Positions 1-64,000 of a stretch of DNA of 64,000 nucleotides are shown piece by piece (position 1 is the stretch's first letter; every line of letters begins with the position of its first letter). Source of the stretch: Haliclona indistincta (lineage: Eukaryota; Porifera; Demospongiae; Haplosclerida; Chalinidae). The DNA lies in assembly GCA_964017065.1 (NCBI GenBank), contig OZ024788.1, positions 2,949,266 through 3,013,265 on the forward strand. The letters run 5' to 3'. Under the pieces are notes generated by a model, which had not been told where the DNA came from, searched no databases, and worked only from the letters and a program-made list of their open reading frames with translations. Both the position numbers and the translations under genes were made by a program.

Positions 1-33
1 GACCACAGCAGTCGCCGAAAAGCTGATTTCGTA

Positions 34-53
34 TTTATTATTATTATTATTAT
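34..53. repeat. (TTA)n microsatellite
   Basis: Simple TTA repeat. It lies on the 3' side of the minus-strand retroelement fragment at 301-789 and could be that element's microsatellite-like tail, but the link is only positional. Confidence 0.7.
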
Positions 54-300
54 CAACAAAAACAGAACACAACATAGATAGAAGATTATACCTGATGAAG
101 AAATGAATATATACAAGTGATAAATGATTATACCTGATAGAGAAATGAATAATATAAATAGACAAGTGATAAATGATTAAGTGATATATGGCATATTGGC
201 AATAAGAAAAAACCGAACGAACAAAACAGAACAAAAACAAGAACAACAAAAAAGAAATTAAAAAAAAAACAAGTGATAGTTATTATTAAATATTATTGAA

Positions 301-789
301 TTATTCAATGCCATCCAAGTAGGGAAGAGGAGCCGAAGAATTGTTAATCCACATTGAGGCATTTCCTCTCCACAAGCAGATAGAGAGACGTTGGAAGAGA
401 TGGTGTATTGTCGCACTCGGAAGATTGTCCAGACGAGCAGCCTGCCGGTGACCAATATCTTTAAGCACTGATGCAGCCCCGGTGCTCCACCCACCTAGTG
501 TCTCAACAGGTAGTGGAAAGAACTGAATGCCGGCTTGCTGACAACGTGGACCATGGACAGCAATTTTCCTGTCAGCCGCTACTTTCAGAGCATGACCTTG
601 TGTTACAGCAGATTCAGCCAAGGTTAGGTGCTGCATAGGCGAAATAACTGTAACATCGAGGGCAGCAGGAGAGCCGTCTTTCCATGATGGTAGAAAAACG
701 TCAGCGGGACGAGCACTTGAGTTGGAGAGTAAATATGGAGCTTCCAACCTTGGAGATAAGGCAGCTAGTCTGGCAGCTGAGAAGATCAC
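301..789 (-). pseudogene. C-terminal fragment of a non-LTR retroelement ORF
   Basis: Minus-strand open frame of 162 aa with no upstream partner in the window. The stretch RPADVFLPSWKDGSPAALDV, followed by TVISPMQ and later LPVETLGGW, resembles the C-terminal region found after reverse transcriptase in repetitive invertebrate retroelement proteins; the PAD...ALDVTV pattern is compatible with a restriction-like nuclease fold. No reverse transcriptase motifs are present here, so this is a 5'-truncated copy, as expected for target-primed insertion. AT-rich sequence and a TTA repeat follow on the 3' side. The family name is from memory of similar proteins and is uncertain. Confidence 0.5.
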
Positions 790-877
790 GTCTCGTAGAG
801 TGTTATGTCTTGTGATCTTCTCGCCATGTCCAAGACATGAAAGATGGTGATCTCCAAAAGGGTCAATATGACGGCTA

Positions 878-922
<45 letters not shown>
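878..922. repeat. (ATT)n microsatellite
   Basis: About 14 uninterrupted ATT units followed by ATATAT. It separates the retroelement fragment from the first host-like exons. Confidence 0.95.
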
Positions 923-927
<5 letters not shown>

Positions 928-1335
928 CTTTACAGTGCACAATACAGAAAAGTGATAGGCTAAGATTAAGAAAGGTAGACAGAAAAATAAACGATGATAG
1001 GCACTGAGGGACAACCACACACAGGAAGTGCAGCAGCCGGAATTAACTTTAATAATACTACAGATAGGTAAAGTTAGGACTTGAGTAGGCACATGATGAA
1101 CATGTAGAAGTTGATTTTTGTGTGGAGACCCTACGTAAAATAGGGGATGCCCCGGTAATGAGGTAGTCACGAGACTCACAGCAAACGGGCGCGCGGCTTC
1201 TTTCTCAGCTCTTTCTTCCCTTCGCTAAACCATAGATCTATGGGTAATCTGTCTGATCGAGACAATGTCAGAATGTAGGTTTTGTTATTCTTATAATACC
1301 AACTACTCCAGTTTTCTACTATTTCATGCCTACAG

Positions 1336-1644
1336 CTGTGCCCGTTCCAACAGTTGACCTGTTAATAAAGGAGCTGAAAGAAGTGACAGCTTGGTATGTT
1401 TTTGGTGCATCTCTACGCATTCCTATAAGCCAGCTTGAGAGTATCAAGTTAAACAACGCGAGTGAAGGACTTGAGAAACAGAAGACACGTATGTTCCACT
1501 TCTGGCTACAATTTAATGCGAATGCCTCGTGGAAAGAGATTGTTCGAGTTTTGGAACTGAATGACCTTTTCACTCTGGCTGAGAAAGTGAAAAGGAAGTA
1601 TGTACTACATGTGGCTAGCTCTTCAAGTACCAGCCAAGATCAAG
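1336..1644 (+). CDS. Death-fold domain exon (gene 1, exon n)
   Basis: Internal exon bounded by an acceptor (ctacag at 1330-1335) and a donor (gtatga at 1645). It is 309 nt and enters and leaves in phase 1. The protein has the Death-domain helix pattern: VDLLIKELKEV, then FGASLRIPISQLESI, a tryptophan-containing central helix (FHFWLQF), WKEIVRVLEL and LAEKVK. It is diverged from the Death domains of the 24-60 kb array, being closest in style to the one at 53117. An upstream first exon was not identified; a short ATG frame near 1230 is possible. The Ser-rich end (SSSSTSQDQG) looks like a linker. Probably an adaptor or receptor module; the partner is unknown. Confidence 0.6.
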
Positions 1645-1949
1645 GTATGACTGTTTTTTCTTTTGTCACAGTAAAGTTGTCCTGTCATGGTGCTATCCAG
1701 CCTCAACAAAGAATGAAATCTAGTGTTATGAACGGATGCTTTATTATTGGTAGATCATTATGTGATAATATTTTTACATAGTGCATACCTGACATGAGTT
1801 GATATTTGAATGAGCATAGTACTCCATGACTTTGTCTTTAAATAGGGTAATTACTTATAAAATGCTCAGAAATAATTTTTGACTGATTATGCCTAAAAAA
1901 TTAATTATGATTCGTAATAAATTATCTGTTGTGCATTATACTATAATAG

Positions 1950-3030
1950 ATGAACAGCTTACTACAGAAAGCAGCCTCGATTCAGAAATGGAAGTTGAGG
2001 TTCGTGCCGCTGCTGCTGTTGTAGAACGATTGCGACGTTTACACAATTCTTTCGCTACTATGCTAACTGATCTCCCCAGCCTTCTTGCAGAGTGTAATTG
2101 CGATCTCTCCTTAGCAAGATCCTTTCTTAATAACCTCATATTCACTGAAAAGTTTGTTCAATCTGATACTTTTGATCAACTTTTACACCAGCTACGCCAA
2201 GATCATATGGACACTTTCAATGTCCACTTCCTCGAGCAACTATTAGTTTACTTAGAAGATAAAATAAAGGATGAGAGAATGAAGACAAAGTTAACACAGC
2301 ACCTTGAAGATTACAAGGCGAAAAAGGAAAAGTTTTTCAATGACACACTAGTTGTTGATTTTCATCATGCTGTTCTGTGTAAGACAAATCAAGCTGAACA
2401 CAGGCGTAAGACAATTAAGCTTACAATCAAAGTTTCAGATCATTTAGCTACTGAACGGACCTTGAAGGACATCGAGAGACTTGCACGAAAAGTATTTGAT
2501 GATAGTGTCAGATCTTTAATTTGTATGCATGCAGAGGTGGGGTCAGTGATCATTTCATGGTTCTTCCCGGAGGATCAACGTGCCAAGTTTATAACTTTAG
2601 CCATCAAGAATGCCACTATTTTTAAAGATGCTGGAGTAGAAGAGGTGACAGTAGATGGAAGAGTTGTCTTCCCTAGCACTCTGGAGGAGGTAAGAGCTTG
2701 CTTTGGGTTAGACAATATACATAGATGTTTTTCGTCTATAGGATATTCCAACACTGAAGAAGATCTACTCTGATTTCTACACTTGTCTGGTTGAAGCTAT
2801 CTCTGATGAGCATACATATCAATCTCTCCTCACTCAAATCAGCTCCTCTACTCTGATATCAGAGGAGAAGATAGCTCAGTTGTCCTCCAGTAAGGTTACT
2901 GGTAGCTCATTCCTGAAGACTCTTGGACTGGAGGAAGAGGCTCACTTACTAGTACCACTTGTCAGTGCTATGTCACGAGTTGAGCAGCTACAGACACTGG
3001 CTGAGGAAATGACTACTGAGCTAATGAAAG
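1950..3030 (+). CDS. Helical domain exons of gene 1 (two exons, 52-nt intron)
   Basis: Exon 1950-2689 follows an acceptor ending tag at 1947-1949 in phase 1. It is joined across a 52-nt GT-AG intron (2690-2741) to exon 2742-3030, which ends in phase 1 before gtatgc. The reading frame runs about 343 codons. It is Leu-, Glu- and Lys-rich and probably mostly helical, with an Ala/Val/Arg helix near its start (VRAAAAVVERLRRLHNSFA) and a basic, likely globular middle (KTIKLTIKVSDHLATERTL). The end (SFLKTLGLEEEAHLLVPLVS) continues into a helical stretch. I do not recognise a named family. Without the intron the frame would end at 2773; the correct splice restores an open frame to 3030. Confidence 0.6.
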
Positions 3031-3059
3031 GTATGCAGATGGCAGGAGCGTAGGCAGGA

Positions 3060-3295
3060 TTTTTGAAATGAGGGGGCAAATTAGTTTAAAAATAGTGGGA
3101 GTCTGGGGTCCTCCCCAGAAAAAATTGAAATTGAACTGCTAATTGGGGCGAGCCTGAGCGAGCCCCATACTGGTCGAAAACGTCCCCCGCGCTATCTATC
3201 TATCTATGTATGCGTACGTCATTCCGTAAATGCCCCCGCGTTGTAATTCACCGGATGGTTTCAATTTTACTCAACTGAGACTGAGCAAGCGCAAA
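3060..3295. other. Spacer with GGGGCGAGCCTGAG motif
   Basis: Non-coding. A short GGGGCGAGCCTGAG sequence near 3145 is matched in inverted form near 3810 (tctctcaggctcgcccc), so the two may bracket one inserted element that carries the 23-residue repeats between them. Confidence 0.35.
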
Positions 3296-3720
3296 GATCG
3301 AGAAGGAGCATGACGATCGACGTGATGCAGAGACTGAAGAACAGAGATAGGTTAGGCTAGAGAGAAGAAGCACGAGCGACGTGATGTCAGAGAGACTGAA
3401 GAACAGAGAGAGGTTAGGCCAGAGAGAAGGAGCACGAGCGACGTGATGCAGAGACTGAAGAATTACAGAGAGCGGTTAGGCTACAGCCATGCTACAGCAA
3501 ATGAGAGAGAAGGAGCTGAGCGACGTGGTGGAGAGACCAAAGAACAGAGAGAGGACAGGCTGCAGCAAATGAGAGAGATGCAGCATGAACGACGTGGTGC
3601 AGAGACTGAGAAACAGAGAGAGGACAGGCTGCAGCAAATGAGAGAGATGCAGCATGAACGACGTGGTGCAGAGACTGAAGAACAGAGAGAGGACAGGCTG
3701 CAGCAAATGAGACTTCACTC
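3296..3720 (+). repeat. Tandem ~69-bp repeat encoding 23-residue units (STPR-like)
   Basis: About six head-to-tail copies of a 66-69 bp unit. The last three sit in an open frame (3443-3850) and encode the 23-residue unit RLQQMREMQHERRGAETEKQ plus RED. The periodicity and the ETEEQRE..RL..MRE..HERR pattern match the STPR repeat, a 23-aa DNA-binding repeat known from silkworm FMBP-1 and also found in helicase/Helitron-type proteins of invertebrates. The first three copies are frameshifted. Short inverted GGGGCGAGCC motifs flank the block, so it is more likely a transposon remnant than part of gene 1, whose intron it occupies. Confidence 0.55.
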
Positions 3721-4005
3721 GACTGCGGCACAATCAGTGCATCACGCCTTTCCAAATGCACCTCCTCGGCTAAATGCCTACTTATGGCTACCAACACTAC
3801 TCTCTCAGGCTCGCCCCACAAATGTCCTGCATTTCACTAGTATAGTGTGATTTTTAGCTGTCAATACTATCTGTTGTAGACATCATAGGCTTGGTGTACA
3901 TGTGTAAACAGAGATAGCTGGTTTACTTGTGGCTTGCACTAAATCAACCACGTGGTACAACACTGCTTGTATAATAACTAAATTCATCTACCAAGTCAGC
4001 AAAAA

Positions 4006-5500
4006 GGGGGCCATTGCCGGCATACTGTAAACCCGGAATTTCAGAATTCCGTCCAGAATTCCGGATGTCAAACTTTGTATGATAACGGAGAAAAATTGAG
4101 AGAGAAACCTTCGCCTAAATAGCGCCCAGTATTCACCTGGAAAATAATACATGAAGCGTCTGTGGCAGCTATCTCGACTGTCGAGCAATAGATCGACGCG
4201 CTTCAAGCGCAGCAGCATGCAACTGCATCTTGCCCACAGACGTATAGAGCGAATTTCTGAAATACGATCTAGATTTTTTTAAACCGTGATTTTGTGGTCT
4301 AGGCTTGCTGTTTTGCAGCGTTAGCGAAGGAGTATCGAAAAAATCGCTCTATACGTCTGTGCGCGCTGGAATTTGTAAGCTGTAAACGAAGTTCTTTCTG
4401 GAGCAAGCAAGCCAAACTGGAGATAACTGCCACAGACCGGTCTTTACTGGGCGAGCTCACTGCTCCACGTTAACTAATACTTCGTGACTGAAACTTGTTA
4501 TAATCGTTGTTTATCGATAGACAAAACAAAATGCATACTGGAGCACGCCTGTACAAAATACTATTGTACAGAAAATAAAGCTACTTGCAAAGTCATGAAT
4601 CTCATTAAATTGGCGCACCGCCACCTTAAGCATAAGAATGATCGACAGTAGCCAGGCAAGATCACGAACAATAAAACTCTGTAAAACTCTGTCTGTACTC
4701 TTTCAGACAGATACTCTTTCAGACAGACAAACTCTGTAAAACTCTGTCTGTAAAACTCTGTATTCCTCAGTAAAACTCTGTCTGTACTCTTTCAGAATAG
4801 ACCCAAACTTGGATATATGACTATTAGCGACCAGATAAAGACCGTAACATAGAGTTTTTTTTAATAAACGGCCTCTAAGTAGGAAAACCACGAGGTAAGC
4901 AGTTCATAATCGCACTTTCAAGCACAATACACGAAAAAGCTCTAAGTTACTGCCTTCGCCTTGTTGAAGTACGTATATATCCACAATCTGAAGTTCTACT
5001 GCCTGAGTGAACGAAAGTTTTATTAGCCTAAGCGTTGTATCTAGCCGCGCCCATCACATTTCCGTCTGGCACTTTCAGCGCTCATAATTTGCAATGTGTA
5101 CAGCCTACACCAGTCTTATAACATAGGTCTTTGGTTTCTTGGAATATCAGCAGTAGTTTCTGAGATACAGTCCCCTAGCAACCAGCCAAAAATACATGCG
5201 TGGACGTGAATCTGCACCGTTAACGTGGGCTGTTAGGCGAATACTGGGCGCTGTTAGGCGAATACTGGGCACTGTTAGGCGAATACTGGGCGCTGTTAGG
5301 CGAATACTGGGCGCCGTTAGGCGATGGTTTTTAGGGTCTTGGGTTTAGGGTTTAGTAGTTTCTAGTGCTGGTTTTACCAGTACCAGGTAATTATGGGTTT
5401 TCTCTCAATTTTTCTCCGTTATCATACAAATTTTGACTTCCGGAATTCCGGACGGAATTCTGAAATTCCGGGTTTTACAGTAGGCCGCAATTGCCCCCCT
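4006..5500. mobile_element. Foldback element, ~1.5 kb, with ~100-bp inverted ends
   Basis: The left end (4006-4110) and right end (5390-5500) are imperfect inverted copies. Both contain GGAATTTCAGAATTCCGTCC-type sequence, itself a small palindrome, followed by TATGATAACGGAGAAAAATT. There is no transposase frame. The interior is a patchwork: 4138-4640 recurs at 54767-55245 and 4665-5215 recurs at 25390-25880. It sits in the large intron of gene 1. Confidence 0.65.
5229..5330 (+). repeat. 21-bp tandem repeat, ~4.5 copies
   Basis: The unit GCTGTTAGGCGAATACTGGGC is repeated with single-base differences inside the right half of the foldback element. There are no spacers, so it is not a CRISPR-type array. 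Confidence 0.85.
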
Positions 5501-6370
5501 GGCCCTGCCCTTGGATGGCTCTTTTAATACAGTATTGAGTATTGTACTCTTTGTAGGTATTGATCATGATGATGAAAAACCACTGAAATTAGAGGCTACA
5601 GGTGAGACGGTGTTAAATTTGGCTGCCTTAGTAATATCAAGGGCGTATAGAGAGAAGAGGGCATGCAACGCAATAGTTCCCGTGAAAACATCGAAATCTT
5701 AATAAAATATTGTTACTAAGAATAGCACTTTCTAGTATACGGAGGGTAAACGGAAACTGACGTCACTACACAAAGTAATGGCAGACCAAGCTGAAGAACA
5801 CTGCACAATACCATGCTGCGTGCGTGGATCACAGCCACGCCAGTCAAAGCAGAGAAAGACCGTGACTTTGCCTCTGTCCGATACTGCTCGTCGCCTGTTG
5901 CTGGTAAAATACTCTGCAGCCAATCAGCAGGAAGCGACAGCGCCAACGATAGACAGCAGTTTCGTTTTACCTGCGTCTCAGCCAACGCCATCTGTGATAC
6001 GCGACATGGTTGGCAACCACCAGTATCCACAGCTTCATGTCGATTGTAGATTTGTCAGCTAGTTTTCCATGGAGCACGCCTCGACACGCCTAGACAAGTA
6101 CGCTGTATGACGCGTCCACGTTTAATGAACCTTGTGTGATGTCACATCCGCGTGGGCGTAAAATCTAATTTTAGTAACAACTAGGATTTCGATGTTTATA
6201 TGCGTTGCATGCCCTCTTCTCTCTATACGCCCTTGGTAATATTTGACTTTACGTGTACCACATGTAATGATTTTGTGTGTATCGCTATTTTTAGCTATTA
6301 TTATGTCATACCCGTGTGCTGTAGTTGATCAACTTTGTTCTGCTTGCATCAGAAATGGGACACTGCAAAA

Positions 6371-6566
6371 TGGACTGGACTGGACCAGACCGGAATGGCG
6401 CCATTATTGTGTGGTCTCGCACTAGAAACTACTAAGCCCTAAAAACCTTCGCCTAACGTGCTAGGTCCATACTGGGCACGTTAGCCGAAGGTTTTTAGGG
6501 TTTAGTAGTTTCTAATGCGAGACCACACAATTATGGCGCCATTCCGGTCTGGTCCTGTCCAGTCCA
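6371..6566. repeat. ~90-bp inverted repeat (hairpin-forming)
   Basis: The arms 6371-6460 and 6477-6566 are near-perfect inverted copies with a loop of about 16 nt. TGGACTGGAC at the outside pairs with GTCCAGTCCA. Each arm carries TTTTTAGGG/CCCTAAAAA and the AGGCGAA motif also found in the 4.0-5.5 kb foldback element, so the two are related. Confidence 0.75.
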
Positions 6567-6701
6567 TGGTTCATGTTTTGCAGTGTCTCTCAGAAAATGA
6601 ATTATTACATGTACATGAAACACCACAAAAGGAACTATGATTACCGCTATTCATACTACATAATTTATAGTGAGACATTTTACAGTTCATAATTATCACA
6701 G

Positions 6702-7034
6702 AACGAGAGCAGCTTATGACAAACATTGAGAGGCTAGCCAGTGACAAAGTAGATCTACTCTCTAGACTGCAGTGTTGTGAGGAGGACCTTAAGATAGCTA
6801 ATGAATGTGAGAATTATTCACTTGTTGTAATACATAATTTAGTCGATGAACTTATTAGTGTTAGTGATGAGAGAGAAAGCTCTATCTGGTATGATGGCAG
6901 CAGCACGCAAAGGAGGACCTAGCGTGGAGGACACCATTGGGCAGAAGCGTGTCAGTGACATAGCTGTTCAGACTACAACTGAGGAAGGACTAGTTCCACT
7001 GCCAGTGAGTGATAACAACAATATTCACAAGTAA
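6702..7034 (+). CDS. Coiled-coil exon of gene 1, probable 3' end with frameshift
   Basis: An acceptor (atcacag, ending at 6701) opens an exon in phase 1, matching the phase-1 donor at 3031. The frame reads EREQLMTNIERLASDKVDLL and continues as a heptad-like helix to about 6880, then stops at 6920. A second frame (REKALSGMMAAARKGGPS and on to a stop at 7032) carries on with plausible protein composition. I therefore infer a one-base frameshift or a missed tiny intron near 6860-6880. If so, gene 1 encodes a Death-fold domain, a helical region and a C-terminal coiled coil. Confidence 0.45.
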
Positions 7035-7047
7035 TAAAAACATTTTA

Positions 7048-7852
7048 GAAAGAGATTTAGGGTTGGTACATGTATCGAAAAAGTATGGAAACAAGCTTGT
7101 GAACTTAGGTAAGTAAGCAAGATTTAAAATAAAAAGGACTGTAACAATAGCAGTGTATTGTTACCTCCCAAATGAACAGATTTCACAAAACCCTCGGCGT
7201 GTTGCACATTGTAGAGTTAGCTCCTTAGTTATGATTTGCAGAAGGAGCTTTGCAACTAAAGCTTGCTATTGAAACTAGAAGACAGCAAAGTGCTGACCAC
7301 AAGGACAAGGCGTGACAAGTGGGCGTGACCGTGATCACTGAGTCGGTAGCCATTGGCTTTGATAGACTTTTTCTTGAGACGTCTACGCACCCCTAGAGCT
7401 GTCCTAAAGTTTAGATGGAATCTACAAGTACCTAGGTAGTCAACAACTATGGGCGCTTTTGTCGTCAGAGAGGTCCAAGATGGCTGTCAAGGTGAGCCAG
7501 CCATACATAACTCGAGAACGAAAACACTTTAGCAAAATCCATGAGTCACATTGCAAGCCATTGTCGTGCTAAGCCTGTTCATACCTTTACCGAGTTTCGG
7601 AAGTGAGCGATGGTCTCTGCAGCTCGATGGACAGAATGAATGAACGAACGAGTGAATGAATGACAGAGCAAGTACCGTAACCCTCGCGCATGCGCCGAGG
7701 GTTAATTAACTACAACTATAGAAAGCTGTTAATTTAGGGAGGTAGCATTATGCTGCTATTGTTACAGTCCTTTTTATTTTAAATCTTGCCTGTTCACAAG
7801 CTTGTTTCCATACTTTTTCGATACATGTACCAACCCTAAATCTCTTTCATTT
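7048..7852. mobile_element. Foldback MITE family 2, interrupted by a nested MITE
   Basis: The arms 7048-7163 and 7735-7852 are inverted copies (AGATTTAGGGTTGGTACATG and GGACTGTAACAATAGCAG). The same element occurs uninterrupted at 46399-46613, where the arms are separated by only a few bases. Here the gap is filled by a minus-orientation copy of MITE family 1 (7164-7705), giving a clear insertion order. Confidence 0.8.
7164..7705 (-). mobile_element. MITE family 1, copy 1 (nested)
   Basis: Minus-oriented copy of a ~550-600 bp element whose termini read CCCTCGGCGCATGCGCGAGGG at one end and GCACGCCGAGGG at the other. The subterminal region carries a run of CATT/CGTT (Gln-free, ATTC-rich) sequence. 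No coding capacity. It lies inside MITE family 2. Confidence 0.75.
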
Positions 7853-7853
7853 T

Positions 7854-8450
7854 TAACCCTCGGCGCATGCGCGAGGGTTACGGTACTTGGTTTGTCATTA
7901 ACCCTCGGCGCATGCACGAGGGTTACGGTACTTGCTCTGTCATTCGTTCGTTCATTCGTTCATTCGTTCTGTCCATCGAGCTGCAGAGACCATCGCTCAC
8001 TTCTGAAACTCGGTAAAGGTATGAACAGGCTTAGCACGACAATGGCTTGCAATGTGACTCGTGGATTTTGCTAAAGTATTTTCGTTCTCGAGTTATGTAT
8101 GGCTGGCTCACCTTGACAGCCATCTTGGACCTCTCTGACGACAAAAGCGCCCATAGTTGACTATCTAGGTACTTTTAGATTCCATCTAAACAGCAGGACA
8201 GCTCTTGGGGTGCGTATAGACATCTCAAGAAAAAGCCTATCAAAGCCAAGAGCAATGGCTACCTACTCAGTGTTCACAGTCACGCCCACTTGACACACCT
8301 TGTTCTTGTGGTCAGCACTTTGCTGTCTTCTGGTTAGCAATGCAGTTTCAATAGCAAGCAGGTTAGCTTTAGCTGCAAAGATCTTTCTGCAAACCATAAA
8401 CAAGGAGCTAACTCTACAATGTGCAACACGCCGAGGGTTTTGTGAAATCG
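7854..8450 (+). mobile_element. MITE family 1, copy 2
   Basis: Plus-oriented and essentially full length. The 5' terminal hairpin is present twice in tandem (7854 and 7899). The 3' end is GCAACACGCCGAGGG. It abuts the copia-related sequence at 8463. Confidence 0.75.
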
Positions 8451-8547
8451 GTATTCTGAGTTCCCGTAACACTGTACGAGGACAACAAGTCAGCAATTTG
8501 TTTGTCGAAAAACCCACAATTCCATGGGCGGAGCAAACATATTAACA

Positions 8548-8651
8548 TGTGACCAGTTTAGTATGTTCAGTTTTTCTTCATTGTGTTCTCCTTGTATCGC
8601 TCTTTCAGTTGTTGTCTTGTGTGGTCCTAATAATACATTTAAAAACCATCA
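8548..8651 (+). repeat. Probable 5' LTR of the copia element
   Basis: Begins TGTGACCAG and ends AACCATCA, the usual TG...CA pattern, and is matched by 13096-13198. At 104 bp it is short for copia. Homology extends a further ~85 bp upstream into pol-derived sequence, which is unusual and is treated as a finding. Confidence 0.65.
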
Positions 8652-8667
8652 GGTTATGGGTCCAGGA
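8652..8667 (+). promoter_or_regulatory. Primer binding site (half-tRNA type)
   Basis: GGTTATGGGTCCAG directly follows the 5' LTR. It resembles the primer site of Drosophila copia, which pairs with an internal anticodon-arm fragment of initiator Met tRNA rather than with the tRNA 3' end. Confidence 0.6.
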
Positions 8668-8731
8668 CACCTCTCAAGACGCAAGGCACACTGTTAGAAC
8701 TGTTATCTGAAGACTGTTGTAGAGAATCAAG

Positions 8732-9618
8732 ATGGCTGAAGGCAAGACGGTAGTAGTTCCTCTGACCGGACCAAATTATCGCACCTGGAAGATACAGTGC
8801 AAGATGTCACTCATGCGTGACGGACTGTGGGGAATCGTCAGCAAGACTGAAGCTGAACCAGAAGCAGGCACTGAGCGTCACACGAAGTTTGCTACTCGTC
8901 GGGACCGCGCTCTTGCAATAATCGTACTATCTGTCGATCCATCTCTTCTCTACTTACTCGGAGACCCAACCGATCCTGCCGTCATATGGGAGAAGCTGTC
9001 GTCGCAATTCCAGAAAAAAACGTGGGCGAACAGACTAGCGCTAAGGAAATGGCTACACTCAATGCTACTGAAAGACGGACAGAATGTGCAGGAACATGTC
9101 TAAAAGATGATTGAACTCTTCAACGAGCTTGCAATCGTCGGAGACAACATCAGTGATGAAGACAGAGTGGTTTATCTACTCGCAAGTCTCCCGGAGTCCT
9201 TTGACGTGCTAGTGACTGCTCTAGAGGCCAGCTCGACTGTTCCACAGATGGAAACAGTAATAGAGAGATTGCTCCATACAGAAAGAAAGCTGAAAGACAA
9301 AGATCTGAGTAATTCATCTGATCCAGAAGGAGCCATGTCGCTGAAACACAAGAAGAGAGGACCGCGATGTCATCACTGTGGCAAGTTTGGACACATCCAA
9401 AGAAACTGTCGTGATCGCAAGAAAGAAGAAAAGCCACAAAATTCAGATGCCGAGTACCATCATCGTCAACCAAACTACAAACCAAAGCAAAAAGCAAACA
9501 GCGCAGAGATCAGACAGCAAGAATCAAGTTCTGAAGAAGTTGGACAAGTGCATCAACACGTGTTTGCAGCTGGAGGTGTAAACGAGCCTATACTCAATCT
9601 GGTACACAATGGATCATA
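8732..9618 (+). pseudogene. copia gag (degenerate)
   Basis: Starts at ATG 8732 with the copia gag opening (PLTGPNYRTWKIQCKMSLMR). It continues through the UBN2-type gag region to a CCHC zinc knuckle (CHHCGKFGHIQRNC) near 9367-9410. A TAA at 9101-9103 breaks the frame about 123 residues in; the same frame then continues to 9617. The protease motif DSGATSH begins at about 9619 in a different frame from the gag end, so either an indel or a frameshift site separates them. In the intact family gag packages element RNA in cytoplasmic particles. This copy cannot make the full protein. Confidence 0.85.
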
Positions 9619-9641
9619 GACTCAGGAGCTACCAGTCACAT

Positions 9642-10228
9642 TAGTCTCGTCCCCAGACCACACCCCTCGCTTATTGCTCGTGAGAGGGTCTGGTGACTTT
9701 AGTCGATTTTCTTGGGCCAGGAAGTAATATCTTCCCCGGAATGTCAGGGAAAGAATCTGATTGGTCAGAAGGCCAACTGTTACGTAATACAAACCACATC
9801 GATAGAATGATGGCGTTGAAGATAGCTAGATATGACTGTAGTCTTTTGGCTGACGTTCTCGACCGTACAATAAGAGCTGCATTTGTCAGCATCGGTTATG
9901 AAAGTCCGACAGACGATCAGCGTCTTTCTATTACTGAGTTTAATTTGTCAAAGGGAAAGACGTTTTCGTCGGCCTCCCGACTGGAGAAGGCAAGAGTTTG
10001 TGTTTTGTTACTCTGCCTGCTGTCTAGACGTCTTCGCCTTCGTAGATTGTCTCCCTTGTCTAATGCGCAACTACATACGATACCAGACACTTGTGTGTAG
10101 CAGCCATTTACTTATACGGATTCATTAGTGTTACGTAACTCTCGTTCACGAAAAGCCCAAGAAAGTGCAACTAAAGTCACCAGACCCTCTCTCGCGATAG
10201 GCGAGGGTGTGGTCTGGGGACGAGACTA
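9642..10228. mobile_element. 587-bp inverted-repeat element inserted in copia protease
   Basis: The termini TAGTCTCGTCCCCAGACC... are inverted repeats of about 65 bp (imperfect, extending to GGTGACTTTAGT). The 9-bp sequence CAGTCACAT occurs immediately on both sides (9633-9641 and 10229-10237) and is present once in the expected copia sequence, proving insertion with target duplication. A 9-bp duplication with long terminal repeats fits Mutator-like elements best. The internal open frame (9693-10100, 135 aa) matches nothing I recognise, so it is non-autonomous. Confidence 0.9.
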
Positions 10229-13100
10229 CAGTCACATCTGCAGTGACAGAAATTTGTTTACTGATCTGAAGAAACTCAATCACCCTCTCGATGTAGTTCT
10301 TGGAGACGGACGAGCCTTAATAGCGAAGCACAGTGGAACCGTACATCTTCAAGTCAAATCAGGTTCTCTAACAAGAAAGTGTAAATTACACAACGTGCTA
10401 TTTGTCCCTGAACTCGCTTACTGTCTACTAAGCATATCGAAAGCGACTGAAAGAGGTATTGAATTCAAATTCAACAAGAGAGGCTGTATCGATCGAGACT
10501 CAAATGGAAGACTGATCACAGTTGCATCCAAATCAGGAAATCTATTTCAAGTGTCAGTAGTAGAGCCGAAGAATGCTGAAGTCAAGCAAATGGAGCAGTG
10601 TCATGTCTCGAAAGAAGAACTGTGGCACAGACGATATGGACACCTCAACAATTCTAGTCTCAAGGAGCTTGCAGCAGATGACTTGGTGAAAGAGTTCGAC
10701 TACCATCATGCTACCAAGGATTCACCGCTCTGTGAGCCATGCTGCAAAGGAAAGCAACATAAGAATCCCTTTCCTCAATCCAGTGATAGAAGAGCAGCAA
10801 ACCCCCTCGATCTGATACACAGCGATGTGTGTGGCAAGATGAGTTCGAAGTCACTAAGTGGAGCTAAATACTTTGTGACGTTCATCGACGACAAGACGCG
10901 ATATGTGTGGGTTTACATCATCAAGAGAAAGTCTGACGTGTTCAAGTGTTTCTGTGAATGGAGAAGTCTGGTTGAGAAGTCATTTGGAAGAAGTGTCAAG
11001 TGTTTTCGGACAGATAACGGAGGAGAATTCACTTCTGATGAGTTCGAAGGGTATCTCAAAGATAATGGTATCAAGCACGAACTCACTATTCCTAAATCTC
11101 CACAGCAGAACGGCGTTGCAGAACGGATGAACAGGACCTTGGTGGAGATGGTCAGATGCATGTTGGCTGATGCTCAAGTACCAAAGACCTTCTGGGCAGA
11201 AGCTCTTTCTACTGCCTGTTACATCAGAAATCGAAGCCCTACCAAAGCAGTACCTGGACAGACCCCATACGAAGCCCTATACGGAGACAAACCTACCGTG
11301 AGACACTTCAGAGTGTTTGGATGTACAGCTTACACTCACATAGCAAAGGATGAGAGACAGAAGCTTGATGACAAATCACGCAAATGCATCTTCCTGGGAT
11401 ACTCAGAGAACAGGAAAAGATATCGACTCTATAACCAATCCAAGCGCAAGGTGATTCACAGTAGAGATGTTCGATTTGATGAACAGTTACGTGGTACAGA
11501 AGAGGAGAGTCCTTCAACAGATGATAGTCCTGGTCCAGTGATGTTTGAGAAGGAGTATTCTGAGTCTGACTGTGAAGAACTACCAGCAGACGAGACTGAT
11601 GTACATCAGGATCCAACCTCAGAACAAACAACCACTGAACCTACTCTCCGAAGATCAACAAGAGTCACTGGAAAGCCAGATCGTTTTGGAGTCTGGGTGA
11701 ACTCAGCTGTTACCAGTGAACCTACCACTGTGAGTGAAGCTTTGAACTGTAACGACAAAGAACTCTGGAAAGAAGCAATGGATGTCGAAATGAAGTCTCT
11801 GCATGCCAATCATGTCTGGGATCTTGTACCACCCTCGAAGGATAATAAGTTAGTGAAGAGCAAGTGGGTATTCAAGTGCAAGTGTGGAGAGAATGGTATG
11901 GTAGAGAGATACAAGGCACGCTTAGTCGCACAAAGTTACTCTCAAAGACAAGGAATAGACTACGACGAAACTTTTTCTTCTGTGGTTCGTTTCGAGTCTA
12001 TACGAACAGTAATTGCTCTTGCAGGTCAAAAGAAGATGAAGATCCATCAGATGGATATCAAGACAGCATTTCTCAACGGTGAACTGACAGAAGAAGTCTA
12101 CATGTGTTAACCAGAAGGTTTTCAACAGAAAGGAAAAGAAGACTACGTGTGTCGTCTGAGAAAAAGTCTCTATGGACTGAAGCAATCACCTCGCTGTTGG
12201 AACGAGACTCTTCACCATCATCTCATCAAGATGAAGTTCACACAGACAAATGGAGATCCCTGTATCTACGTTTCTGAAGATGCTATCATTGCAGTTTATG
12301 TAGATTACCTCCTCATCGCAGGAAAGAGTGACAAAATACTGGCTAAAATCAAGTCTGAAATTGCTGATCGATTTGAAGCAAAGGACTTAGGAGAGCTACA
12401 CTACTTCCTGGGAGTCAAAATCATTCAAAATCACAAGAAAGGAGTCATCTGGCTTGGTCAACCAAGTTACACCAACAGTATCCTTCAACACTTCCGTATG
12501 GATGACTCAAAGCCAAGAAGGACACCCCTTGATCCAAGTCAAAAGCTAGTGAAAGGAGATGAGAACTCTGAGCTCTTTGATCAAGAGGTATATCAATCAA
12601 CTGTTGGACGACTGCTTTACCTGTCTACAAGAACGAGGCCGGACATTGCATTTGCCGTCAGTACCCTCGCCAAGTTTACTTCAAGACCAACAGTAGCTCA
12701 TTGGACAGCTGTGAAGCATCTACTATGCTATATTGCAGGAACTCGTGAATTTGGACTGTTGTTCACGACGAGTGATTCATCCGACTGTACTGGATTCTCA
12801 GATTCAGACTGGGCAGGTGATCAAGATGATAGAAAATCAACGTCTGGTTACTTATTCAGAGTTGGAAATGCTACAGTCAGTTGGGGTAGCAAGAAACAGT
12901 CCTGTGTCGCTTTGTTTACAGCAGAAGCTGAGTACATGTCGCTCACAATGGCAGCAAAAGAAGGAATATGGTTAAACAGACTGTTAGCGGAAATGAACAT
13001 CAAGAAGGAGCCCGTGACACTGTACGAGGACAACAAGTCAGCAATTTGTTTGTCGAAAAACCCACAATTCCATGGGCGGAGCAAACACATTAACATGTGA
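10229..13100 (+). pseudogene. copia pol: integrase, reverse transcriptase, RNase H (degenerate)
   Basis: Continues the polyprotein after the inserted element. Protease remnant: CSDRNLF...VLGDG. Integrase: HHCC zinc residues in LWHRRYGHLNN and CEPCCKGK, then the DDE core (HSDVCGKM, RTDNGGEF, PKSPQQNGVAER). The copia reverse transcriptase begins near 11740 (WKEAMDVEMKSL...KARLVA). TAA at 12108-12110 interrupts it; the frame resumes at once. The active-site box reads YVDY at 12297-12308 where the family has YVDD, removing a catalytic Asp. RNase H is recognisable (AEAEYMSL, LYEDNKSAI), but the frame ends at SKHINM, about 60 residues earlier than usual, at the start of the 3' LTR. Confidence 0.9.
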
Positions 13101-13198
13101 CCAGTTCAGTATGTTCAGTTTTCTTCATTGTGTTCTCCTTGTATCGCTCTTTCAGTTGTTGTCTTGTGTGGTCTTAATAATACATTTAAAAACCATTA
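13096..13198 (+). repeat. Probable 3' LTR of the copia element
   Basis: Direct repeat of 8548-8651 with about five differences. Its first bases supply the pol stop codon (ATG TGA). There is no strong polypurine tract upstream; GGGCGGAG at 13074-13081 is the nearest candidate. Confidence 0.65.
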
Positions 13199-13712
13199 AT
13201 CTGTTCATTCATTCGTTCATTCGTTCGTTCTGTCCATCGAGCTGCAGAGACCATCGCTCACTTCTGAAACTCGGTAAAGGTATGAACAGACTTAGTCACA
13301 TGGCTTGCAATGTGACTTGTGGATTTTGCTAAAGTGCTTTCGTTCTTGAGTTATGGCTGGCTCACCTTGCATGACGGCCATCTTAGACTTCTCTGACAAC
13401 AAACGCGCCCGTAGTTGACTACCTAGGTACTTGTAGATTCCATCTAAACAGCAGGACAGCTCTGGGTATGCGTAGACATCTCAAGAAAAAGCCTATCAAA
13501 GCCAAGAGCAATTGCTACCTACTCAGTGTTCACGGTCACGCCCACTTGACACACCTTGTCTCAGTTGTGGCAGCACTTTACTGTCTTCTGGTTAGCAATG
13601 CAGTTTCAATAGCAAGCAGGTTGACTTTAGCTGCAAAGCTCCTTCTGCAAACCATAACTAAGGAGCTAACTCTACAATGTGCAACACGCCGAGGGTTTCG
13701 TGAAATCTGTTC
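13199..13712 (+). mobile_element. MITE family 1, copy 3 (5'-truncated)
   Basis: Begins in the ATTC/CGTT-rich part and lacks the terminal CCCTCGG hairpin. The 3' end GCAACACGCCGAGGG is present. It directly follows the copia 3' LTR. Confidence 0.7.
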
Positions 13713-16700
13713 ATTGTTAAAATGTTTTTATTACTTGTTTCTTTTCTTTTTTATTTATTAATGACTTAGTTGGCACTTACGCTAATACAGTTTTGCTGTA
13801 AAGAGAACTATTCAGGCCACTGCAGAGTGACTACACTTGATCAGCCCTGCACTACATGCAACACGATAAGCTTAAGCTAGCTTTCTTTTCAAACCTGACA
13901 GGCTAATCAGTGAAGATTTGCTCGTTGTCTGCTGTGAACACTGCTAGTGGAAGCAGCACTCGCGTTCCAAGCCATTTGTACTAAGGTGTGCTTGTATTAG
14001 AATAATGGAATGGAATGGAGTCTGTTATGGACCAAAAATCGCTGTTTTTCTGTAAATACTCGCTTCTCCCAGTGTTTTAGGCTTAAATAGATATCAGATG
14101 CACTGATGGTCATACATGTAGGTAGCGTTGCTTCTGTGTATGTTTAGTTGCGTTTGGTTCGCTCAGCTACTGTGCTAGACTCTCTGAAGAATAAGAAGAA
14201 AAAAAGAAAGTAAACGAAGAAGATAAACAAACGGGTGACCACGTGAACTCTGATTTACCACCTTAGACCTGGTTTCTTTTACTTCTAAAGGTTTCTTTAT
14301 AATCACACAAATCATGCAAAGAGCTTCAGAACGTTATATTCGCTTGAAACGCCCGTACGGCGAAGATATGGCAGTGCCGTACTTAGTGCCTCCAGGCGAG
14401 ACGTCATCTTGTCATGCCCATAGCAACTCCTTTTATACCCTAAATATGCCACGTCTACCGCATGCCATAACTAGGCACCGAAGTTGCTTATACCTCGGTG
14501 GAATGTTATGCATACATGCCTGTCTGACTAAGTACGCTGAACTGAAATACACAAGCAGTAATGAAAGTCTGCTGTTGCTAGTTGAACACTATGTTAATGA
14601 CTGACAACTTATAAAAACATTATCCACAAACACAACTATCCACCATTCCACAAATACAGCAACTGCAGATGCATGTATACAGGATTTCTATACAGCAATC
14701 ACAATGCAGTACTTTAGTTTTACTTTACTTTACTTCAGTAATAATTCAACTGGGCGTGTCTATAATGTTCTGTGCAGGGCACAGCACGTACACAAGCGAG
14801 ATAGCGTCTTACACACTTACACAATTTCTTTAGACATAGTAACCTATCAACTTCTAGGCAGTCAACTGTGGATAGTTTTGTCTACGGAGAACTCTAGATC
14901 GCCAGCAACGGCCATCAATCGTGAGGTAAGCAAAGCGCCATGGTTACGCCATAACTCGAGAACGCAGCTTCATATACAAGTCTGCCATGCTGTTTTGAAG
15001 TAAAAAAACGAACTCACTAGCTGTAAGGCAGCCAGCAGTAGACAATTTTGTCATTACATCACAACTAGGTCGCCAGCGATCGCGATGTAAGCAATCACGC
15101 CATACTCACGAACAGAGCCTTGTAACCAAAATCCTTACAATTCATTTTCAAGCAAATATCGACTTTAGCTTGTGTTGCAAGTTTCAGCACTTAATTTTCA
15201 GTGAGCGATGAGAAATTCTGCCGACAGACAGACAGATACATACATACACACATACATGCACAGATACACAAACCATAGATAATACAGTACACAGTGGATA
15301 TGCAACGACCTGGTATACGGAGGGATCCACGGTGTTACGCTGTAACACTGACTGAAACGGGTCTTAGTTGAGTAGCTGACAGTTGTAAAGCTGTTTTTAT
15401 TGTTCTGAAGAGTCAAGGAAGCTTTTATAAAGCAGTAAACGTGTTCATCAATTGGTAGAGAAGATCCTGGTACTGTATAAGACTTCTGATCTGTTGTTAT
15501 AGCTGGGCCTCGGTTTCTGCCGTTTTGGCTCTCTTTTCTTGATACGGCTACTTTGTGTTAGATTACTACAGCACTGGCTTATGCTACAAAGCCTTTTTAC
15601 ATACCTACTGGTAGCTCATAGTGTTGTGCATTGCGAGAAACTATTATCAAGGAGTTACAATCTGTGCACAACTGCTGAGACACTGCCAAGCAGCGAATTT
15701 TTCCTTCGTGTAGCAGTTTGTTTCTTTTAGATTATCTACCACACTGACGACTTCAGAACTCCATGAACAGCACTACTGAATGCTACTGTCTTCATTCTAC
15801 TGCGAGAAACTAAGGTTGTATGCACAATACAATCACAACGTTCAGTATCTTGTCTTTAGCACATCACACTAGTCGAGCTATGGAGCTTGTAAACAATGAT
15901 TTTTCACATAGATACGTTGCTTCCAGTGTTAGAAGTGAACGGAATGGCCCTATTACAAGAAAAACCAATGGTTGAAGTTGCTTTCATCGTTGTCTACATA
16001 TTTCCTGCAATGTTTTCAGCTGTTTTTGTGCACTGTAAGGCGAGCAGCCATTTATAATCCTTGGACACGTCCGTTACATCCGTTGCACACACTGCATCAC
16101 TCCAAATCGGCGTATACGGGCTCGTTGCATATCCACTGTGTACTGTATTATCTATGCACAAACCGAATACCGTATGCCCTGTGGCTCCGCCCACCGAGGC
16201 ATAATAAGGCGGTCTGCACTTGTGAATATAATTTTGCGGTTGTGAATATCGTTAAACTGTTGCAAATATCATTACATGCTTTGTATACTTCGTGTACGTG
16301 CTGGGAAAGCACAAGACAGTATAAAACTCGAGCATGAAGCCTTGGACTACGCTTATACACTGCCAAGATGGTCAGCTACACTTGGCCAACACTGTAACTG
16401 AGAGGTTTTCCGAATTGCGTATTAGTAAGCACTGTTTGTCACTGCTGTACTGCCAAAAGCTCTCCTTTGCTGGATTTCTCGTGTCAAGATAGCCACAGAA
16501 TGTGGTGTCAGCAACCTGGCATTATCTGTTGAACATTTTCCAGCCGAGTAGGCATGGTTTTGTCACACATCTGGCGGTCCTTCACGGTAAGCTATCTCGC
16601 TAAAACTTGGTATACAAGCAGTACTTCCAGTCGTGTTGTTATAGCTAGCGATGCGTTCGTAGCTGCTTTACATCTGGAAATCTGGCCCATAGCAACGGCG

Positions 16701-16760
16701 CCGCCTAATGAAAATTAATTAGTACCAGGCATCCTTAACAATATGTGGTTACTTCTCCAG
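13713..16760. other. Gene-poor stretch
   Basis: No coding region can be supported. Small frames at 14314-14604, 14704-15003 and 15972-16337 have no recognisable motifs. A (GACA)/(TACA)-type microsatellite lies at 15222-15270. A fragment at 14880-14995 (CCAGCAACGGCCATCAATCG, then CTCGAGAACG) is a diverged inverted copy of 20060-20150. A TATAAAA box at 16320 precedes an ATG at 16335 and may mark a promoter for the WW-domain exons, but this is weak. Confidence 0.4.
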
Positions 16761-17098
16761 GCTGGCTGGGAGGCACTTACAGCACCAAACAGATGTGTAT
16801 TCTACGTTGATCACAGTGAGTACCTTATGCATTCATGTTTAAATTTCCATATACAAGTACATGACACACTTCCAGCTAGACATTAGCCTAGCCTAGTTGA
16901 GGTATCTTTCCATATAATTAGACAAATAGGATGATCTCAGCCAAACATACCCTGTGATAGATTACCTTGTCACATTAATAACTTAATTTTCTCCTTCAGA
17001 CACTCGTACCACTCAATGGCAGGATCCCAGAGTCATTGATCAGTATCAGTTACCATCACTTGACTTACCAACACCACCAGAATACATTGGAAGACCAG
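16761..17098 (+). CDS. WW-domain exon pair
   Basis: Exon 16761-16815 (55 nt, phase 0 in, phase 1 out) encodes AGWEALTAPNRCVFYVDH. Exon 17000-17098 (99 nt, phase 1 in and out) continues TRTTQWQDPR after a junction Asn. Both have good splice sites (ctccag, gtgagt; cttcag, gtaaaa). Together they form an almost complete WW domain: the first Trp of GWE, the aromatic YV strand, the DHNTRTT loop and the second Trp plus Pro of WQDPR. WW domains bind proline-rich (PPxY-type) ligands; the DHNTRTTQW loop is typical of NEDD4-family or related adaptors. No further domains were found nearby, so it may be an orphan exon pair or part of a gene with long introns. Downstream (SLDLPTPPEYIGRPG) is Pro-rich. Confidence 0.65.
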
Positions 17099-17109
17099 GT
17101 AAAAAAATA

Positions 17110-17775
17110 TTCACACTATCGTAGAGCTGGTATGTTTTGTGCATATTGAAAGTCTGAGCATGCATTAACTTCTCCAATAAGTGGTACCAGGAGTGTATAA
17201 GAGGAAGGAGCGTCTAACTAGTCTCATATCCCACTCAATAATAAAGTCTATACCGCCGTGCGCTGTTGCTACTTGGAACTTGGGGCCTTTTTTGTATATT
17301 GTGGCTCGCTGTTTACATTTATCCATGCTTCTTTCTGATCTCCAACTAAAACAAGCCAGCAATCGGCCAGAAGCATGATCTCCGTCTTATGAGGCCAGCA
17401 AAAACCTTCCTTAATATAATTTAGTTTCGTTAGAACCAAGTTGGATGCTCTTTCGCCTTATATTCTCCTGGTGGTACGTTTACGAGGCACTGTCATGTTA
17501 ACAGAAAGACAGGTCGGAACTCATATGACTCATAATAGAGTACTGCAAGGTGACCATTTACTTGTAGTGGAACTTTGATTATTCAGACAGCTTTGGTCAC
17601 CGAATATTTCTGAGTGGCCGGATAAGTCTGAATAAAATGGTGGCCGTTCACAAGCATCCAAAGTAGGCTTAGATCGTTAAGATTGTGCTATCTTGTGTAT
17701 GCAAACATTGTTTCCTTCCGTGGGGAGGTGAAATAAACCAGACCGCTTGGCTACAGAACTGTAGAAAGCAATGAG
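17110..17775. other. Non-coding stretch
   Basis: No gene or repeat recognised. Overlapping 65-aa frames on both strands at 17165-17378 are mirror shadows of one another and lack codon or domain support. Confidence 0.4.
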
Positions 17776-17779
17776 CAAA

Positions 17780-18030
17780 TGGGATAGTATCAGTTCGCCT
17801 AGTCCCAGTTTGCCTACTATCGTTTCGCCTATTAAGAGCCCAGTCATGCTGTTTTGCCTAGTCATGTGCGCAAGCCGTCTTCAGCGGCTACATGCGCACG
17901 CATACACTATCACTATAAAGGCTCGTTTGTAGCACTGACCGATCAGCTGGTTCCGGTGGCTGGCTCAGTGGTTTAGTATGGTGGTTTATAATACAGATCT
18001 TCAGGGTTTGATTCTTGCTGTATACGTGTA
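17780..18030 (+). repeat. Dispersed repeat with tRNA-like head (SINE-like), plus copy
   Basis: Contains TGGCTCAGTGG (Pol III A-box like) and, about 45 bp on, GGGTTTGATTC (B-box like). This is the spacing of a tRNA-derived SINE head. The whole segment recurs in inverted orientation at 22630-22830. It is not a functional tRNA: stems around the anticodon arm do not pair well. Confidence 0.6.
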
Positions 18031-18061
18031 TTTTTAACAGAAAACTTAAGTTTTGTAGCTA

Positions 18062-18255
18062 GTCGAGACACTCTCGGCGATCCTTAGTGAGGGCCGGAGG
18101 CCCTTTTTAGAACGACCCTCTTGACGGTCCTTAGCTAGGGCCGAAGGCCCTGTTTAGGATGACCCTCTCGACGATCCTTAACTAGGGCCGAAGGCCCGAT
18201 CCTCCCGACGATCCTTAGCTAGGACCGAAGCCCCTGTTTAGGACGACCCTCCCTA
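18062..18255 (+). repeat. Tandem ~60-bp GC-rich repeat
   Basis: Three to four units built on ACGATCCTTAGCTAGGGCCG followed by AAGGCCC. Each unit contains GGGCC-AAGGCCC, a small inverted repeat. Confidence 0.75.
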
Positions 18256-18259
18256 CTTT

Positions 18260-19300
18260 GCACAGACAGGAGGTTTTTAGAGTTTAGGGTTTAGTGTTTT
18301 GATTTATACTTTTGGTAGGTGGTCAAACAGCAGTGTGGTCATTAATTATATTCATAACTTGTAAAGCAGCACCTGATGATTATTTTCATTGAATTTTGTA
18401 CATACAAAATATCCAATAATCTGAAAACAGGCTTCTCCAGCTATTCCGGATAGACGAAGTTCCACTGTTGCTACCATGTAACATCATTCGGTTAACCCCT
18501 TAAACTGCTTGATTGAGACAGCAAAATTGGATGCTAAATTGATTTCACATTTCAGAAAACTATAGCAGCAACAGAGCTAGTGAGCAATGTTGGCTCGGCA
18601 CAGTACCATCTTTTACGTTAACCCTTTAACCCCTAATGACGCCTTTTGCATCATATTTGATTCCGCCTACTGTAGATGTCATAAATAGTGTGAAAAGTGC
18701 TGTAGAAAGGTGAAACTAAGTCTATTTGCAAAAGACGACTTTACCTTTAAAACCCACTGTTTTTCAGCGCGCCCTCCCCACTAATACGTACAGCATGGAG
18801 GATTTTAAAGGGGGGGGTGCCCATCTGTTAACCTGGGGTTCAGAGCCCCTCACCGCTTTTGACATTTTTAGGGCTTCAGGGTGCCCAGAAATAGAAGCCC
18901 AGTTCTATATACTTTGCTATAGAACTGTCCTGTTTGCTCACCTGGATACCACCAGGTTTTTGTATCAGTCACCAGGGCTGAATGAAGACAAAATTAGCTG
19001 AAAATGACAAGGCTGTAACAATTCAGTGGCCTCAGTTCCGAAGTGGGAGTGGCCAGCTTGGAGTTTAGTGCATGGTCATAAACTTTGACATGCCAAGAGA
19101 AAACGGTGCTAGTTTGGAATAGCTAGCGTACTGCATTTTGTACAAAACAAACTGTCAGTTTAGAGCAATTCAAATTTCTGACGAAATAATTCAGTAACTA
19201 AAGAGTTAATAGCTTCACTGTACATCTAAAAATGAGTACTCTATTAGTGGCGGATTCAAATGGTTTTTGCAATACCTAGGTCCTGGGTTCATAGTGGAGT
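18260..19300. other. Non-coding stretch, one unexplained ORF
   Basis: A 91-aa frame at 18726-19001 (SMEDFKGGGAHLLTWGSEPL) has no recognised relatives. TTAACCCTTTAACCCC at 18618 and AGAGTTAAT near 19203 could be TTAA-type transposon ends around it, but the inverted match is short. Confidence 0.35.
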
Positions 19301-19306
19301 GTTATT

Positions 19307-19852
19307 AACCCTCGGCGCATGCGCGAGGTTTATGGTACTTACTCTGTCATTTGCTGTCCTTCGAGCTGCAGAGGTCAGCGATCACTTTTACACTCTGGTA
19401 AGGTTATGAGCATGATAAGCACAACAATGGCTTGCAATTTGACTCGTAGATTTTGCTAAAGTGCTTTCGTTCTCGAGTTATAGCTGGCTCACCTTGACAG
19501 CCATTTTGGTTTTAGACCTCTCTGACTACAAAAGCGCTCATAGTTGACTGTCTAGGCACTTGGTACTTACTGAGTACGTTTAGATTCCATCTAAGCAGCA
19601 GGACAGCTCTGAGGTGCGTAGACATTTCAAGAAAGAGCCTCCACGACAACAATGGCTACCTACTCACATGTTCATGGTCACGGCCTTGTGACACACCCTA
19701 AGTTGTGGTCAGCACTTTGCTGTCTTCTAGTTAGCACTACATGGCTAGCAGGTAGGCACTAATACTAGCTGCTCCAAGCCTAACAGGCTCTTGCTGTAAA
19801 CCAGAGCTATTTCTACAATGTGCATGACACGCCGAGGGTTTTGTGAAATCTG
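19307..19852 (+). mobile_element. MITE family 1, copy 4
   Basis: Both ends are present: CCCTCGGCGCATGCGCGAGG and CACGCCGAGGG. The body is diverged relative to copies 2 and 3. Confidence 0.75.
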
Positions 19853-19857
19853 TTCAT

Positions 19858-20095
19858 TAACCCTTGGCGCATGCGCGAGGGTTACGGTACTTGCTCTGTC
19901 GTTCGTTCATTCATTCGTTCATTCTGTCCATCGAGCTGCAGAGACCATCGCTCACTTCTGAAACTCGGTAAATGTATGAACAGGCTTAGCACGAGAATGG
20001 CTTGCAATGTGACTCGTGGATTTTGCTAAAGTGCTTTCGTTAGTTTGTCTTTCAGTGTGGCAGACTTGTATGTGAAGTTTCGTTCTCGAGTTATA
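19858..20095 (+). mobile_element. MITE family 1, copy 5 (3'-truncated)
   Basis: Starts with CCCTTGGCGCATGCGCGAGG only a few bases after copy 4. Homology ends near the CTCGAGTTATAG position, where unrelated sequence takes over. Confidence 0.7.
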
Positions 20096-20174
20096 GCATA
20101 CTGTGCTTACCTCGCGATCGATGACCATTGCTGGCGAGTTTGGCATCTGAAGAAAGTAAGAAAACTTTCCGACA

Positions 20175-20350
20175 AATTAAGTAATTTTGCTTATTATCGT
20201 TATTGTGATTAGCCAAATTTACTTACGGATCATCAATATAGCTACTGTGTACCTGTATGACTGTGACTACATGTTCTGTAGTTTTGAGCAATCTGTCTCA
20301 TTTTCCGAGGCTGTCAAGTATTGAACCATTGTGATGGCAGATTATGCTTG
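20175..20350 (+). repeat. Dispersed repeat, also at 46640-46830
   Basis: Shares TTTACTTACGGATCAT, then ATAGCTACTGTGTACCTGTA and GAGCAATCTGTCTCATTTTC, with 46640-46830 in the same orientation. It is flanked here by MITE family 1 copies. No coding capacity. Confidence 0.75.
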
Positions 20351-20359
20351 TGCTTTGAT

Positions 20360-20625
20360 TAACCCTCGGCACATGCGCGAGGGTCATTGTACTTGCTCTG
20401 TCGTTCATTCACTCATTCGTTTATTCTGTCCATCGAGCTACAGAGATCAGTGATCACTTCTACGAATCAGTTAAGGTATGAACAGGCTAAACTCGACAAT
20501 GGCTTGCAATGTGACTCATGGATTTTGCTAAAGTGCTTTCATTCTCGAGTTATGGCTGGCTCACCTTGACGCCATCTTAAACTTCTCTGACAACAAAAGC
20601 GCCCATGGTTAAGGTGGTGGGTTAC
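20360..20625 (+). mobile_element. MITE family 1, copy 6 (3'-truncated)
   Basis: Starts with CCCTCGGCACATGCGCGAGG. Homology stops at GCGCCCATGGTTAAGGTGG, where a TTAAGGTGGTGGGT element end begins. This is a plausible insertion junction. Confidence 0.7.
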
Positions 20626-21307
20626 CGTGTGCTCATTAATTGTTTATGAGTTAGCAACAACAAACACTGTGTCAAGATGAAACACGCTACAACGGTATAA
20701 AGACGAGTAATAGAGACGCCAGATACTGTACTTCTGCAATAGTTCTAAAGCTAAGCTCTGACGCAAAGCAGTTTGGTGGCAGCAACCAAAATATGCATCA
20801 TGAATTTCTGCTTAACTTCTAGCCAAGAATATGCACCTGTATAACTATTTACTTCACGATGGGCTAACCTACCTAAGGCTAAGTAAATTTTGCAGGTGCT
20901 GACAAAGCGTTTAGTTGACCCACACTGAACATAGCTGTTTTATGCACCAACAAACATGGGCGTCACTGCAAAATCAGCCATGATTTTGGATGTCAAAGTG
21001 TTTTTCTTAAAATCAGAAAATGTAGATGCAGAAAACTCTTCGTCAGCACCTAGAAATGGTTTATAAGAGTCGAATTTCAGCTGGTAACCTATGCTGCACG
21101 GTTAGCCAGGAGAGATTTTTGGCTAGTAAAATGCTGTGTCGATTATTCTTTGGTGTAGAATATTGTGCAGCATTTCAAGCTGCATTGAGACACACTCGAT
21201 GATGCATCAGAGCGAGTTTCACGCTGGTAGCGTTGCTCTGTCACGAGATGCAGATAAAAGAAAGTTCCTCATTAATATTCATAAAACTGGTATACCGCCA
21301 TCTTAAT

Positions 21308-21535
21308 GAACAGATTTCACAAAACCCTTGGTGTGTCATGCACATTGTAGAGTTAGCTCTGGTTTACAACAAGAGCCTGTTAGGTTTGGAGCAGCTAGTG
21401 TTAGTGCCTACCTGCTAGCTATGTAGTGCTAACTAGAAGAAAGACCACAACTTGGGATGTGTCACAAGGGCTTGACCATGAACATGTGAGTAGGTAGCCA
21501 TTGCTGTGTAGGCTCTTTCTTGAAATGTCTACGCT
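21308..21535 (-). mobile_element. MITE family 1, copy 7 (partial)
   Basis: Minus-oriented. It begins with the reverse of the 3' terminus (GAACAGATTTCACAAAACCC) and ends near the TTGAAATGTCTACGC position. Its junction at 21300 with CCGCCATCTTAA mirrors copy 6, so an element with TTAAGGTGGTGG ends (20608-21307) probably lies inserted between two halves of nested MITEs. Confidence 0.6.
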
Positions 21536-21539
21536 ATAG

Positions 21540-22625
21540 TGTTGTACCTATACTAGTATCTGTATCTGTATAGGCACCTATATTTGTACTATAGGCAAAG
21601 ATCACTTGTGGGCAATTTAAAAGTAGATGTATAGATCAAATTTTATAAATTCAGTAACTGCAAGTTCTTTCAAAACAGTAGCATTTTCCACTTTTTCAGC
21701 AACAACCCTGTTTCTCTTTTCATCAGCGATGTCTACTTTAACAGAATGATCAATCGATGCAAAAGTGCCTCCAAAATGTGACTCCTGTAGCCATTTCGAT
21801 CACATTTTTGGTTTTGCACATACACAAAAATAATATCTGTATCGGTTCAATATCGGCAATATTGTGTGCCTATTGTGTGCCTATAAAAAATTATTATAAG
21901 ACAATCGTGCGTATATCCCTAATGCATTACGTATTCCCTGTGAATGGTGTCACTGTATCCATGCTAGGAGTTTTGTATTCCAGTTTGAATGCGGTACATT
22001 GAGAAGTGACATTCTAGTTCCATAGGCTCTCTGGCACATCTATGCTCTGCTTGCTTACTATTAACAGACCTACGTGTACATCTTTGCACAGCCGATAATA
22101 GTGCACCACCGTGCTTTCTTTGTCAACTTCATGTTAATTGTTAATGTATATGATGCATGCTAGGTACAGTGAGTTTAAAGACTACAGTGCTTGTGAATTT
22201 GATCCAAAAAATGTTGATATTCGTCCTCATTAGTGCTAGAGTCATCACCTGCAGTGCAAGAAAATGTTTGGTACAAAAGATTAGCACACAAATTATAATT
22301 CTTTCCAGCACGAATGACTCCGCTCGTTTCCCCCAGTTTTGCACCAGGAAGAAAGCGTTTGGTCAAGAACGAGTTGAACAAATCTTCCACATGATCACAG
22401 ATCTCGCTAGCAGTGAGAACACTATACTAGTCTAAGCTGCGTGTAACGATCTAACAGTACTCACACAGCTGCATCGAGCAGGGCATATCTTGATCGCCTA
22501 TATCGCACAGATACACTACTGCATACATTGCGCAGATAAAGTGCTGGCCGGCTTTAAAACGGGCTAGCCAGCTTTGAAACAGGCCAGCCGGCTTTAAAAC
22601 GGGCCAACGGTTGTAAATCGGTCCG
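21540..22625. other. Non-coding stretch
   Basis: AT-rich, no gene recognised. Overlapping frames on both strands at 22141-22435 have no motif support. A ~20-bp unit (GGGCTAGCCAGCTTTGAAAC and variants) is repeated three times at 22545-22610. Confidence 0.4.
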
Positions 22626-22629
22626 TAAC

Positions 22630-22830
22630 ATATACAGCAATAATCAAACCCTGAAGATCTGTATTACCACCGTACTAAACCACTGAGCCAGCCACCGGAA
22701 CCAGCTGATCGGTCAGTGCTACAAACAAGCCTTTATAGTGATAGAGTACGCGTGCGCACGTAGATAATTTGGCGGCTTGCGTACATGACTAGGCAAAACG
22801 GTTGCGCCCTTAATAGGCGAACCGGGAGTA
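22630..22830 (-). repeat. Dispersed repeat with tRNA-like head, minus copy
   Basis: Reverse complement of 17780-18030, including both promoter-like boxes. The two copies lie 4.6 kb apart in inverted orientation. Confidence 0.65.
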
Positions 22831-23990
22831 GCCAAACCATAGATTTAAGAGACTACGTAACCGGGATTGGAAACGATGTTGTGATATCAATAGTATCGCG
22901 TACAAACCTCGTGAAGCACTCCGTGTCCGATTGAAAACGCTGATTTTTGGGCTTTGTGACTCGTTTGCTGGAAAGCTCAAGGCGCTTCAAGAAATCCAAC
23001 CAGCTTTTCAGACTCTGTACGCTTTCTTCTCAGTGATGATACAAGCTTTAAACTGAGATCGCAGACTTTTGTGTGCAGTTTTCATCTGCAAGCAAACAGC
23101 ACGTTTGCAAGGATTCCTCCTGTGATTTACTGAAGCTTCTGGTGGTTTACTTGGTTGTTTCTACTTGTCAACCAATGCCTGCCGTATAAAGTAGTGTAGT
23201 ATTTGGCTGCATTAGCAATTTGTGTAGATCAAAATTGTCGCTAGAGTAGAGAATTTAGTCGATTCACGGGAATCCCTTTTGGGACAATACCAAGCAACTG
23301 GGAGCCAAGACAGCCTTGCAGTTTAAAAGATCGGCAATTGTTCCATACAACTGAATGGGTAGTACCATCGATGCATTTGTTTGTATCATTCAGTGTGCTT
23401 GTGAAATATCGGCTTTCTCGTTCGTTTCAAGGCAAAAAGCTATTTTGGTAATTACCCTGGGCGCGTGGGCGCCAGAGGGTTAAGCGTTTGGCTATGTCCG
23501 TATATATGTGTGTGTGTGTACAAAAAACGTGGCTGTTTACTGCCTTACTGCTTGAAGATTGTCATGAAATAGCTCTCAACAGGTTGGTAGTTGAATATTT
23601 ATTCTTTGAAAGACGCCCGTAAAGTCGAGATAGTCTCCTGTCGTGTGCTATGGCCATGTGTTCGTATTAGCAACATCGCCGATTAGAACATTCCGGTATG
23701 TGGGTGTGCCACAATTGTGAGACTGAGCGAACAATTAAACGCGTGTTCACTGTACTCTGTATAATAGTTCACTGCAACAGTCTGCGTTTTGCAACTGCTC
23801 ACAAGAATTACACATGGAATTAGTACAGCACACCGTAGCGCACAGGGTATGTGTTCTAAGAACTCTAGTTTGATAGAGGTATTTGGATAGTAATTTAATT
23901 TTGCCAGTTTCTAGTTCACATTGTTCGTACAAGATTATAATAACAGTGAATTTGTGTGGTGCTAATGATAATTATTCGTAACTGCATGCT
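22831..23990. other. Upstream region of locus A
   Basis: No exon confirmed. 23450-23890 resembles 42618-43095 (both contain a GGCGCCAGAGGGTTA-like or GGCCAGAGGGTTA motif, a TGTGTG tract, and CAGGGTATGTGTTCTAAGAA). The segment 23895-23990 resembles 47090-47190, the intron before the Death exon of locus D. The array therefore duplicated with its introns. Confidence 0.5.
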
Positions 23991-23998
23991 ATCTGCAA

Positions 23999-24258
23999 GC
24001 ATTGATGACCTTGTTAATGTGAAAAATGCCTTGAAAACAGTCAATGACTTGCAGTCTCTTGGGTTAGAGTTGGGACTTCTCTATCCTACACGAGAGGCAA
24101 TAGAGGATAGTAATCGTGGTCAGGTTGAGCAGTGTAAGGGAAATTTGATAGCTGCCTGGTTGAAACAAAAAGACGATGTTAATGTACCTTCGTGGTCAGT
24201 ACTGAAGGCAGCATTTGGGGCGATTGGAGAGAAAGAGATTGCTTCTAAGATTATTTAG
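23999..24258 (+). pseudogene. Death-domain exon of locus A
   Basis: Encodes IDDLVNVKNALKTVNDLQSL and so on to GEKEIASKII with a TAG stop. This is a six-helix Death domain of about 85 aa with the conserved W in AAWLKQKDD and the SWSVLKAA helix. It is closely related to the domains at 43841, 47196 and 59195. In those paralogs the exon starts two bases before the ATT codon, right after an AG. Here the equivalent dinucleotide (23997-23998) is AA, and the nearest AG lies one base further on, which would shift the frame. The terminal stop is shared with locus D, so it is not in itself a lesion. The exon is probably non-functional or skipped. Confidence 0.6.
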
Positions 24259-24303
24259 TCAATTAAACTGCAATTAAAATCATTATTATCATTTTACATG
24301 TAG

Positions 24304-25191
24304 ATGCTATAAAAGATGATTCACAGCACATTAATGCAGAAGCAATAGAGGAAATTTCTAATCAAGGCAAGACAACAGAGGGTACTACTGGAACACAAGA
24401 TGAAGAGCCAGCTGGTCACTTGTCATATCTACTATCCAGCAAACCACACGGATTGGCACTTGTTTTTGGAAATGAACATTTTCACTGTAATTCTAAGCGC
24501 CCAGATCTAATGCTACATCACCGGAGAGGTACCAGCTTAGATATCCGTAACTTTGATAAAGCCTTTAAATCTCTCGGGTATGAAGTGCTTACTTATGAAA
24601 ACAAGACCGCAGAACAAATCAAGGCAAAGGTGAAAGAAATGGCAACTAACTATTCCAAAGGCTACGATAGTCTTGTACTATGCTTTAGCAGTCATGTAGA
24701 AAATGACGACTTCATTTTTGGATCTGACACTGTTTCATTTAGCATGTATGAGCTGATAAGCCTGATTAAGAAGAACACTCCATCACTACCAATTTTCGTG
24801 TTTGTGCAATGTAGTCGAGATGCTGATCCGCCAACTGACCCCAATGTTGAGCATGAGCTACGTGGTGAGTATAATTATAAATAATAATTATAATAAGCTT
24901 GTGGTAATCTTTTCTATATTTTTTTCCACAGCTTCTATCTTGGGCTTTCCTGACTCCAAGCCAGATCTGTTTGTTGCTTGGGCATCCTCTCGGCTAAGTC
25001 TAGCTGAGCGCTCGATTGTGGATGGCTCTTGGTTCCCTGGGGCGTTGTGTGATGTCTTCGTAGAATATGCTGATCGTGAGGACTTGTATACAATGATGCT
25101 CCGGGTGAAGAGTATAGTCTATAGAAAGTGTATTGAAGAGCAATCCGTAGAGATTGTTGATCGACTGCAGCACAAAATTTTCTTTCGGTGA
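24304..25191 (+). CDS. Caspase-like (C14) exons with altered active site
   Basis: Two exons, 24304-24864 and 24932-25191, are joined by a 67-nt intron; junctions are phase 1 and a TGA ends the second. A Ser/Glu-rich linker (24304-24420) is followed by the p20 region (GLALVFGNEHF, RRGTSLDIRNFDKAFKSLGY, KGYDSLVLCFSSH) and a p10 region (FPDSKPDLFVAWASSRLSL, DGSWFPGALCDVF). Caspases use His in SHG and Cys in QACRG. Here the His is kept in SSHVEND, but the box reads VQCSRD: the catalytic position aligns with Ser and the Cys is one residue early. The substrate-side SR..DGSWF stretch is kept. Likely an inactive regulator, like cFLIP in principle, or a protease with an altered geometry. The phase-1 start suits fusion to an upstream Death-fold exon. 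Confidence 0.75.
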
Positions 25192-25389
25192 AATCATCAA
25201 TCTCGAACTCAGAGTGGCGCTTTTTAAAATTCATTGTTATTTTTGTAATTAATTTTTGGGAAGCAATAATAATGTGATAACGGGAACGCCAAAATTGGCG
25301 CGAAATAAACAGATTCATTATTAAGGGTGCTGATCCTAACAACCATTAACTTATTCAGGAATGTACAAGTAGTACATTGTTACAACACC

Positions 25390-25880
25390 ACAAATGATAT
25401 GGCAAAGATCACGAACAATGCATTCCTCAATAAAACTCTGTCTGTGGTCTTCAGAATAGACCCAAACTTGGATATAATGACTATTAGCGACCAGATAAAG
25501 ACGTTAACTTAGAGTTTTATTTAATAAACACCCTCTGACTCTGAGTAGGAAAACCACGAGGTAAGCAGCTCATATTCGCACTTTCAAGCACGATACACGA
25601 AAAAGCTCTAAGTTACTGCCTTCGCCTTGTTGAAGTACGTATATATCTACAATCTGAAGTTCTACTGCCTGAGTGAACGAAAGTTTTATTAGCCTAAGCG
25701 TTGTATCTATCCGCGCCCGTCACGTTTCCGTCTGGCACTTTCAGGGCTCATAACTTGCAATGTGTACAGCCTGCACCAGTCTTATAACATAGGTCTTTGG
25801 TTTCTTGGAATATCAGAAGTAGTTTCTGAGATACAGTCCCCTAGCCAAAAATACATGCGTGGGCGTGAACCTGCACCCTT
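25390..25880 (+). repeat. Dispersed repeat shared with 4665-5215
   Basis: Contains TTCGCCTTGTTGAAGTACGT and AGTGAACGAAAGTTTTATTA, both also in the interior of the 4.0-5.5 kb foldback element. It lies between the caspase-like gene and locus B and may have displaced locus B from its original promoter (a GGCGCG motif remains at 25297). Confidence 0.7.
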
Positions 25881-25948
25881 AATTTTACTAGTCAGATCAT
25901 ATCCCGTCGCACATGTACAGCGAGGTTGATCAGATCTTAGATTCAGAT

Positions 25949-28900
25949 ATGGCGAGCCAAGACAGTCCTCTACAGTTTGTGTTTCCATGTGGATCAAGAG
26001 GATATCACAAGTACCGCAAAATTTGGAGTCCGACATTAGGCGAAGAACTGTCTGCCACGGCAGCGAGGGACAATCGTTCTGATAAATACGCCGCGCTCTG
26101 AAATCACAGCTATTGATTTCCAGTAGCAGTCAGCTGGTCTTGGTAGGCTACCTTCCTCGTGAAATTTCAAACGAAACCTCAATTTTGATGACAGTTCATG
26201 GAGGACGAGTAATGTGTAAAGCCGTCACAGATACATGATTTAAAAGGGCTTATATCGAGGAAAAAGGTTTGGATCCAAGTGAGGAAAATGATCGAATAAT
26301 TGAGAAGTACAAGCAACTGGTGAATGAGCACTATAGAAAACCAATTGGTATGCGATTACATGTATTTACAACGAAAGTAATTTTGTGAGCTATAATTATT
26401 TTGTCAGAGCGCCTAAGGGGAAGGAGAATTGAGCCACGATTTATCCAAACATAAACTTTGCCGTGCGCGGCACATTAGCGAAAACGTTTACTACCAGCAG
26501 AACAAGGAGACTCGGTGACGGGGGCAGTTAAAGAGACATTTAGATTTGTGTAACTGTAACATGGTGTGATCAGTGAGCATCGCCTGAACATGTAGTCTCA
26601 GGTCATCTACAGGTCCACCGGTTCCCTATAGATCCTGTTGCTCGAGATTATCGTTTGTTATAGCTAAACATGTACCTTGGTGTCTGCTCTACATGTTGGA
26701 CTAGTTAAAATACAGATATGTGCTGTCTGTCATCTGCAGCACTCGTCAGAAGAGCCATGTCTAGGTGCAAAACCTGGAATTCTGATAGCTCTTATTCTTC
26801 CTGTGTGTAGCCGCTTAGTCAGAAGTATTTTTAGGTATCTGTAGAATCTAAATCACCTACCTATAACGCCAAACACGAGTTACAGGTTACATGTAACGTG
26901 AGTCTTGAGGTCTCTATTACTACATGTAGGATTGGAGTTGAACGCTCCTTCCATTTACAGTGCTTTGCAGAGAAGGAAAAAGACAAGGGTGCAGCTTGTG
27001 GTTTGAACAATACAATAACTATGCTCACTGACCATTGTAATGGTAACCACAATAAGCTAGCTTCACCCTGTCAGTTTTCTTGTGACAATTACCTATCTCC
27101 ATAGCGCTGTATGTGCTCCTGTTTTTGTAAATCAAGTGTGTTAAAAATAGGTTAAATTAATGATAGATAGTATGTAAAAATCATTAAGGAAACCAAAGTC
27201 TCGAGCAAGCAGGAGTGCATAATGAGTGAACGTGCTAAGTAGGCAGGAGTGGGATACTCCCACGCATTTGATTAAAATTCCAAGTCGACAGTCACACATG
27301 ATTGACATGTTTCTAAATAATAGTTAGACGCGCATCCAAGGATCTTCGCGATGGAGAACCCGTGAGCTGTTCCTATATAGTGTCCGAGCGTAGCGAGGGC
27401 ACTATAGTAACGGCGCGAGGACTTCTATATCGTGTAGGTCTGATTGGATGTGCTGTCCAACTGATTTAGACCATAGGAACAGCAAACAGAAACGACATGA
27501 ACGATGAGCAGGGACACGTGAGCGCTGTAAAAATTATTCAGAACCAGGATTCTATTATGAGGTCGTGGCAGTGGTGGGATTCCATTATGAGCTATAGAGA
27601 CCCGCAACTATGCAAACTGATTGGTCAATATCGCTTTTAGGCTGGGTTCGTCACTTTAGACATCTGTTCGAGCAATCTATGTGCTACTGTGCAGTTGGGC
27701 AACACCAGAGAGCAGATCTAAGTGTCTTTAGACGCGTACCAAGTGATATATCAGCGTTTGAATACTAACATATGTATTGTAGCCGCCATCTTGTTTTCCT
27801 TCCATCCGCCCCAACATAGGGACGCACTACTGTGCGTCTTTAATAAAATGGTGCTACTTTCGCTTCCTGTAGTGTTTGACTGTCAATCGTTTTTTATGCC
27901 TGTACACGCACAAGTAAATTTGACACTTCATTAGAGATTCATAGATTTCTTTTCTCCTCAGGTCCTAATGATGCCATGAAGTCGCTAGGGGTGGCAGTCA
28001 CTATGAATATCATCAACATTGGTGCCCAGGGTTATCCCGGCATTGGAAAAACTTCAGTTCTTGACCTAGCCCTAGGAAAAGATCCTGCTCCCACGAGAAC
28101 TAGTACAGACTGTGTTGATCCACCCTCTCGCTACTTGATGATTGACAGCGCAACAGAAGGAGTAGAGTGGGAGCATGTCACTACAGACAAGATGTTTGGC
28201 TTAGTTTGTGAAGCGATGAAAAAAACGATAGAGGACAATCCTCCGGCCATTGGTGAATCAAGCCTTCCGGCTACAACAACTAGCCAGTCTACAAGTGATG
28301 AGCTTTATTAAGTACAATTTCTGGCTCAAATGATCCTGAAAGGGCACATCCCATAGCAAACAGCTCTAATCAATCACCAACTGTAGCTTCATCAGTTTCT
28401 CATGATCCCTTTCCTGATTCTGTTTCCAATTCTTCTGTTCCTCCTTCAAATTCTCACCAAGATACTTACCCAACTTCTTCTCACCCAGACAATTCTTACC
28501 CAAGCTTCACTTTGTTCAGTGATCTGTTCGAAGAGTTGACTAACATCAAAAGTTCAGGAGTAATCTTCAACTCCCACTGGATGATGGTCACTGATTGCGG
28601 TGGCCAACCACCATTTTTAGATGCAGCTGCTCTCTTTCTTCGCAACAGCTGCCTTCAAATCTTTCCTGTCAAATTGAACGAGCCCTTAAGCAATAGACCA
28701 GAGTTTACGTACTTTTATGAAGATAACGTATGTGCTTCTTTTGATGAAGACTGTATCCCTTTGACACACAAGCATACAATCGAGACTCTGGCCAAGTCAG
28801 TAGCTTCTATTCAGCCGCCACACACACCATCAGCTACAAAGTGTCCAAAGGGAGCTAAATTCACTATAGTGGGCACATTTGAAGACAAGGCTCATGAATG

Positions 28901-31281
28901 CAGTGAGACTGTTAAAGAAAAAGAATCGATTCTCAAGCAAGTCCTTAAACCATATGAGCCATTTCGAGTACAGCTGGGTAAGAAGGCCATTCTGCCCGTT
29001 AATGCCACTGTCAATGACACTGAGACTACAAAGAAGCGGACAGAGTCAGCAAAGAAATTGAGAAGTCTGATCCAAAAGTCAGATGCTAACATCAAAATAG
29101 ACTTGAAGCTACGCTGGTTCGTTTTTCTTCTTAACATACTCAATATAGCTGAAGACAGAAGTGAAGCTGATGTACTTACACTTGATGAGTGCTATAAACT
29201 TGGAGATACTTTGGGTATGGATAAGTCAGAGACCAAGAAAGCAATCCAGTTCTTTCATGACATTAGACTGATCATGCATTTCGATACTCCAAAGCTCAGA
29301 GACTATGTTATTATAAACACCAAACCAGTGCTCAAGAATCTCTCTCGAATGATCAGTATATCATTTCTTGATGAAGAATTTCTTGACGATCACTATAACA
29401 TTGCCCTTCCTTCCGGCGCTAAAGATCTGCTTCAGTACTGTGGGCGTTTCGATAGGACCACACTAGAAAAATCTTGTATCAAGTTCAAAGAGCCGATCAC
29501 GCTACGATTCTTTCTTGACATACTAGAGCATGTTAAAATAGTTGTTCCAATTGACAAAGAATATTTTATGCCTTGTGCTCTTTCCTATGCTCCTGAACCA
29601 AGTGTGTCTAACTGTTCTTCCCCGTGGGTAATTAGATTGAAAGTAAGGCGAAAGATAGAGGATGTCGATATTCCAATCCCAGTGGGTTATCTACCTGCAA
29701 TGATAGTCTTCCTTCTCACGAAATTCTCGTCACACTTTTCATCTGATCGTAGGGACCAACAACATCGCAACAGAATCGAATTGCGATACAAGCGTGGAGG
29801 ACATGTGTACTTGATCGAGCGCTATCTTCAAATAGAAATTTATTTTTCCTTCTACAAAGAACTTCAACAAGATTGCGCAACCGTTCGAGATCTTGTTCGG
29901 GAGTCAATTTGTTTGACTGAAGAAAAGCTCTACATCATTCAAGAAGGAGAAGGTGCCATCACCAAGGTGGACTCCTTTCTATGCTCCTGTGGCAAGGGCA
30001 GTGCTCACCACACCTGTGCCTACAACCCTCTCTCAGGGATTCTGGAATGTGAGGAGACAGGAGAGAGCTGTAAACTGGATCCCAGTCACATGCTCTGGCT
30101 AGGTATGTGCTTAGCACTCACTAGTTCATTGTTTACTTTATAACTGGTACAGCAAAATTAATGATGCAAGGAGACTTTTGTGTTATACTATTTTCTCCTG
30201 CTACAGATAGCTCATCTACTCCTCGTGACACTAAATCCGCTCAACATCCCCTAGTGCAAGATAGTCACTGCTCTGTGCAAGGTATGTGCATGTACTCTGC
30301 ATAAGCTGTGCGCACACTAATTTAGAACTAGGTCTTTGTGGGCTTGCATTGGTTAGTAGCGTATAGCACTCCGCCCAATATAGTTTGATGAATGTCAATG
30401 GATCCACATTCTGTACTAAGCATGCACGAGTGGAATTTATAGTAGCATTCTATAGCATTGAACCAACTCCATTCACAAGTGCTTTGTTTGAACTTAATTT
30501 TGATAATAATGTTTTCAACCCAGATTTGATCACAATAAATGAATGTTAAGTTGCCGTACTAACTGATAATGCAATGTGAATTATGTGAGGTTTATCTTTC
30601 CACTGTCTCTATAGCAGCTGATTCTGGTACAATTTTACACAAGCTCATGAAACACAAATTCCCAGAGCACAAGTGCATGGATAAATCTTGCTACTGGACT
30701 GATGCTGGCTGGCCGTGTTGATGGGATCGAGTCAGAGAAGAGAAGCAACCTCAGCAGATTGATAGCTCTAGTGAACCACTGGACGGCTAATGTGGATGAG
30801 AGCAGCAGATGGAAGACACTGGTTGATGCTGTGAACGACTGTGGAGAGTATATTGTAGCTAAGAATCTAGCTAAAGACGTGTGTGTTCCTTGCCCACCAA
30901 CTCCAGAATGACCAATGTTTTTGTGTTATTACCACGCATTGTAGTATGACAATTCTACATATCAATTTTAGTTCATCATTGAAATTAATTTTTAGTTGAA
31001 ATACCATATCATATGCTGGCAATCTCCTTCAAGCTGGTCTTATTTGTCAGGCTGGTCACGACAATGCCCTTGCAGCTATGGGAACCGGTCCACATGGCAA
31101 GATAGCCTCGCTCATGTCAGAAGCTATGGGAAAGATCAACTCGATGCCTCATCTGTTTAGTGCACTGGTCTACATAATAGAGAAGAGATCCGGGGATGAA
31201 GCGTTCATTTCTCTCATATATATAAGATGCATCTGCACTGAGTTAGCTGATCATGGAGAGGAATCTCGGCGGAGAAATTAA
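25949..31281 (+). pseudogene. Locus B: broken HIRAN-GTPase-Death gene
   Basis: Same exon order as locus F, but damaged. The HIRAN exon (25949-26347) opens MASQDSPLQFVFPCGSRGYH and then has a TGA at 26099 and frame changes; GLVGYLPREIS is still readable in another frame. The GTPase exon (27962-30102) has P-loop GYPGIGKT and DCGGQPPFLDAAALF, but its 2141-nt length breaks phase by one base and the frame shifts near 28300 in the Ser-rich linker. A linker exon (30207-30281) is intact. The Death exon (about 30615-30911) shifts frame near 30678. A CARD-like remnant follows (30996-31240: NLLQAGLICQAGHDNAL), then a tail exon (31247-31281: ADHGEESRRRN, stop). At least three independent lesions argue for a pseudogene; sequencing error could explain one, not all. 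Confidence 0.75.
26350..27960. other. Intron of locus B
   Basis: No exon recognised. 27640-27850 is a diverged copy of the repeat end also seen at 32205-32412 and 37005-37207 (GTAGCCGCCATCTTGTTTTC). A TAGGAACAG/CTGTTCCTA inverted pair lies near 27370 and 27472. Confidence 0.5.
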
Positions 31282-31660
31282 AAAGATTTGTATCGAAATC
31301 AAAAGGATGTAGTGATGAAGAAATCTACCACCTGGTTCACAATGTAAACCAACAAGGAACAAGCATAGAATGGTAACACGATTGATTTGCTAACAGACCA
31401 TAGATCCCTACATCAGTGGCTGCTGAGGCCAGACTATAGCTAGTTAAGCTATTTACTGTTGACTGACACTTTGAATATAATTCAGCTTGTGACAAAATAT
31501 TGATCTTATGTACAGCCACTGATGTAGGGATCTATGGTCTGTTAGCAAGTCAATCGTGTTACCATTCTATGCTTGTTCCTTGTTGGTTTACATTGTGAAC
31601 CAGTGGTAGATTTCTTCGTCACTACATCCTTTTGATTTCGATAGAAATCTTTATAATTTC
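31282..31660. mobile_element. Foldback MITE family 3, copy 1
   Basis: Arms of about 150 bp (ATCGAAATCAAAAGGATGTA at the left, its complement at the right; both include CCATAGATCCCTACATCAGT) surround a ~90-bp centre. It sits immediately after the locus B stop codon. A second copy is at 35957-36353. Confidence 0.85.
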
Positions 31661-32413
31661 TTTTTATGTCCTTTTTTCTTTTTAGTGAAGTGCAGTTCAA
31701 TATCATGCATGTACTTTGTTTCAATTCAGTGCATACGAGCCCCGCCCACACTTGTTTGTAGACCTATACGGCGGTTATAATTATCTGGCAAGTGCAGAAC
31801 GGCGATCCTACACGAGCTTACCGTTCTTCGAAGACTCCAGACAAATGCCGGGTGTGTGTTCTCCGTGATAGTGATCCACACGGCGCAGCGATACTTTAGC
31901 TGTTTGGTCACGTGCGCTAACTTACCCATTGCTTGGTCACGTGCGTATTGCGCAATCACAATAATGGCGTCTAACACACTAATATTTCACGATCGAGAAA
32001 TCGGCTTCGCGGTACTTAGATCGCCGTTACGCTAAAAACAAAGCTCAAAAGGCACATGCCAGGAGAATTTCACGACTGTTCGTGGATGTTTTGGTCTCGG
32101 CACTGCTTGCGTAAAGGCGCTAGGCGAGTGGAAGAAAGAAGAAGAACACTGAGAAGAAAGAAAGAAGAAAACGAAGATGACGAAACTCGATTTTCACCGT
32201 TCCCAGGTTCGTCACTTTAGTAACAATTTCGAGTAATCTCCTTACTACTGTAAGATGGGGCAACGCTAGAGAGCAGATCTAAGTGTCTAAAGACGTATAA
32301 AATTCAACACCAGGCGAAATATCAGCGTTTGAACGCTAATACATTGTATGTAGCCGCCATCTTGTTTTCTCGTTCATCCCTACATAGGGAGTCACTACCG
32401 TGCCTCCCTAAGA
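31661..32413 (+). repeat. ~750-bp dispersed repeat, copy 1
   Basis: Shares GTGAAGTGCAGTTCAATATC, ACGAGCCCCGCCCACACTT, CTTGGTCACGTGCG and CCGCCATCTTGTTTTCTCGT with 36370-37207. The end is a small inverted repeat around TAGGGAG...CTCCCTA. It contains no long open frame. Confidence 0.8.
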
Positions 32414-32809
32414 GTACGTTATATGTGTACATGAATGACAATAACACATATTACGTACTCGTGATGTCAGCCAGCAAATCTATGCAAGCACACTGCTGTA
32501 ATATTGTGTACGAGCATAGCTCGGCGAAATCCATGCAACAGATGGCAGAAGAGCTTGCTGGAGCAGTTTTAGCTTGGTCGCCACCGGGCGGGCTCGTCTT
32601 TCCGCTATGGCTAACGCTGCGCGCTTGAAACTTGAGATGGTCGAAGACTATCGATAGACAAGCAAACTGCACTCTGCAAGTCCGTCTGTACAAACATAGA
32701 TATTATCTATGGTACAAATACCCATGGTGCTAAAGTCATGAATATCAAAAGGATACGCCCTGGCTTCGCGGTGCATGCATAGTGGGATTCAATCTGATTG
32801 GTTGACGAA
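32414..32809. other. Spacer upstream of locus C
   Basis: Contains an inverted, diverged copy of 50570-50660/55660-55720 (AGATGGCAGAAGAGCTTGC). Otherwise featureless until the promoter motifs near 32797. Confidence 0.4.
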
Positions 32810-32822
32810 TTTTGGCGCCAAT
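32797..32822 (+). promoter_or_regulatory. CCAAT-type and E2F-like box before locus C
   Basis: ATTGG (inverted CCAAT) at 32797-32801 is followed by TTTTGGCGCCAA at 32810-32821, 77 bp before the HIRAN ATG. The palindromic TTGGCGCCAA contains the E2F consensus TTTGGCGC on both strands. The same pair occurs before locus E. Confidence 0.6.
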
Positions 32823-32897
32823 TCGCCCAATTGTTGTGTTGACATCGACAGGCCGTGAGTCGATCGGGACTCCTGGAGAGTGCGAGGGAGAGTGGCT

Positions 32898-35800
32898 ATG
32901 GCTAGTAGCCGAAGTGCTGGTATTAGCAGGTTGCAGTTCACTTTTAAATGTTGTGTTCGAGGCTACTACTACCATGGGAAAGGTTGGATTCCTGCAGTAG
33001 GGGAAGAGCTATCAGCAGAAATAGAAGACACCAATCCCGTTGATCAAAACGCCATTGCTCTAAAGTTGGCTCGCAGTAATCTGGATACGCAACATGTTGG
33101 CTACTTGCCACAAGAAATTTCAAGATTTATTGCGGGCATAATTAGACAAGGAGGTCATGTAGTGTGCAAAGTCAGAGACGCACAGATAAGATTCGGTTAT
33201 GGTCCAGAGGTACCAATCGAGGTGTCTGTAACTCTGCCAGATGAGAAGCTAAGGAGATTGGAACAGCTGATCAACAATTGCTACAAAGAACCGGTTTCGG
33301 TTGTCCCGTACACAATGCCTGAAGAGGATATTGATTCAGGTATGCCTGCTGCATGTTTTTATTTTGTTTAACCAAATTATCTAGGCAGTTAATGTTATGC
33401 AGCACCCAGAATCACATTATACATGAGTCTAGTATATCATCCCGTTCACACTTGAGCTTAGAACAGTTCCAGAAGCCCAATGTAAACGGATGTAGAACTG
33501 TTCTAAACCGATCTGTTTCGCTAGGATCGGTTCGACATACAAGTGTAGGTCCAGACCGATTCAAAACGGTTATTTTTTGTAGCATAAACGTACGGAAGCG
33601 ATCCCAAGTATGCATTTAGCGTACTAAAATGGGCATTTCGCCTTGCCCACCATGTGTCTGTAAGTTGTTTCACTGTCGAGGATTGCTGGACAATGGTGGC
33701 TTGGAGCGACAACGAAGTCCTTCAGCTAAGTCCTTGTAGTTGGGCGTTAACAGCCACACCCAATAAAAATGGTGTGGTCAAATCACGTGACACTAGAGGC
33801 ATGCAGTTGGCTCTGGATAGTATAAACGGGGTACAGAACCGTTCTCAGATTGATTCCAAAGACCGGATCAGAACAGTTCCACAAGTGTAAACGCGCTGTA
33901 AGGCTACGTTTACACGTAGACGATCAGTCCAAAAACGGGGAAATGTATTCGGATTCAACTCCATCGTTTTTTCTGTTTACACCGCTCCGTTTTGGCGGTT
34001 TTGCAAATGGAATTTGGGCGTGCTGTTTTCATGCGAGCATGCTAGCACTTGCTCATACGCATGAACCAGCGAAAGACACGCTATTATACTCTTTGATAGG
34101 TGTCATTTCAGGGTTCGTGCTAGTATTCTCTGCGAGTATGAAGGCTGAGATGTGCTCTTATCAAAAGTGTGTATCCATTTTTGGTGTTTATAATACACGA
34201 GCGGTTTTCCTGCCTCCGTTTCCAAGTCTCCACTTAAGTAGGTGAGTTTTAATTATATGCGTGTAAACGAGAGGCCTAAACAGAGACAAATTCATTTTGG
34301 CAACCCACAAAATGTCCATACAAGAGTATTCGTGTTATGCAACCATTTTGGGGAAAACCCGAGGGGAATCTCCTTAGTACATGAACAAAAACAACAGCTA
34401 ATTATTTTTGGTGACCAAATTAATGATATTCATGACGTTTACAAGTAGCTGTAATTTTCTAGTCAAGGCAAAAACACCATTTCCTGAAGTTGTATTTCTA
34501 AAACAAACATGCCATTTATTCCCTTGTACCTTAGGTATAAGATGTGCTAACCAAAACCAGAATACATGACAATTCCTAGGAACCACTAGCCATCAAATGA
34601 ATCTAATTGACAGCACCATACGTGTGGTTTATGAAAATATGGTCACAATTATAGCAAATTTCAGCAACACAGTGTTAGCCATCGCAGAGTGATGAGCTCA
34701 CCCTGTGGAGACTAAGCACGATCGGTTATAAACAGCTATGTGGTGCCAGACAGCACAGCCTGTGTTGTAATATTGTGTACGAGCAGCGCTCGCAAAATAT
34801 CTTTGTACATGTATATTACTGAATTTTATCTGTATCTTTAAGAGGACAATGGTCGGGAACTAATGGACCATTTGCACGAGGCATGGCAGCATACATCACA
34901 AGCTTCCTTTCGGTCCATGAATGGGCAACACCCACTGCTCAATACAAATATAATGGCGTACTCCTGTAGTACACTTTGCACTTGGTTTCATTGTCTTTAG
35001 CAATGATATACAGCTGCTGATTACTGCATGATCACAGACCTGGCCATGCCAAACTACAATGTATTATTGTTTTACAACAATCTGTCAAGCGCACATAGCA
35101 TACTGCACGACGAAGTAGCAGTCGTCCGCCATAAATTAATACACTGATACGTCTATGGCTTAAGTAGTGTCATTTATGTGGTTCATAAAGTAGCCAAGAT
35201 CTGTACTGTGAGCTGCACGTTAAACTCGAGCTTGCTAGTGTAGACTGTCAAATGCTTACAGCAGCTGGAATATGCGTATTTTGCTTAGTCTATCATTCAG
35301 GCCTTGTTTACACGAATACGTTTTCGCCCAAAAACGCAAACTTTGGCTTGCTGATCCGAGTTTTGTTTACACGAGTTCGACTGAAAACGAGTGTATCCGC
35401 GTGTTGAAACGTTTTCTAAACAAAAACGCTCTCAAAAGTGAATACTTTTATAAACGACTACATTTTGACATCGTGTAAACGCCGTATCCGCGGATCGAGT
35501 GGTGAAAACGCGCGCGCGATTTACTGCGCAACTGCAGTATATAGGACACTTCAGAACACGCCTACTATTATAGACACACCCAAACGATCGAGTAGTGAAA
35601 ACGCGTAGCTGGCTACGTGTAAACGCTACAGACGTTTTTTATCGTATTCGTGTAAACATTGCAAAAGCTCTAGCTAGAAACGCATTACTTGCTAGAAACG
35701 TATTCGTGTAAACAGGGCCTAAAAGCAGATCGGTCTAGCAAAGCCTGACAATAATGTAGTTACTCATGAACCAAGATGCAACTTGTAACTTCGCTTAGGG

Positions 35801-38800
35801 AATGAAGCCCGAGCCATACACTCTGTATTGGGCATAGTGTAATAGTGGGCTCATGCCATGGCCACAAATTAAACATGTTTCCTGTGCACAAACATGACCG
35901 ACAGGTGGCTTTGACTTTATGCTGCCACACCTCATGCAAACTATCTATACACAAGAAAATAAAAAGATTTCTATCGAAATCAAAAGGATGTAGGGTTGTG
36001 AAATCTACCACTGGTCCACAATGTAATCTAACAAGGAACATGCATGGAATGGTAACACGATTGACTTGCTAACAGACCATAGATCCCTACATCAGTGGCT
36101 GCTGTGGTTGGCTATAGCTAATTCAGCTAGTTGCTGTTGACTGACACCAGACATGCATTAAATTGAATTGGATTCTGCTTGTGACAAAATAATTCTTGAT
36201 CTTTTGTACAGCCACTGATGTAGGGATCTATGGTCTGTTAGCAAGTCAATCGTGTTACCATTCCATGCATGTTCCTTGTTAGATTACATTGTGGACCAGT
36301 GGTAGATTTCACAACCCTACATCCTTTTGATTTCGATAGAAATCTTTTTATTTTCTTGTTTGTGTCCTTTTTTTATTTTCAGTGAAGTGCAGTTCAATAT
36401 CATGCATGTACTGAGTCGTCTTTGTCATGGTTTCCACCATTGGTTCAGTTTTCCAGTTGCTGATGGCTTTTCTTTATTATTAACAATTTTAAACTTGTTG
36501 CTAAAAATATTTGTTATGTGGTACATACCAGCTCGCCTACGCATTCATGCATGTATGCAGAGCATACGAGCCCCGCCCACACTTATTTTTGTAGACTTGA
36601 ACGCCGGTTATAATTATATCTGGCAAGCGCAGAATGGCGATCCTACACGAGTTTGCCATTATTCGAAGACTCCAGACAAATATGGCGATACTCAAGCTAG
36701 TGCTTGGTCACGTGCGCTAGCCACTGCTTGGTCACGTGCGTGTTGCGCAATCGCAATAATGGCGTCTAACACTTAGCTCACAATGGATCACGATCGAGAA
36801 CTCGCGGAATTCAGATCGCCGTTTGGCTAAAAACAATGCTCAAAAGGCACCTGCCAGGAGAATTTCACGAATGTTCGTGGATGTTTTGGTCTCGGCACTG
36901 CTCGCGTAAAGGCGCTAGGCGAGTTGAAGAAAGAAAGAAGAAAGAAAGAAAGAAAGAAGAAAGAAGAAAACGAAGATGACGAAACTCGATTTTCACCGTT
37001 TCCAGGTTCGTCACTTTAGCAACAATTTCGAGCGATCTCCTTGCTACTGTAAGATGGGGCAACGCCAGATAGCAGATTTAAGTGTCTTTGGACGTATAAA
37101 ATTCATCACCAGGCGAAATATCAGCGTTTGAACGCTAATACATGTATGTAGCCGCCATCTTGTTTTCTCGTTCAACCCTACATAGGGAGACACTACCGTG
37201 TCTCCCTAATATACTACTGTTAGCTTATGTTATATAATTTTGTTCCACGCTTTTTGGAAACTTGCGCAATTTCGAAACTGCATTGCGCAAATTGATGATT
37301 GCCAAATTGCGTGGCTAGTTTCGAAATTGCGTACATCTTGTGCAATTTAGAAACTGTAAGTACACGGTACTCAGTAGCTTTAGTCTACAGCAACTTTGCC
37401 TCTGCATACTTGGGAGTCCCTGTACTCTATGCATACGCGCATGCAACTGCTACTGATCATTGGTGAAGTTATATATGCAACACAATTGTCTACAGTGGCA
37501 TGAATATCTTCCTCTGGAGTGTTAGGATTCAAAGCAGTCTGCAAAATAATAAGAAAACAGACTTGTGAGATGATTTGTCCATAGTTTATGTACCTCAGGA
37601 AGTAATACGTTATAGGCCAGTCGAAAAAATCATCATTGCTGTACTGTTGAACTCCTGTGCTCCTGCAGATGTCTTCCAGTTTTTCAAGGAGACCACGTTG
37701 CTGTATTACAACATTATTTGCTAATAATATTATTATGAGTCACAAACGAGCATGTATGTCTCACCAGATTGTGTAGTACTAGTAGCCTTACACGAGTCGT
37801 TAGAGAACTTCTCTCGACAAAACTGCCTGTTAGAATCGATCACGGTGCATGTTGATGCTGGCATCCATGACCTTCGCGCAGCCGTGTGCTAACCTTTTCG
37901 ACATGCTTAGTAGGTGTAAAGCACGGTGTGTTCGCTGCTTGTTACCAGGGTTGGGGCGAAGTACTTTTGAAAGTATTTAAGTAAAGTACCAGTACTTTCA
38001 GAAATACTGAAGTACAAGTACAAGTACATGTCAAATTTTGCCTGGACAAGTACATGTACAAGTACTAAGATTTGTACTTAAATGCAAGTACAAGTACAGT
38101 TTTAACTGAGCTTGTCAAGTTTTTTGGAGGACTGACTTCATGTTTATGCGTGTCATTTCACTGTTCACACTATTTAATAAACCCAAAGTCCAAAACTATG
38201 TTAAAATACATACTGTTACTTATTGTCTGTATTGTTACATAAAGTATTCAAAGTACATTAATATTATATTTAAGTTCAAGTACAAGTATACATTCATAAA
38301 ACTGATATAGGACTTAAGTATAAGTATGCAAGTACGGCAAAATTGTACTTAAGTACAAGTACCAATGTACTTGGCCCCAACCCTGCTTGCAACCATAGTG
38401 TTGAAATGCTGTAGACGACAGTTTCTAATTTGCGCAGTAGATCTCATTGCGCATTTTCGAAACTGCGTGAGCAGTTTCGAAATTGGTACGCAATTTGGCA
38501 ACCATCAATTTGCGCAACGCAGTTTCGAAATTGCGCAAGTTTTCAAAAAGCGCGGAACATATATATTGCATGATTAGTGTTGGAGTACAGGTGTATACCT
38601 TAAAACCAGTATTATTAGCGACCACTAATTTTAGCGTTTTTAGCGAGTGAGGCATAAACGCTAAATTTAGATGACGCTAAAATTTAACTTTAATGAGATT
38701 CATTCTGCATAGCTGTGGTTTTGCAGTATTAAGGTGGCGGGTGCATAATTATAATAACGAATTATTCATAGTGAATTTGTAGTATAATACGTGACCGGCC

Positions 38801-41800
38801 GGAAGCGCGCACGCGCCGCGTATTAAAGTAAAGTAAACTAGATGATGGCTAGGACGATAAAAATACACAACCTATTATGACGTCTAGTTTCCATATACTT
38901 AGCTATTTTTAGATAGTATTCGGCTGGGACCTTTAGCTCCGCCCCATCCATAAAACTATGCATTCTTTTCGCCTAAGTCGGTCCCTTCGCTCTGTAGCGC
39001 TCTGGAGAAGGCTCGTGATCGTGCCCACTGACTGGTTACTGGCCCCACGAGCTGAATTATTGGTAATCCATGCATATATAGTTCTGAAGCTGACTGCCAG
39101 GCAAAGCTCCACAACGATTATTTCTCCTGTATAACGAAGCTCGTGAAAATGAGACGTCACAGAAGGCCAGTCACCTTGCAAGAGGCGAACAGCGCACTAA
39201 ATGCTGTTCTTTACATTCTAGACTTTCTATTTATATAGTAGATACTTACTTTAATCCACAGCTAAAGTTTGATAACTCTTTCATGCATAAAAATTTAGAA
39301 AGAAAAAAATCTAAAATTAATGATATTCATACGCACCCGCCACCTTAAGACTGTTAACGAGCATGAATCTCAGTAAATAACAGCCAAACGCTAAAATTAG
39401 TACACGCTAAATGTCTTCAATCGCAAAGCGCTAAATTAAGTGGTTGCTAATAATACTGGTTTTAAGGTAGCCTCACCCAAACAGCTATCGGTTACCCTAG
39501 CTTGGCATGTGGGTGCCCGAGGGTTAAGTGTTTGACTTTCTTTGTATAATTAATGATAATGGATCAAAACATGGCTGTTTACTATCTATTATAATTTATT
39601 GCTCATAAAATAACTCACTTCTGCTTGGTTATGTGACACAATGATTTGAAAGGTGCCTGCAAAGTTGGGAGAGTATACATGTAGATTCTGTCACATGCTG
39701 GCCATAGCTTTCTAATAACTACATCATTTAGAATACAGTAGAATACAGTGAAACCCGGCTAATCCAGTCAGCCCTGATTTATATTGCACGTTTACACACT
39801 TACTGCTTACATCAAGTCTTACAACTACTTAAAGCTTTTGTGGCACAGGAAACGTTTTTTAAATTTTAGCTTTGTGTAACAAGGTTGTCTGGTAGTAGTA
39901 ACACCATCGCTAAGCACACGAGTCATTAATTTTGAGCTTTTGTCTCAACAATCCGTTAATGAATGAGGCGTGGTTTCGTGTTTGGCTGCCACAAGGTTTT
40001 ATGCGATACTGACGGATGATGGTGAGTGGCTGCCGTATGCATTAGACAGACAATGTACAGATCTTCATCTGGAATTTAGCCAATGGCTGCAGTAGAGAGA
40101 TGACCGCGTTTGATCAGGTTTCACTATAATTTATTATAATAACTATAGGTGTGGCTATTTAGCCACAACAAACCTGTCAGCATTTGCACCCCGGCTGGCT
40201 ACTCATGCAGCAGCGTACGAACTCTTGTTTCTTCGTTTTTGTTATTAATGCTTTTAAGATGTATGCGCATCTTAAAAGCACTGCTGCAGAATAAGGATTT
40301 CGAGCAACACTAGTGCGACCGAGGTCTCACTTGGTGCAGGTGGCAAGAGCACCTGCAGCATGCCCTAAACGTGTGTGCTGGCAGCATTGCAGTCTTTGGT
40401 ACAATCGTTGTGCTCAATTTCATGGCATAATGTAGATCATTTTGTGCAGATTCTGTAAGTCCTGATGTTGCTATGGAATCACTAGGGGTAACAGTCACTA
40501 TGGAGATCACCAACATTGGTACCCAGGGCTATCCTGGTGTTGGCAAGACATCTGTTCTCGATCTCGCTATGGGGAAAGATCCTGCTCCCACGAGAACTAG
40601 TACAGACTGTGTTGATCCACCCTCTCGCTACTTGATGATTGACAGCACGACAGAAGGAGTTGAGTGGGAGCATGTCACAACAGACAAAATGTTTGAACTG
40701 GTGTGCAAAGCATCGAAGAAGATCATTGAAGAAAATGTCCAAGTTTTTGCTGAATCAGATGAACCAGCAGCGACAACTAACGATATGCAGTTGCCTTCAC
40801 AAGCAAGCAAATCTTCATCACTTGATAAACTGCCAGATCCTTCACATGATCGTGATGACTCACCTTACTCTGTGTTCCCTGATCTCGTCAATCAGTTATC
40901 AACCAGCAAAAGTTCAGGAGTAATTTTCAAATCTCACTGGATGATGGTCACTGATTGTGGCGGCCAACCACCATTTCTAGATGCAGCTGCTCTCTTTCTT
41001 CACAACAGCTGCCTTCAAATCTTACCTATCAAACTCACAGAGCGATTGAACAAGAAACCGAAGTTTTCATATTTTTTCAAAGGTGTGCGTGCTGCTTTTG
41101 ATGAAGACTGTGTCCCTTTGACACACAAGCAGACAATTGAGACTCTGGCCAAGTCAGTAGCTTCTATTCAGCCGCCATACACACCGTCAGCAACTGAGTG
41201 TCCAAAGGGAGCTAAATTCACTATAGTAGGCACATTTGAAGATGAAGTAGACCAGGAAACCATTGAAAATGCAGAATCGATCCTCAAAAAAGATTTAGAA
41301 CCGTATGAGCCATTCCAAGTCCGGTTGGATAAGAAAGTTATTCTACCGGTTAACGCTGTTGTCAGTGATGCTGAGGAGCGAGCAAAGTCTGCAAAGAAGC
41401 TTAGAACTCTGATTCAAAAGTCAGATGTTAGTATGAAAGTAGACATAAAGTTACGCTGGTTTGGGCTTCTTCTCAACATACTCACGATAGCTGAGAAGGA
41501 ACAGAGAACTGTACTTACACTAGATCAGTGCTATAAACTCGGAGATACTTTGGGTATGGGCCAATCAGAGACGAAACAAGCAATCCAGTTCTTTCATGAT
41601 GTTAGTCTTATCATGCATTTTGATACTCCAAAGCTCAGAGATTCTGTCATCATCGACACCAAACCAGTGCTCAACAAGCTCTCTCGATTACTCAGTGTTC
41701 CGTTTCTTAAGGAACAGTTTCTTAATGATCATTTTAAAATCCTCTTTCCCTCTCGAGCCAAAGAACTACTTCAATACCATGGACGTTTCGAGATAACCAC

Positions 41801-44800
41801 GTTAGAAAAGTCTGGCATTAATTTCACTGAGCCAGTCACGTTACGATTCTTTCTTGACATTCTAGAGCATGTCAAAATTGTTGTAGCAATCAACCAAGAA
41901 TCAGAATATTTCATGCCTTGCGCTCTTTCCTATTATCCTAAACCAAGTGTATCAGAATCATCTCCCCCGTGGGTGATCAGATTACAAGTGAGACGAGGGG
42001 TTAGCAAAGAGTACATTCCTATTCCAGTTGGTTATCTACCCGCAATGATAGTCTTCCTTCTCACTGAGTTCTCGTCACACTTTTCAACTGATCGTCAGCA
42101 ACGACAGTTTCGGAATCAAATTGTGTTAGAATATGAGCATGGCGGACGTGTCTTTTTTGTTGAGCGTCGTCTTCAACTGGAGGTATACTATTCTTGTTAT
42201 AAAAGGCTTCCACAAGAGTGCAAAACTATCCGAAATCTTGTTCTGAGGTCGATACATTTGACTGAAGAAAAGCTCCACATCATTCAAGAAGGAGAAGGTG
42301 CCATCACCAAGGTGGACTCCTTCCTTTGCTCCTGTGGCAAGGGCAGTGCTCACCACACCTGTGCCTACAACCCTCTCTCAGGGATTCTGGAATGTGAAAA
42401 AACAAGAAGTCTTATCGATTTGCAAACACACTGGCTAGGTGAGTTACATGTATTATTAGCATGTTCAGTTTAATAAAAATATTATATCAATTTTTATGCA
42501 GATGCTCCTATAACACAAACTGCGTCAGCTGGTAATGATCCACCAGGAAGTTGTCACCAAAACCAAGCACAAATGTATGTTGTTTATCAATAGCGCATGT
42601 ATCAGATGCTTCTTTAGTATAATTACCCTGGGGGCCAGAGGGTTATGCGTTTCCGTCCGTCTATATGTGTATATATATATATGTGTGTCGTCAAAAAACA
42701 CGCTTGTTTACGTCTCACCGCTCGAAATTCGCCACAAAATTGCACTGTGCTGCCTGTTTACTGAATTTATAGTCCTGCGAAGACCTTTACAGCGTCCTGA
42801 GAATCTTGATAGAGCGGTCAATCGATGGTTTTCTAATACCGCTATGGCCTTGTAAGAGCACTATACGGCATTGTGGGTGTATCGCCCAACCTCCTGTCCT
42901 GAATCACGTGTACGCACTGATAATGTCGAGAAGAACGAGAAAGCCATCGTTAAAGGCTCTTGTGGCCTTGGAATCTGAAGAAATCGTCAAGTAAGTAGAG
43001 TGCCATAGTTTTTTCTGGGGCCTTGACATACCAACTAAAGAATACAGAACATCACAGCGCACAGGGTATGTGTTCTAAGAACTCTAGTTGTACATATTGA
43101 TCACATACTGATCACCGTTTTGGTGTAGTTGCATGCAGTAGTGTCAGAAAACAACTTGCCATCCCACCACGTTTATAGTTGTAATCTTTAGCTAGGTCTG
43201 TATGAAGTAATCATTCCTTAGTTATTAATTTGTTAATTATTTTATACACTATGCACTGTTGTAACTATAGTTAAAGCACTGTTGCGAGTGCACTACGAGA
43301 ACTATTGGGTGAGGGGTGTGGCCGAGACCGACACCCCTCACCCAATAATTCTCGTATTGCACGACCAGACAGTGGTTTTACGGTTTGTGGCACAACAGCC
43401 CACCGCTGTTGCTGGATCTTCGTGCCTGGGAGACTTTTTCTCGAGGTCGAGCCAAGGTCAGTCTCCGCCCACCGTGCTATAACTTCCTTGCCCGTGCTAT
43501 ATTTTCCAACTGTTCGCATTATGGAAATTATAGAATGGGCAGTGCCTTTGATACGCCCACACAGAGTGCTAAATATATCTTTATAGACTGTGTCAGAATA
43601 TTAAGTAGTAAAAATTTCCATGTGCCGTACCATCCCCTAAATTTTCCTGGATGAAACAAACAAGTTTTCCCTTGTTGACAGGACAGTATGTCCCTCTTGT
43701 GATAATTATGATATTGCCTTTCTTTATGCATGCAGGGACACAAGTGAGAAGAAAAACGAAAGTGTCAGTGAATTGTCTACTATGCTTGGTAAGTGTGTTG
43801 ACTTACAGTTAACTGGTGTACATATTGTGCATCCATGCAGTTATTGATGACCTTGTTGAGGTGAAGAATGAATTGAAGACAGTCAATAACTGGCAGTCTC
43901 TTGGGTTAGAGTTGGGACTTCTCTACCCTACACTAGAGGCAATAGAGACTAATAATCGTGGTCAGGTTGAGCAGTGTAAGACAACAATGTTAGCAGCCTG
44001 GCTGAGGAAAGAAGACAATGTATCCAAGAAAGGTGTTCCCTCGTGGTCAGTGCTGATAGCAGCTCTCAGAGAGATAGGAGAGAATGCGGTAGCTGATCAG
44101 ATATCTCATACTGTCAATAGTAGTGGAAGATTACCAACAGGTTTGCTTCTGTTTGTGGTTTAGCATGAGCCAACACTACTGTATTTCTTCTAAAGATTCA
44201 GTGCCTTCATACCTTGTTGCTGAAATGCTTACTAAACCTCCAAATTTTAGCAAGTGATTTAGTTCTTCATCACTGTCAGCCAACAGCTCAACGCAAAATG
44301 AGAAGTTCACGTTCAAAACACGTGATCATTGGCACTTCTAGAACTTCTGTCACAATAATAATTTTAATATCTCCAAATATTGGGCAAGCAAGTCTGAAAT
44401 TATTTTGCGCTGAACGTTTAGAAGAAATAGCAGAGAAATACAGTACTTTCTATCTTGTATGTAATATGTAATTACTTGTGAAAGGGAAGTACCGCAGTTT
44501 GCAAGTTGGTTGTCATAGTCAATGCTTGATGTGCCTCAGCTGAAAATACTGTGCAATACAGGATGTCCTGTATATACATGTATAGCTGTTATCACAGGCT
44601 AACCACCCATTCAACTATCCTTGCATTCACTATGACAACCAACTTGTACCTTCTAAGACAATGTGAAAAGGTGTTGGTTGTGCTATACAAATTGTAGCTT
44701 CATGTCAAGACAAAGTTTGTATCTTGTCACTTTACATGCACATCTCCCTATTGTAGCTGATGGATCTCCAAGAACGAGAGAGCGTGTTAGAAAGCGTACG

Positions 44801-44908
44801 CGTAAGCAAGGTATGTGTTACCTATTACACTTCACACATGGTTTTACTTGCTCTGCAGCTAATGCTGATTATGATGATCAATCGCCCTCTCGTAGAAAAA
44901 AGCACTAA
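32898..44908 (+). CDS. Locus C: HIRAN-GTPase-Death domain protein
   Basis: Model: 32898-33339 (HIRAN), 40450-42438 (GTPase), 42502-42531 (linker), 43841-44140 (Death), 44757-44810 and 44859-44908 (basic tail); 954 aa, all junctions phase 1. HIRAN: FTFKCCVRGYYYHG, NPVDQNAIAL, QHVGYLPQEI. The GTPase exon has P-loop GYPGVGKTS, a G3-like DCGGQ, and VGTFED where Ras-like proteins carry N/TKxD. It then has a COR-like winged-helix region (LRWFGLLLNIL...LGDTLGMGQSETKQAIQFFH) and a Cys/His box CSCGKGSAHHTCAY. The Death domain reads IDDLVEVKNELKTVNNWQSL. The tail is Arg/Lys-rich, suggesting nuclear entry. The 7.1-kb first intron is full of transposons. Whether the HIRAN-GTPase part is really spliced to the Death exons, or those belong only to the internal gene at 42923, is not certain. 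Confidence 0.7.
33440..33898. mobile_element. MITE-like element in the locus C intron
   Basis: The ends ACACTTGAG...GAACAGTTCC and GAACAGTTCCACAAGTGT are inverted relative to each other. Internal GTTC/GAAC motifs recur. No coding sequence. Confidence 0.5.
33899..35290. other. Locus C intron, unannotated part
   Basis: Another GTTTACAC-rich stretch (33899-34270) resembles the element at 35299. 34290-34790 shares pieces with the locus E intron at 50310-50700 (CCATTTTGGGGAAAACCC and TGGTGCCAGACAGCACAGCC), so it is ancestral intron sequence of the family. Confidence 0.5.
35299..35720. mobile_element. MITE with GTTTACACGAATACG ends
   Basis: The left end AGGCCTTGTTTACACGAATA and right end CGTGTAAACAGGGCCT form terminal inverted repeats of about 25 bp with one mismatch. 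It is rich in AAACG/CGTTT. I could not find a clean target duplication. Confidence 0.75.
35957..36353. mobile_element. Foldback MITE family 3, copy 2
   Basis: Same arms as 31282-31660, with a better-preserved stem. Confidence 0.85.
36370..37207 (+). repeat. ~750-bp dispersed repeat, copy 2
   Basis: Second copy of 31661-32413, with an extra ~100 bp near 36420-36560 and a (GAAA)n tract at 36930-36965. Since both copies follow a family 3 MITE, MITE and repeat probably move or duplicate as one unit. Confidence 0.8.
37380..37826 (-). CDS. Possible three-exon minus-strand gene fragment
   Basis: Three consecutive minus-strand exon-like blocks have canonical sites. 37826-37765 encodes SFVERSSLTTRVRLLVLHNL; 37700-37594 encodes QRGLLEKLEDICRSTGVQQY and on to DDFFDWPITYYFL; 37538-37380 encodes ALNPNTPEEDIHATVDNC and ends in a stop. 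The first junction is phase 0 on both sides and reads as one amphipathic helix. The second junction does not match in phase (2 versus 0), so a lesion or a different splice site must be assumed. I do not recognise the family. Its place between foldback arms suggests capture by a transposon. Confidence 0.35.
37946..38385. mobile_element. hAT-like MITE rich in AAGTAC
   Basis: The ends CAGGGTTGGGGC and GCCCCAACCCTG are inverted repeats with one mismatch position in the following base. The flanks CTTGTTAC (37938-37945) and CTTGCAAC (38386-38393) match at 6 of 8 positions, as expected for an aged 8-bp hAT target duplication. The body is dominated by AAGTACAAGTAC repeats. Confidence 0.75.
38596..39469. 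mobile_element. Foldback MITE with TACCTTAAAACCAGTATTA ends
   Basis: Outer arms 38596-38640 and 39425-39469 are inverted with few differences (TACCTTAAAACCAGTATTAT). A second element is nested in the middle at 38729-39348. Confidence 0.8.
38729..39348. mobile_element. TTAA-flanked MITE (piggyBac-like), nested
   Basis: TTAA followed by GGTGGCGGGTGC at the left and GCACCCGCCACC followed by TTAA at the right: perfect 12-bp inverted ends with TTAA on both sides. Partial relatives with GGTGGTGGGT ends occur at 20608, 21295, 4630 and 55236-55255. Confidence 0.75.
39470..40449. other. Locus C intron, 3' part
   Basis: No exon recognised. 39486-39620 is related to 23450-23560 and 42620-42720 (a GGTTA-AGTGTTTG and TGGCTGTTTAC repeat). 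A perfect hairpin TTAATGCTTTTAAGATG / GCGCATCTTAAAAGCA lies at 40245-40283. Confidence 0.45.
42923..44908 (+). CDS. Locus C internal gene: short Death-domain protein
   Basis: Alternative or separate transcript within locus C. Exon 1 (42923-42990) starts ATG and encodes SRRTRKPSLKALVALESEE, ending in phase 2. Exon 2 (43736-43788) enters in phase 2 and leaves in phase 1 (DTSEKKNESVSELSTML). It joins the Death exon 43841-44140 and the tail exons 44757-44810 (ADGSPRTRERVRKRTRKQ) and 44859-44908. The total is 174 aa, with basic segments at both ends. The exon 1-exon 2 phase pairing fits only this joining, so a dedicated promoter near 42.9 kb is likely. The product would be a stand-alone Death adaptor that could compete with or bridge the long HIRAN-GTPase forms. 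Confidence 0.65.
43298..43353. repeat. Strong hairpin, ~23-bp stem
   Basis: GAACTATTGGGTGAGGGGTG pairs with CACCCCTCACCCAATAATTC across a short GGCCGAGACCG loop, with one mismatch. It lies in the first intron of the short Death gene. Probably the core of a deleted foldback element. Confidence 0.7.
44498..44652. repeat. Small foldback repeat
   Basis: GCAAGTTGGTTGTCATAGT at the left and ACTATGACAACCAACTTG at the right are inverted. It lies in the intron before the tail exons. Confidence 0.65.
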
Positions 44909-45285
44909 TAAGGTATTATTGTTCAACAACTGGTGTCAGATCATGGTAACTGCTGTTTCTATAGGAGATTGCAGATGGAAAGTACAGCTTACAAAAAAAT
45001 AACAAGAAATAACAATAGCTGTTTTATTTCATGTTGTATTCTTGTTAATTTTTTGTCGAGAGTATTGAGGTACTGCTAACAGCGGAGGGGGTCTTTACAA
45101 GTATGGGGTCACCATCATGCATTCATGTATTACACTATTAGCTATTGTTTATAATGAGAAATCACGTTGTTCTTCTTTATGTAATGATACTGCACTGAGA
45201 ATTGTATATAGCAAACAACAGCTTTATAGCTGTCAGCACTAGCACTGTACATGTACATGTAGCCCGTTTGTCCACGTGACGTGAC
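44909..45285. other. Spacer between loci C and D
   Basis: No gene recognised. ACATGTACATGT near 45250 and CACGTGACGTGAC at 45273-45285 (E-box/CRE-like) precede the locus D promoter motif. Confidence 0.4.
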
Positions 45286-45294
45286 TTTTGGCGC
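45286..45294 (+). promoter_or_regulatory. E2F-like box before locus D
   Basis: TTTTGGCGC 22 bp before the ATG at 45316. It matches the left half of the palindrome found before loci C, E and F. Confidence 0.5.
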
Positions 45295-45315
45295 ACAGCA
45301 CGCCAGCCAGTAAAA

Positions 45316-47461
45316 ATGGCGTCATCTTCTGGTGCATGTGGTGATGACGGAGCCGGGGTAAGTTGATCAACTCATAAGTGCTAATTGATTCCGTTTATTA
45401 TACCAGGAGGCTGAGAGGGCTGCGTTTCAAGATCATTACGCCGACCTGTATCGGGCTATCCAGAATCCAACGACAGTGACGACTCTGGCTGTTGGACTGT
45501 ATTCAGCCGGTCTATTGCCAGTAGAAGCGAGGAAAAAAATATGCAATGGATCATCAGTAGACTGTGGTAAAGCGGTGACGGAGCTCCTAGATGAGGTAGA
45601 AACAACAATCCGAGTAGATCCCAACAATTTCTATAAGTTTATGGAAGAACTAGAAAAAGATAGTCGAATGAAGCCCCTCTGTGAAACACTGAGATCTAAA
45701 TGTGGTAAGACTAGCTCTAGCTGTATACAGTATAGATAGTTTCATGGCAAAGGGGTGAAGGAATCTTTGTGCTGAATCTAATGAGAAAAGACGCGTTATG
45801 ACTGGTTACAACGTGCAAAACGCCCACGCTAGTCTTGGTGGGTAACAAAATTGGAACGACCATAAACGCGGCAGCATCGGCACAAAACTGGTATCAAATT
45901 ACAGATCTTCAACCAGAGCATCCACTTTAAGTACAATCATCAGCAACATGCAACTTGGGCCTACAGTTTCACGAAGGCAAATCATGCTATTGTGGGCATG
46001 GCTCACGGACCCACGGTAGAGCCTCTGTTGCTGATGATTATACTTAAAATGGATGCTCGGTTGAAGATCTGTCCTTTGATGCCAGTTTTGTGCTCGGTTG
46101 AAGATGTCCTTTGATGCCATTACGGCCCACCATCACGGATTCGACTCGTTTCTTGCTTAAACAGTATCTACTCAAGCCAGCAGACAAGCATGGTCGTCCT
46201 GGGATAGTGGAAAGCTGCTTCTTACCTTCTAGAAGGCCAGTTCCATCCAATACGAAACTGTACGTACGCGCACCGTCGGCCATCACAAGTCTATCTTTAG
46301 AAACACGGCCATCATGTGTGGAAGTGCAATTTTTAATCAAGTGCGTGTGAGTGTCCCGCTCCTACTCTCTTTCCACGCTCTCTCTTAATTATGCGCTCCT
46401 GGGTTGGTACATTTGTCAAAAAAGAATGGAAACAAGATTTTGAAATGAAATGGATTGTAACAATAGCAGTGTAATGCTACCTCCCTAAATTAACTGATTT
46501 CGATAGTTGTGGTTAATTTAATAGGGAGGTAGCATTACACTGCTATTGTTACAATCCATTTCATTTCAAAATCTTGTTTCCATTCTTTTTTGACAAATGT
46601 ACCAACCCTAAATCTCTTGCATTTTGGTTAAAGTGTTTTTATTACTTGTCATTATTGTGATTAGCCAAATTTACTTACGGATCATGAATATAGCTACTGT
46701 GTACCTGTATGATTGTGACTACATGTTGTGTAATTTTGAGCAATCTGTCTCATTTTCCAAGACTGTCAAATACATGTTGGCTTGTGTATTGAAGTATTGT
46801 GATGGCAGATTCTGCTTGTGTCTTGATTTTTTTAGGCCGGCATACAAGAAAGTTCATTTTTACAATAGTAAAATTACATTTTAAAAGTTGAGTTTTAATC
46901 CTGGCCATCAAATTTGCAGGAACACAGGAGAAATCTGCTGGTGATCCATCTGCTACTCTTGGTAAGCAAGATCACACTGCTACTCTGGGTAAGCATCATC
47001 ATGAACTCGTAGTTTCTTACTAATCTGACTAGTGATTACCCTATAGTAAAGGGTCAAAATTTTGGTAATTGATATAGGTTTTTGTATTGGGATAGTAATT
47101 TAATAGTTCCTAGTTCACATTGTTAGTATTGGGTTATAACAGCAGTGAATTTGTGTGGTGCTAATGATTTCATAACTGGTTCATGTTATCTGCAGGTATT
47201 GGTGACCTTGCTAAGGTGAAGAATGCTTTGGAGAGAGTCAATGACTGGCAGTCTCTTGGGTTGCAGTTGGGACTTTTCTATCCTAGACTAGATCAAATAG
47301 GGAAGAATAATCGTGCTCAGATTGTGGAGTGTAAGACAGAGATGATAGCAGACTGGCTGAATCGAAAAGACGATGTACTCAAAGTTGGTACACCTTCGTG
47401 GTCGGTACTGAAAGCAGCCCTCAAAGGGATAGGAGAGAACGCAGTTGCTGAGGTTATTTAG
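45316..47461 (+). CDS. Locus D: CARD-like plus Death domain adaptor
   Basis: Four exons: 45316-45357 (MASSSGACGDDGAG), 45407-45704, 46920-46961, 47196-47461; 215 aa, ending TAG. Exon 2 has a six-helix CARD-like pattern: YADLYRAIQNPTTVTTLAVG, LYSAGLLPVEARKKI, AVTELLDEVETTI, FYKFMEELEKD, MKPLCETLRS. Exon 4 is a full Death domain (GDLAKVKNALERVNDWQSL ... SWSVLKAALKGIGENAVAEV). The first intron is 49 nt; later junctions are phase 1. Size and order match vertebrate CRADD/RAIDD (CARD then Death), which recruits caspase-2, although homology to CRADD itself is not shown. The neighbouring caspase-like gene at 24.3 kb would be a logical partner. Assignment of the CARD fold is by helix pattern only. Confidence 0.75.
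45901..46072. repeat. Foldback repeat in locus D intron
   Basis: CAGATCTTCAACC...AATCATCAGCAACA pairs with TGTTGCTGATGATT...GGTTGAAGATCTG: arms of about 50 bp and a ~70-bp loop. Confidence 0.8.
46399..46613. mobile_element. Foldback MITE family 2, intact copy
   Basis: Arms of ~95 bp (GGGTTGGTACATTTGTC, GGATTGTAACAATAGCAGTG) meet at a short loop. It is the uninterrupted counterpart of 7048-7852. Confidence 0.85.
46640..46830 (+). repeat. Dispersed repeat, also at 20175-20350
   Basis: About 90 percent similar by eye to 20175-20350 over 170 bp. It lies in the locus D intron next to the MITE. Confidence 0.75.
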
Positions 47462-48179
47462 CCACTTGCTCATAAGATGTGAATGTGAGTTGTCTGCATA
47501 TTAACGGTTGTTATGTTTCAGTTGTTTGTTATTCTGAGTTCAGGTGTCCGGACAACACGACTCAATGCTGAGCAGTAACCACATACAATAGGATAGTAAC
47601 TTGTTTTTACACCATGAACTGACTAAAGTAGTTTGTATTTTTTATACCAGAAAACTCCTGCCTACAGGTTGATCGACTCTTTGCATAATTATGCGTATGC
47701 TTGGTTGAATACCTGTATTGGACTCATTTACATTCATTCATGGTACAGTGGTTTTCGAAGTTCGTGTCTAACAAGTCAAAAATGAAAGTATGACGATAAC
47801 TATTCAAATTCACTTTTATTCCTGTAGTCATGCAATTACATGTATGTGTGTTTGATTGGTCAACGTCATGCTTTTGTTTTGAATTGCTGTGCACTGAAGA
47901 ACTTTGAAAACCGCTGTATCCCCAGCAGAATCAGTCTTTCATTGCGAGAATCTAACATTGATTTAGAGTCTACCAATTTGAAATACTCTAATTTGATCAG
48001 TCAACAGCGTGATTCTATTTCCTGTATAGAGTCACAGTAGCAAAGCTGGGTGAATACATATCGGTTTTTTTCTGAGTTCGTTTTTACAGAACTGATTTTG
48101 TTGAGGAAGGTGTCCGTTCGGTTTCCAAAAGCCAGGCGAAACTGAAAAAATTTCAATAAGCACTGATAGTTTTAATTAT

Positions 48180-48815
48180 GAGAAGAGTGTCAATGACTAG
48201 AAGTCTCTTGGATTGCAATTAGGAAAAAAACGGGCACGATAATCTTAAAAAAGTTGAGCCATGTAAGATAGAGATGATAGCAGCCTGGCTAAAGCAACAA
48301 GAAAGGTACCCCTTCGCCGTCAGTGCTGAAAGCAGCTGAGAATGAGATAGCCAACTAGTTATCTCTTACTAGTGATGGAACCAATTAATTTTATCTACTG
48401 AGACTGTAAAGCAGAAAAGGCACAAAAGAGGTAATTCTAACATACGTATAAAATGCATCTGCTATACCATTGTTCTATAGCTGGTTACGGAGAGGAATCT
48501 CAAAATAAGATAAAGCGCAGAAAGCATGAACAAGGTAGAAATTCTGAACCCATGTTAATTCTATACTTTTATACTAGTGACTAACGAGACTGTAAAGCAG
48601 AAGAATCACAAAAGAGGTATTTCTCTCATACATAAAATGCATCTGTTATTTTCATGGTTTTATAGCTGGTCTCGGAAAGGAATCTTGGAGGAGAAAAGCA
48701 TAAACGAGGTACATTGTACTCTGAACCTATTAGTTCACATTCACACATGTGCTATTCTTTTGTAGCTGGTTCCAATGAATCATCCTCTAGTAAAAAGAGA
48801 CATACATGAGGTATT
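48180..48815 (+). pseudogene. Decayed Death exon with tail mini-exons
   Basis: 48180-48370 is a diverged Death exon (readable MIAAWLKQ near 48275) with several stops. It is followed by four to five tail mini-exons: near 48396 (TVKQKRHKR), 48482-48534 (AGYGEESQNKIKRRKHEQ), 48577-48615 (TNETVKQKNHKR), 48666-48708 and 48768-48808 (SNESSSSKKRHT, stop). The order and the downstream sequence match 59.2-60.9 kb, so this is the remnant of a duplicated locus F 3' end. The mini-exons could still be used as alternative 3' exons by locus D. Confidence 0.6.
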
Positions 48816-49284
48816 CACAATGACACATCATGGTTAACAACCATTTTAATTTCTAGGAAAAATCGGGACACAATCTTACAAATTGTAATTGACTAACTGT
48901 TGCTCTGTTTTTGACAAAGAAAACTATGTTTTTGTTAGTAATGACTTTATGAATATCAGTGGGTGGGTCTCTACTCTTTCAGTACATGTAGTTGCTATGA
49001 TACTGTTAACATAGATACCAGGATAGTGTACACAAAATTATTTCTGATTCTGAGTGAACACAGGAAATACAGCCTAGTGTGCATTATGTAATAACCCATT
49101 GTTATTTCAAGACTGGAACAATAGGAGTTTCTTCATGGATTATATGAACAAATTGAGATTTCCTTTCAAAATTTGCTTACAACAATAGTATAATGGATGA
49201 TGAGGATAATGGATGTACTGTGATGAAGTTCCTGTTAGCTATAATAACAAAAGACAAAAAAATTTGATACGGAATAAATACTAC

Positions 49285-49495
49285 TGCTCTAATGGTTGTT
49301 GTTCTTGTCTGTTAAGCATTTGTTCGATTACTACGTGATCATAGTCTAATGCAATACGTACTTGTTGTAAAACAGCCATTTTCTCTCTTCTGAGATTTTT
49401 CTCAAACCGGGCAAATCACCTGCTTCAGCAATGCACACACCGTGGATGTATACGTATTTTTGTGCGGCGAAGAAGTTTTTGGGGTGGCCATCACA
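49285..49495 (-). pseudogene. GCNT-like 3'-end fragment (pseudogene)
   Basis: Matches 60655-60880, the 3' coding end of the intact minus-strand glycosyltransferase gene, with several indels. The shared sequence continues on the left into non-coding DNA (49110-49285 with 60465-60655: GGAGTTTCTTCATGGATTAT). Homology ends at GAAGTTTTTGGGGTG. This is tail-to-tail duplication with the decayed Death exon block. Confidence 0.8.
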
Positions 49496-49587
49496 AGTCT
49501 ATGTTTAGAAACATGGCCAGGAGGTGCAATTTTTAATCAAGTGCGTGGGACTGTCACGCTCCACCCTTCTTACCGCGCTCACACATG

Positions 49588-49626
49588 ATTGGTCCGGCGA
49601 GTGCGGCGACGAATTTTGGCGCCAAT
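49588..49626 (+). promoter_or_regulatory. CCAAT-type and E2F-like box before locus E
   Basis: ATTGG at 49588-49592 and TTTTGGCGCCAA at 49614-49625, 133 bp before the ATG. The flanking GACGAATTTTGGCGCCAATT is nearly the same as before locus C. Confidence 0.6.
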
Positions 49627-49757
49627 TGTTGTGGACATCATATCGACAGGCAAGGCGCGGGCTATAGGCCGGGGATCGGGAGTCGGGTCGTCCACTCGTC
49701 CCAGTCGTCCAGCCGGCCGGGAGATCGAGAGGACGTAGAGCAAAGTAGAGAGTGGCT

Positions 49758-52700
49758 ATGGCTAGTAGCCGAAGCGCTGGTATTAGCAGGTTGCAGTTCA
49801 CGTTTAAATGTTGTGTTAGAGGCTACCACTACCGTGGAAAAGGTTGGATTCCTGCAGTAGGGGAAGAGCTATCGGCAGAAATAGAAGACACCAATGCCGT
49901 TGATCAAAACGCCATTGCTCTCAAGTTGGCTCGCAGTAATCGAGATACGCAACATGTTGGCTACTTACCTCGAGAAATTTCAAGATATATTGCAGACATA
50001 ATTAGACAAGGAGGTCATGTAGTGTGCAAAGTCAGAGACGCACAGATAAGAATCGGTAAAGGTCCAGAGGTACCAATCGAGGTGTCTGTAACTCTACCAG
50101 ATGAGAAGCTAAGGAGATTGAAACAGCTGATCAACATTTGCTACATAGAACCGGTTTCAGTAGTCCCGTACACGATGCCTGAAGAGGATATTGATTCAGG
50201 TATGCCTGCTGCATGTTTTATTTGTTTAACCAAATTATCCAGGCAGTTAACGTTATGCAGCACCCAGAATCACACGACTGTACATGAGTCTAGTATATTG
50301 TCTGTCTCAGGTCATACACGAGTATTCATTTTGGCAACCCACAAAATGTATACAAGAGTATTATTATGCAACCATTTTGGGGAAAACCCAGGGGAATCTG
50401 ATGGGAGGGTTTCTTGCAGACAGAATTGCTGCATGCAGTTTGCTTGCCTATTGACAGGCATCGAATGTAGCAAATTTCAGCAACGCAGTGTTAGCCATCA
50501 CAGAGTGATGAGCTCACCCTGTAAAGACTAAGCAAGATTGATTGTAAAGAATTTTTCTTTAGTTGTGCGAAAGGTATACGAAGCTAAAACTGCTCAAGCA
50601 AGCTCATCTGCCATCTGTGTAGGTATTTATGCAAGCTATTCGTCGAGTGCTGCTCGTAAGCGATATTACAGCTATGTGGTGCCAGACAGCACAGCCATGG
50701 TACAATAATTGTGGTCAATTTCATGACATAATGTAGATCATTTTGTGTAGATTCTGTAAGTCCTGATGATACTATGAAGTCACTAGGAGTAGCAGTCACT
50801 ATGAAGATCACCAATATTGGTACCCAAGGCTATCCTGGTGTTGGCAAGACATCTGTTCTTGATCTCGCTATGGGGAAAGATCCTGCTCCTATGAGAACTA
50901 GTACAGACTGTGTTGATCCACCATTACACCATATGATGATAAAACACGAAGATTCAGATGAGTGGGAGAAGGTCACCACTGATGAGATGTTTCAGATGGT
51001 GTGTGGAGCAGTTAAGAAGAAGATAGATGAAATGCCCCCAGACAAAGCTGAATCTGATGAACCAATGGATGCAGATGGGCTGTCTATAAATGGCGAATAT
51101 GCAAGTGTAACAGTGAATGCTACTACCAATGAACGTACTGAACGTGTGACTCCGGTGATCGAACAGGTACTACCTCCTCTAGCTGGCAGCACTCATCCAA
51201 CACCTAATCTTCTTACTGACCACTTACCTGGTCTGTCTCACGATTCTTCTAGTGATTCCTCTAATTCTGTTCCTCCTTCTATTTGGTTCAGTGAGCTCAT
51301 GGATCAACTAACTCAAAAGGCTGGGTATGAAAAGTCCGGTGTAATCTTTAATTCCCACTGGGTTTTTGTCAATGATTGTGGTGGCCAACCACCATTTTTA
51401 GATGCTGCTGCTCTCTTTCCTCTAAACCGATGCCTTCAAATTTTCCCTCTCAAACTTGATGAGTCACTGAATGAGAAAGCCGAGTTTTCTTACTATGTCA
51501 ATAATGAGCCTGCCAAAATCAATGAATGTGTGATGTTGACACACAAGGAGGTAATTGAGACTATGGCCAAGTCAGTAGCTTCTATTGAGCCTCCATACAC
51601 ATCATCAGCAAATGTGTATCCATCAGTTGCCAAATTTACAATTGTAGGCACATTTTACGATAAAATAAACCAATGCTCTGAAACGCTAGAAGAGAAAGTA
51701 TCCACCCTCGAAACACTTCTTAAGCCTTATGAGAGTTTTCGCGTCGGTAGTGAGGTTATTTTACCTCTGAATGCAATCACGCAAAACACGAGAGAGTGAA
51801 AATATCTAACCAAGGAGCTGCAAGAGCTGATATTTGATACGTCCGATGTCACAACAGAAGTTGACATGAGGCTGTGCTGGTTTGGATTGTACCTCAGCTT
51901 GCTCGCTAAAGCTGAGAAGGATAAGAAAGTTGTGCTTACACTTGAAGAGTGCTACACGGTCGGTGAGTTTCTGAGCATGAGTAAAGATGAAACCAAACGT
52001 GCACTTCAGTTATTTCACAGCATTGGTCTCATTATGCATTTCGACACTCCATTCGCAAATCTACAAGATTATGTCATTGTCTTTACGAAGCCAGTGCTCA
52101 AAACTGTCTCTCGAACAATCAGTGTCGCTTTTCTTGACTTAAAATTTCTTAAAGGTCAAAATATTATTGTTTCTAGTGAAGATAAGAAGCAACTCCAATA
52201 TCATGGTTTTTTAAGGCTGAGCACAGTGAAGAAGTGCCTTGATTCTAAGCTTACAGCAGAATTCTTGTTAGATATTCTCAAACACGTTAAGATTATTGCT
52301 GAGCTTCCTGGTAACGAATATTTTATGCCTTGTGCCCTTTCCTATGCTCCTGACAATTTAAAGAAGCTTTCTCACCCATGGGTGATCAGATTAAGAGAAA
52401 AACGAGGGATTCGACGTATTGATATTCCCATACCAGTGGGTTATCTGCCTACTCTAATTGTCTTCCTTCTCACTCAAGATGAATCACTTTTTTCAACTAA
52501 TTGTAAGAAGCGGCAGTATCGAAATTGTATTAATTTGCAGTATCGTCCGGGAGGGACTGTCTACTTTGTAGAGCGCCACCTCCAGCTTGAGGTGTACTAC
52601 TCTCTTTGTGATGATCTTCCTCATCAGTGCTCTATTGTGCGAAGGCTAGTACTCGAGTCTATAAACCTGACCGAAAAAAGGCTTAGCATCAAAGAAGGTG

Positions 52701-53418
52701 CTATCATCAAGGTGGACTCTTTCTTATGCTCCTGTGGCAAGGGCAGTGCTCACCACACCTGTGCCTACAACCCTCTCTCGGGGATTCTGGAATGTGAGGA
52801 GACAGATGAGATTTGTACAAGCGTGGACTCTAAACATTTGCATTGGCTAGGTATGTTACATTAACTGCACTAAGATAACATCACACTAGCTTCCTGAATA
52901 TTGTTATGTATTGTACAATTAAGTCACTTTGTCTATCATAATAGGGTTAGTCTCCAAACCATGCTCTCAACCTAACCTTGTGAGTGTGCATGAAAGTGCA
53001 AAGTGTCAGTCTGATGAACAACAAGGTGAGTATTCTTAGGAAATACTGCACATGAATGTATGTGTATTTTTAAAACCCATTATTCAGCTATTTTTATGTG
53101 TGTATTGTTCATATAGGCACATATTATTCTGAAAAACCAGAGATGTGTGATCTGATGACTCACATTGCTTATGAGGCACCTACCAGGTGGCGTCAAGTAG
53201 GACTTCAATTGAGAATACCGATAGCAACACTGAATGGATTCAAGACACAAAATGATGATCCAAGTGAGCTCTACATCCAAGTATTTGAGCAATGGGAGAG
53301 GGAACAGAAAGTGCCGTACACATGGAGAACCATGATCAAAGCTCTCAAGGCAGTTAAAGAACATAGAGTAACTAATGACATCATAGAATGGTTGAGAACA
53401 AGAGAAGAAAAAGATTAA
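49758..53418 (+). CDS. Locus E: HIRAN-GTPase-Death gene with one in-frame stop
   Basis: Exons 49758-50199 (HIRAN, MASSRSAGISRLQFTFKCCV), 50751-52850 (GTPase), 52945-53025 (linker), 53117-53418 (Death, stop); every junction is phase 1. The GTPase exon keeps P-loop GYPGVGKTS, DCGGQPPFLDAAALF, the COR-like part and CSCGKGSAHHTC. The only lesion seen is TGA at 51797-51799 (after THE residues NTRE), between the GTPase and COR-like parts; the frame is otherwise open for all 2100 nt. The Death domain (MCDLMTHIAYEAPTRWRQVG ... TWRTMIKALKAV) is of a different type from loci C, D and F. HIRAN here is about 95 percent identical to locus C, but the GTPase part is the most diverged of the four. It could be a recent pseudogene, a null allele, or a truncated HIRAN-GTPase product. 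Confidence 0.75.
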
Positions 53419-53855
53419 TTTTTGGAAGCTTTTGAAATCTGTTTTTGTGAATAACAACACTGAATGTGGCAATTGGGTAATGTAGGGGAGAGCAATATCC
53501 TTTGTCAGTTTCGATTCCTTTTCAAACTATATGTACCTCTATCCTAGGTCTATAGGGTTGATTACATACAGTAATGATCGAGTGGTACACAACTCTTATC
53601 ATATGGAGATTGGGACACTGGGAGTTTCTTCCCGGAATGAGAGTAAGTTCAGTGGAACAGCACTCATGCTGCGTCACACTAATGGTGGCACATAACTATA
53701 GATTCTTTCAAGCCAGCTACATGCTATCTAAGCGAAGGGTCAGGACAAACAAGAATACTAACCATGATCTACGAAAAGGATTCTTTGATCAACAACCATT
53801 GTGTAAAACAATCATAATGTGGCGCAGTGATGTGGCGTACGCTTTGACTACGTCA

Positions 53856-53867
53856 TTTTGGCGCCAA
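53856..53867 (+). promoter_or_regulatory. E2F-like box before locus F
   Basis: TTTTGGCGCCAA, 109 bp before the ATG at 53976. The surrounding sequence differs from loci C and E, so the box itself is conserved beyond its flanks. Confidence 0.6.
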
Positions 53868-53975
53868 CTGGGATGGGGCGTGTCAACTTGTATGTGTATT
53901 GTTGTGTACCTTGTGGCGATGATATGGCTACCTAGGGGATATACACTTTTCTGAAGTTCTCTCACTCGATCCCAT

Positions 53976-56900
53976 ATGGCTAGCGGTCGTCGTCCACAGT
54001 TTACTTTTTCATGTTGTGTAAGAGGCTACCAGTATCACGGTAAACAAAAAGATTGGATTCCTGCAGTGGGGGAAAAGCTATCGGTGGAAATAGAAAGCGA
54101 CAATCCTCGCGATCAAAACGCCATTGCGGTTCACAACAATCAGCATCATGTCGGCTATCTACCAAAAGAAATTTCAAGTACTATTGCAGAGATGATCAGA
54201 AAAGGAGGGCGTGTTGCGTGCAAAGTCAGAGAGCCGGCACGGATAAGAAGAGGGATAAGAAGCGGGAATGGCGCGGAAGTTCCAATTCAGGTGACTATAA
54301 CCGTTGATCAGAGCAATGCGAGAATGCTAAAAAGATGCGAGGAGCAGATAAGCACTCTGTACAAAGAACCAGTTCTAACTGTTCCCACGTCTAATGAGAA
54401 ATCTGGTATGCTGGCTGCATGTTATGATTCTGTGTGGTACATGTATCATATACACAGATTTACCATTGATTTTCTTATAGCTATGTCATCACAGGAACTC
54501 TCGACAACTATTGCTGAGTGTGGAGGTAAGTAGTAACCTATCACATTAATATTTGCAGTCTTGACAGCAGTAATTGATAAGTCAGGATTATAAACATTAT
54601 TGCCTGATAGAGTAGTAGTCATTATAGCAGTATAAGCTCAAAATTAAAAAGTAATATGTTGTGAAACAGTGGGTAAATAAAACGGTTGTCTGAGGTTCAT
54701 AACCCACGCAACGTGCATTTTTCTAATAACTACTTATAACTTCAACGATTTACATAACAGTATGGGGAAAATAATACATGAAGCGTCTGTGACTGCTATC
54801 TCGACTGTCGAGCAATAGATCGACGCGCTTCAAGCGCAGCAGCATCTTGCCCACAGACGTACAGAGCGAATTTCTGAACTACGATCTAGATTAATTTTTA
54901 AACAATATTTGTGGTCTAGGCTTGCTGTTTTGCAGCGTTAGCAAAGGATTATCGAAAAATCGCTCTATACATCTGTGCGCGCTGGAATTTGTAAGCTGTA
55001 AACGAAGTTCTTTCTGGAGCAAGCAAGCCAAACTGGAGATAACTGCCACAGACCAGTCTTTACTAGACGAGCTCACTGCTCCACGTTAGTTAATACTTTG
55101 TGACTGAAACTTGCTATAATCGATGTTATCGATAGACAAAACAAAGTACATACTGGAGCACGCCTGTACAAAATACCATTGTACAGAAAATAAAGCTACT
55201 TACAAAGTTATGAATCTCATTAAATTGGCACACCACCACCTTAAGGTGGTGGGTACAGGAATTACCAAAAACAAATTATTCATAAGAAAATATGGGAATG
55301 CACGTTGAAGATACGAATTATTACTAGTTAATTAACTAATTTTTACTACATGTAGTTAGATATCATTGCGGTTTCAGACTTTTTGTTCTCCATAGAAGTA
55401 CGTGGATTTTTATACACAATTTTATTATGACGCCTGGATTTCTTTTTTGATTCTGGATCTGATAGCTTCAATATGTAGAATAAATGATATTCATGACTTC
55501 AGCAAGTAGCTTTATTTTCTAGCCATAGGTATTTGTATAGTTTGCTTGTGTATCGATAGTCTTTGACCATATCAAGTTTCATCCGCGCTGTGTTAGCCAT
55601 AACAGAAAGACGAGCCCGCCCGATGGCGACCAAGATGGTTACATTTTTCTTAAGTTATGTGTAGCGTACGAAGCTAAAACTGCTCTAGCAAGCTCATCTG
55701 CCATCTATGCAAAAACCATAAACTTATTAGACTATGTAACCGGGACTGGAAACGAAGCTTGTGCATGAAACACTCAGCGTTGGCGTTGCTATGGCTAATG
55801 AATTGCCTACGAACAGCAATGGCGACTATACTGAGCATCAAAAAGTTTTGTATTCAATCTGATAAGTAGTTTATAGGAACAGTAGCTTGCTGAAACTATT
55901 AGCTGATTCGAGCAGTGTCAAAGGCATAACTACACAGCCTTTTCGATTGGCTTATCACCTGTACAACGAGAATAAAGGGTGAAAGAGACGATCGTTTCAG
56001 TAAATTCACGCCAGTTTTGCAGATGTTATAAACGTCTGGACACTTTAAATCATCCAGCATGCAAAAGAACTGTTGAATAGTAATCGGTGCTTTACACAAA
56101 GACAAAACAACTACGAGGCGACAAAACTTTGCATCGTCGAAGCTTACCACCGGACACCTCACCAATGAAGACTTTGTTGTGATGAACATTTTCCCCACAC
56201 AAATAGCACCATGCAACTAAGTTCAGCCCAAAAAACAGTTACCTTCGTCTTCATCGCTCATTGCTGAAAATGGTAAGACCTGACAAACATTTTGTATCGA
56301 AATAGGCTGTAAAACAACGTCCCACATCCGCAACAATGAATGATTAGTTGCCTGTACAGTTGTGTAGATAGCAGCGCACGAGTTTGAGCCAACTTATGGT
56401 AGTAGCTATAACCATCTAGGGAACGTAACATGGCGTTCTAATGCAATAACGACTGTTTTTCTGTCCGAACTTGACCTTCTTTTGACAACAAGTCAGGAAT
56501 ATGACTAACCTAACAATGCAGAGTGTTTCACATGAAATTTATTGCTACTATGCACTCACGTGATCTCGTTTCCAGTCTCGGTTATGTAGTCTAATAAGTC
56601 AATGCAAAGACGGTTGTATGGATTTCGCCAAGCTATGCTCGTACACGACTGTGTGCTGCCAGGCAGCAAGAGTGCGTTGCTGTAATACGTAATAATTTCT
56701 GAAAACCATTGAATTTCAGATTCTGTAAATTCCGATAATGCCATGATGTCTCTAGGAATAACAGTCACAATGAATATCATCAATATCGGTGCCCAAGGAT
56801 ATCCCGACATTGGTAAAACATCTGTTCTTGACCTCACTATGGGGAAAGATCCAGCTCCCACGAGAACTAGTACAGACTGTGTTGATCCACCCTCTTGCTA

Positions 56901-59900
56901 CTTGATGATTGACAGTGCAACAGAAGGAGTCGAGTGGGAGCGTGTCACTACAGACAAGATGTTTGAACTGGTGTGTGAAGCAATGAAGAAGACTATTGAA
57001 GAAAACCTCTTAGACACGGCTGAATCACAGTTTCCAATAGTTATGGAAAGTCAGTCTTCAAATGGCTCCAAGTGCAATGAGGCAACATCTGTTGTAGATC
57101 AGCAGACTTATACTCATCCTCTATCAAATACCACTAACAGGTCATCTGCAGCTGTTTTGTCTCGTGATTCTTCTGTTGGTTCTTCCGTTACGTCTTTGCG
57201 TTTTTCTGATTATTCAGTTCCTGATTCTTCTCTTGATGCCAATGACCCTGGTTCTCCCTACTCTGGCTTTACTGTGTTTCCTAAGCTGCTTGAAGAGCTA
57301 TCAACCAGTGAAAGTTCAGGAGTAATCTTCAACTCTCACTGGATGATGGTCACTGATTGTGGCGGCCAACCGCCATTTCTAGATGCAGCTGCTCTCTTTC
57401 TACGCAACAGCTGCCTTCAAATATTTCCAGTGAAACTAAATGAGCCTCTAGATAAAATACCAGAGTTTTCGTACTATCTCAATGGTGCCTGTGCCTCTTT
57501 CAATGAAGACTATGTGCCTTTGACTTACAAGCAAATTCTTGAGACCTTGACCAAGTCAGTAGCCTGTATTCAACCACCTCACACAGCACTAGCTACTGAG
57601 TGTCCAAAAAGGGCTAAGTATACAATAGTTGGTACATTCGAAGACATGGCAAATGATTGCAGTGAAACAATTGCCGAAAAAGAATTAATTCTTCAAAAAG
57701 AATTTCAACAGTGCAAGCCGTTTCGAGTTCAGCTAGGAAAAAATATCATTCTTCCGATCAATGCTACAGCCGTTGACACTGAAACCAAGAAGGAACGGAC
57801 GGAATATTCCAAGAAGCTTAGACAGCTATTCAAAAAATCTGATGTTAGCATGAAAGTTGATATGAAGTTACGTTGGTTTGGGCTTCTTCTCAATACAATC
57901 AAAATAGCTGAAAATGAGCGTAAGGCAGTACTTACACTTGACGAGTGCTATAAGCTTGGAGACACTTTGGGTATGGATAAATCAGAGACCAAAGAAGCCA
58001 TTCACTTTTTTCACGATATCAGCCTGATTATGTATTTTGATACTCCAAAGCTTAGAGACTATGTCATTATAGACACCAAAGCGGTGCTCAACAAACTCTC
58101 TAAAGTAATCAGAGTGTCATTTCTTGATGAAAGTTTTCTTGCCGACCGCTTTGATATTGTAGTTCCATCTAGAACCAAGGAACTTCTCCAACACCATGGT
58201 CGCTTTAGGAAAGACACATTAGAAAAGTTTGGCATTGAATTCAGAAAGCCAATAACATCGCAATTCTTCCTTGACATTTTAGAACACGTCAAGATTATTG
58301 TGCCGATTAAAAAACAATCTGAATATTTCATGCCATGTGCTCTTTGCTATACTCCTGAAGCAAGTGTGTCCCTTTCTTCCCCCCCATGGGTGATCAGACT
58401 GAGAGTGAAACATGGAATTGAATTAGTCTACATTCCTATTCCAGTGGGTTACTTACCTGCCATAGTAGTGTTTCTTTTAACAGAATTCTCGTCAAACTTT
58501 TCAACTGAACGTCGCCATCGACAATATCGAAATATGATCAAATTGCGGTATGATCGAGGAGGATTAGTATACTTGATCGAGCGTCATCTTCAACTAGAGA
58601 TATATTTTTCTCATTACAAGAAACTTCCACAAGAATGTGCAGTCATTCGAAATTTTGTTCTGGAGTCGATAAAGTCGACAGAAGAAAAGCTTCACATAAT
58701 TCAAGAAGGAGAAGGTGCCATCACCAAAGTGGACTCCTTTCTATGCTCATGTGGCAAGGGCAGTGCTCGCCACACCTGTGCCTACAACCCTCTCTCAAAG
58801 ATTCTGGAATGTGAGGCAGATGAGACGGGAGAGAACTGTAAACTGGATTCCACGCACATGCTCTGGCTAGGTAACTATACTGCTTATACTATTGAGAAAA
58901 TAGGCTCATTCTTTAATTTTTAGGTGAAAAATCGCCTACAACACAACCAGCTGATGCTGACTTAGTATCTATTCAAGCCAGTTCAACCAGCAGCAGTACT
59001 CAACAAGAACAAGCAACTGCAACAGGTAAATCTTCATCGGTTAGTCAGCATTAGAACTGAGTTATCTTTTCGTAGCTGATTCTTGTGTTGCTATATCTTC
59101 TGAGGGTACACCAAGCTCGTCTGCTTCTCATTCCTCTAACACACTTGGTAAGTGCATGCCCAATCAAAGTTAACTGTTTTTAGTGTGTGTATAGGTATTG
59201 GTAAACTGGTTGATGTGAAACGTGCATTGAAGTGTGTGAATGACTGGCAGTCTCTTGGACTAGAATTAGGACTTCTTGAACCTACACTAGAGGCAATAGA
59301 GACTGATTATCATGGCAAAGTTGGGCTGTGTAAGCAAAAGATGATAGCAAGTTGGTTGAAACAGAAGGACAATGTACTCGAAGTTGGTTCTCCTTCATGG
59401 TCAGTACTGAAAGCAGCACTCAAAGAGATGGGAGAGAATGAGGTAGCAGACCATTTATCTTGTACTGACGACTGCACTAGAGATGAGTGTGTCGTTGATG
59501 ATGTTAGAAGAATTTTGCCCTCAGGTTTGTTTCAGTGAGCTAAACCCAAATTTCTTGTCTAATTATGCGCTTCTGTCATGTAGACGAAGATGAAGTACAG
59601 AGTAAACGTGTATCTAAGCGGGAAAAGCACAAAGGTACATGCATTGTAATGGCGATTTTATAAAGTGTTGTTACCGTATTTTTTTGTAGCTGATTGTGAA
59701 AATATAAAACAGAAGAAAAGCAAAAAAGGTAATTCACACATACATTAAATTGTACCTGTCACGAGACATAGGCATAACAACGAAGACGTGCTTCAGGTTG
59801 ATGCAAAGCGAGGCGGAATTTTTTTCCAATTAATATTCATGAGTGACATCATTTCCGCATTAATTTTTTTCTTACTCATTTGCGAATATAGCTGCGTTGG

Positions 59901-60215
59901 ACTTTTAAAAAGCGATAAAAGGTTAGCAACTAAATTTGCCGTTGTTTTGCTGTGAATTGTGGGGTGTGGCTAGTAGGTGTGATCTTCGGCAGACAAATTT
60001 TTGTTCCGGTGACTGCCGTCTTGCCTGACCGGTTATTATGTCTATGCGTTACTCATCCATCTTTCTATTATAGCTGGTTGTGGAGAGGAATCTCTACTAG
60101 GAAAGCATTTCCGAGGTATTCTGCACTCACGTTAAATCACATTCACACATGTGGTCATACTTTTGTAGCTGATTATGAAGATGAATCACTCTCTCCTGCA
60201 AAAAGACATAAATGA
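53976..60215 (+). CDS. Locus F: intact HIRAN-GTPase-Death domain protein
   Basis: Ten-exon model, 1102 aa: 53976-54405 (HIRAN), 54481-54525, 56720-58870 (GTPase), 58924-59025, 59076-59147, 59195-59524 (Death), 59584-59634, 59690-59728, 60074-60115, 60169-60215. Every junction is phase 1 with GT-AG sites and no lesion. HIRAN: FTFSCCVRGYQYHG, NPRDQNAIAV, HHVGYLPKEIS. GTPase: P-loop GYPDIGKTS, Ser-rich linker, DCGGQPPFLDAAALF, VGTFEDMA. COR-like helices follow (LRWFGLLLNTIKIAE...LGDTLGMDKSETKEAIHFFH), then CSCGKGSARHTCAY. Death: GKLVDVKRALKCVNDWQSLG. The tail exons encode SKRVSKREKHK, KQKKSKK and SPAKRHK, likely nuclear targeting. HIRAN binds 3' ends of single-stranded DNA in HLTF; a role in nuclear DNA sensing or damage-linked death signalling is inference. 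Confidence 0.85.
54530..56715. other. Second intron of locus F
   Basis: Contains a copy of the 4138-4640 repeat (54767-55245), two abutting TTAAGGTGGTGGG ends at 55236-55255, and a stretch like the locus E intron (55665-55720). A minus-strand 105-aa frame at 55899-56216 (GAICVGKMFITTKSSLVRC) has protein-like composition but no recognised family. Confidence 0.5.
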
Positions 60216-60660
60216 GGTATTTATTAAAGTTTTTTTCTTTAATAACTGCTTTTTTGATTCTTAGGCGATTTGATGGAAAGCACAGCATACACATAGAACA
60301 ACTATAACTGTTATTAATTTTGTTTCTTTTTAAATTTTGCTGTACATGTGTGTTGTTGTATACCAGTACAACATTTTAGTAGCTCAGCTACTGTCAACTG
60401 TTACCCAAGCTAGTCTACACTATTAATTCAGTGCATGACACAGGAAATAGAAGTATTACGTAACTCTTGAACAATGGGAGTTTCTTCATGGATTATGTAA
60501 ACGATGACATTTCCTTTCAGATTATAATAAAATTTGCTTATGACAATAAAATTATACAAGAACTATTAGTTGAGGATAATGGATGTATTGCAATGAAGTT
60601 CCTGTTAGCTATAGTTGCAGGAAGACAAAACAAATTTGACACGAAATAAATACTACTGCT
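60216..60660. other. Convergent intergenic region, F and GCNT-like gene
   Basis: The gap from the locus F stop to the GCNT-like stop is 445 bp. AATAAA at 60646 on the plus strand, 15 bp before the GCNT-like stop codon, is the only clear poly(A) signal for F seen here, so the 3' ends may overlap. The segment is duplicated at 49110-49285. Confidence 0.5.
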
Positions 60661-62106
60661 CTAGTGACAATCGTGATGGTGTTCCTGTCTGTTACGTTGT
60701 AAGAGCATTTCCTCGATACAGTCCATTACTACGTGATCATAGTCTAATACGTATTTGTTGTAGAACAGCCATTTTCTCTCTTCTGAGATTTTTTTCAAAC
60801 CGGGCAGATCACCCACTTCAGCAATGCACACACCGTGGATGTATTTTTGTGCCGTGCAGAAGTTTTTGGGGTGAGCGACTTTCCAGTATCTGACCGCAAC
60901 TCTGGGTAACGTGTGGTTCTGTGTAGGGTCAGATGTACCACCTGGAACTCCTGGTACTAGATTGAGGGTGTTAAAGAATAGTTCAACTGCCGACCGAACG
61001 TCGCTGAGAAAACGTTTAAGAGCTTTTGCACGTGATTCAGTCAACATGAACTTGACAAAGTCTCGTGTAAGTGCCCCGTTAGCTGAATCAGCACCTTTGT
61101 AGAGGTCAAATACGAAAGGCGGACGTCTTTTAGGTGTTTTTGAAATCTTACACGTTCTTCCATTCCAAACACACTTAAACATAACTCTTTGCTTGTCGAT
61201 AGAATCGTCTGGCAGGTCACTGATTTTTACGCCAGTTGCTATGAGATTTTTCCCTTTAGCCTGCTCCAAAGACTCGACAATTTCTCTGTTTGTAGCGAGA
61301 GGCAGCTCTGTTGCATGTAGGTTAATGGCGTACTTCCAGTGTAATCGAGAATTGTGGAGTTCCTCAAAACAGCGGAGATGAGCATCTAAAATAGACACAG
61401 TACTATACTGTACTTCTACTGGATTCTTTGCTACGATGATATTGGGAAAGTGACTTGCAAAGCGCTTGATCTGACCAACCCATTGTTCTGGTGACTTGGC
61501 GTCTATGTGAATACAAAACACGTTCTGAGGACGATACAAAATTCTCAGCAAGCGGAAGTATTGTTGCACAATTCCTGGTTTGTGGTGAAAAAGCAACACG
61601 TAAGCTATGGGGAAATCTTTCTCTTTCTGTGAAACATAAAAGTTGTTTAAAAGCAGTTTATTAGCTGACACTTTTTTCATGTATGGTGCCAAGAACTCTT
61701 CGTCTTTTACTGCATTTTTCCATTTCAAAGTCTGTCCTCTGACACGAAAAAGTTCTGAACTTTCCGATTTAAACAGAAGACGACAGTTAGGTTGTATAGA
61801 GGGAGAGTGTCTCGTAAGAAATGTACGACTGAGAAAATCGGGCGAAAAGTCTAGGCAGCTGGAAGAGGTGACCGAATCAGAGTTAGCAGAACCTGTGTCT
61901 TCCAAAGAAGATGTATTATTGTCTGTTGAGGATGATTGATTATAGTCAGTGGGAGACTCGGTAAAGATAGTACAATTACAGAAAGGAATTCTTGGCACTA
62001 GTCTAACAATTCTTCGTGGTGATGGATCTGTGGTCAGAAAGAGTGTAGTAAAGAAAAACAACACAGCGCTGAGCAAGAGAGTGACAAGGAAGTTTTTACT
62101 CCTCAA
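60661..62106 (-). CDS. GCNT-like beta-1,6-N-acetylglucosaminyltransferase (GT14)
   Basis: Single-exon minus-strand gene, 481 aa. Type II topology: short basic cytoplasmic tail MRSKN, membrane anchor at residues 7-26, a Ser/Thr-rich stem with N-glycosylation sites to about residue 100, then the Branch (GT14) catalytic domain. Landmarks: FPIAYVLLFHHKPGIVQQYF, CIHIDAKSP, VEVQYSTVSILDA, YAINLHATELPLATNREIV and SAVELFFNTL, where the family usually has DEHFWATL with the catalytic Glu; that Glu appears kept. It would transfer GlcNAc from UDP-GlcNAc in beta-1,6 linkage to O-glycans (core 2 type) in the Golgi. Human relatives are about 430 aa; the extra length is in the stem. Some positions (HATELPL for the usual GxDFPL) are unusual, so acceptor specificity is open. 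A decayed copy of its 3' end is at 49285-49495. Confidence 0.9.
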   Translation of the reverse strand: MRSKNFLVTLLLSAVLFFFTTLFLTTDPSPRRIVRLVPRIPFCNCTIFTESPTDYNQSSSTDNNTSSLEDTGSANSDSVTSSSCLDFSPDFLSRTFLTRHSPSIQPNCRLLFKSESSELFRVRGQTLKWKNAVKDEEFLAPYMKKVSANKLLLNNFYVSQKEKDFPIAYVLLFHHKPGIVQQYFRLLRILYRPQNVFCIHIDAKSPEQWVGQIKRFASHFPNIIVAKNPVEVQYSTVSILDAHLRCFEELHNSRLHWKYAINLHATELPLATNREIVESLEQAKGKNLIATGVKISDLPDDSIDKQRVMFKCVWNGRTCKISKTPKRRPPFVFDLYKGADSANGALTRDFVKFMLTESRAKALKRFLSDVRSAVELFFNTLNLVPGVPGGTSDPTQNHTLPRVAVRYWKVAHPKNFCTAQKYIHGVCIAEVGDLPGLKKISEERKWLFYNKYVLDYDHVVMDCIEEMLLQRNRQEHHHDCH

Positions 62107-62924
62107 CTTCTTCCAACTAGACAGGAAAAAAACAAGGAAACGGTAACGTCATATTTATGTAACACAACCATTGCTTAACACATGTAAAATACAACGCGAC
62201 AAACAATAAACACATAGTTTACGAGTGAAATACGCGCTCTGTACGTCTTACAAAACATCGGGTTGGTCACTTTGTGCTTTTGATCGCCCCCCGCACACAA
62301 CACCGTTTTTCGAAGTAAATGACCTCCCGCCTCGTCCCATTGTTATACAGTGATACAAATACTTACCAACAGTTCGAAAAGTAGCCGCGGATGCTCAGCG
62401 GAATGGCTACCATCGTAGAGAGCCAAGCAGACTCCTCAGACGACATAAACAACGCACAGAGAACTGAAGTAGCTATAGGTGGGGCCCCAAGGTATATAGA
62501 CTAGACGTCGACAGCGACCACAAAAATAATAATGAATCGCTTTTCCCTAAAGTCACGTGACATCAAATGTGCAATCACGTGCTTTGTAACGCGCGTGCGC
62601 GGTAAAGCGCGCGAAAATAAACTTTGAATCTGTAGCTGAAATGTTTTATACAGCAAGCAGAACAATCAAGTATAATAAAGAGAAACTTTCATTAACTTTC
62701 AATTATGTTTGATTGAGTAGCAGCTGTTTGATTACAGGCATGCGCTCAAAATTTTCAGAAGCACAAATACCCCTTTTCACAAATAATAAGGTCACATTAT
62801 TATTATTAAAAATAAATCTCTATAAAATTTATGGGGGTATACACATCATTCAATAATCAAGAAATCAATAAAAACTACACACAACTGTGCAGAAATCAGT
62901 AACACAGCTGGCGGCACTGTTCAT
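62107..62924. other. Upstream region of the GCNT-like gene
   Basis: No exon seen. GC-rich motifs including GCGCGCGAAAAT at 62608 and GCGCGTGCGCGG near 62590 could be promoter elements of the minus-strand gene; an intron in its 5' UTR is possible. Confidence 0.4.
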
Positions 62925-63942
62925 TCAGTGGGGAGGATAACCAGCAGGAGGAGGGTAGTATGCTTGTCCCGAGGGAGGAGGATAGTATCCACCACTGGGT
63001 GGAGGAGGGTGAGTGGTGCTGGCACCTCCAGGTGGTGGATAGTAGGCTGGAGGAGAGGGTGAAAGAGTTAGGGAGGAGAGATAGTTGTTATCAACAGACT
63101 GCATTAATTCATTTTTAATACAGTGTGTATCACTTGGTTTTGATGTGCACTGTTTTTCATTTCGTTTCTAAAGGGACTATGGCTTTTTTCATCAAAATTT
63201 AACATGCTGTTTCTATAATGAGCTTCATGTACTGCAGATTGCTAAGTCAAGCATAAAGCTACTATCACTACACATATCCACACACATACTACTACTACAA
63301 CACATAATTAACATCGTAATGAACACTATGTACTAGATATACACTTCAGCTTATTATCAGTTGTAGAAGATCGTGTGATGTTGTTCCAGACACATGGTGA
63401 TAAAGATTTTACTTTATCATTGATCTAGTACCTGGCTGTCCAGGAGGTGGTGGATAGTATGGCTGCTGAGGAGGAGGGCACCCGGCTGGAGGAGGGTAGT
63501 AGGTGGGTTGCGGTGGGGGCGGGGCTACTACCACGACAGTGTCTGTGTGCCCGTGATGGTGACCATGGTGATGACCGTGGTGATGATCGTGGTGATGGTG
63601 ACCGTGGTGATGGTGACCGTGGTGTGCATGATCGTGTGCAAAATCAGCTTTGGCAGCTGCAAATTCTGCTTGATGATGCTTCTGATTAGCTTTAGACTAA
63701 ATGAACAAAGAGGATATTGCTTTACGAGACCGTGTTATATTATGCGTACCTCCATGTGTATTGCTCTACCGATATTCCCGTGCAGAGCTGCGTTCACTGC
63801 TTTAGCGTGAAACTTCGCTTCTTGTCTTTCAGCACGATGCTCTTGCTGGGATTTAGGAAAGGTTGCTGTAAAAATAATTTTAAAGCATTCACCAATCGCT
63901 TACTCGTACAGCCTGGCGCTCTTGTCTTCCCCAATGTGCCAT
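62925..63942 (-). CDS. His- and Pro-rich protein
   Basis: Four minus-strand exons: 63942-63904 (MAHWGRQERQAVR), 63845-63750, 63681-63432, 63046-62925 with TGA; 168 aa. Junctions are phase 0, 0 and 1 and all sites are GT-AG. An in-frame TGA upstream supports the start. An N-terminal charged, Ala-rich helix (QEHRAERQEAKFHAKAVNAA) is followed by a His run (HAHHGHHHHGHHHH, then repeated DHHHGHHHGHHHG), a short VVVVAPPPP turn, and a C-terminal Pro/Tyr/Gly repeat (TYYPPPAG, PYYPPPPG, GYYPPPSG, AYYPPPAG). The His run could bind Zn, Ni or Cu. PPPxY/PPxY-like repeats are WW or SH3 ligand types. No known family; no signal peptide. The coding is low complexity, but splice consistency supports it being real. 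Confidence 0.75.
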
Positions 63943-64000
63943 AGTTCTGCTCAACTGCTGGAGATTTCTAGTTCAATTCTTCAAGCTGATCAAGCACTGT

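Follow-up and report, generated by a model that had tools for sequence, protein, structure and literature searches.

Most of what is known about ROCO proteins, in which a ROC GTPase and a COR domain stand in tandem, comes from LRRK2 and DAPK1. In the DAPK1 group the tandem is followed by a C-terminal Death domain, according to the passages of PMC6337361 on that group. The ROCO genes of Trichoplax, at least 17 in number, likewise combine ROC-COR with CARD and Death domains and have mixed partners, and the LRR-ROCO candidate immune receptors of brown algae are an expanded family whose exons are shuffled at constant intron phase (relevant passages of PMC11378527). Four brown algae hold 9 to 47 LRR-ROCO genes each, which the same passages say exceeds other organisms reported to date (PMC11378527). 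Outside the ROCO proteins, animal NLRs share the plan of a sensor, a nucleotide switch and a death-fold output, and also show tandem birth and death.

Here we describe an array of genes that resembles all of these systems and differs from each. The window, meaning the whole stretch of 64,000 nucleotides that was analysed, covers positions 2949266-3013265 of contig C6 in a genome of 144 Mb and 46 contigs. Unlike the DAPK1 group as presented in PMC6337361, the array has no protein kinase in front but a HIRAN domain, and belongs to a far larger family. The passage on Trichoplax in PMC11378527 does not name HIRAN, and we count at least about 150 core loci in the present genome. Brown algae shuffle single phase-2 LRR exons in the account of PMC11378527, whereas in the present family entire front modules and Death exons appear to be exchanged, mostly in phase 1. 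While NLRs use NACHT, the switch of the array is a ROC-COR GTPase, and some of its relatives have both in one frame. The new part would be a ROCO protein with a new front domain, HIRAN, in an unusually large modular family; the combination of ROC-COR with Death was already known.

A preliminary description of this DNA knew of no account of HIRAN joined to a Death-domain GTPase. This agrees with our search, since none of the open-licence papers among the matches listed, in the text available from them, joins HIRAN to a ROCO or Death domain. HIRAN, Roco, COR domain, Kelch and GTPase are all absent from a paper on sponge NLRs (PMC12909245), and HIRAN is absent from the available text of PMC3482391. 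We rejected PMC8195603, PMC6040629 and PMC7641849 as HIRAN papers because "hiran" there belongs to the surname Hirano.

Gene content of the window

Introns, Death domains and caspase domains in the window point to an animal, probably a sponge, as the preliminary description supposed. The genes are called A to F below; L-numbers are loci in the same genome, P-numbers are database proteins, and C4 and C7 are other contigs. The features are as follows.

23989..25188 (+): gene A, Death then caspase-like domain (Death identity, caspase profile, motif alignment)
25949..26346 (+): gene B HIRAN exon, broken by stops (tblastn with HIRAN of C, E and F; sequence)
27962..30102 (+): gene B ROC-COR exon, changing frame near 28300 (COR-A 30.6 bits; 66% to F)
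30617..30912 (+): gene B putative Death-like exon of the L037 class, frameshifted (74% over 77 aa to the L037 exon)
32810..32821 (+): TTTTGGCGCCAA palindrome, 88 nt upstream of the C start
32898..33339 (+): gene C exon 1, HIRAN, from ATG to phase-1 donor
40450..42438 (+): gene C exon 2, ROC-COR core
42502-42574 and 43736-43788 (+): gene C linker exons
43841..44140 (+): gene C Death exon (PF00531, 31.3 bits)
44757-44810 and 44859-44908 (+): gene C basic tail exons, up to the stop
45316..47461 (+): gene D, a separate gene (CARD-like exon 45408-45704; Death exon 47195-47461)
49614..49625 (+): TTTTGGCGCCAA palindrome, 144 nt upstream of the E start
49758..50199 (+): gene E exon 1, HIRAN
50751..52850 (+): gene E ROC-COR core, one TGA at 51797-51799
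52945..53025 (+): gene E linker exon
53117..53418 (+): gene E Death exon, of a class other than C/F, and gene end (PF00531, 25.7 bits; 22-27% to C and F)
53856..53867 (+): TTTTGGCGCCAA palindrome, 120 nt upstream of the F start
53976..54405 (+): gene F exon 1, HIRAN (PF08797, 37.6 bits; fold)
54481..54525 (+): putative alternative micro-exon of F, phase 1 on both sides, containing an ATG (sequence reading)
56720..58870 (+): gene F exon 2, ROC-COR core, its COR-B end rich in Cys and His
58924-59025 and 59076-59147 (+): gene F linker exons
59195..59524 (+): gene F Death exon (18.6 bits, below the cut-off; 62-64% to the C Death domain)
59584-59634, 59690-59728, 60074-60115 and 60169-60215 (+): gene F basic, NLS-like tail exons

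The model of gene F has nine exons (53976-60215, 1087 aa), with GT-AG borders and all introns in phase 1. That of gene C has seven (32898-44908, 986 aa), with one phase-2 intron and the others in phase 1, and its intron between HIRAN and core measures 7.1 kb. Both genes end in basic, NLS-like exons. Gene E is open apart from the TGA in its core and stops after the Death exon. In gene B the HIRAN exon is broken and the core changes frame, and the frameshifted 3' exon is tentatively read as Death-like from its similarity to the Pfam-silent exon of L037. The preliminary description had proposed a tandem family with HIRAN, a ROC-COR GTPase and Death, which our analysis supports. It had also assigned the order of HIRAN, GTPase/COR, linker, Death and basic tail to B, C, E and F alike; we find this order in C and F, but E lacks the basic tail and B is broken.

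The damage of the window copies may be allelic, since another assembly has versions of the B and E cores with less damage. P0099 is an unbroken counterpart of the E core (93% identical), and P0084 is a B core that reads through the frame change and ends at 601 residues (82-91% identical). P0121, from the same assembly, is an E-type HIRAN (92.5% identical). The longest contig of each of the three clusters has 155,501 bases, which suggests that all three lie on one contig.

Against the PF00531 cut-off of 22.6 bits, the Death exons of C, E and D (the last with 25.6 bits) score above and that of F below. The Death exons compared fall into four classes: A, C, D and F; E; B with L037, which is Pfam-silent; and L010, whose class scores 22.3 bits in L010 itself, just below the cut-off, and 25.2 in L042. 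A comparison of the C Death domain with the PDB gave only an insignificant match to PIDD (E 0.78). The Death domain of gene A is 56-68% identical to those of C, D and F (61-68% to C and F), and gene A is a possible Death-Death partner of the array proteins. Its caspase-like domain (24267-25188, 61.4 bits) has QCSR for QACR and SHVE for SHGE. Caspase activity is doubtful because the QACR motif reads QCSR, and gene A could be an inactive caspase homologue beside the receptors. Gene D has an exon that looks CARD-like by eye, on which Pfam is silent. This exon was considered as part of gene C and rejected, as C stops at 44908 and D starts from an ATG of its own.

The TTTTGGCGCCAA palindrome, which we take to be E2F-like, occurs three times in the window against 0.01 expected in shuffles. 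The sites lie 88-144 nt upstream of the ATG of each intact HIRAN (C, E and F) and, in the window, only before HIRAN; the palindrome is absent upstream of B and from L039, the locus of a fifth HIRAN next to a core. TTTGGCGC is found at 45287, just upstream of the gene D start, and also before the D counterpart at L039:9449. Its position hints that gene D and the HIRAN genes might be under shared control.

Several other features of the window can be recorded. At 48180-48810 there is a degenerate Death exon with pieces like a basic tail, a remnant of a further array member before E. A Ty1/copia-type element with gag, integrase and reverse transcriptase matches, split by stops, occupies 8723-13100, and a Core-2/I-Branching glycosyltransferase frame (60664-62148, minus strand, 98.7 bits) adjoins gene F. 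Rfam gave nothing at gathering score within the window, and the window exons scanned had no match to NACHT/NB-ARC with LRR.

The HIRAN exon and its probable link to the core

The curated cut-off of PF08797 is 24.7 bits. The HIRAN exon of F exceeds it with 37.6 bits, E (23.0) and C (22.9) are just below, and the Pfam profile gives no match in L039. The fold is also that of HIRAN. The dN/dS values of this exon are 0.25 for C/E, 0.27-0.28 for C/F and 0.29 for E/F (the last by one method only), and dN/dS is well below 1 in the core also. Each HIRAN exon of C and F begins with ATG, and Pfam finds no kinase in it or in the core exon of either gene.

In HLTF, residues Y72 and Y93 stack on the bound dinucleotide, as stated in the structural passages of PMC4666394. 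We set the HLTF numbering by the NN90,91 of those passages; in the alignment the Y72 column, which falls in a loop with a two-residue insertion in F, and the Y93 column hold D or G and R or V, respectively, in F, C and E, so that both stacking tyrosines are lost. N90 is also replaced in all three, and N91 and D94 are retained. The earlier proposal that the array encodes sensors for DNA ends is therefore not upheld. The array HIRAN further differs from that of HLTF/Rad5 in having no SNF2 helicase and in standing next to ROC-COR. A comparable case are the CnuH helicases of CoCoNuTs, bacterial McrBC-type systems, in which an N-terminal OB-fold resembling HIRAN is likewise found in GTPase-centred systems. 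CnuH is a helicase and not a ROC-COR protein, however, the authors prefer an SmpB-like, RNA-binding reading of the fold, and the passages of PMC11090510 on these HIRAN-like OB-folds mention no joining of HIRAN to ROCO or Death.

We infer from splice phase and from evolution that HIRAN and the core are joined in one protein. In C, E and F the HIRAN exon is closed by a G|GTATG donor, which in B lies some codons further upstream. Just past this donor a 2-nt indel separates C from E, and P0121 is in a different frame there. The acceptor of the core is in phase 1 in the C6 genes and in their relatives on C7, in which the conserved coding of the core begins at the acceptor (DAKASLG), ahead of the first Met. 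The C6 cores have an ATG near their start, and the residues between acceptor and ATG are conserved (DSVSPDVAM, DSVNSDNAM). The exon chains of F and C are open in phase throughout, and NACHT shares a single frame with the core in the relatives L041, L042 and P0011. On the other side, the genome has HIRAN genes that can be read as one exon (L045), the 7.1-kb intron of C is long, F may have another first exon, and L039 has no clear HIRAN start, GGTATG-type donor or TTTTGGCGCCAA palindrome.

Indirect evidence for the join also comes from the dN/dS of HIRAN, from the TTTTGGCGCCAA sites ahead of the intact HIRAN starts and from a comparison of C with E. The HIRAN exons of these two genes show 27 differences over 442 nt (94% identity), and their introns are about 90% identical in collinear pieces. 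Within the core, the two opening blocks of 100 nt are 91 and 84% identical, after which identity is mostly 54-71%, with conserved blocks of 80-90% further on and less than 50% in the linker. Since the second block is conserved in every pair (92% in C/F), only the first core block supports an exchange between C and E. It points to an exchange, between the two genes, of a front cassette that took in the core start.

HIRAN adjoins a core at 5 of 51 HIRAN loci, where 0.21 would be expected by chance. All five pairs lie in one array on C6, so that the adjacency reflects one founder event, and with a single founder and this chance expectation we rejected adjacency alone as proof of fusion. The HIRAN part of the joined model was compared with 113 candidates of fused length, none of which matched at E <= 10. 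Spliced proteins are hardly expected in that database, as its inspected proteins are exon-like open frames.

HIRAN is also found away from the array. Loci L002, L005, L006 and L007, which are among the best PF08797 matches of the genome, adjoin by eye transposase-like frames, so dispersed DNA elements may be further carriers of HIRAN. At L046:505-1625 a HIRAN frame is followed by what looks by eye like a C48/Ulp1-like peptidase frame.

The wider ROC-COR family

In the large exons a COR-A match follows the P-loop GTPase, with 37.4 bits in F, 30.6 in B and 27.8 in C (Pfam cut-off 35.3). ROC and COR thus form a tandem in one polypeptide, as in ROCO proteins, and the ROC-COR fold is found as well. 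The cores have the motifs that we take to be G1 (GxxxxGKT/S) and G3 (DxxG) of GTPases, with T-F-x-D presumably as G4, and G29, G34, K35, T36, D215, G218, Q219, T308 and D311 are invariant in 63 aligned cores. A search with the F exon, in which the best 61 of 447 candidates were scored, complements the COR-A search. The latter gave at least 139 matches in the genome among the best 150 of 209 candidates scored, and 14 further rows bring the number of distinct core loci to at least 150; 71 of 140 gaps between neighbours are below 50 kb. The earlier label of a HIRAN family is too narrow, as HIRAN precedes only five of these cores.

The front modules of this family are HIRAN, NACHT and probably Kelch. 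The three C7 loci examined for it have, a few hundred bases upstream of the core, a Kelch-like exon, which scores above the Kelch_4 cut-off of 21.6 bits in L010 (30.3) and below it in L014 (19.1) and L019 (16.4). Pfam gives no significant match in the exon that adjoins the core at L010 and L014. We examined 27 loci (26 on C7 and one on C4) for the donor of this adjoining exon and found a core acceptor in 25, 19 of which have a phase-1 donor 43-59 nt before it. NACHT lies in the frame of the core in L041 (84.1 bits, frame of 2029 aa), in L042 (72.6 bits, frame of 1388 aa, with an N-terminal Death domain of 25.2 bits) and in P0011 (76.7 bits). The preliminary description saw the array as parallel to NLRs but without LRR repeats, a separation that these close relatives of the core do not support.

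Two nucleotide switches are thus found in one protein, in an uninterrupted frame, in L041 (C6:9375000-9384000), L042 and P0011. By eye, L040 (C6:8977000-8985500) also has NACHT and ROC-COR in one frame, and L041 has LRR-like repeats between the two. The LRR profile reached 19.2 bits in P0009 against a cut-off of 23.4. Residues 1-300 of P0110, which by eye resembled a nucleoside phosphorylase in front of a ROC-COR core, were rejected as a further front module, with no support from Pfam or PDB sequences.

An exon of a Death class occurs in the 1.5-kb flank behind the core at 21 of 27 loci (L010-L036). The back module changes too, since an E-class exon is found in L032 and L034 and an F-class exon in L042.

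Possible function of the array

On balance we favour the view that C and F are each one HIRAN-ROC-COR-linker-Death-basic tail gene, forming a branch of a very large modular ROCO family. In this family a conserved ROC-COR core follows varied N-terminal modules and precedes varied Death exons, mostly with phase-1 borders. The N-terminal module would hold or detect a ligand, for HIRAN probably nucleic acid or a nucleic-acid-bound protein, and the ligand would alter the nucleotide state and dimerisation of ROC-COR. The exposed Death domains could then recruit Death-domain partners by homotypic contact, for example the products of gene A or gene D. In characterised ROCO proteins ROC-COR acts as a switch that follows nucleotide and dimerisation state, and it is by analogy with them that the front module would set the state of ROC-COR here. 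A more specific version is plausible, but we give it a little less than an even chance: the family would be combinatorial intracellular receptors on an LRRK2-type ROC-COR, in which HIRAN, Kelch or NACHT with LRR-like repeats as fronts and Death domains as outputs are swapped at phase-1 borders and through recombination within the core exon, and the HIRAN branch would be nucleic-acid sensors that trigger Death signalling.

If the fusion is real, the genes might still serve as a genome-stress switch rather than as immune receptors. A nuclear HIRAN would read replication or damage intermediates and Death would lead to apoptosis, as in DAPK1 or PIDD. The HIRAN fold of HLTF, the NLS-like tails of C and F and the presumed E2F-like character of the upstream palindrome fit this possibility, and ROC-COR-Death is the plan of DAPK1 in the passages of PMC6337361 on it. 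We nevertheless consider it rather unlikely, as both base-stacking tyrosines are lost and NACHT is present in relatives, and the expansion, the broken copies and the differing copies in the other assembly resemble an immune receptor family more.

Without a fusion, HIRAN would form a small gene of its own, duplicated along with the ROC-COR-Death gene next to it. The HIRAN of L045, which can be read as one exon, is a precedent, one founder adjacency would suffice and 0.21 are expected by chance, the C6 cores have their own ATG, and none of the 113 candidates has a fused open frame. We judge this improbable, because the HIRAN frame is conserved only to the phase-1 donor and lost right after it, the core opens at a phase-1 acceptor with conserved residues ahead of its ATG, the palindrome in the window stands only before HIRAN, and relatives carry NACHT in the frame of the core. 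It is more doubtful still that the array is a functionless, decaying by-product of exon shuffling with a transposon-derived HIRAN. Two of the four window copies are broken, the fifth HIRAN at L039 looks degenerate, and HIRAN frames beside transposase-like frames are, by eye, scattered in the genome (L002, L005-L007), but such decay is at odds with the low dN/dS of HIRAN and core, with the open exons of C and F, and with the less damaged B and E cores of the other assembly.

If the favoured reading of C and F as fused members of a modular ROCO family is true, the HIRAN domain would here act in signalling rather than in repair. The occurrence of HIRAN, NACHT and probably Kelch before the same core would then amount to a domain swap made by nature, from which one could learn how the front module drives ROC-COR. 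It would also mean that an early animal possesses a GTPase-based class of receptors beside its NLRs.
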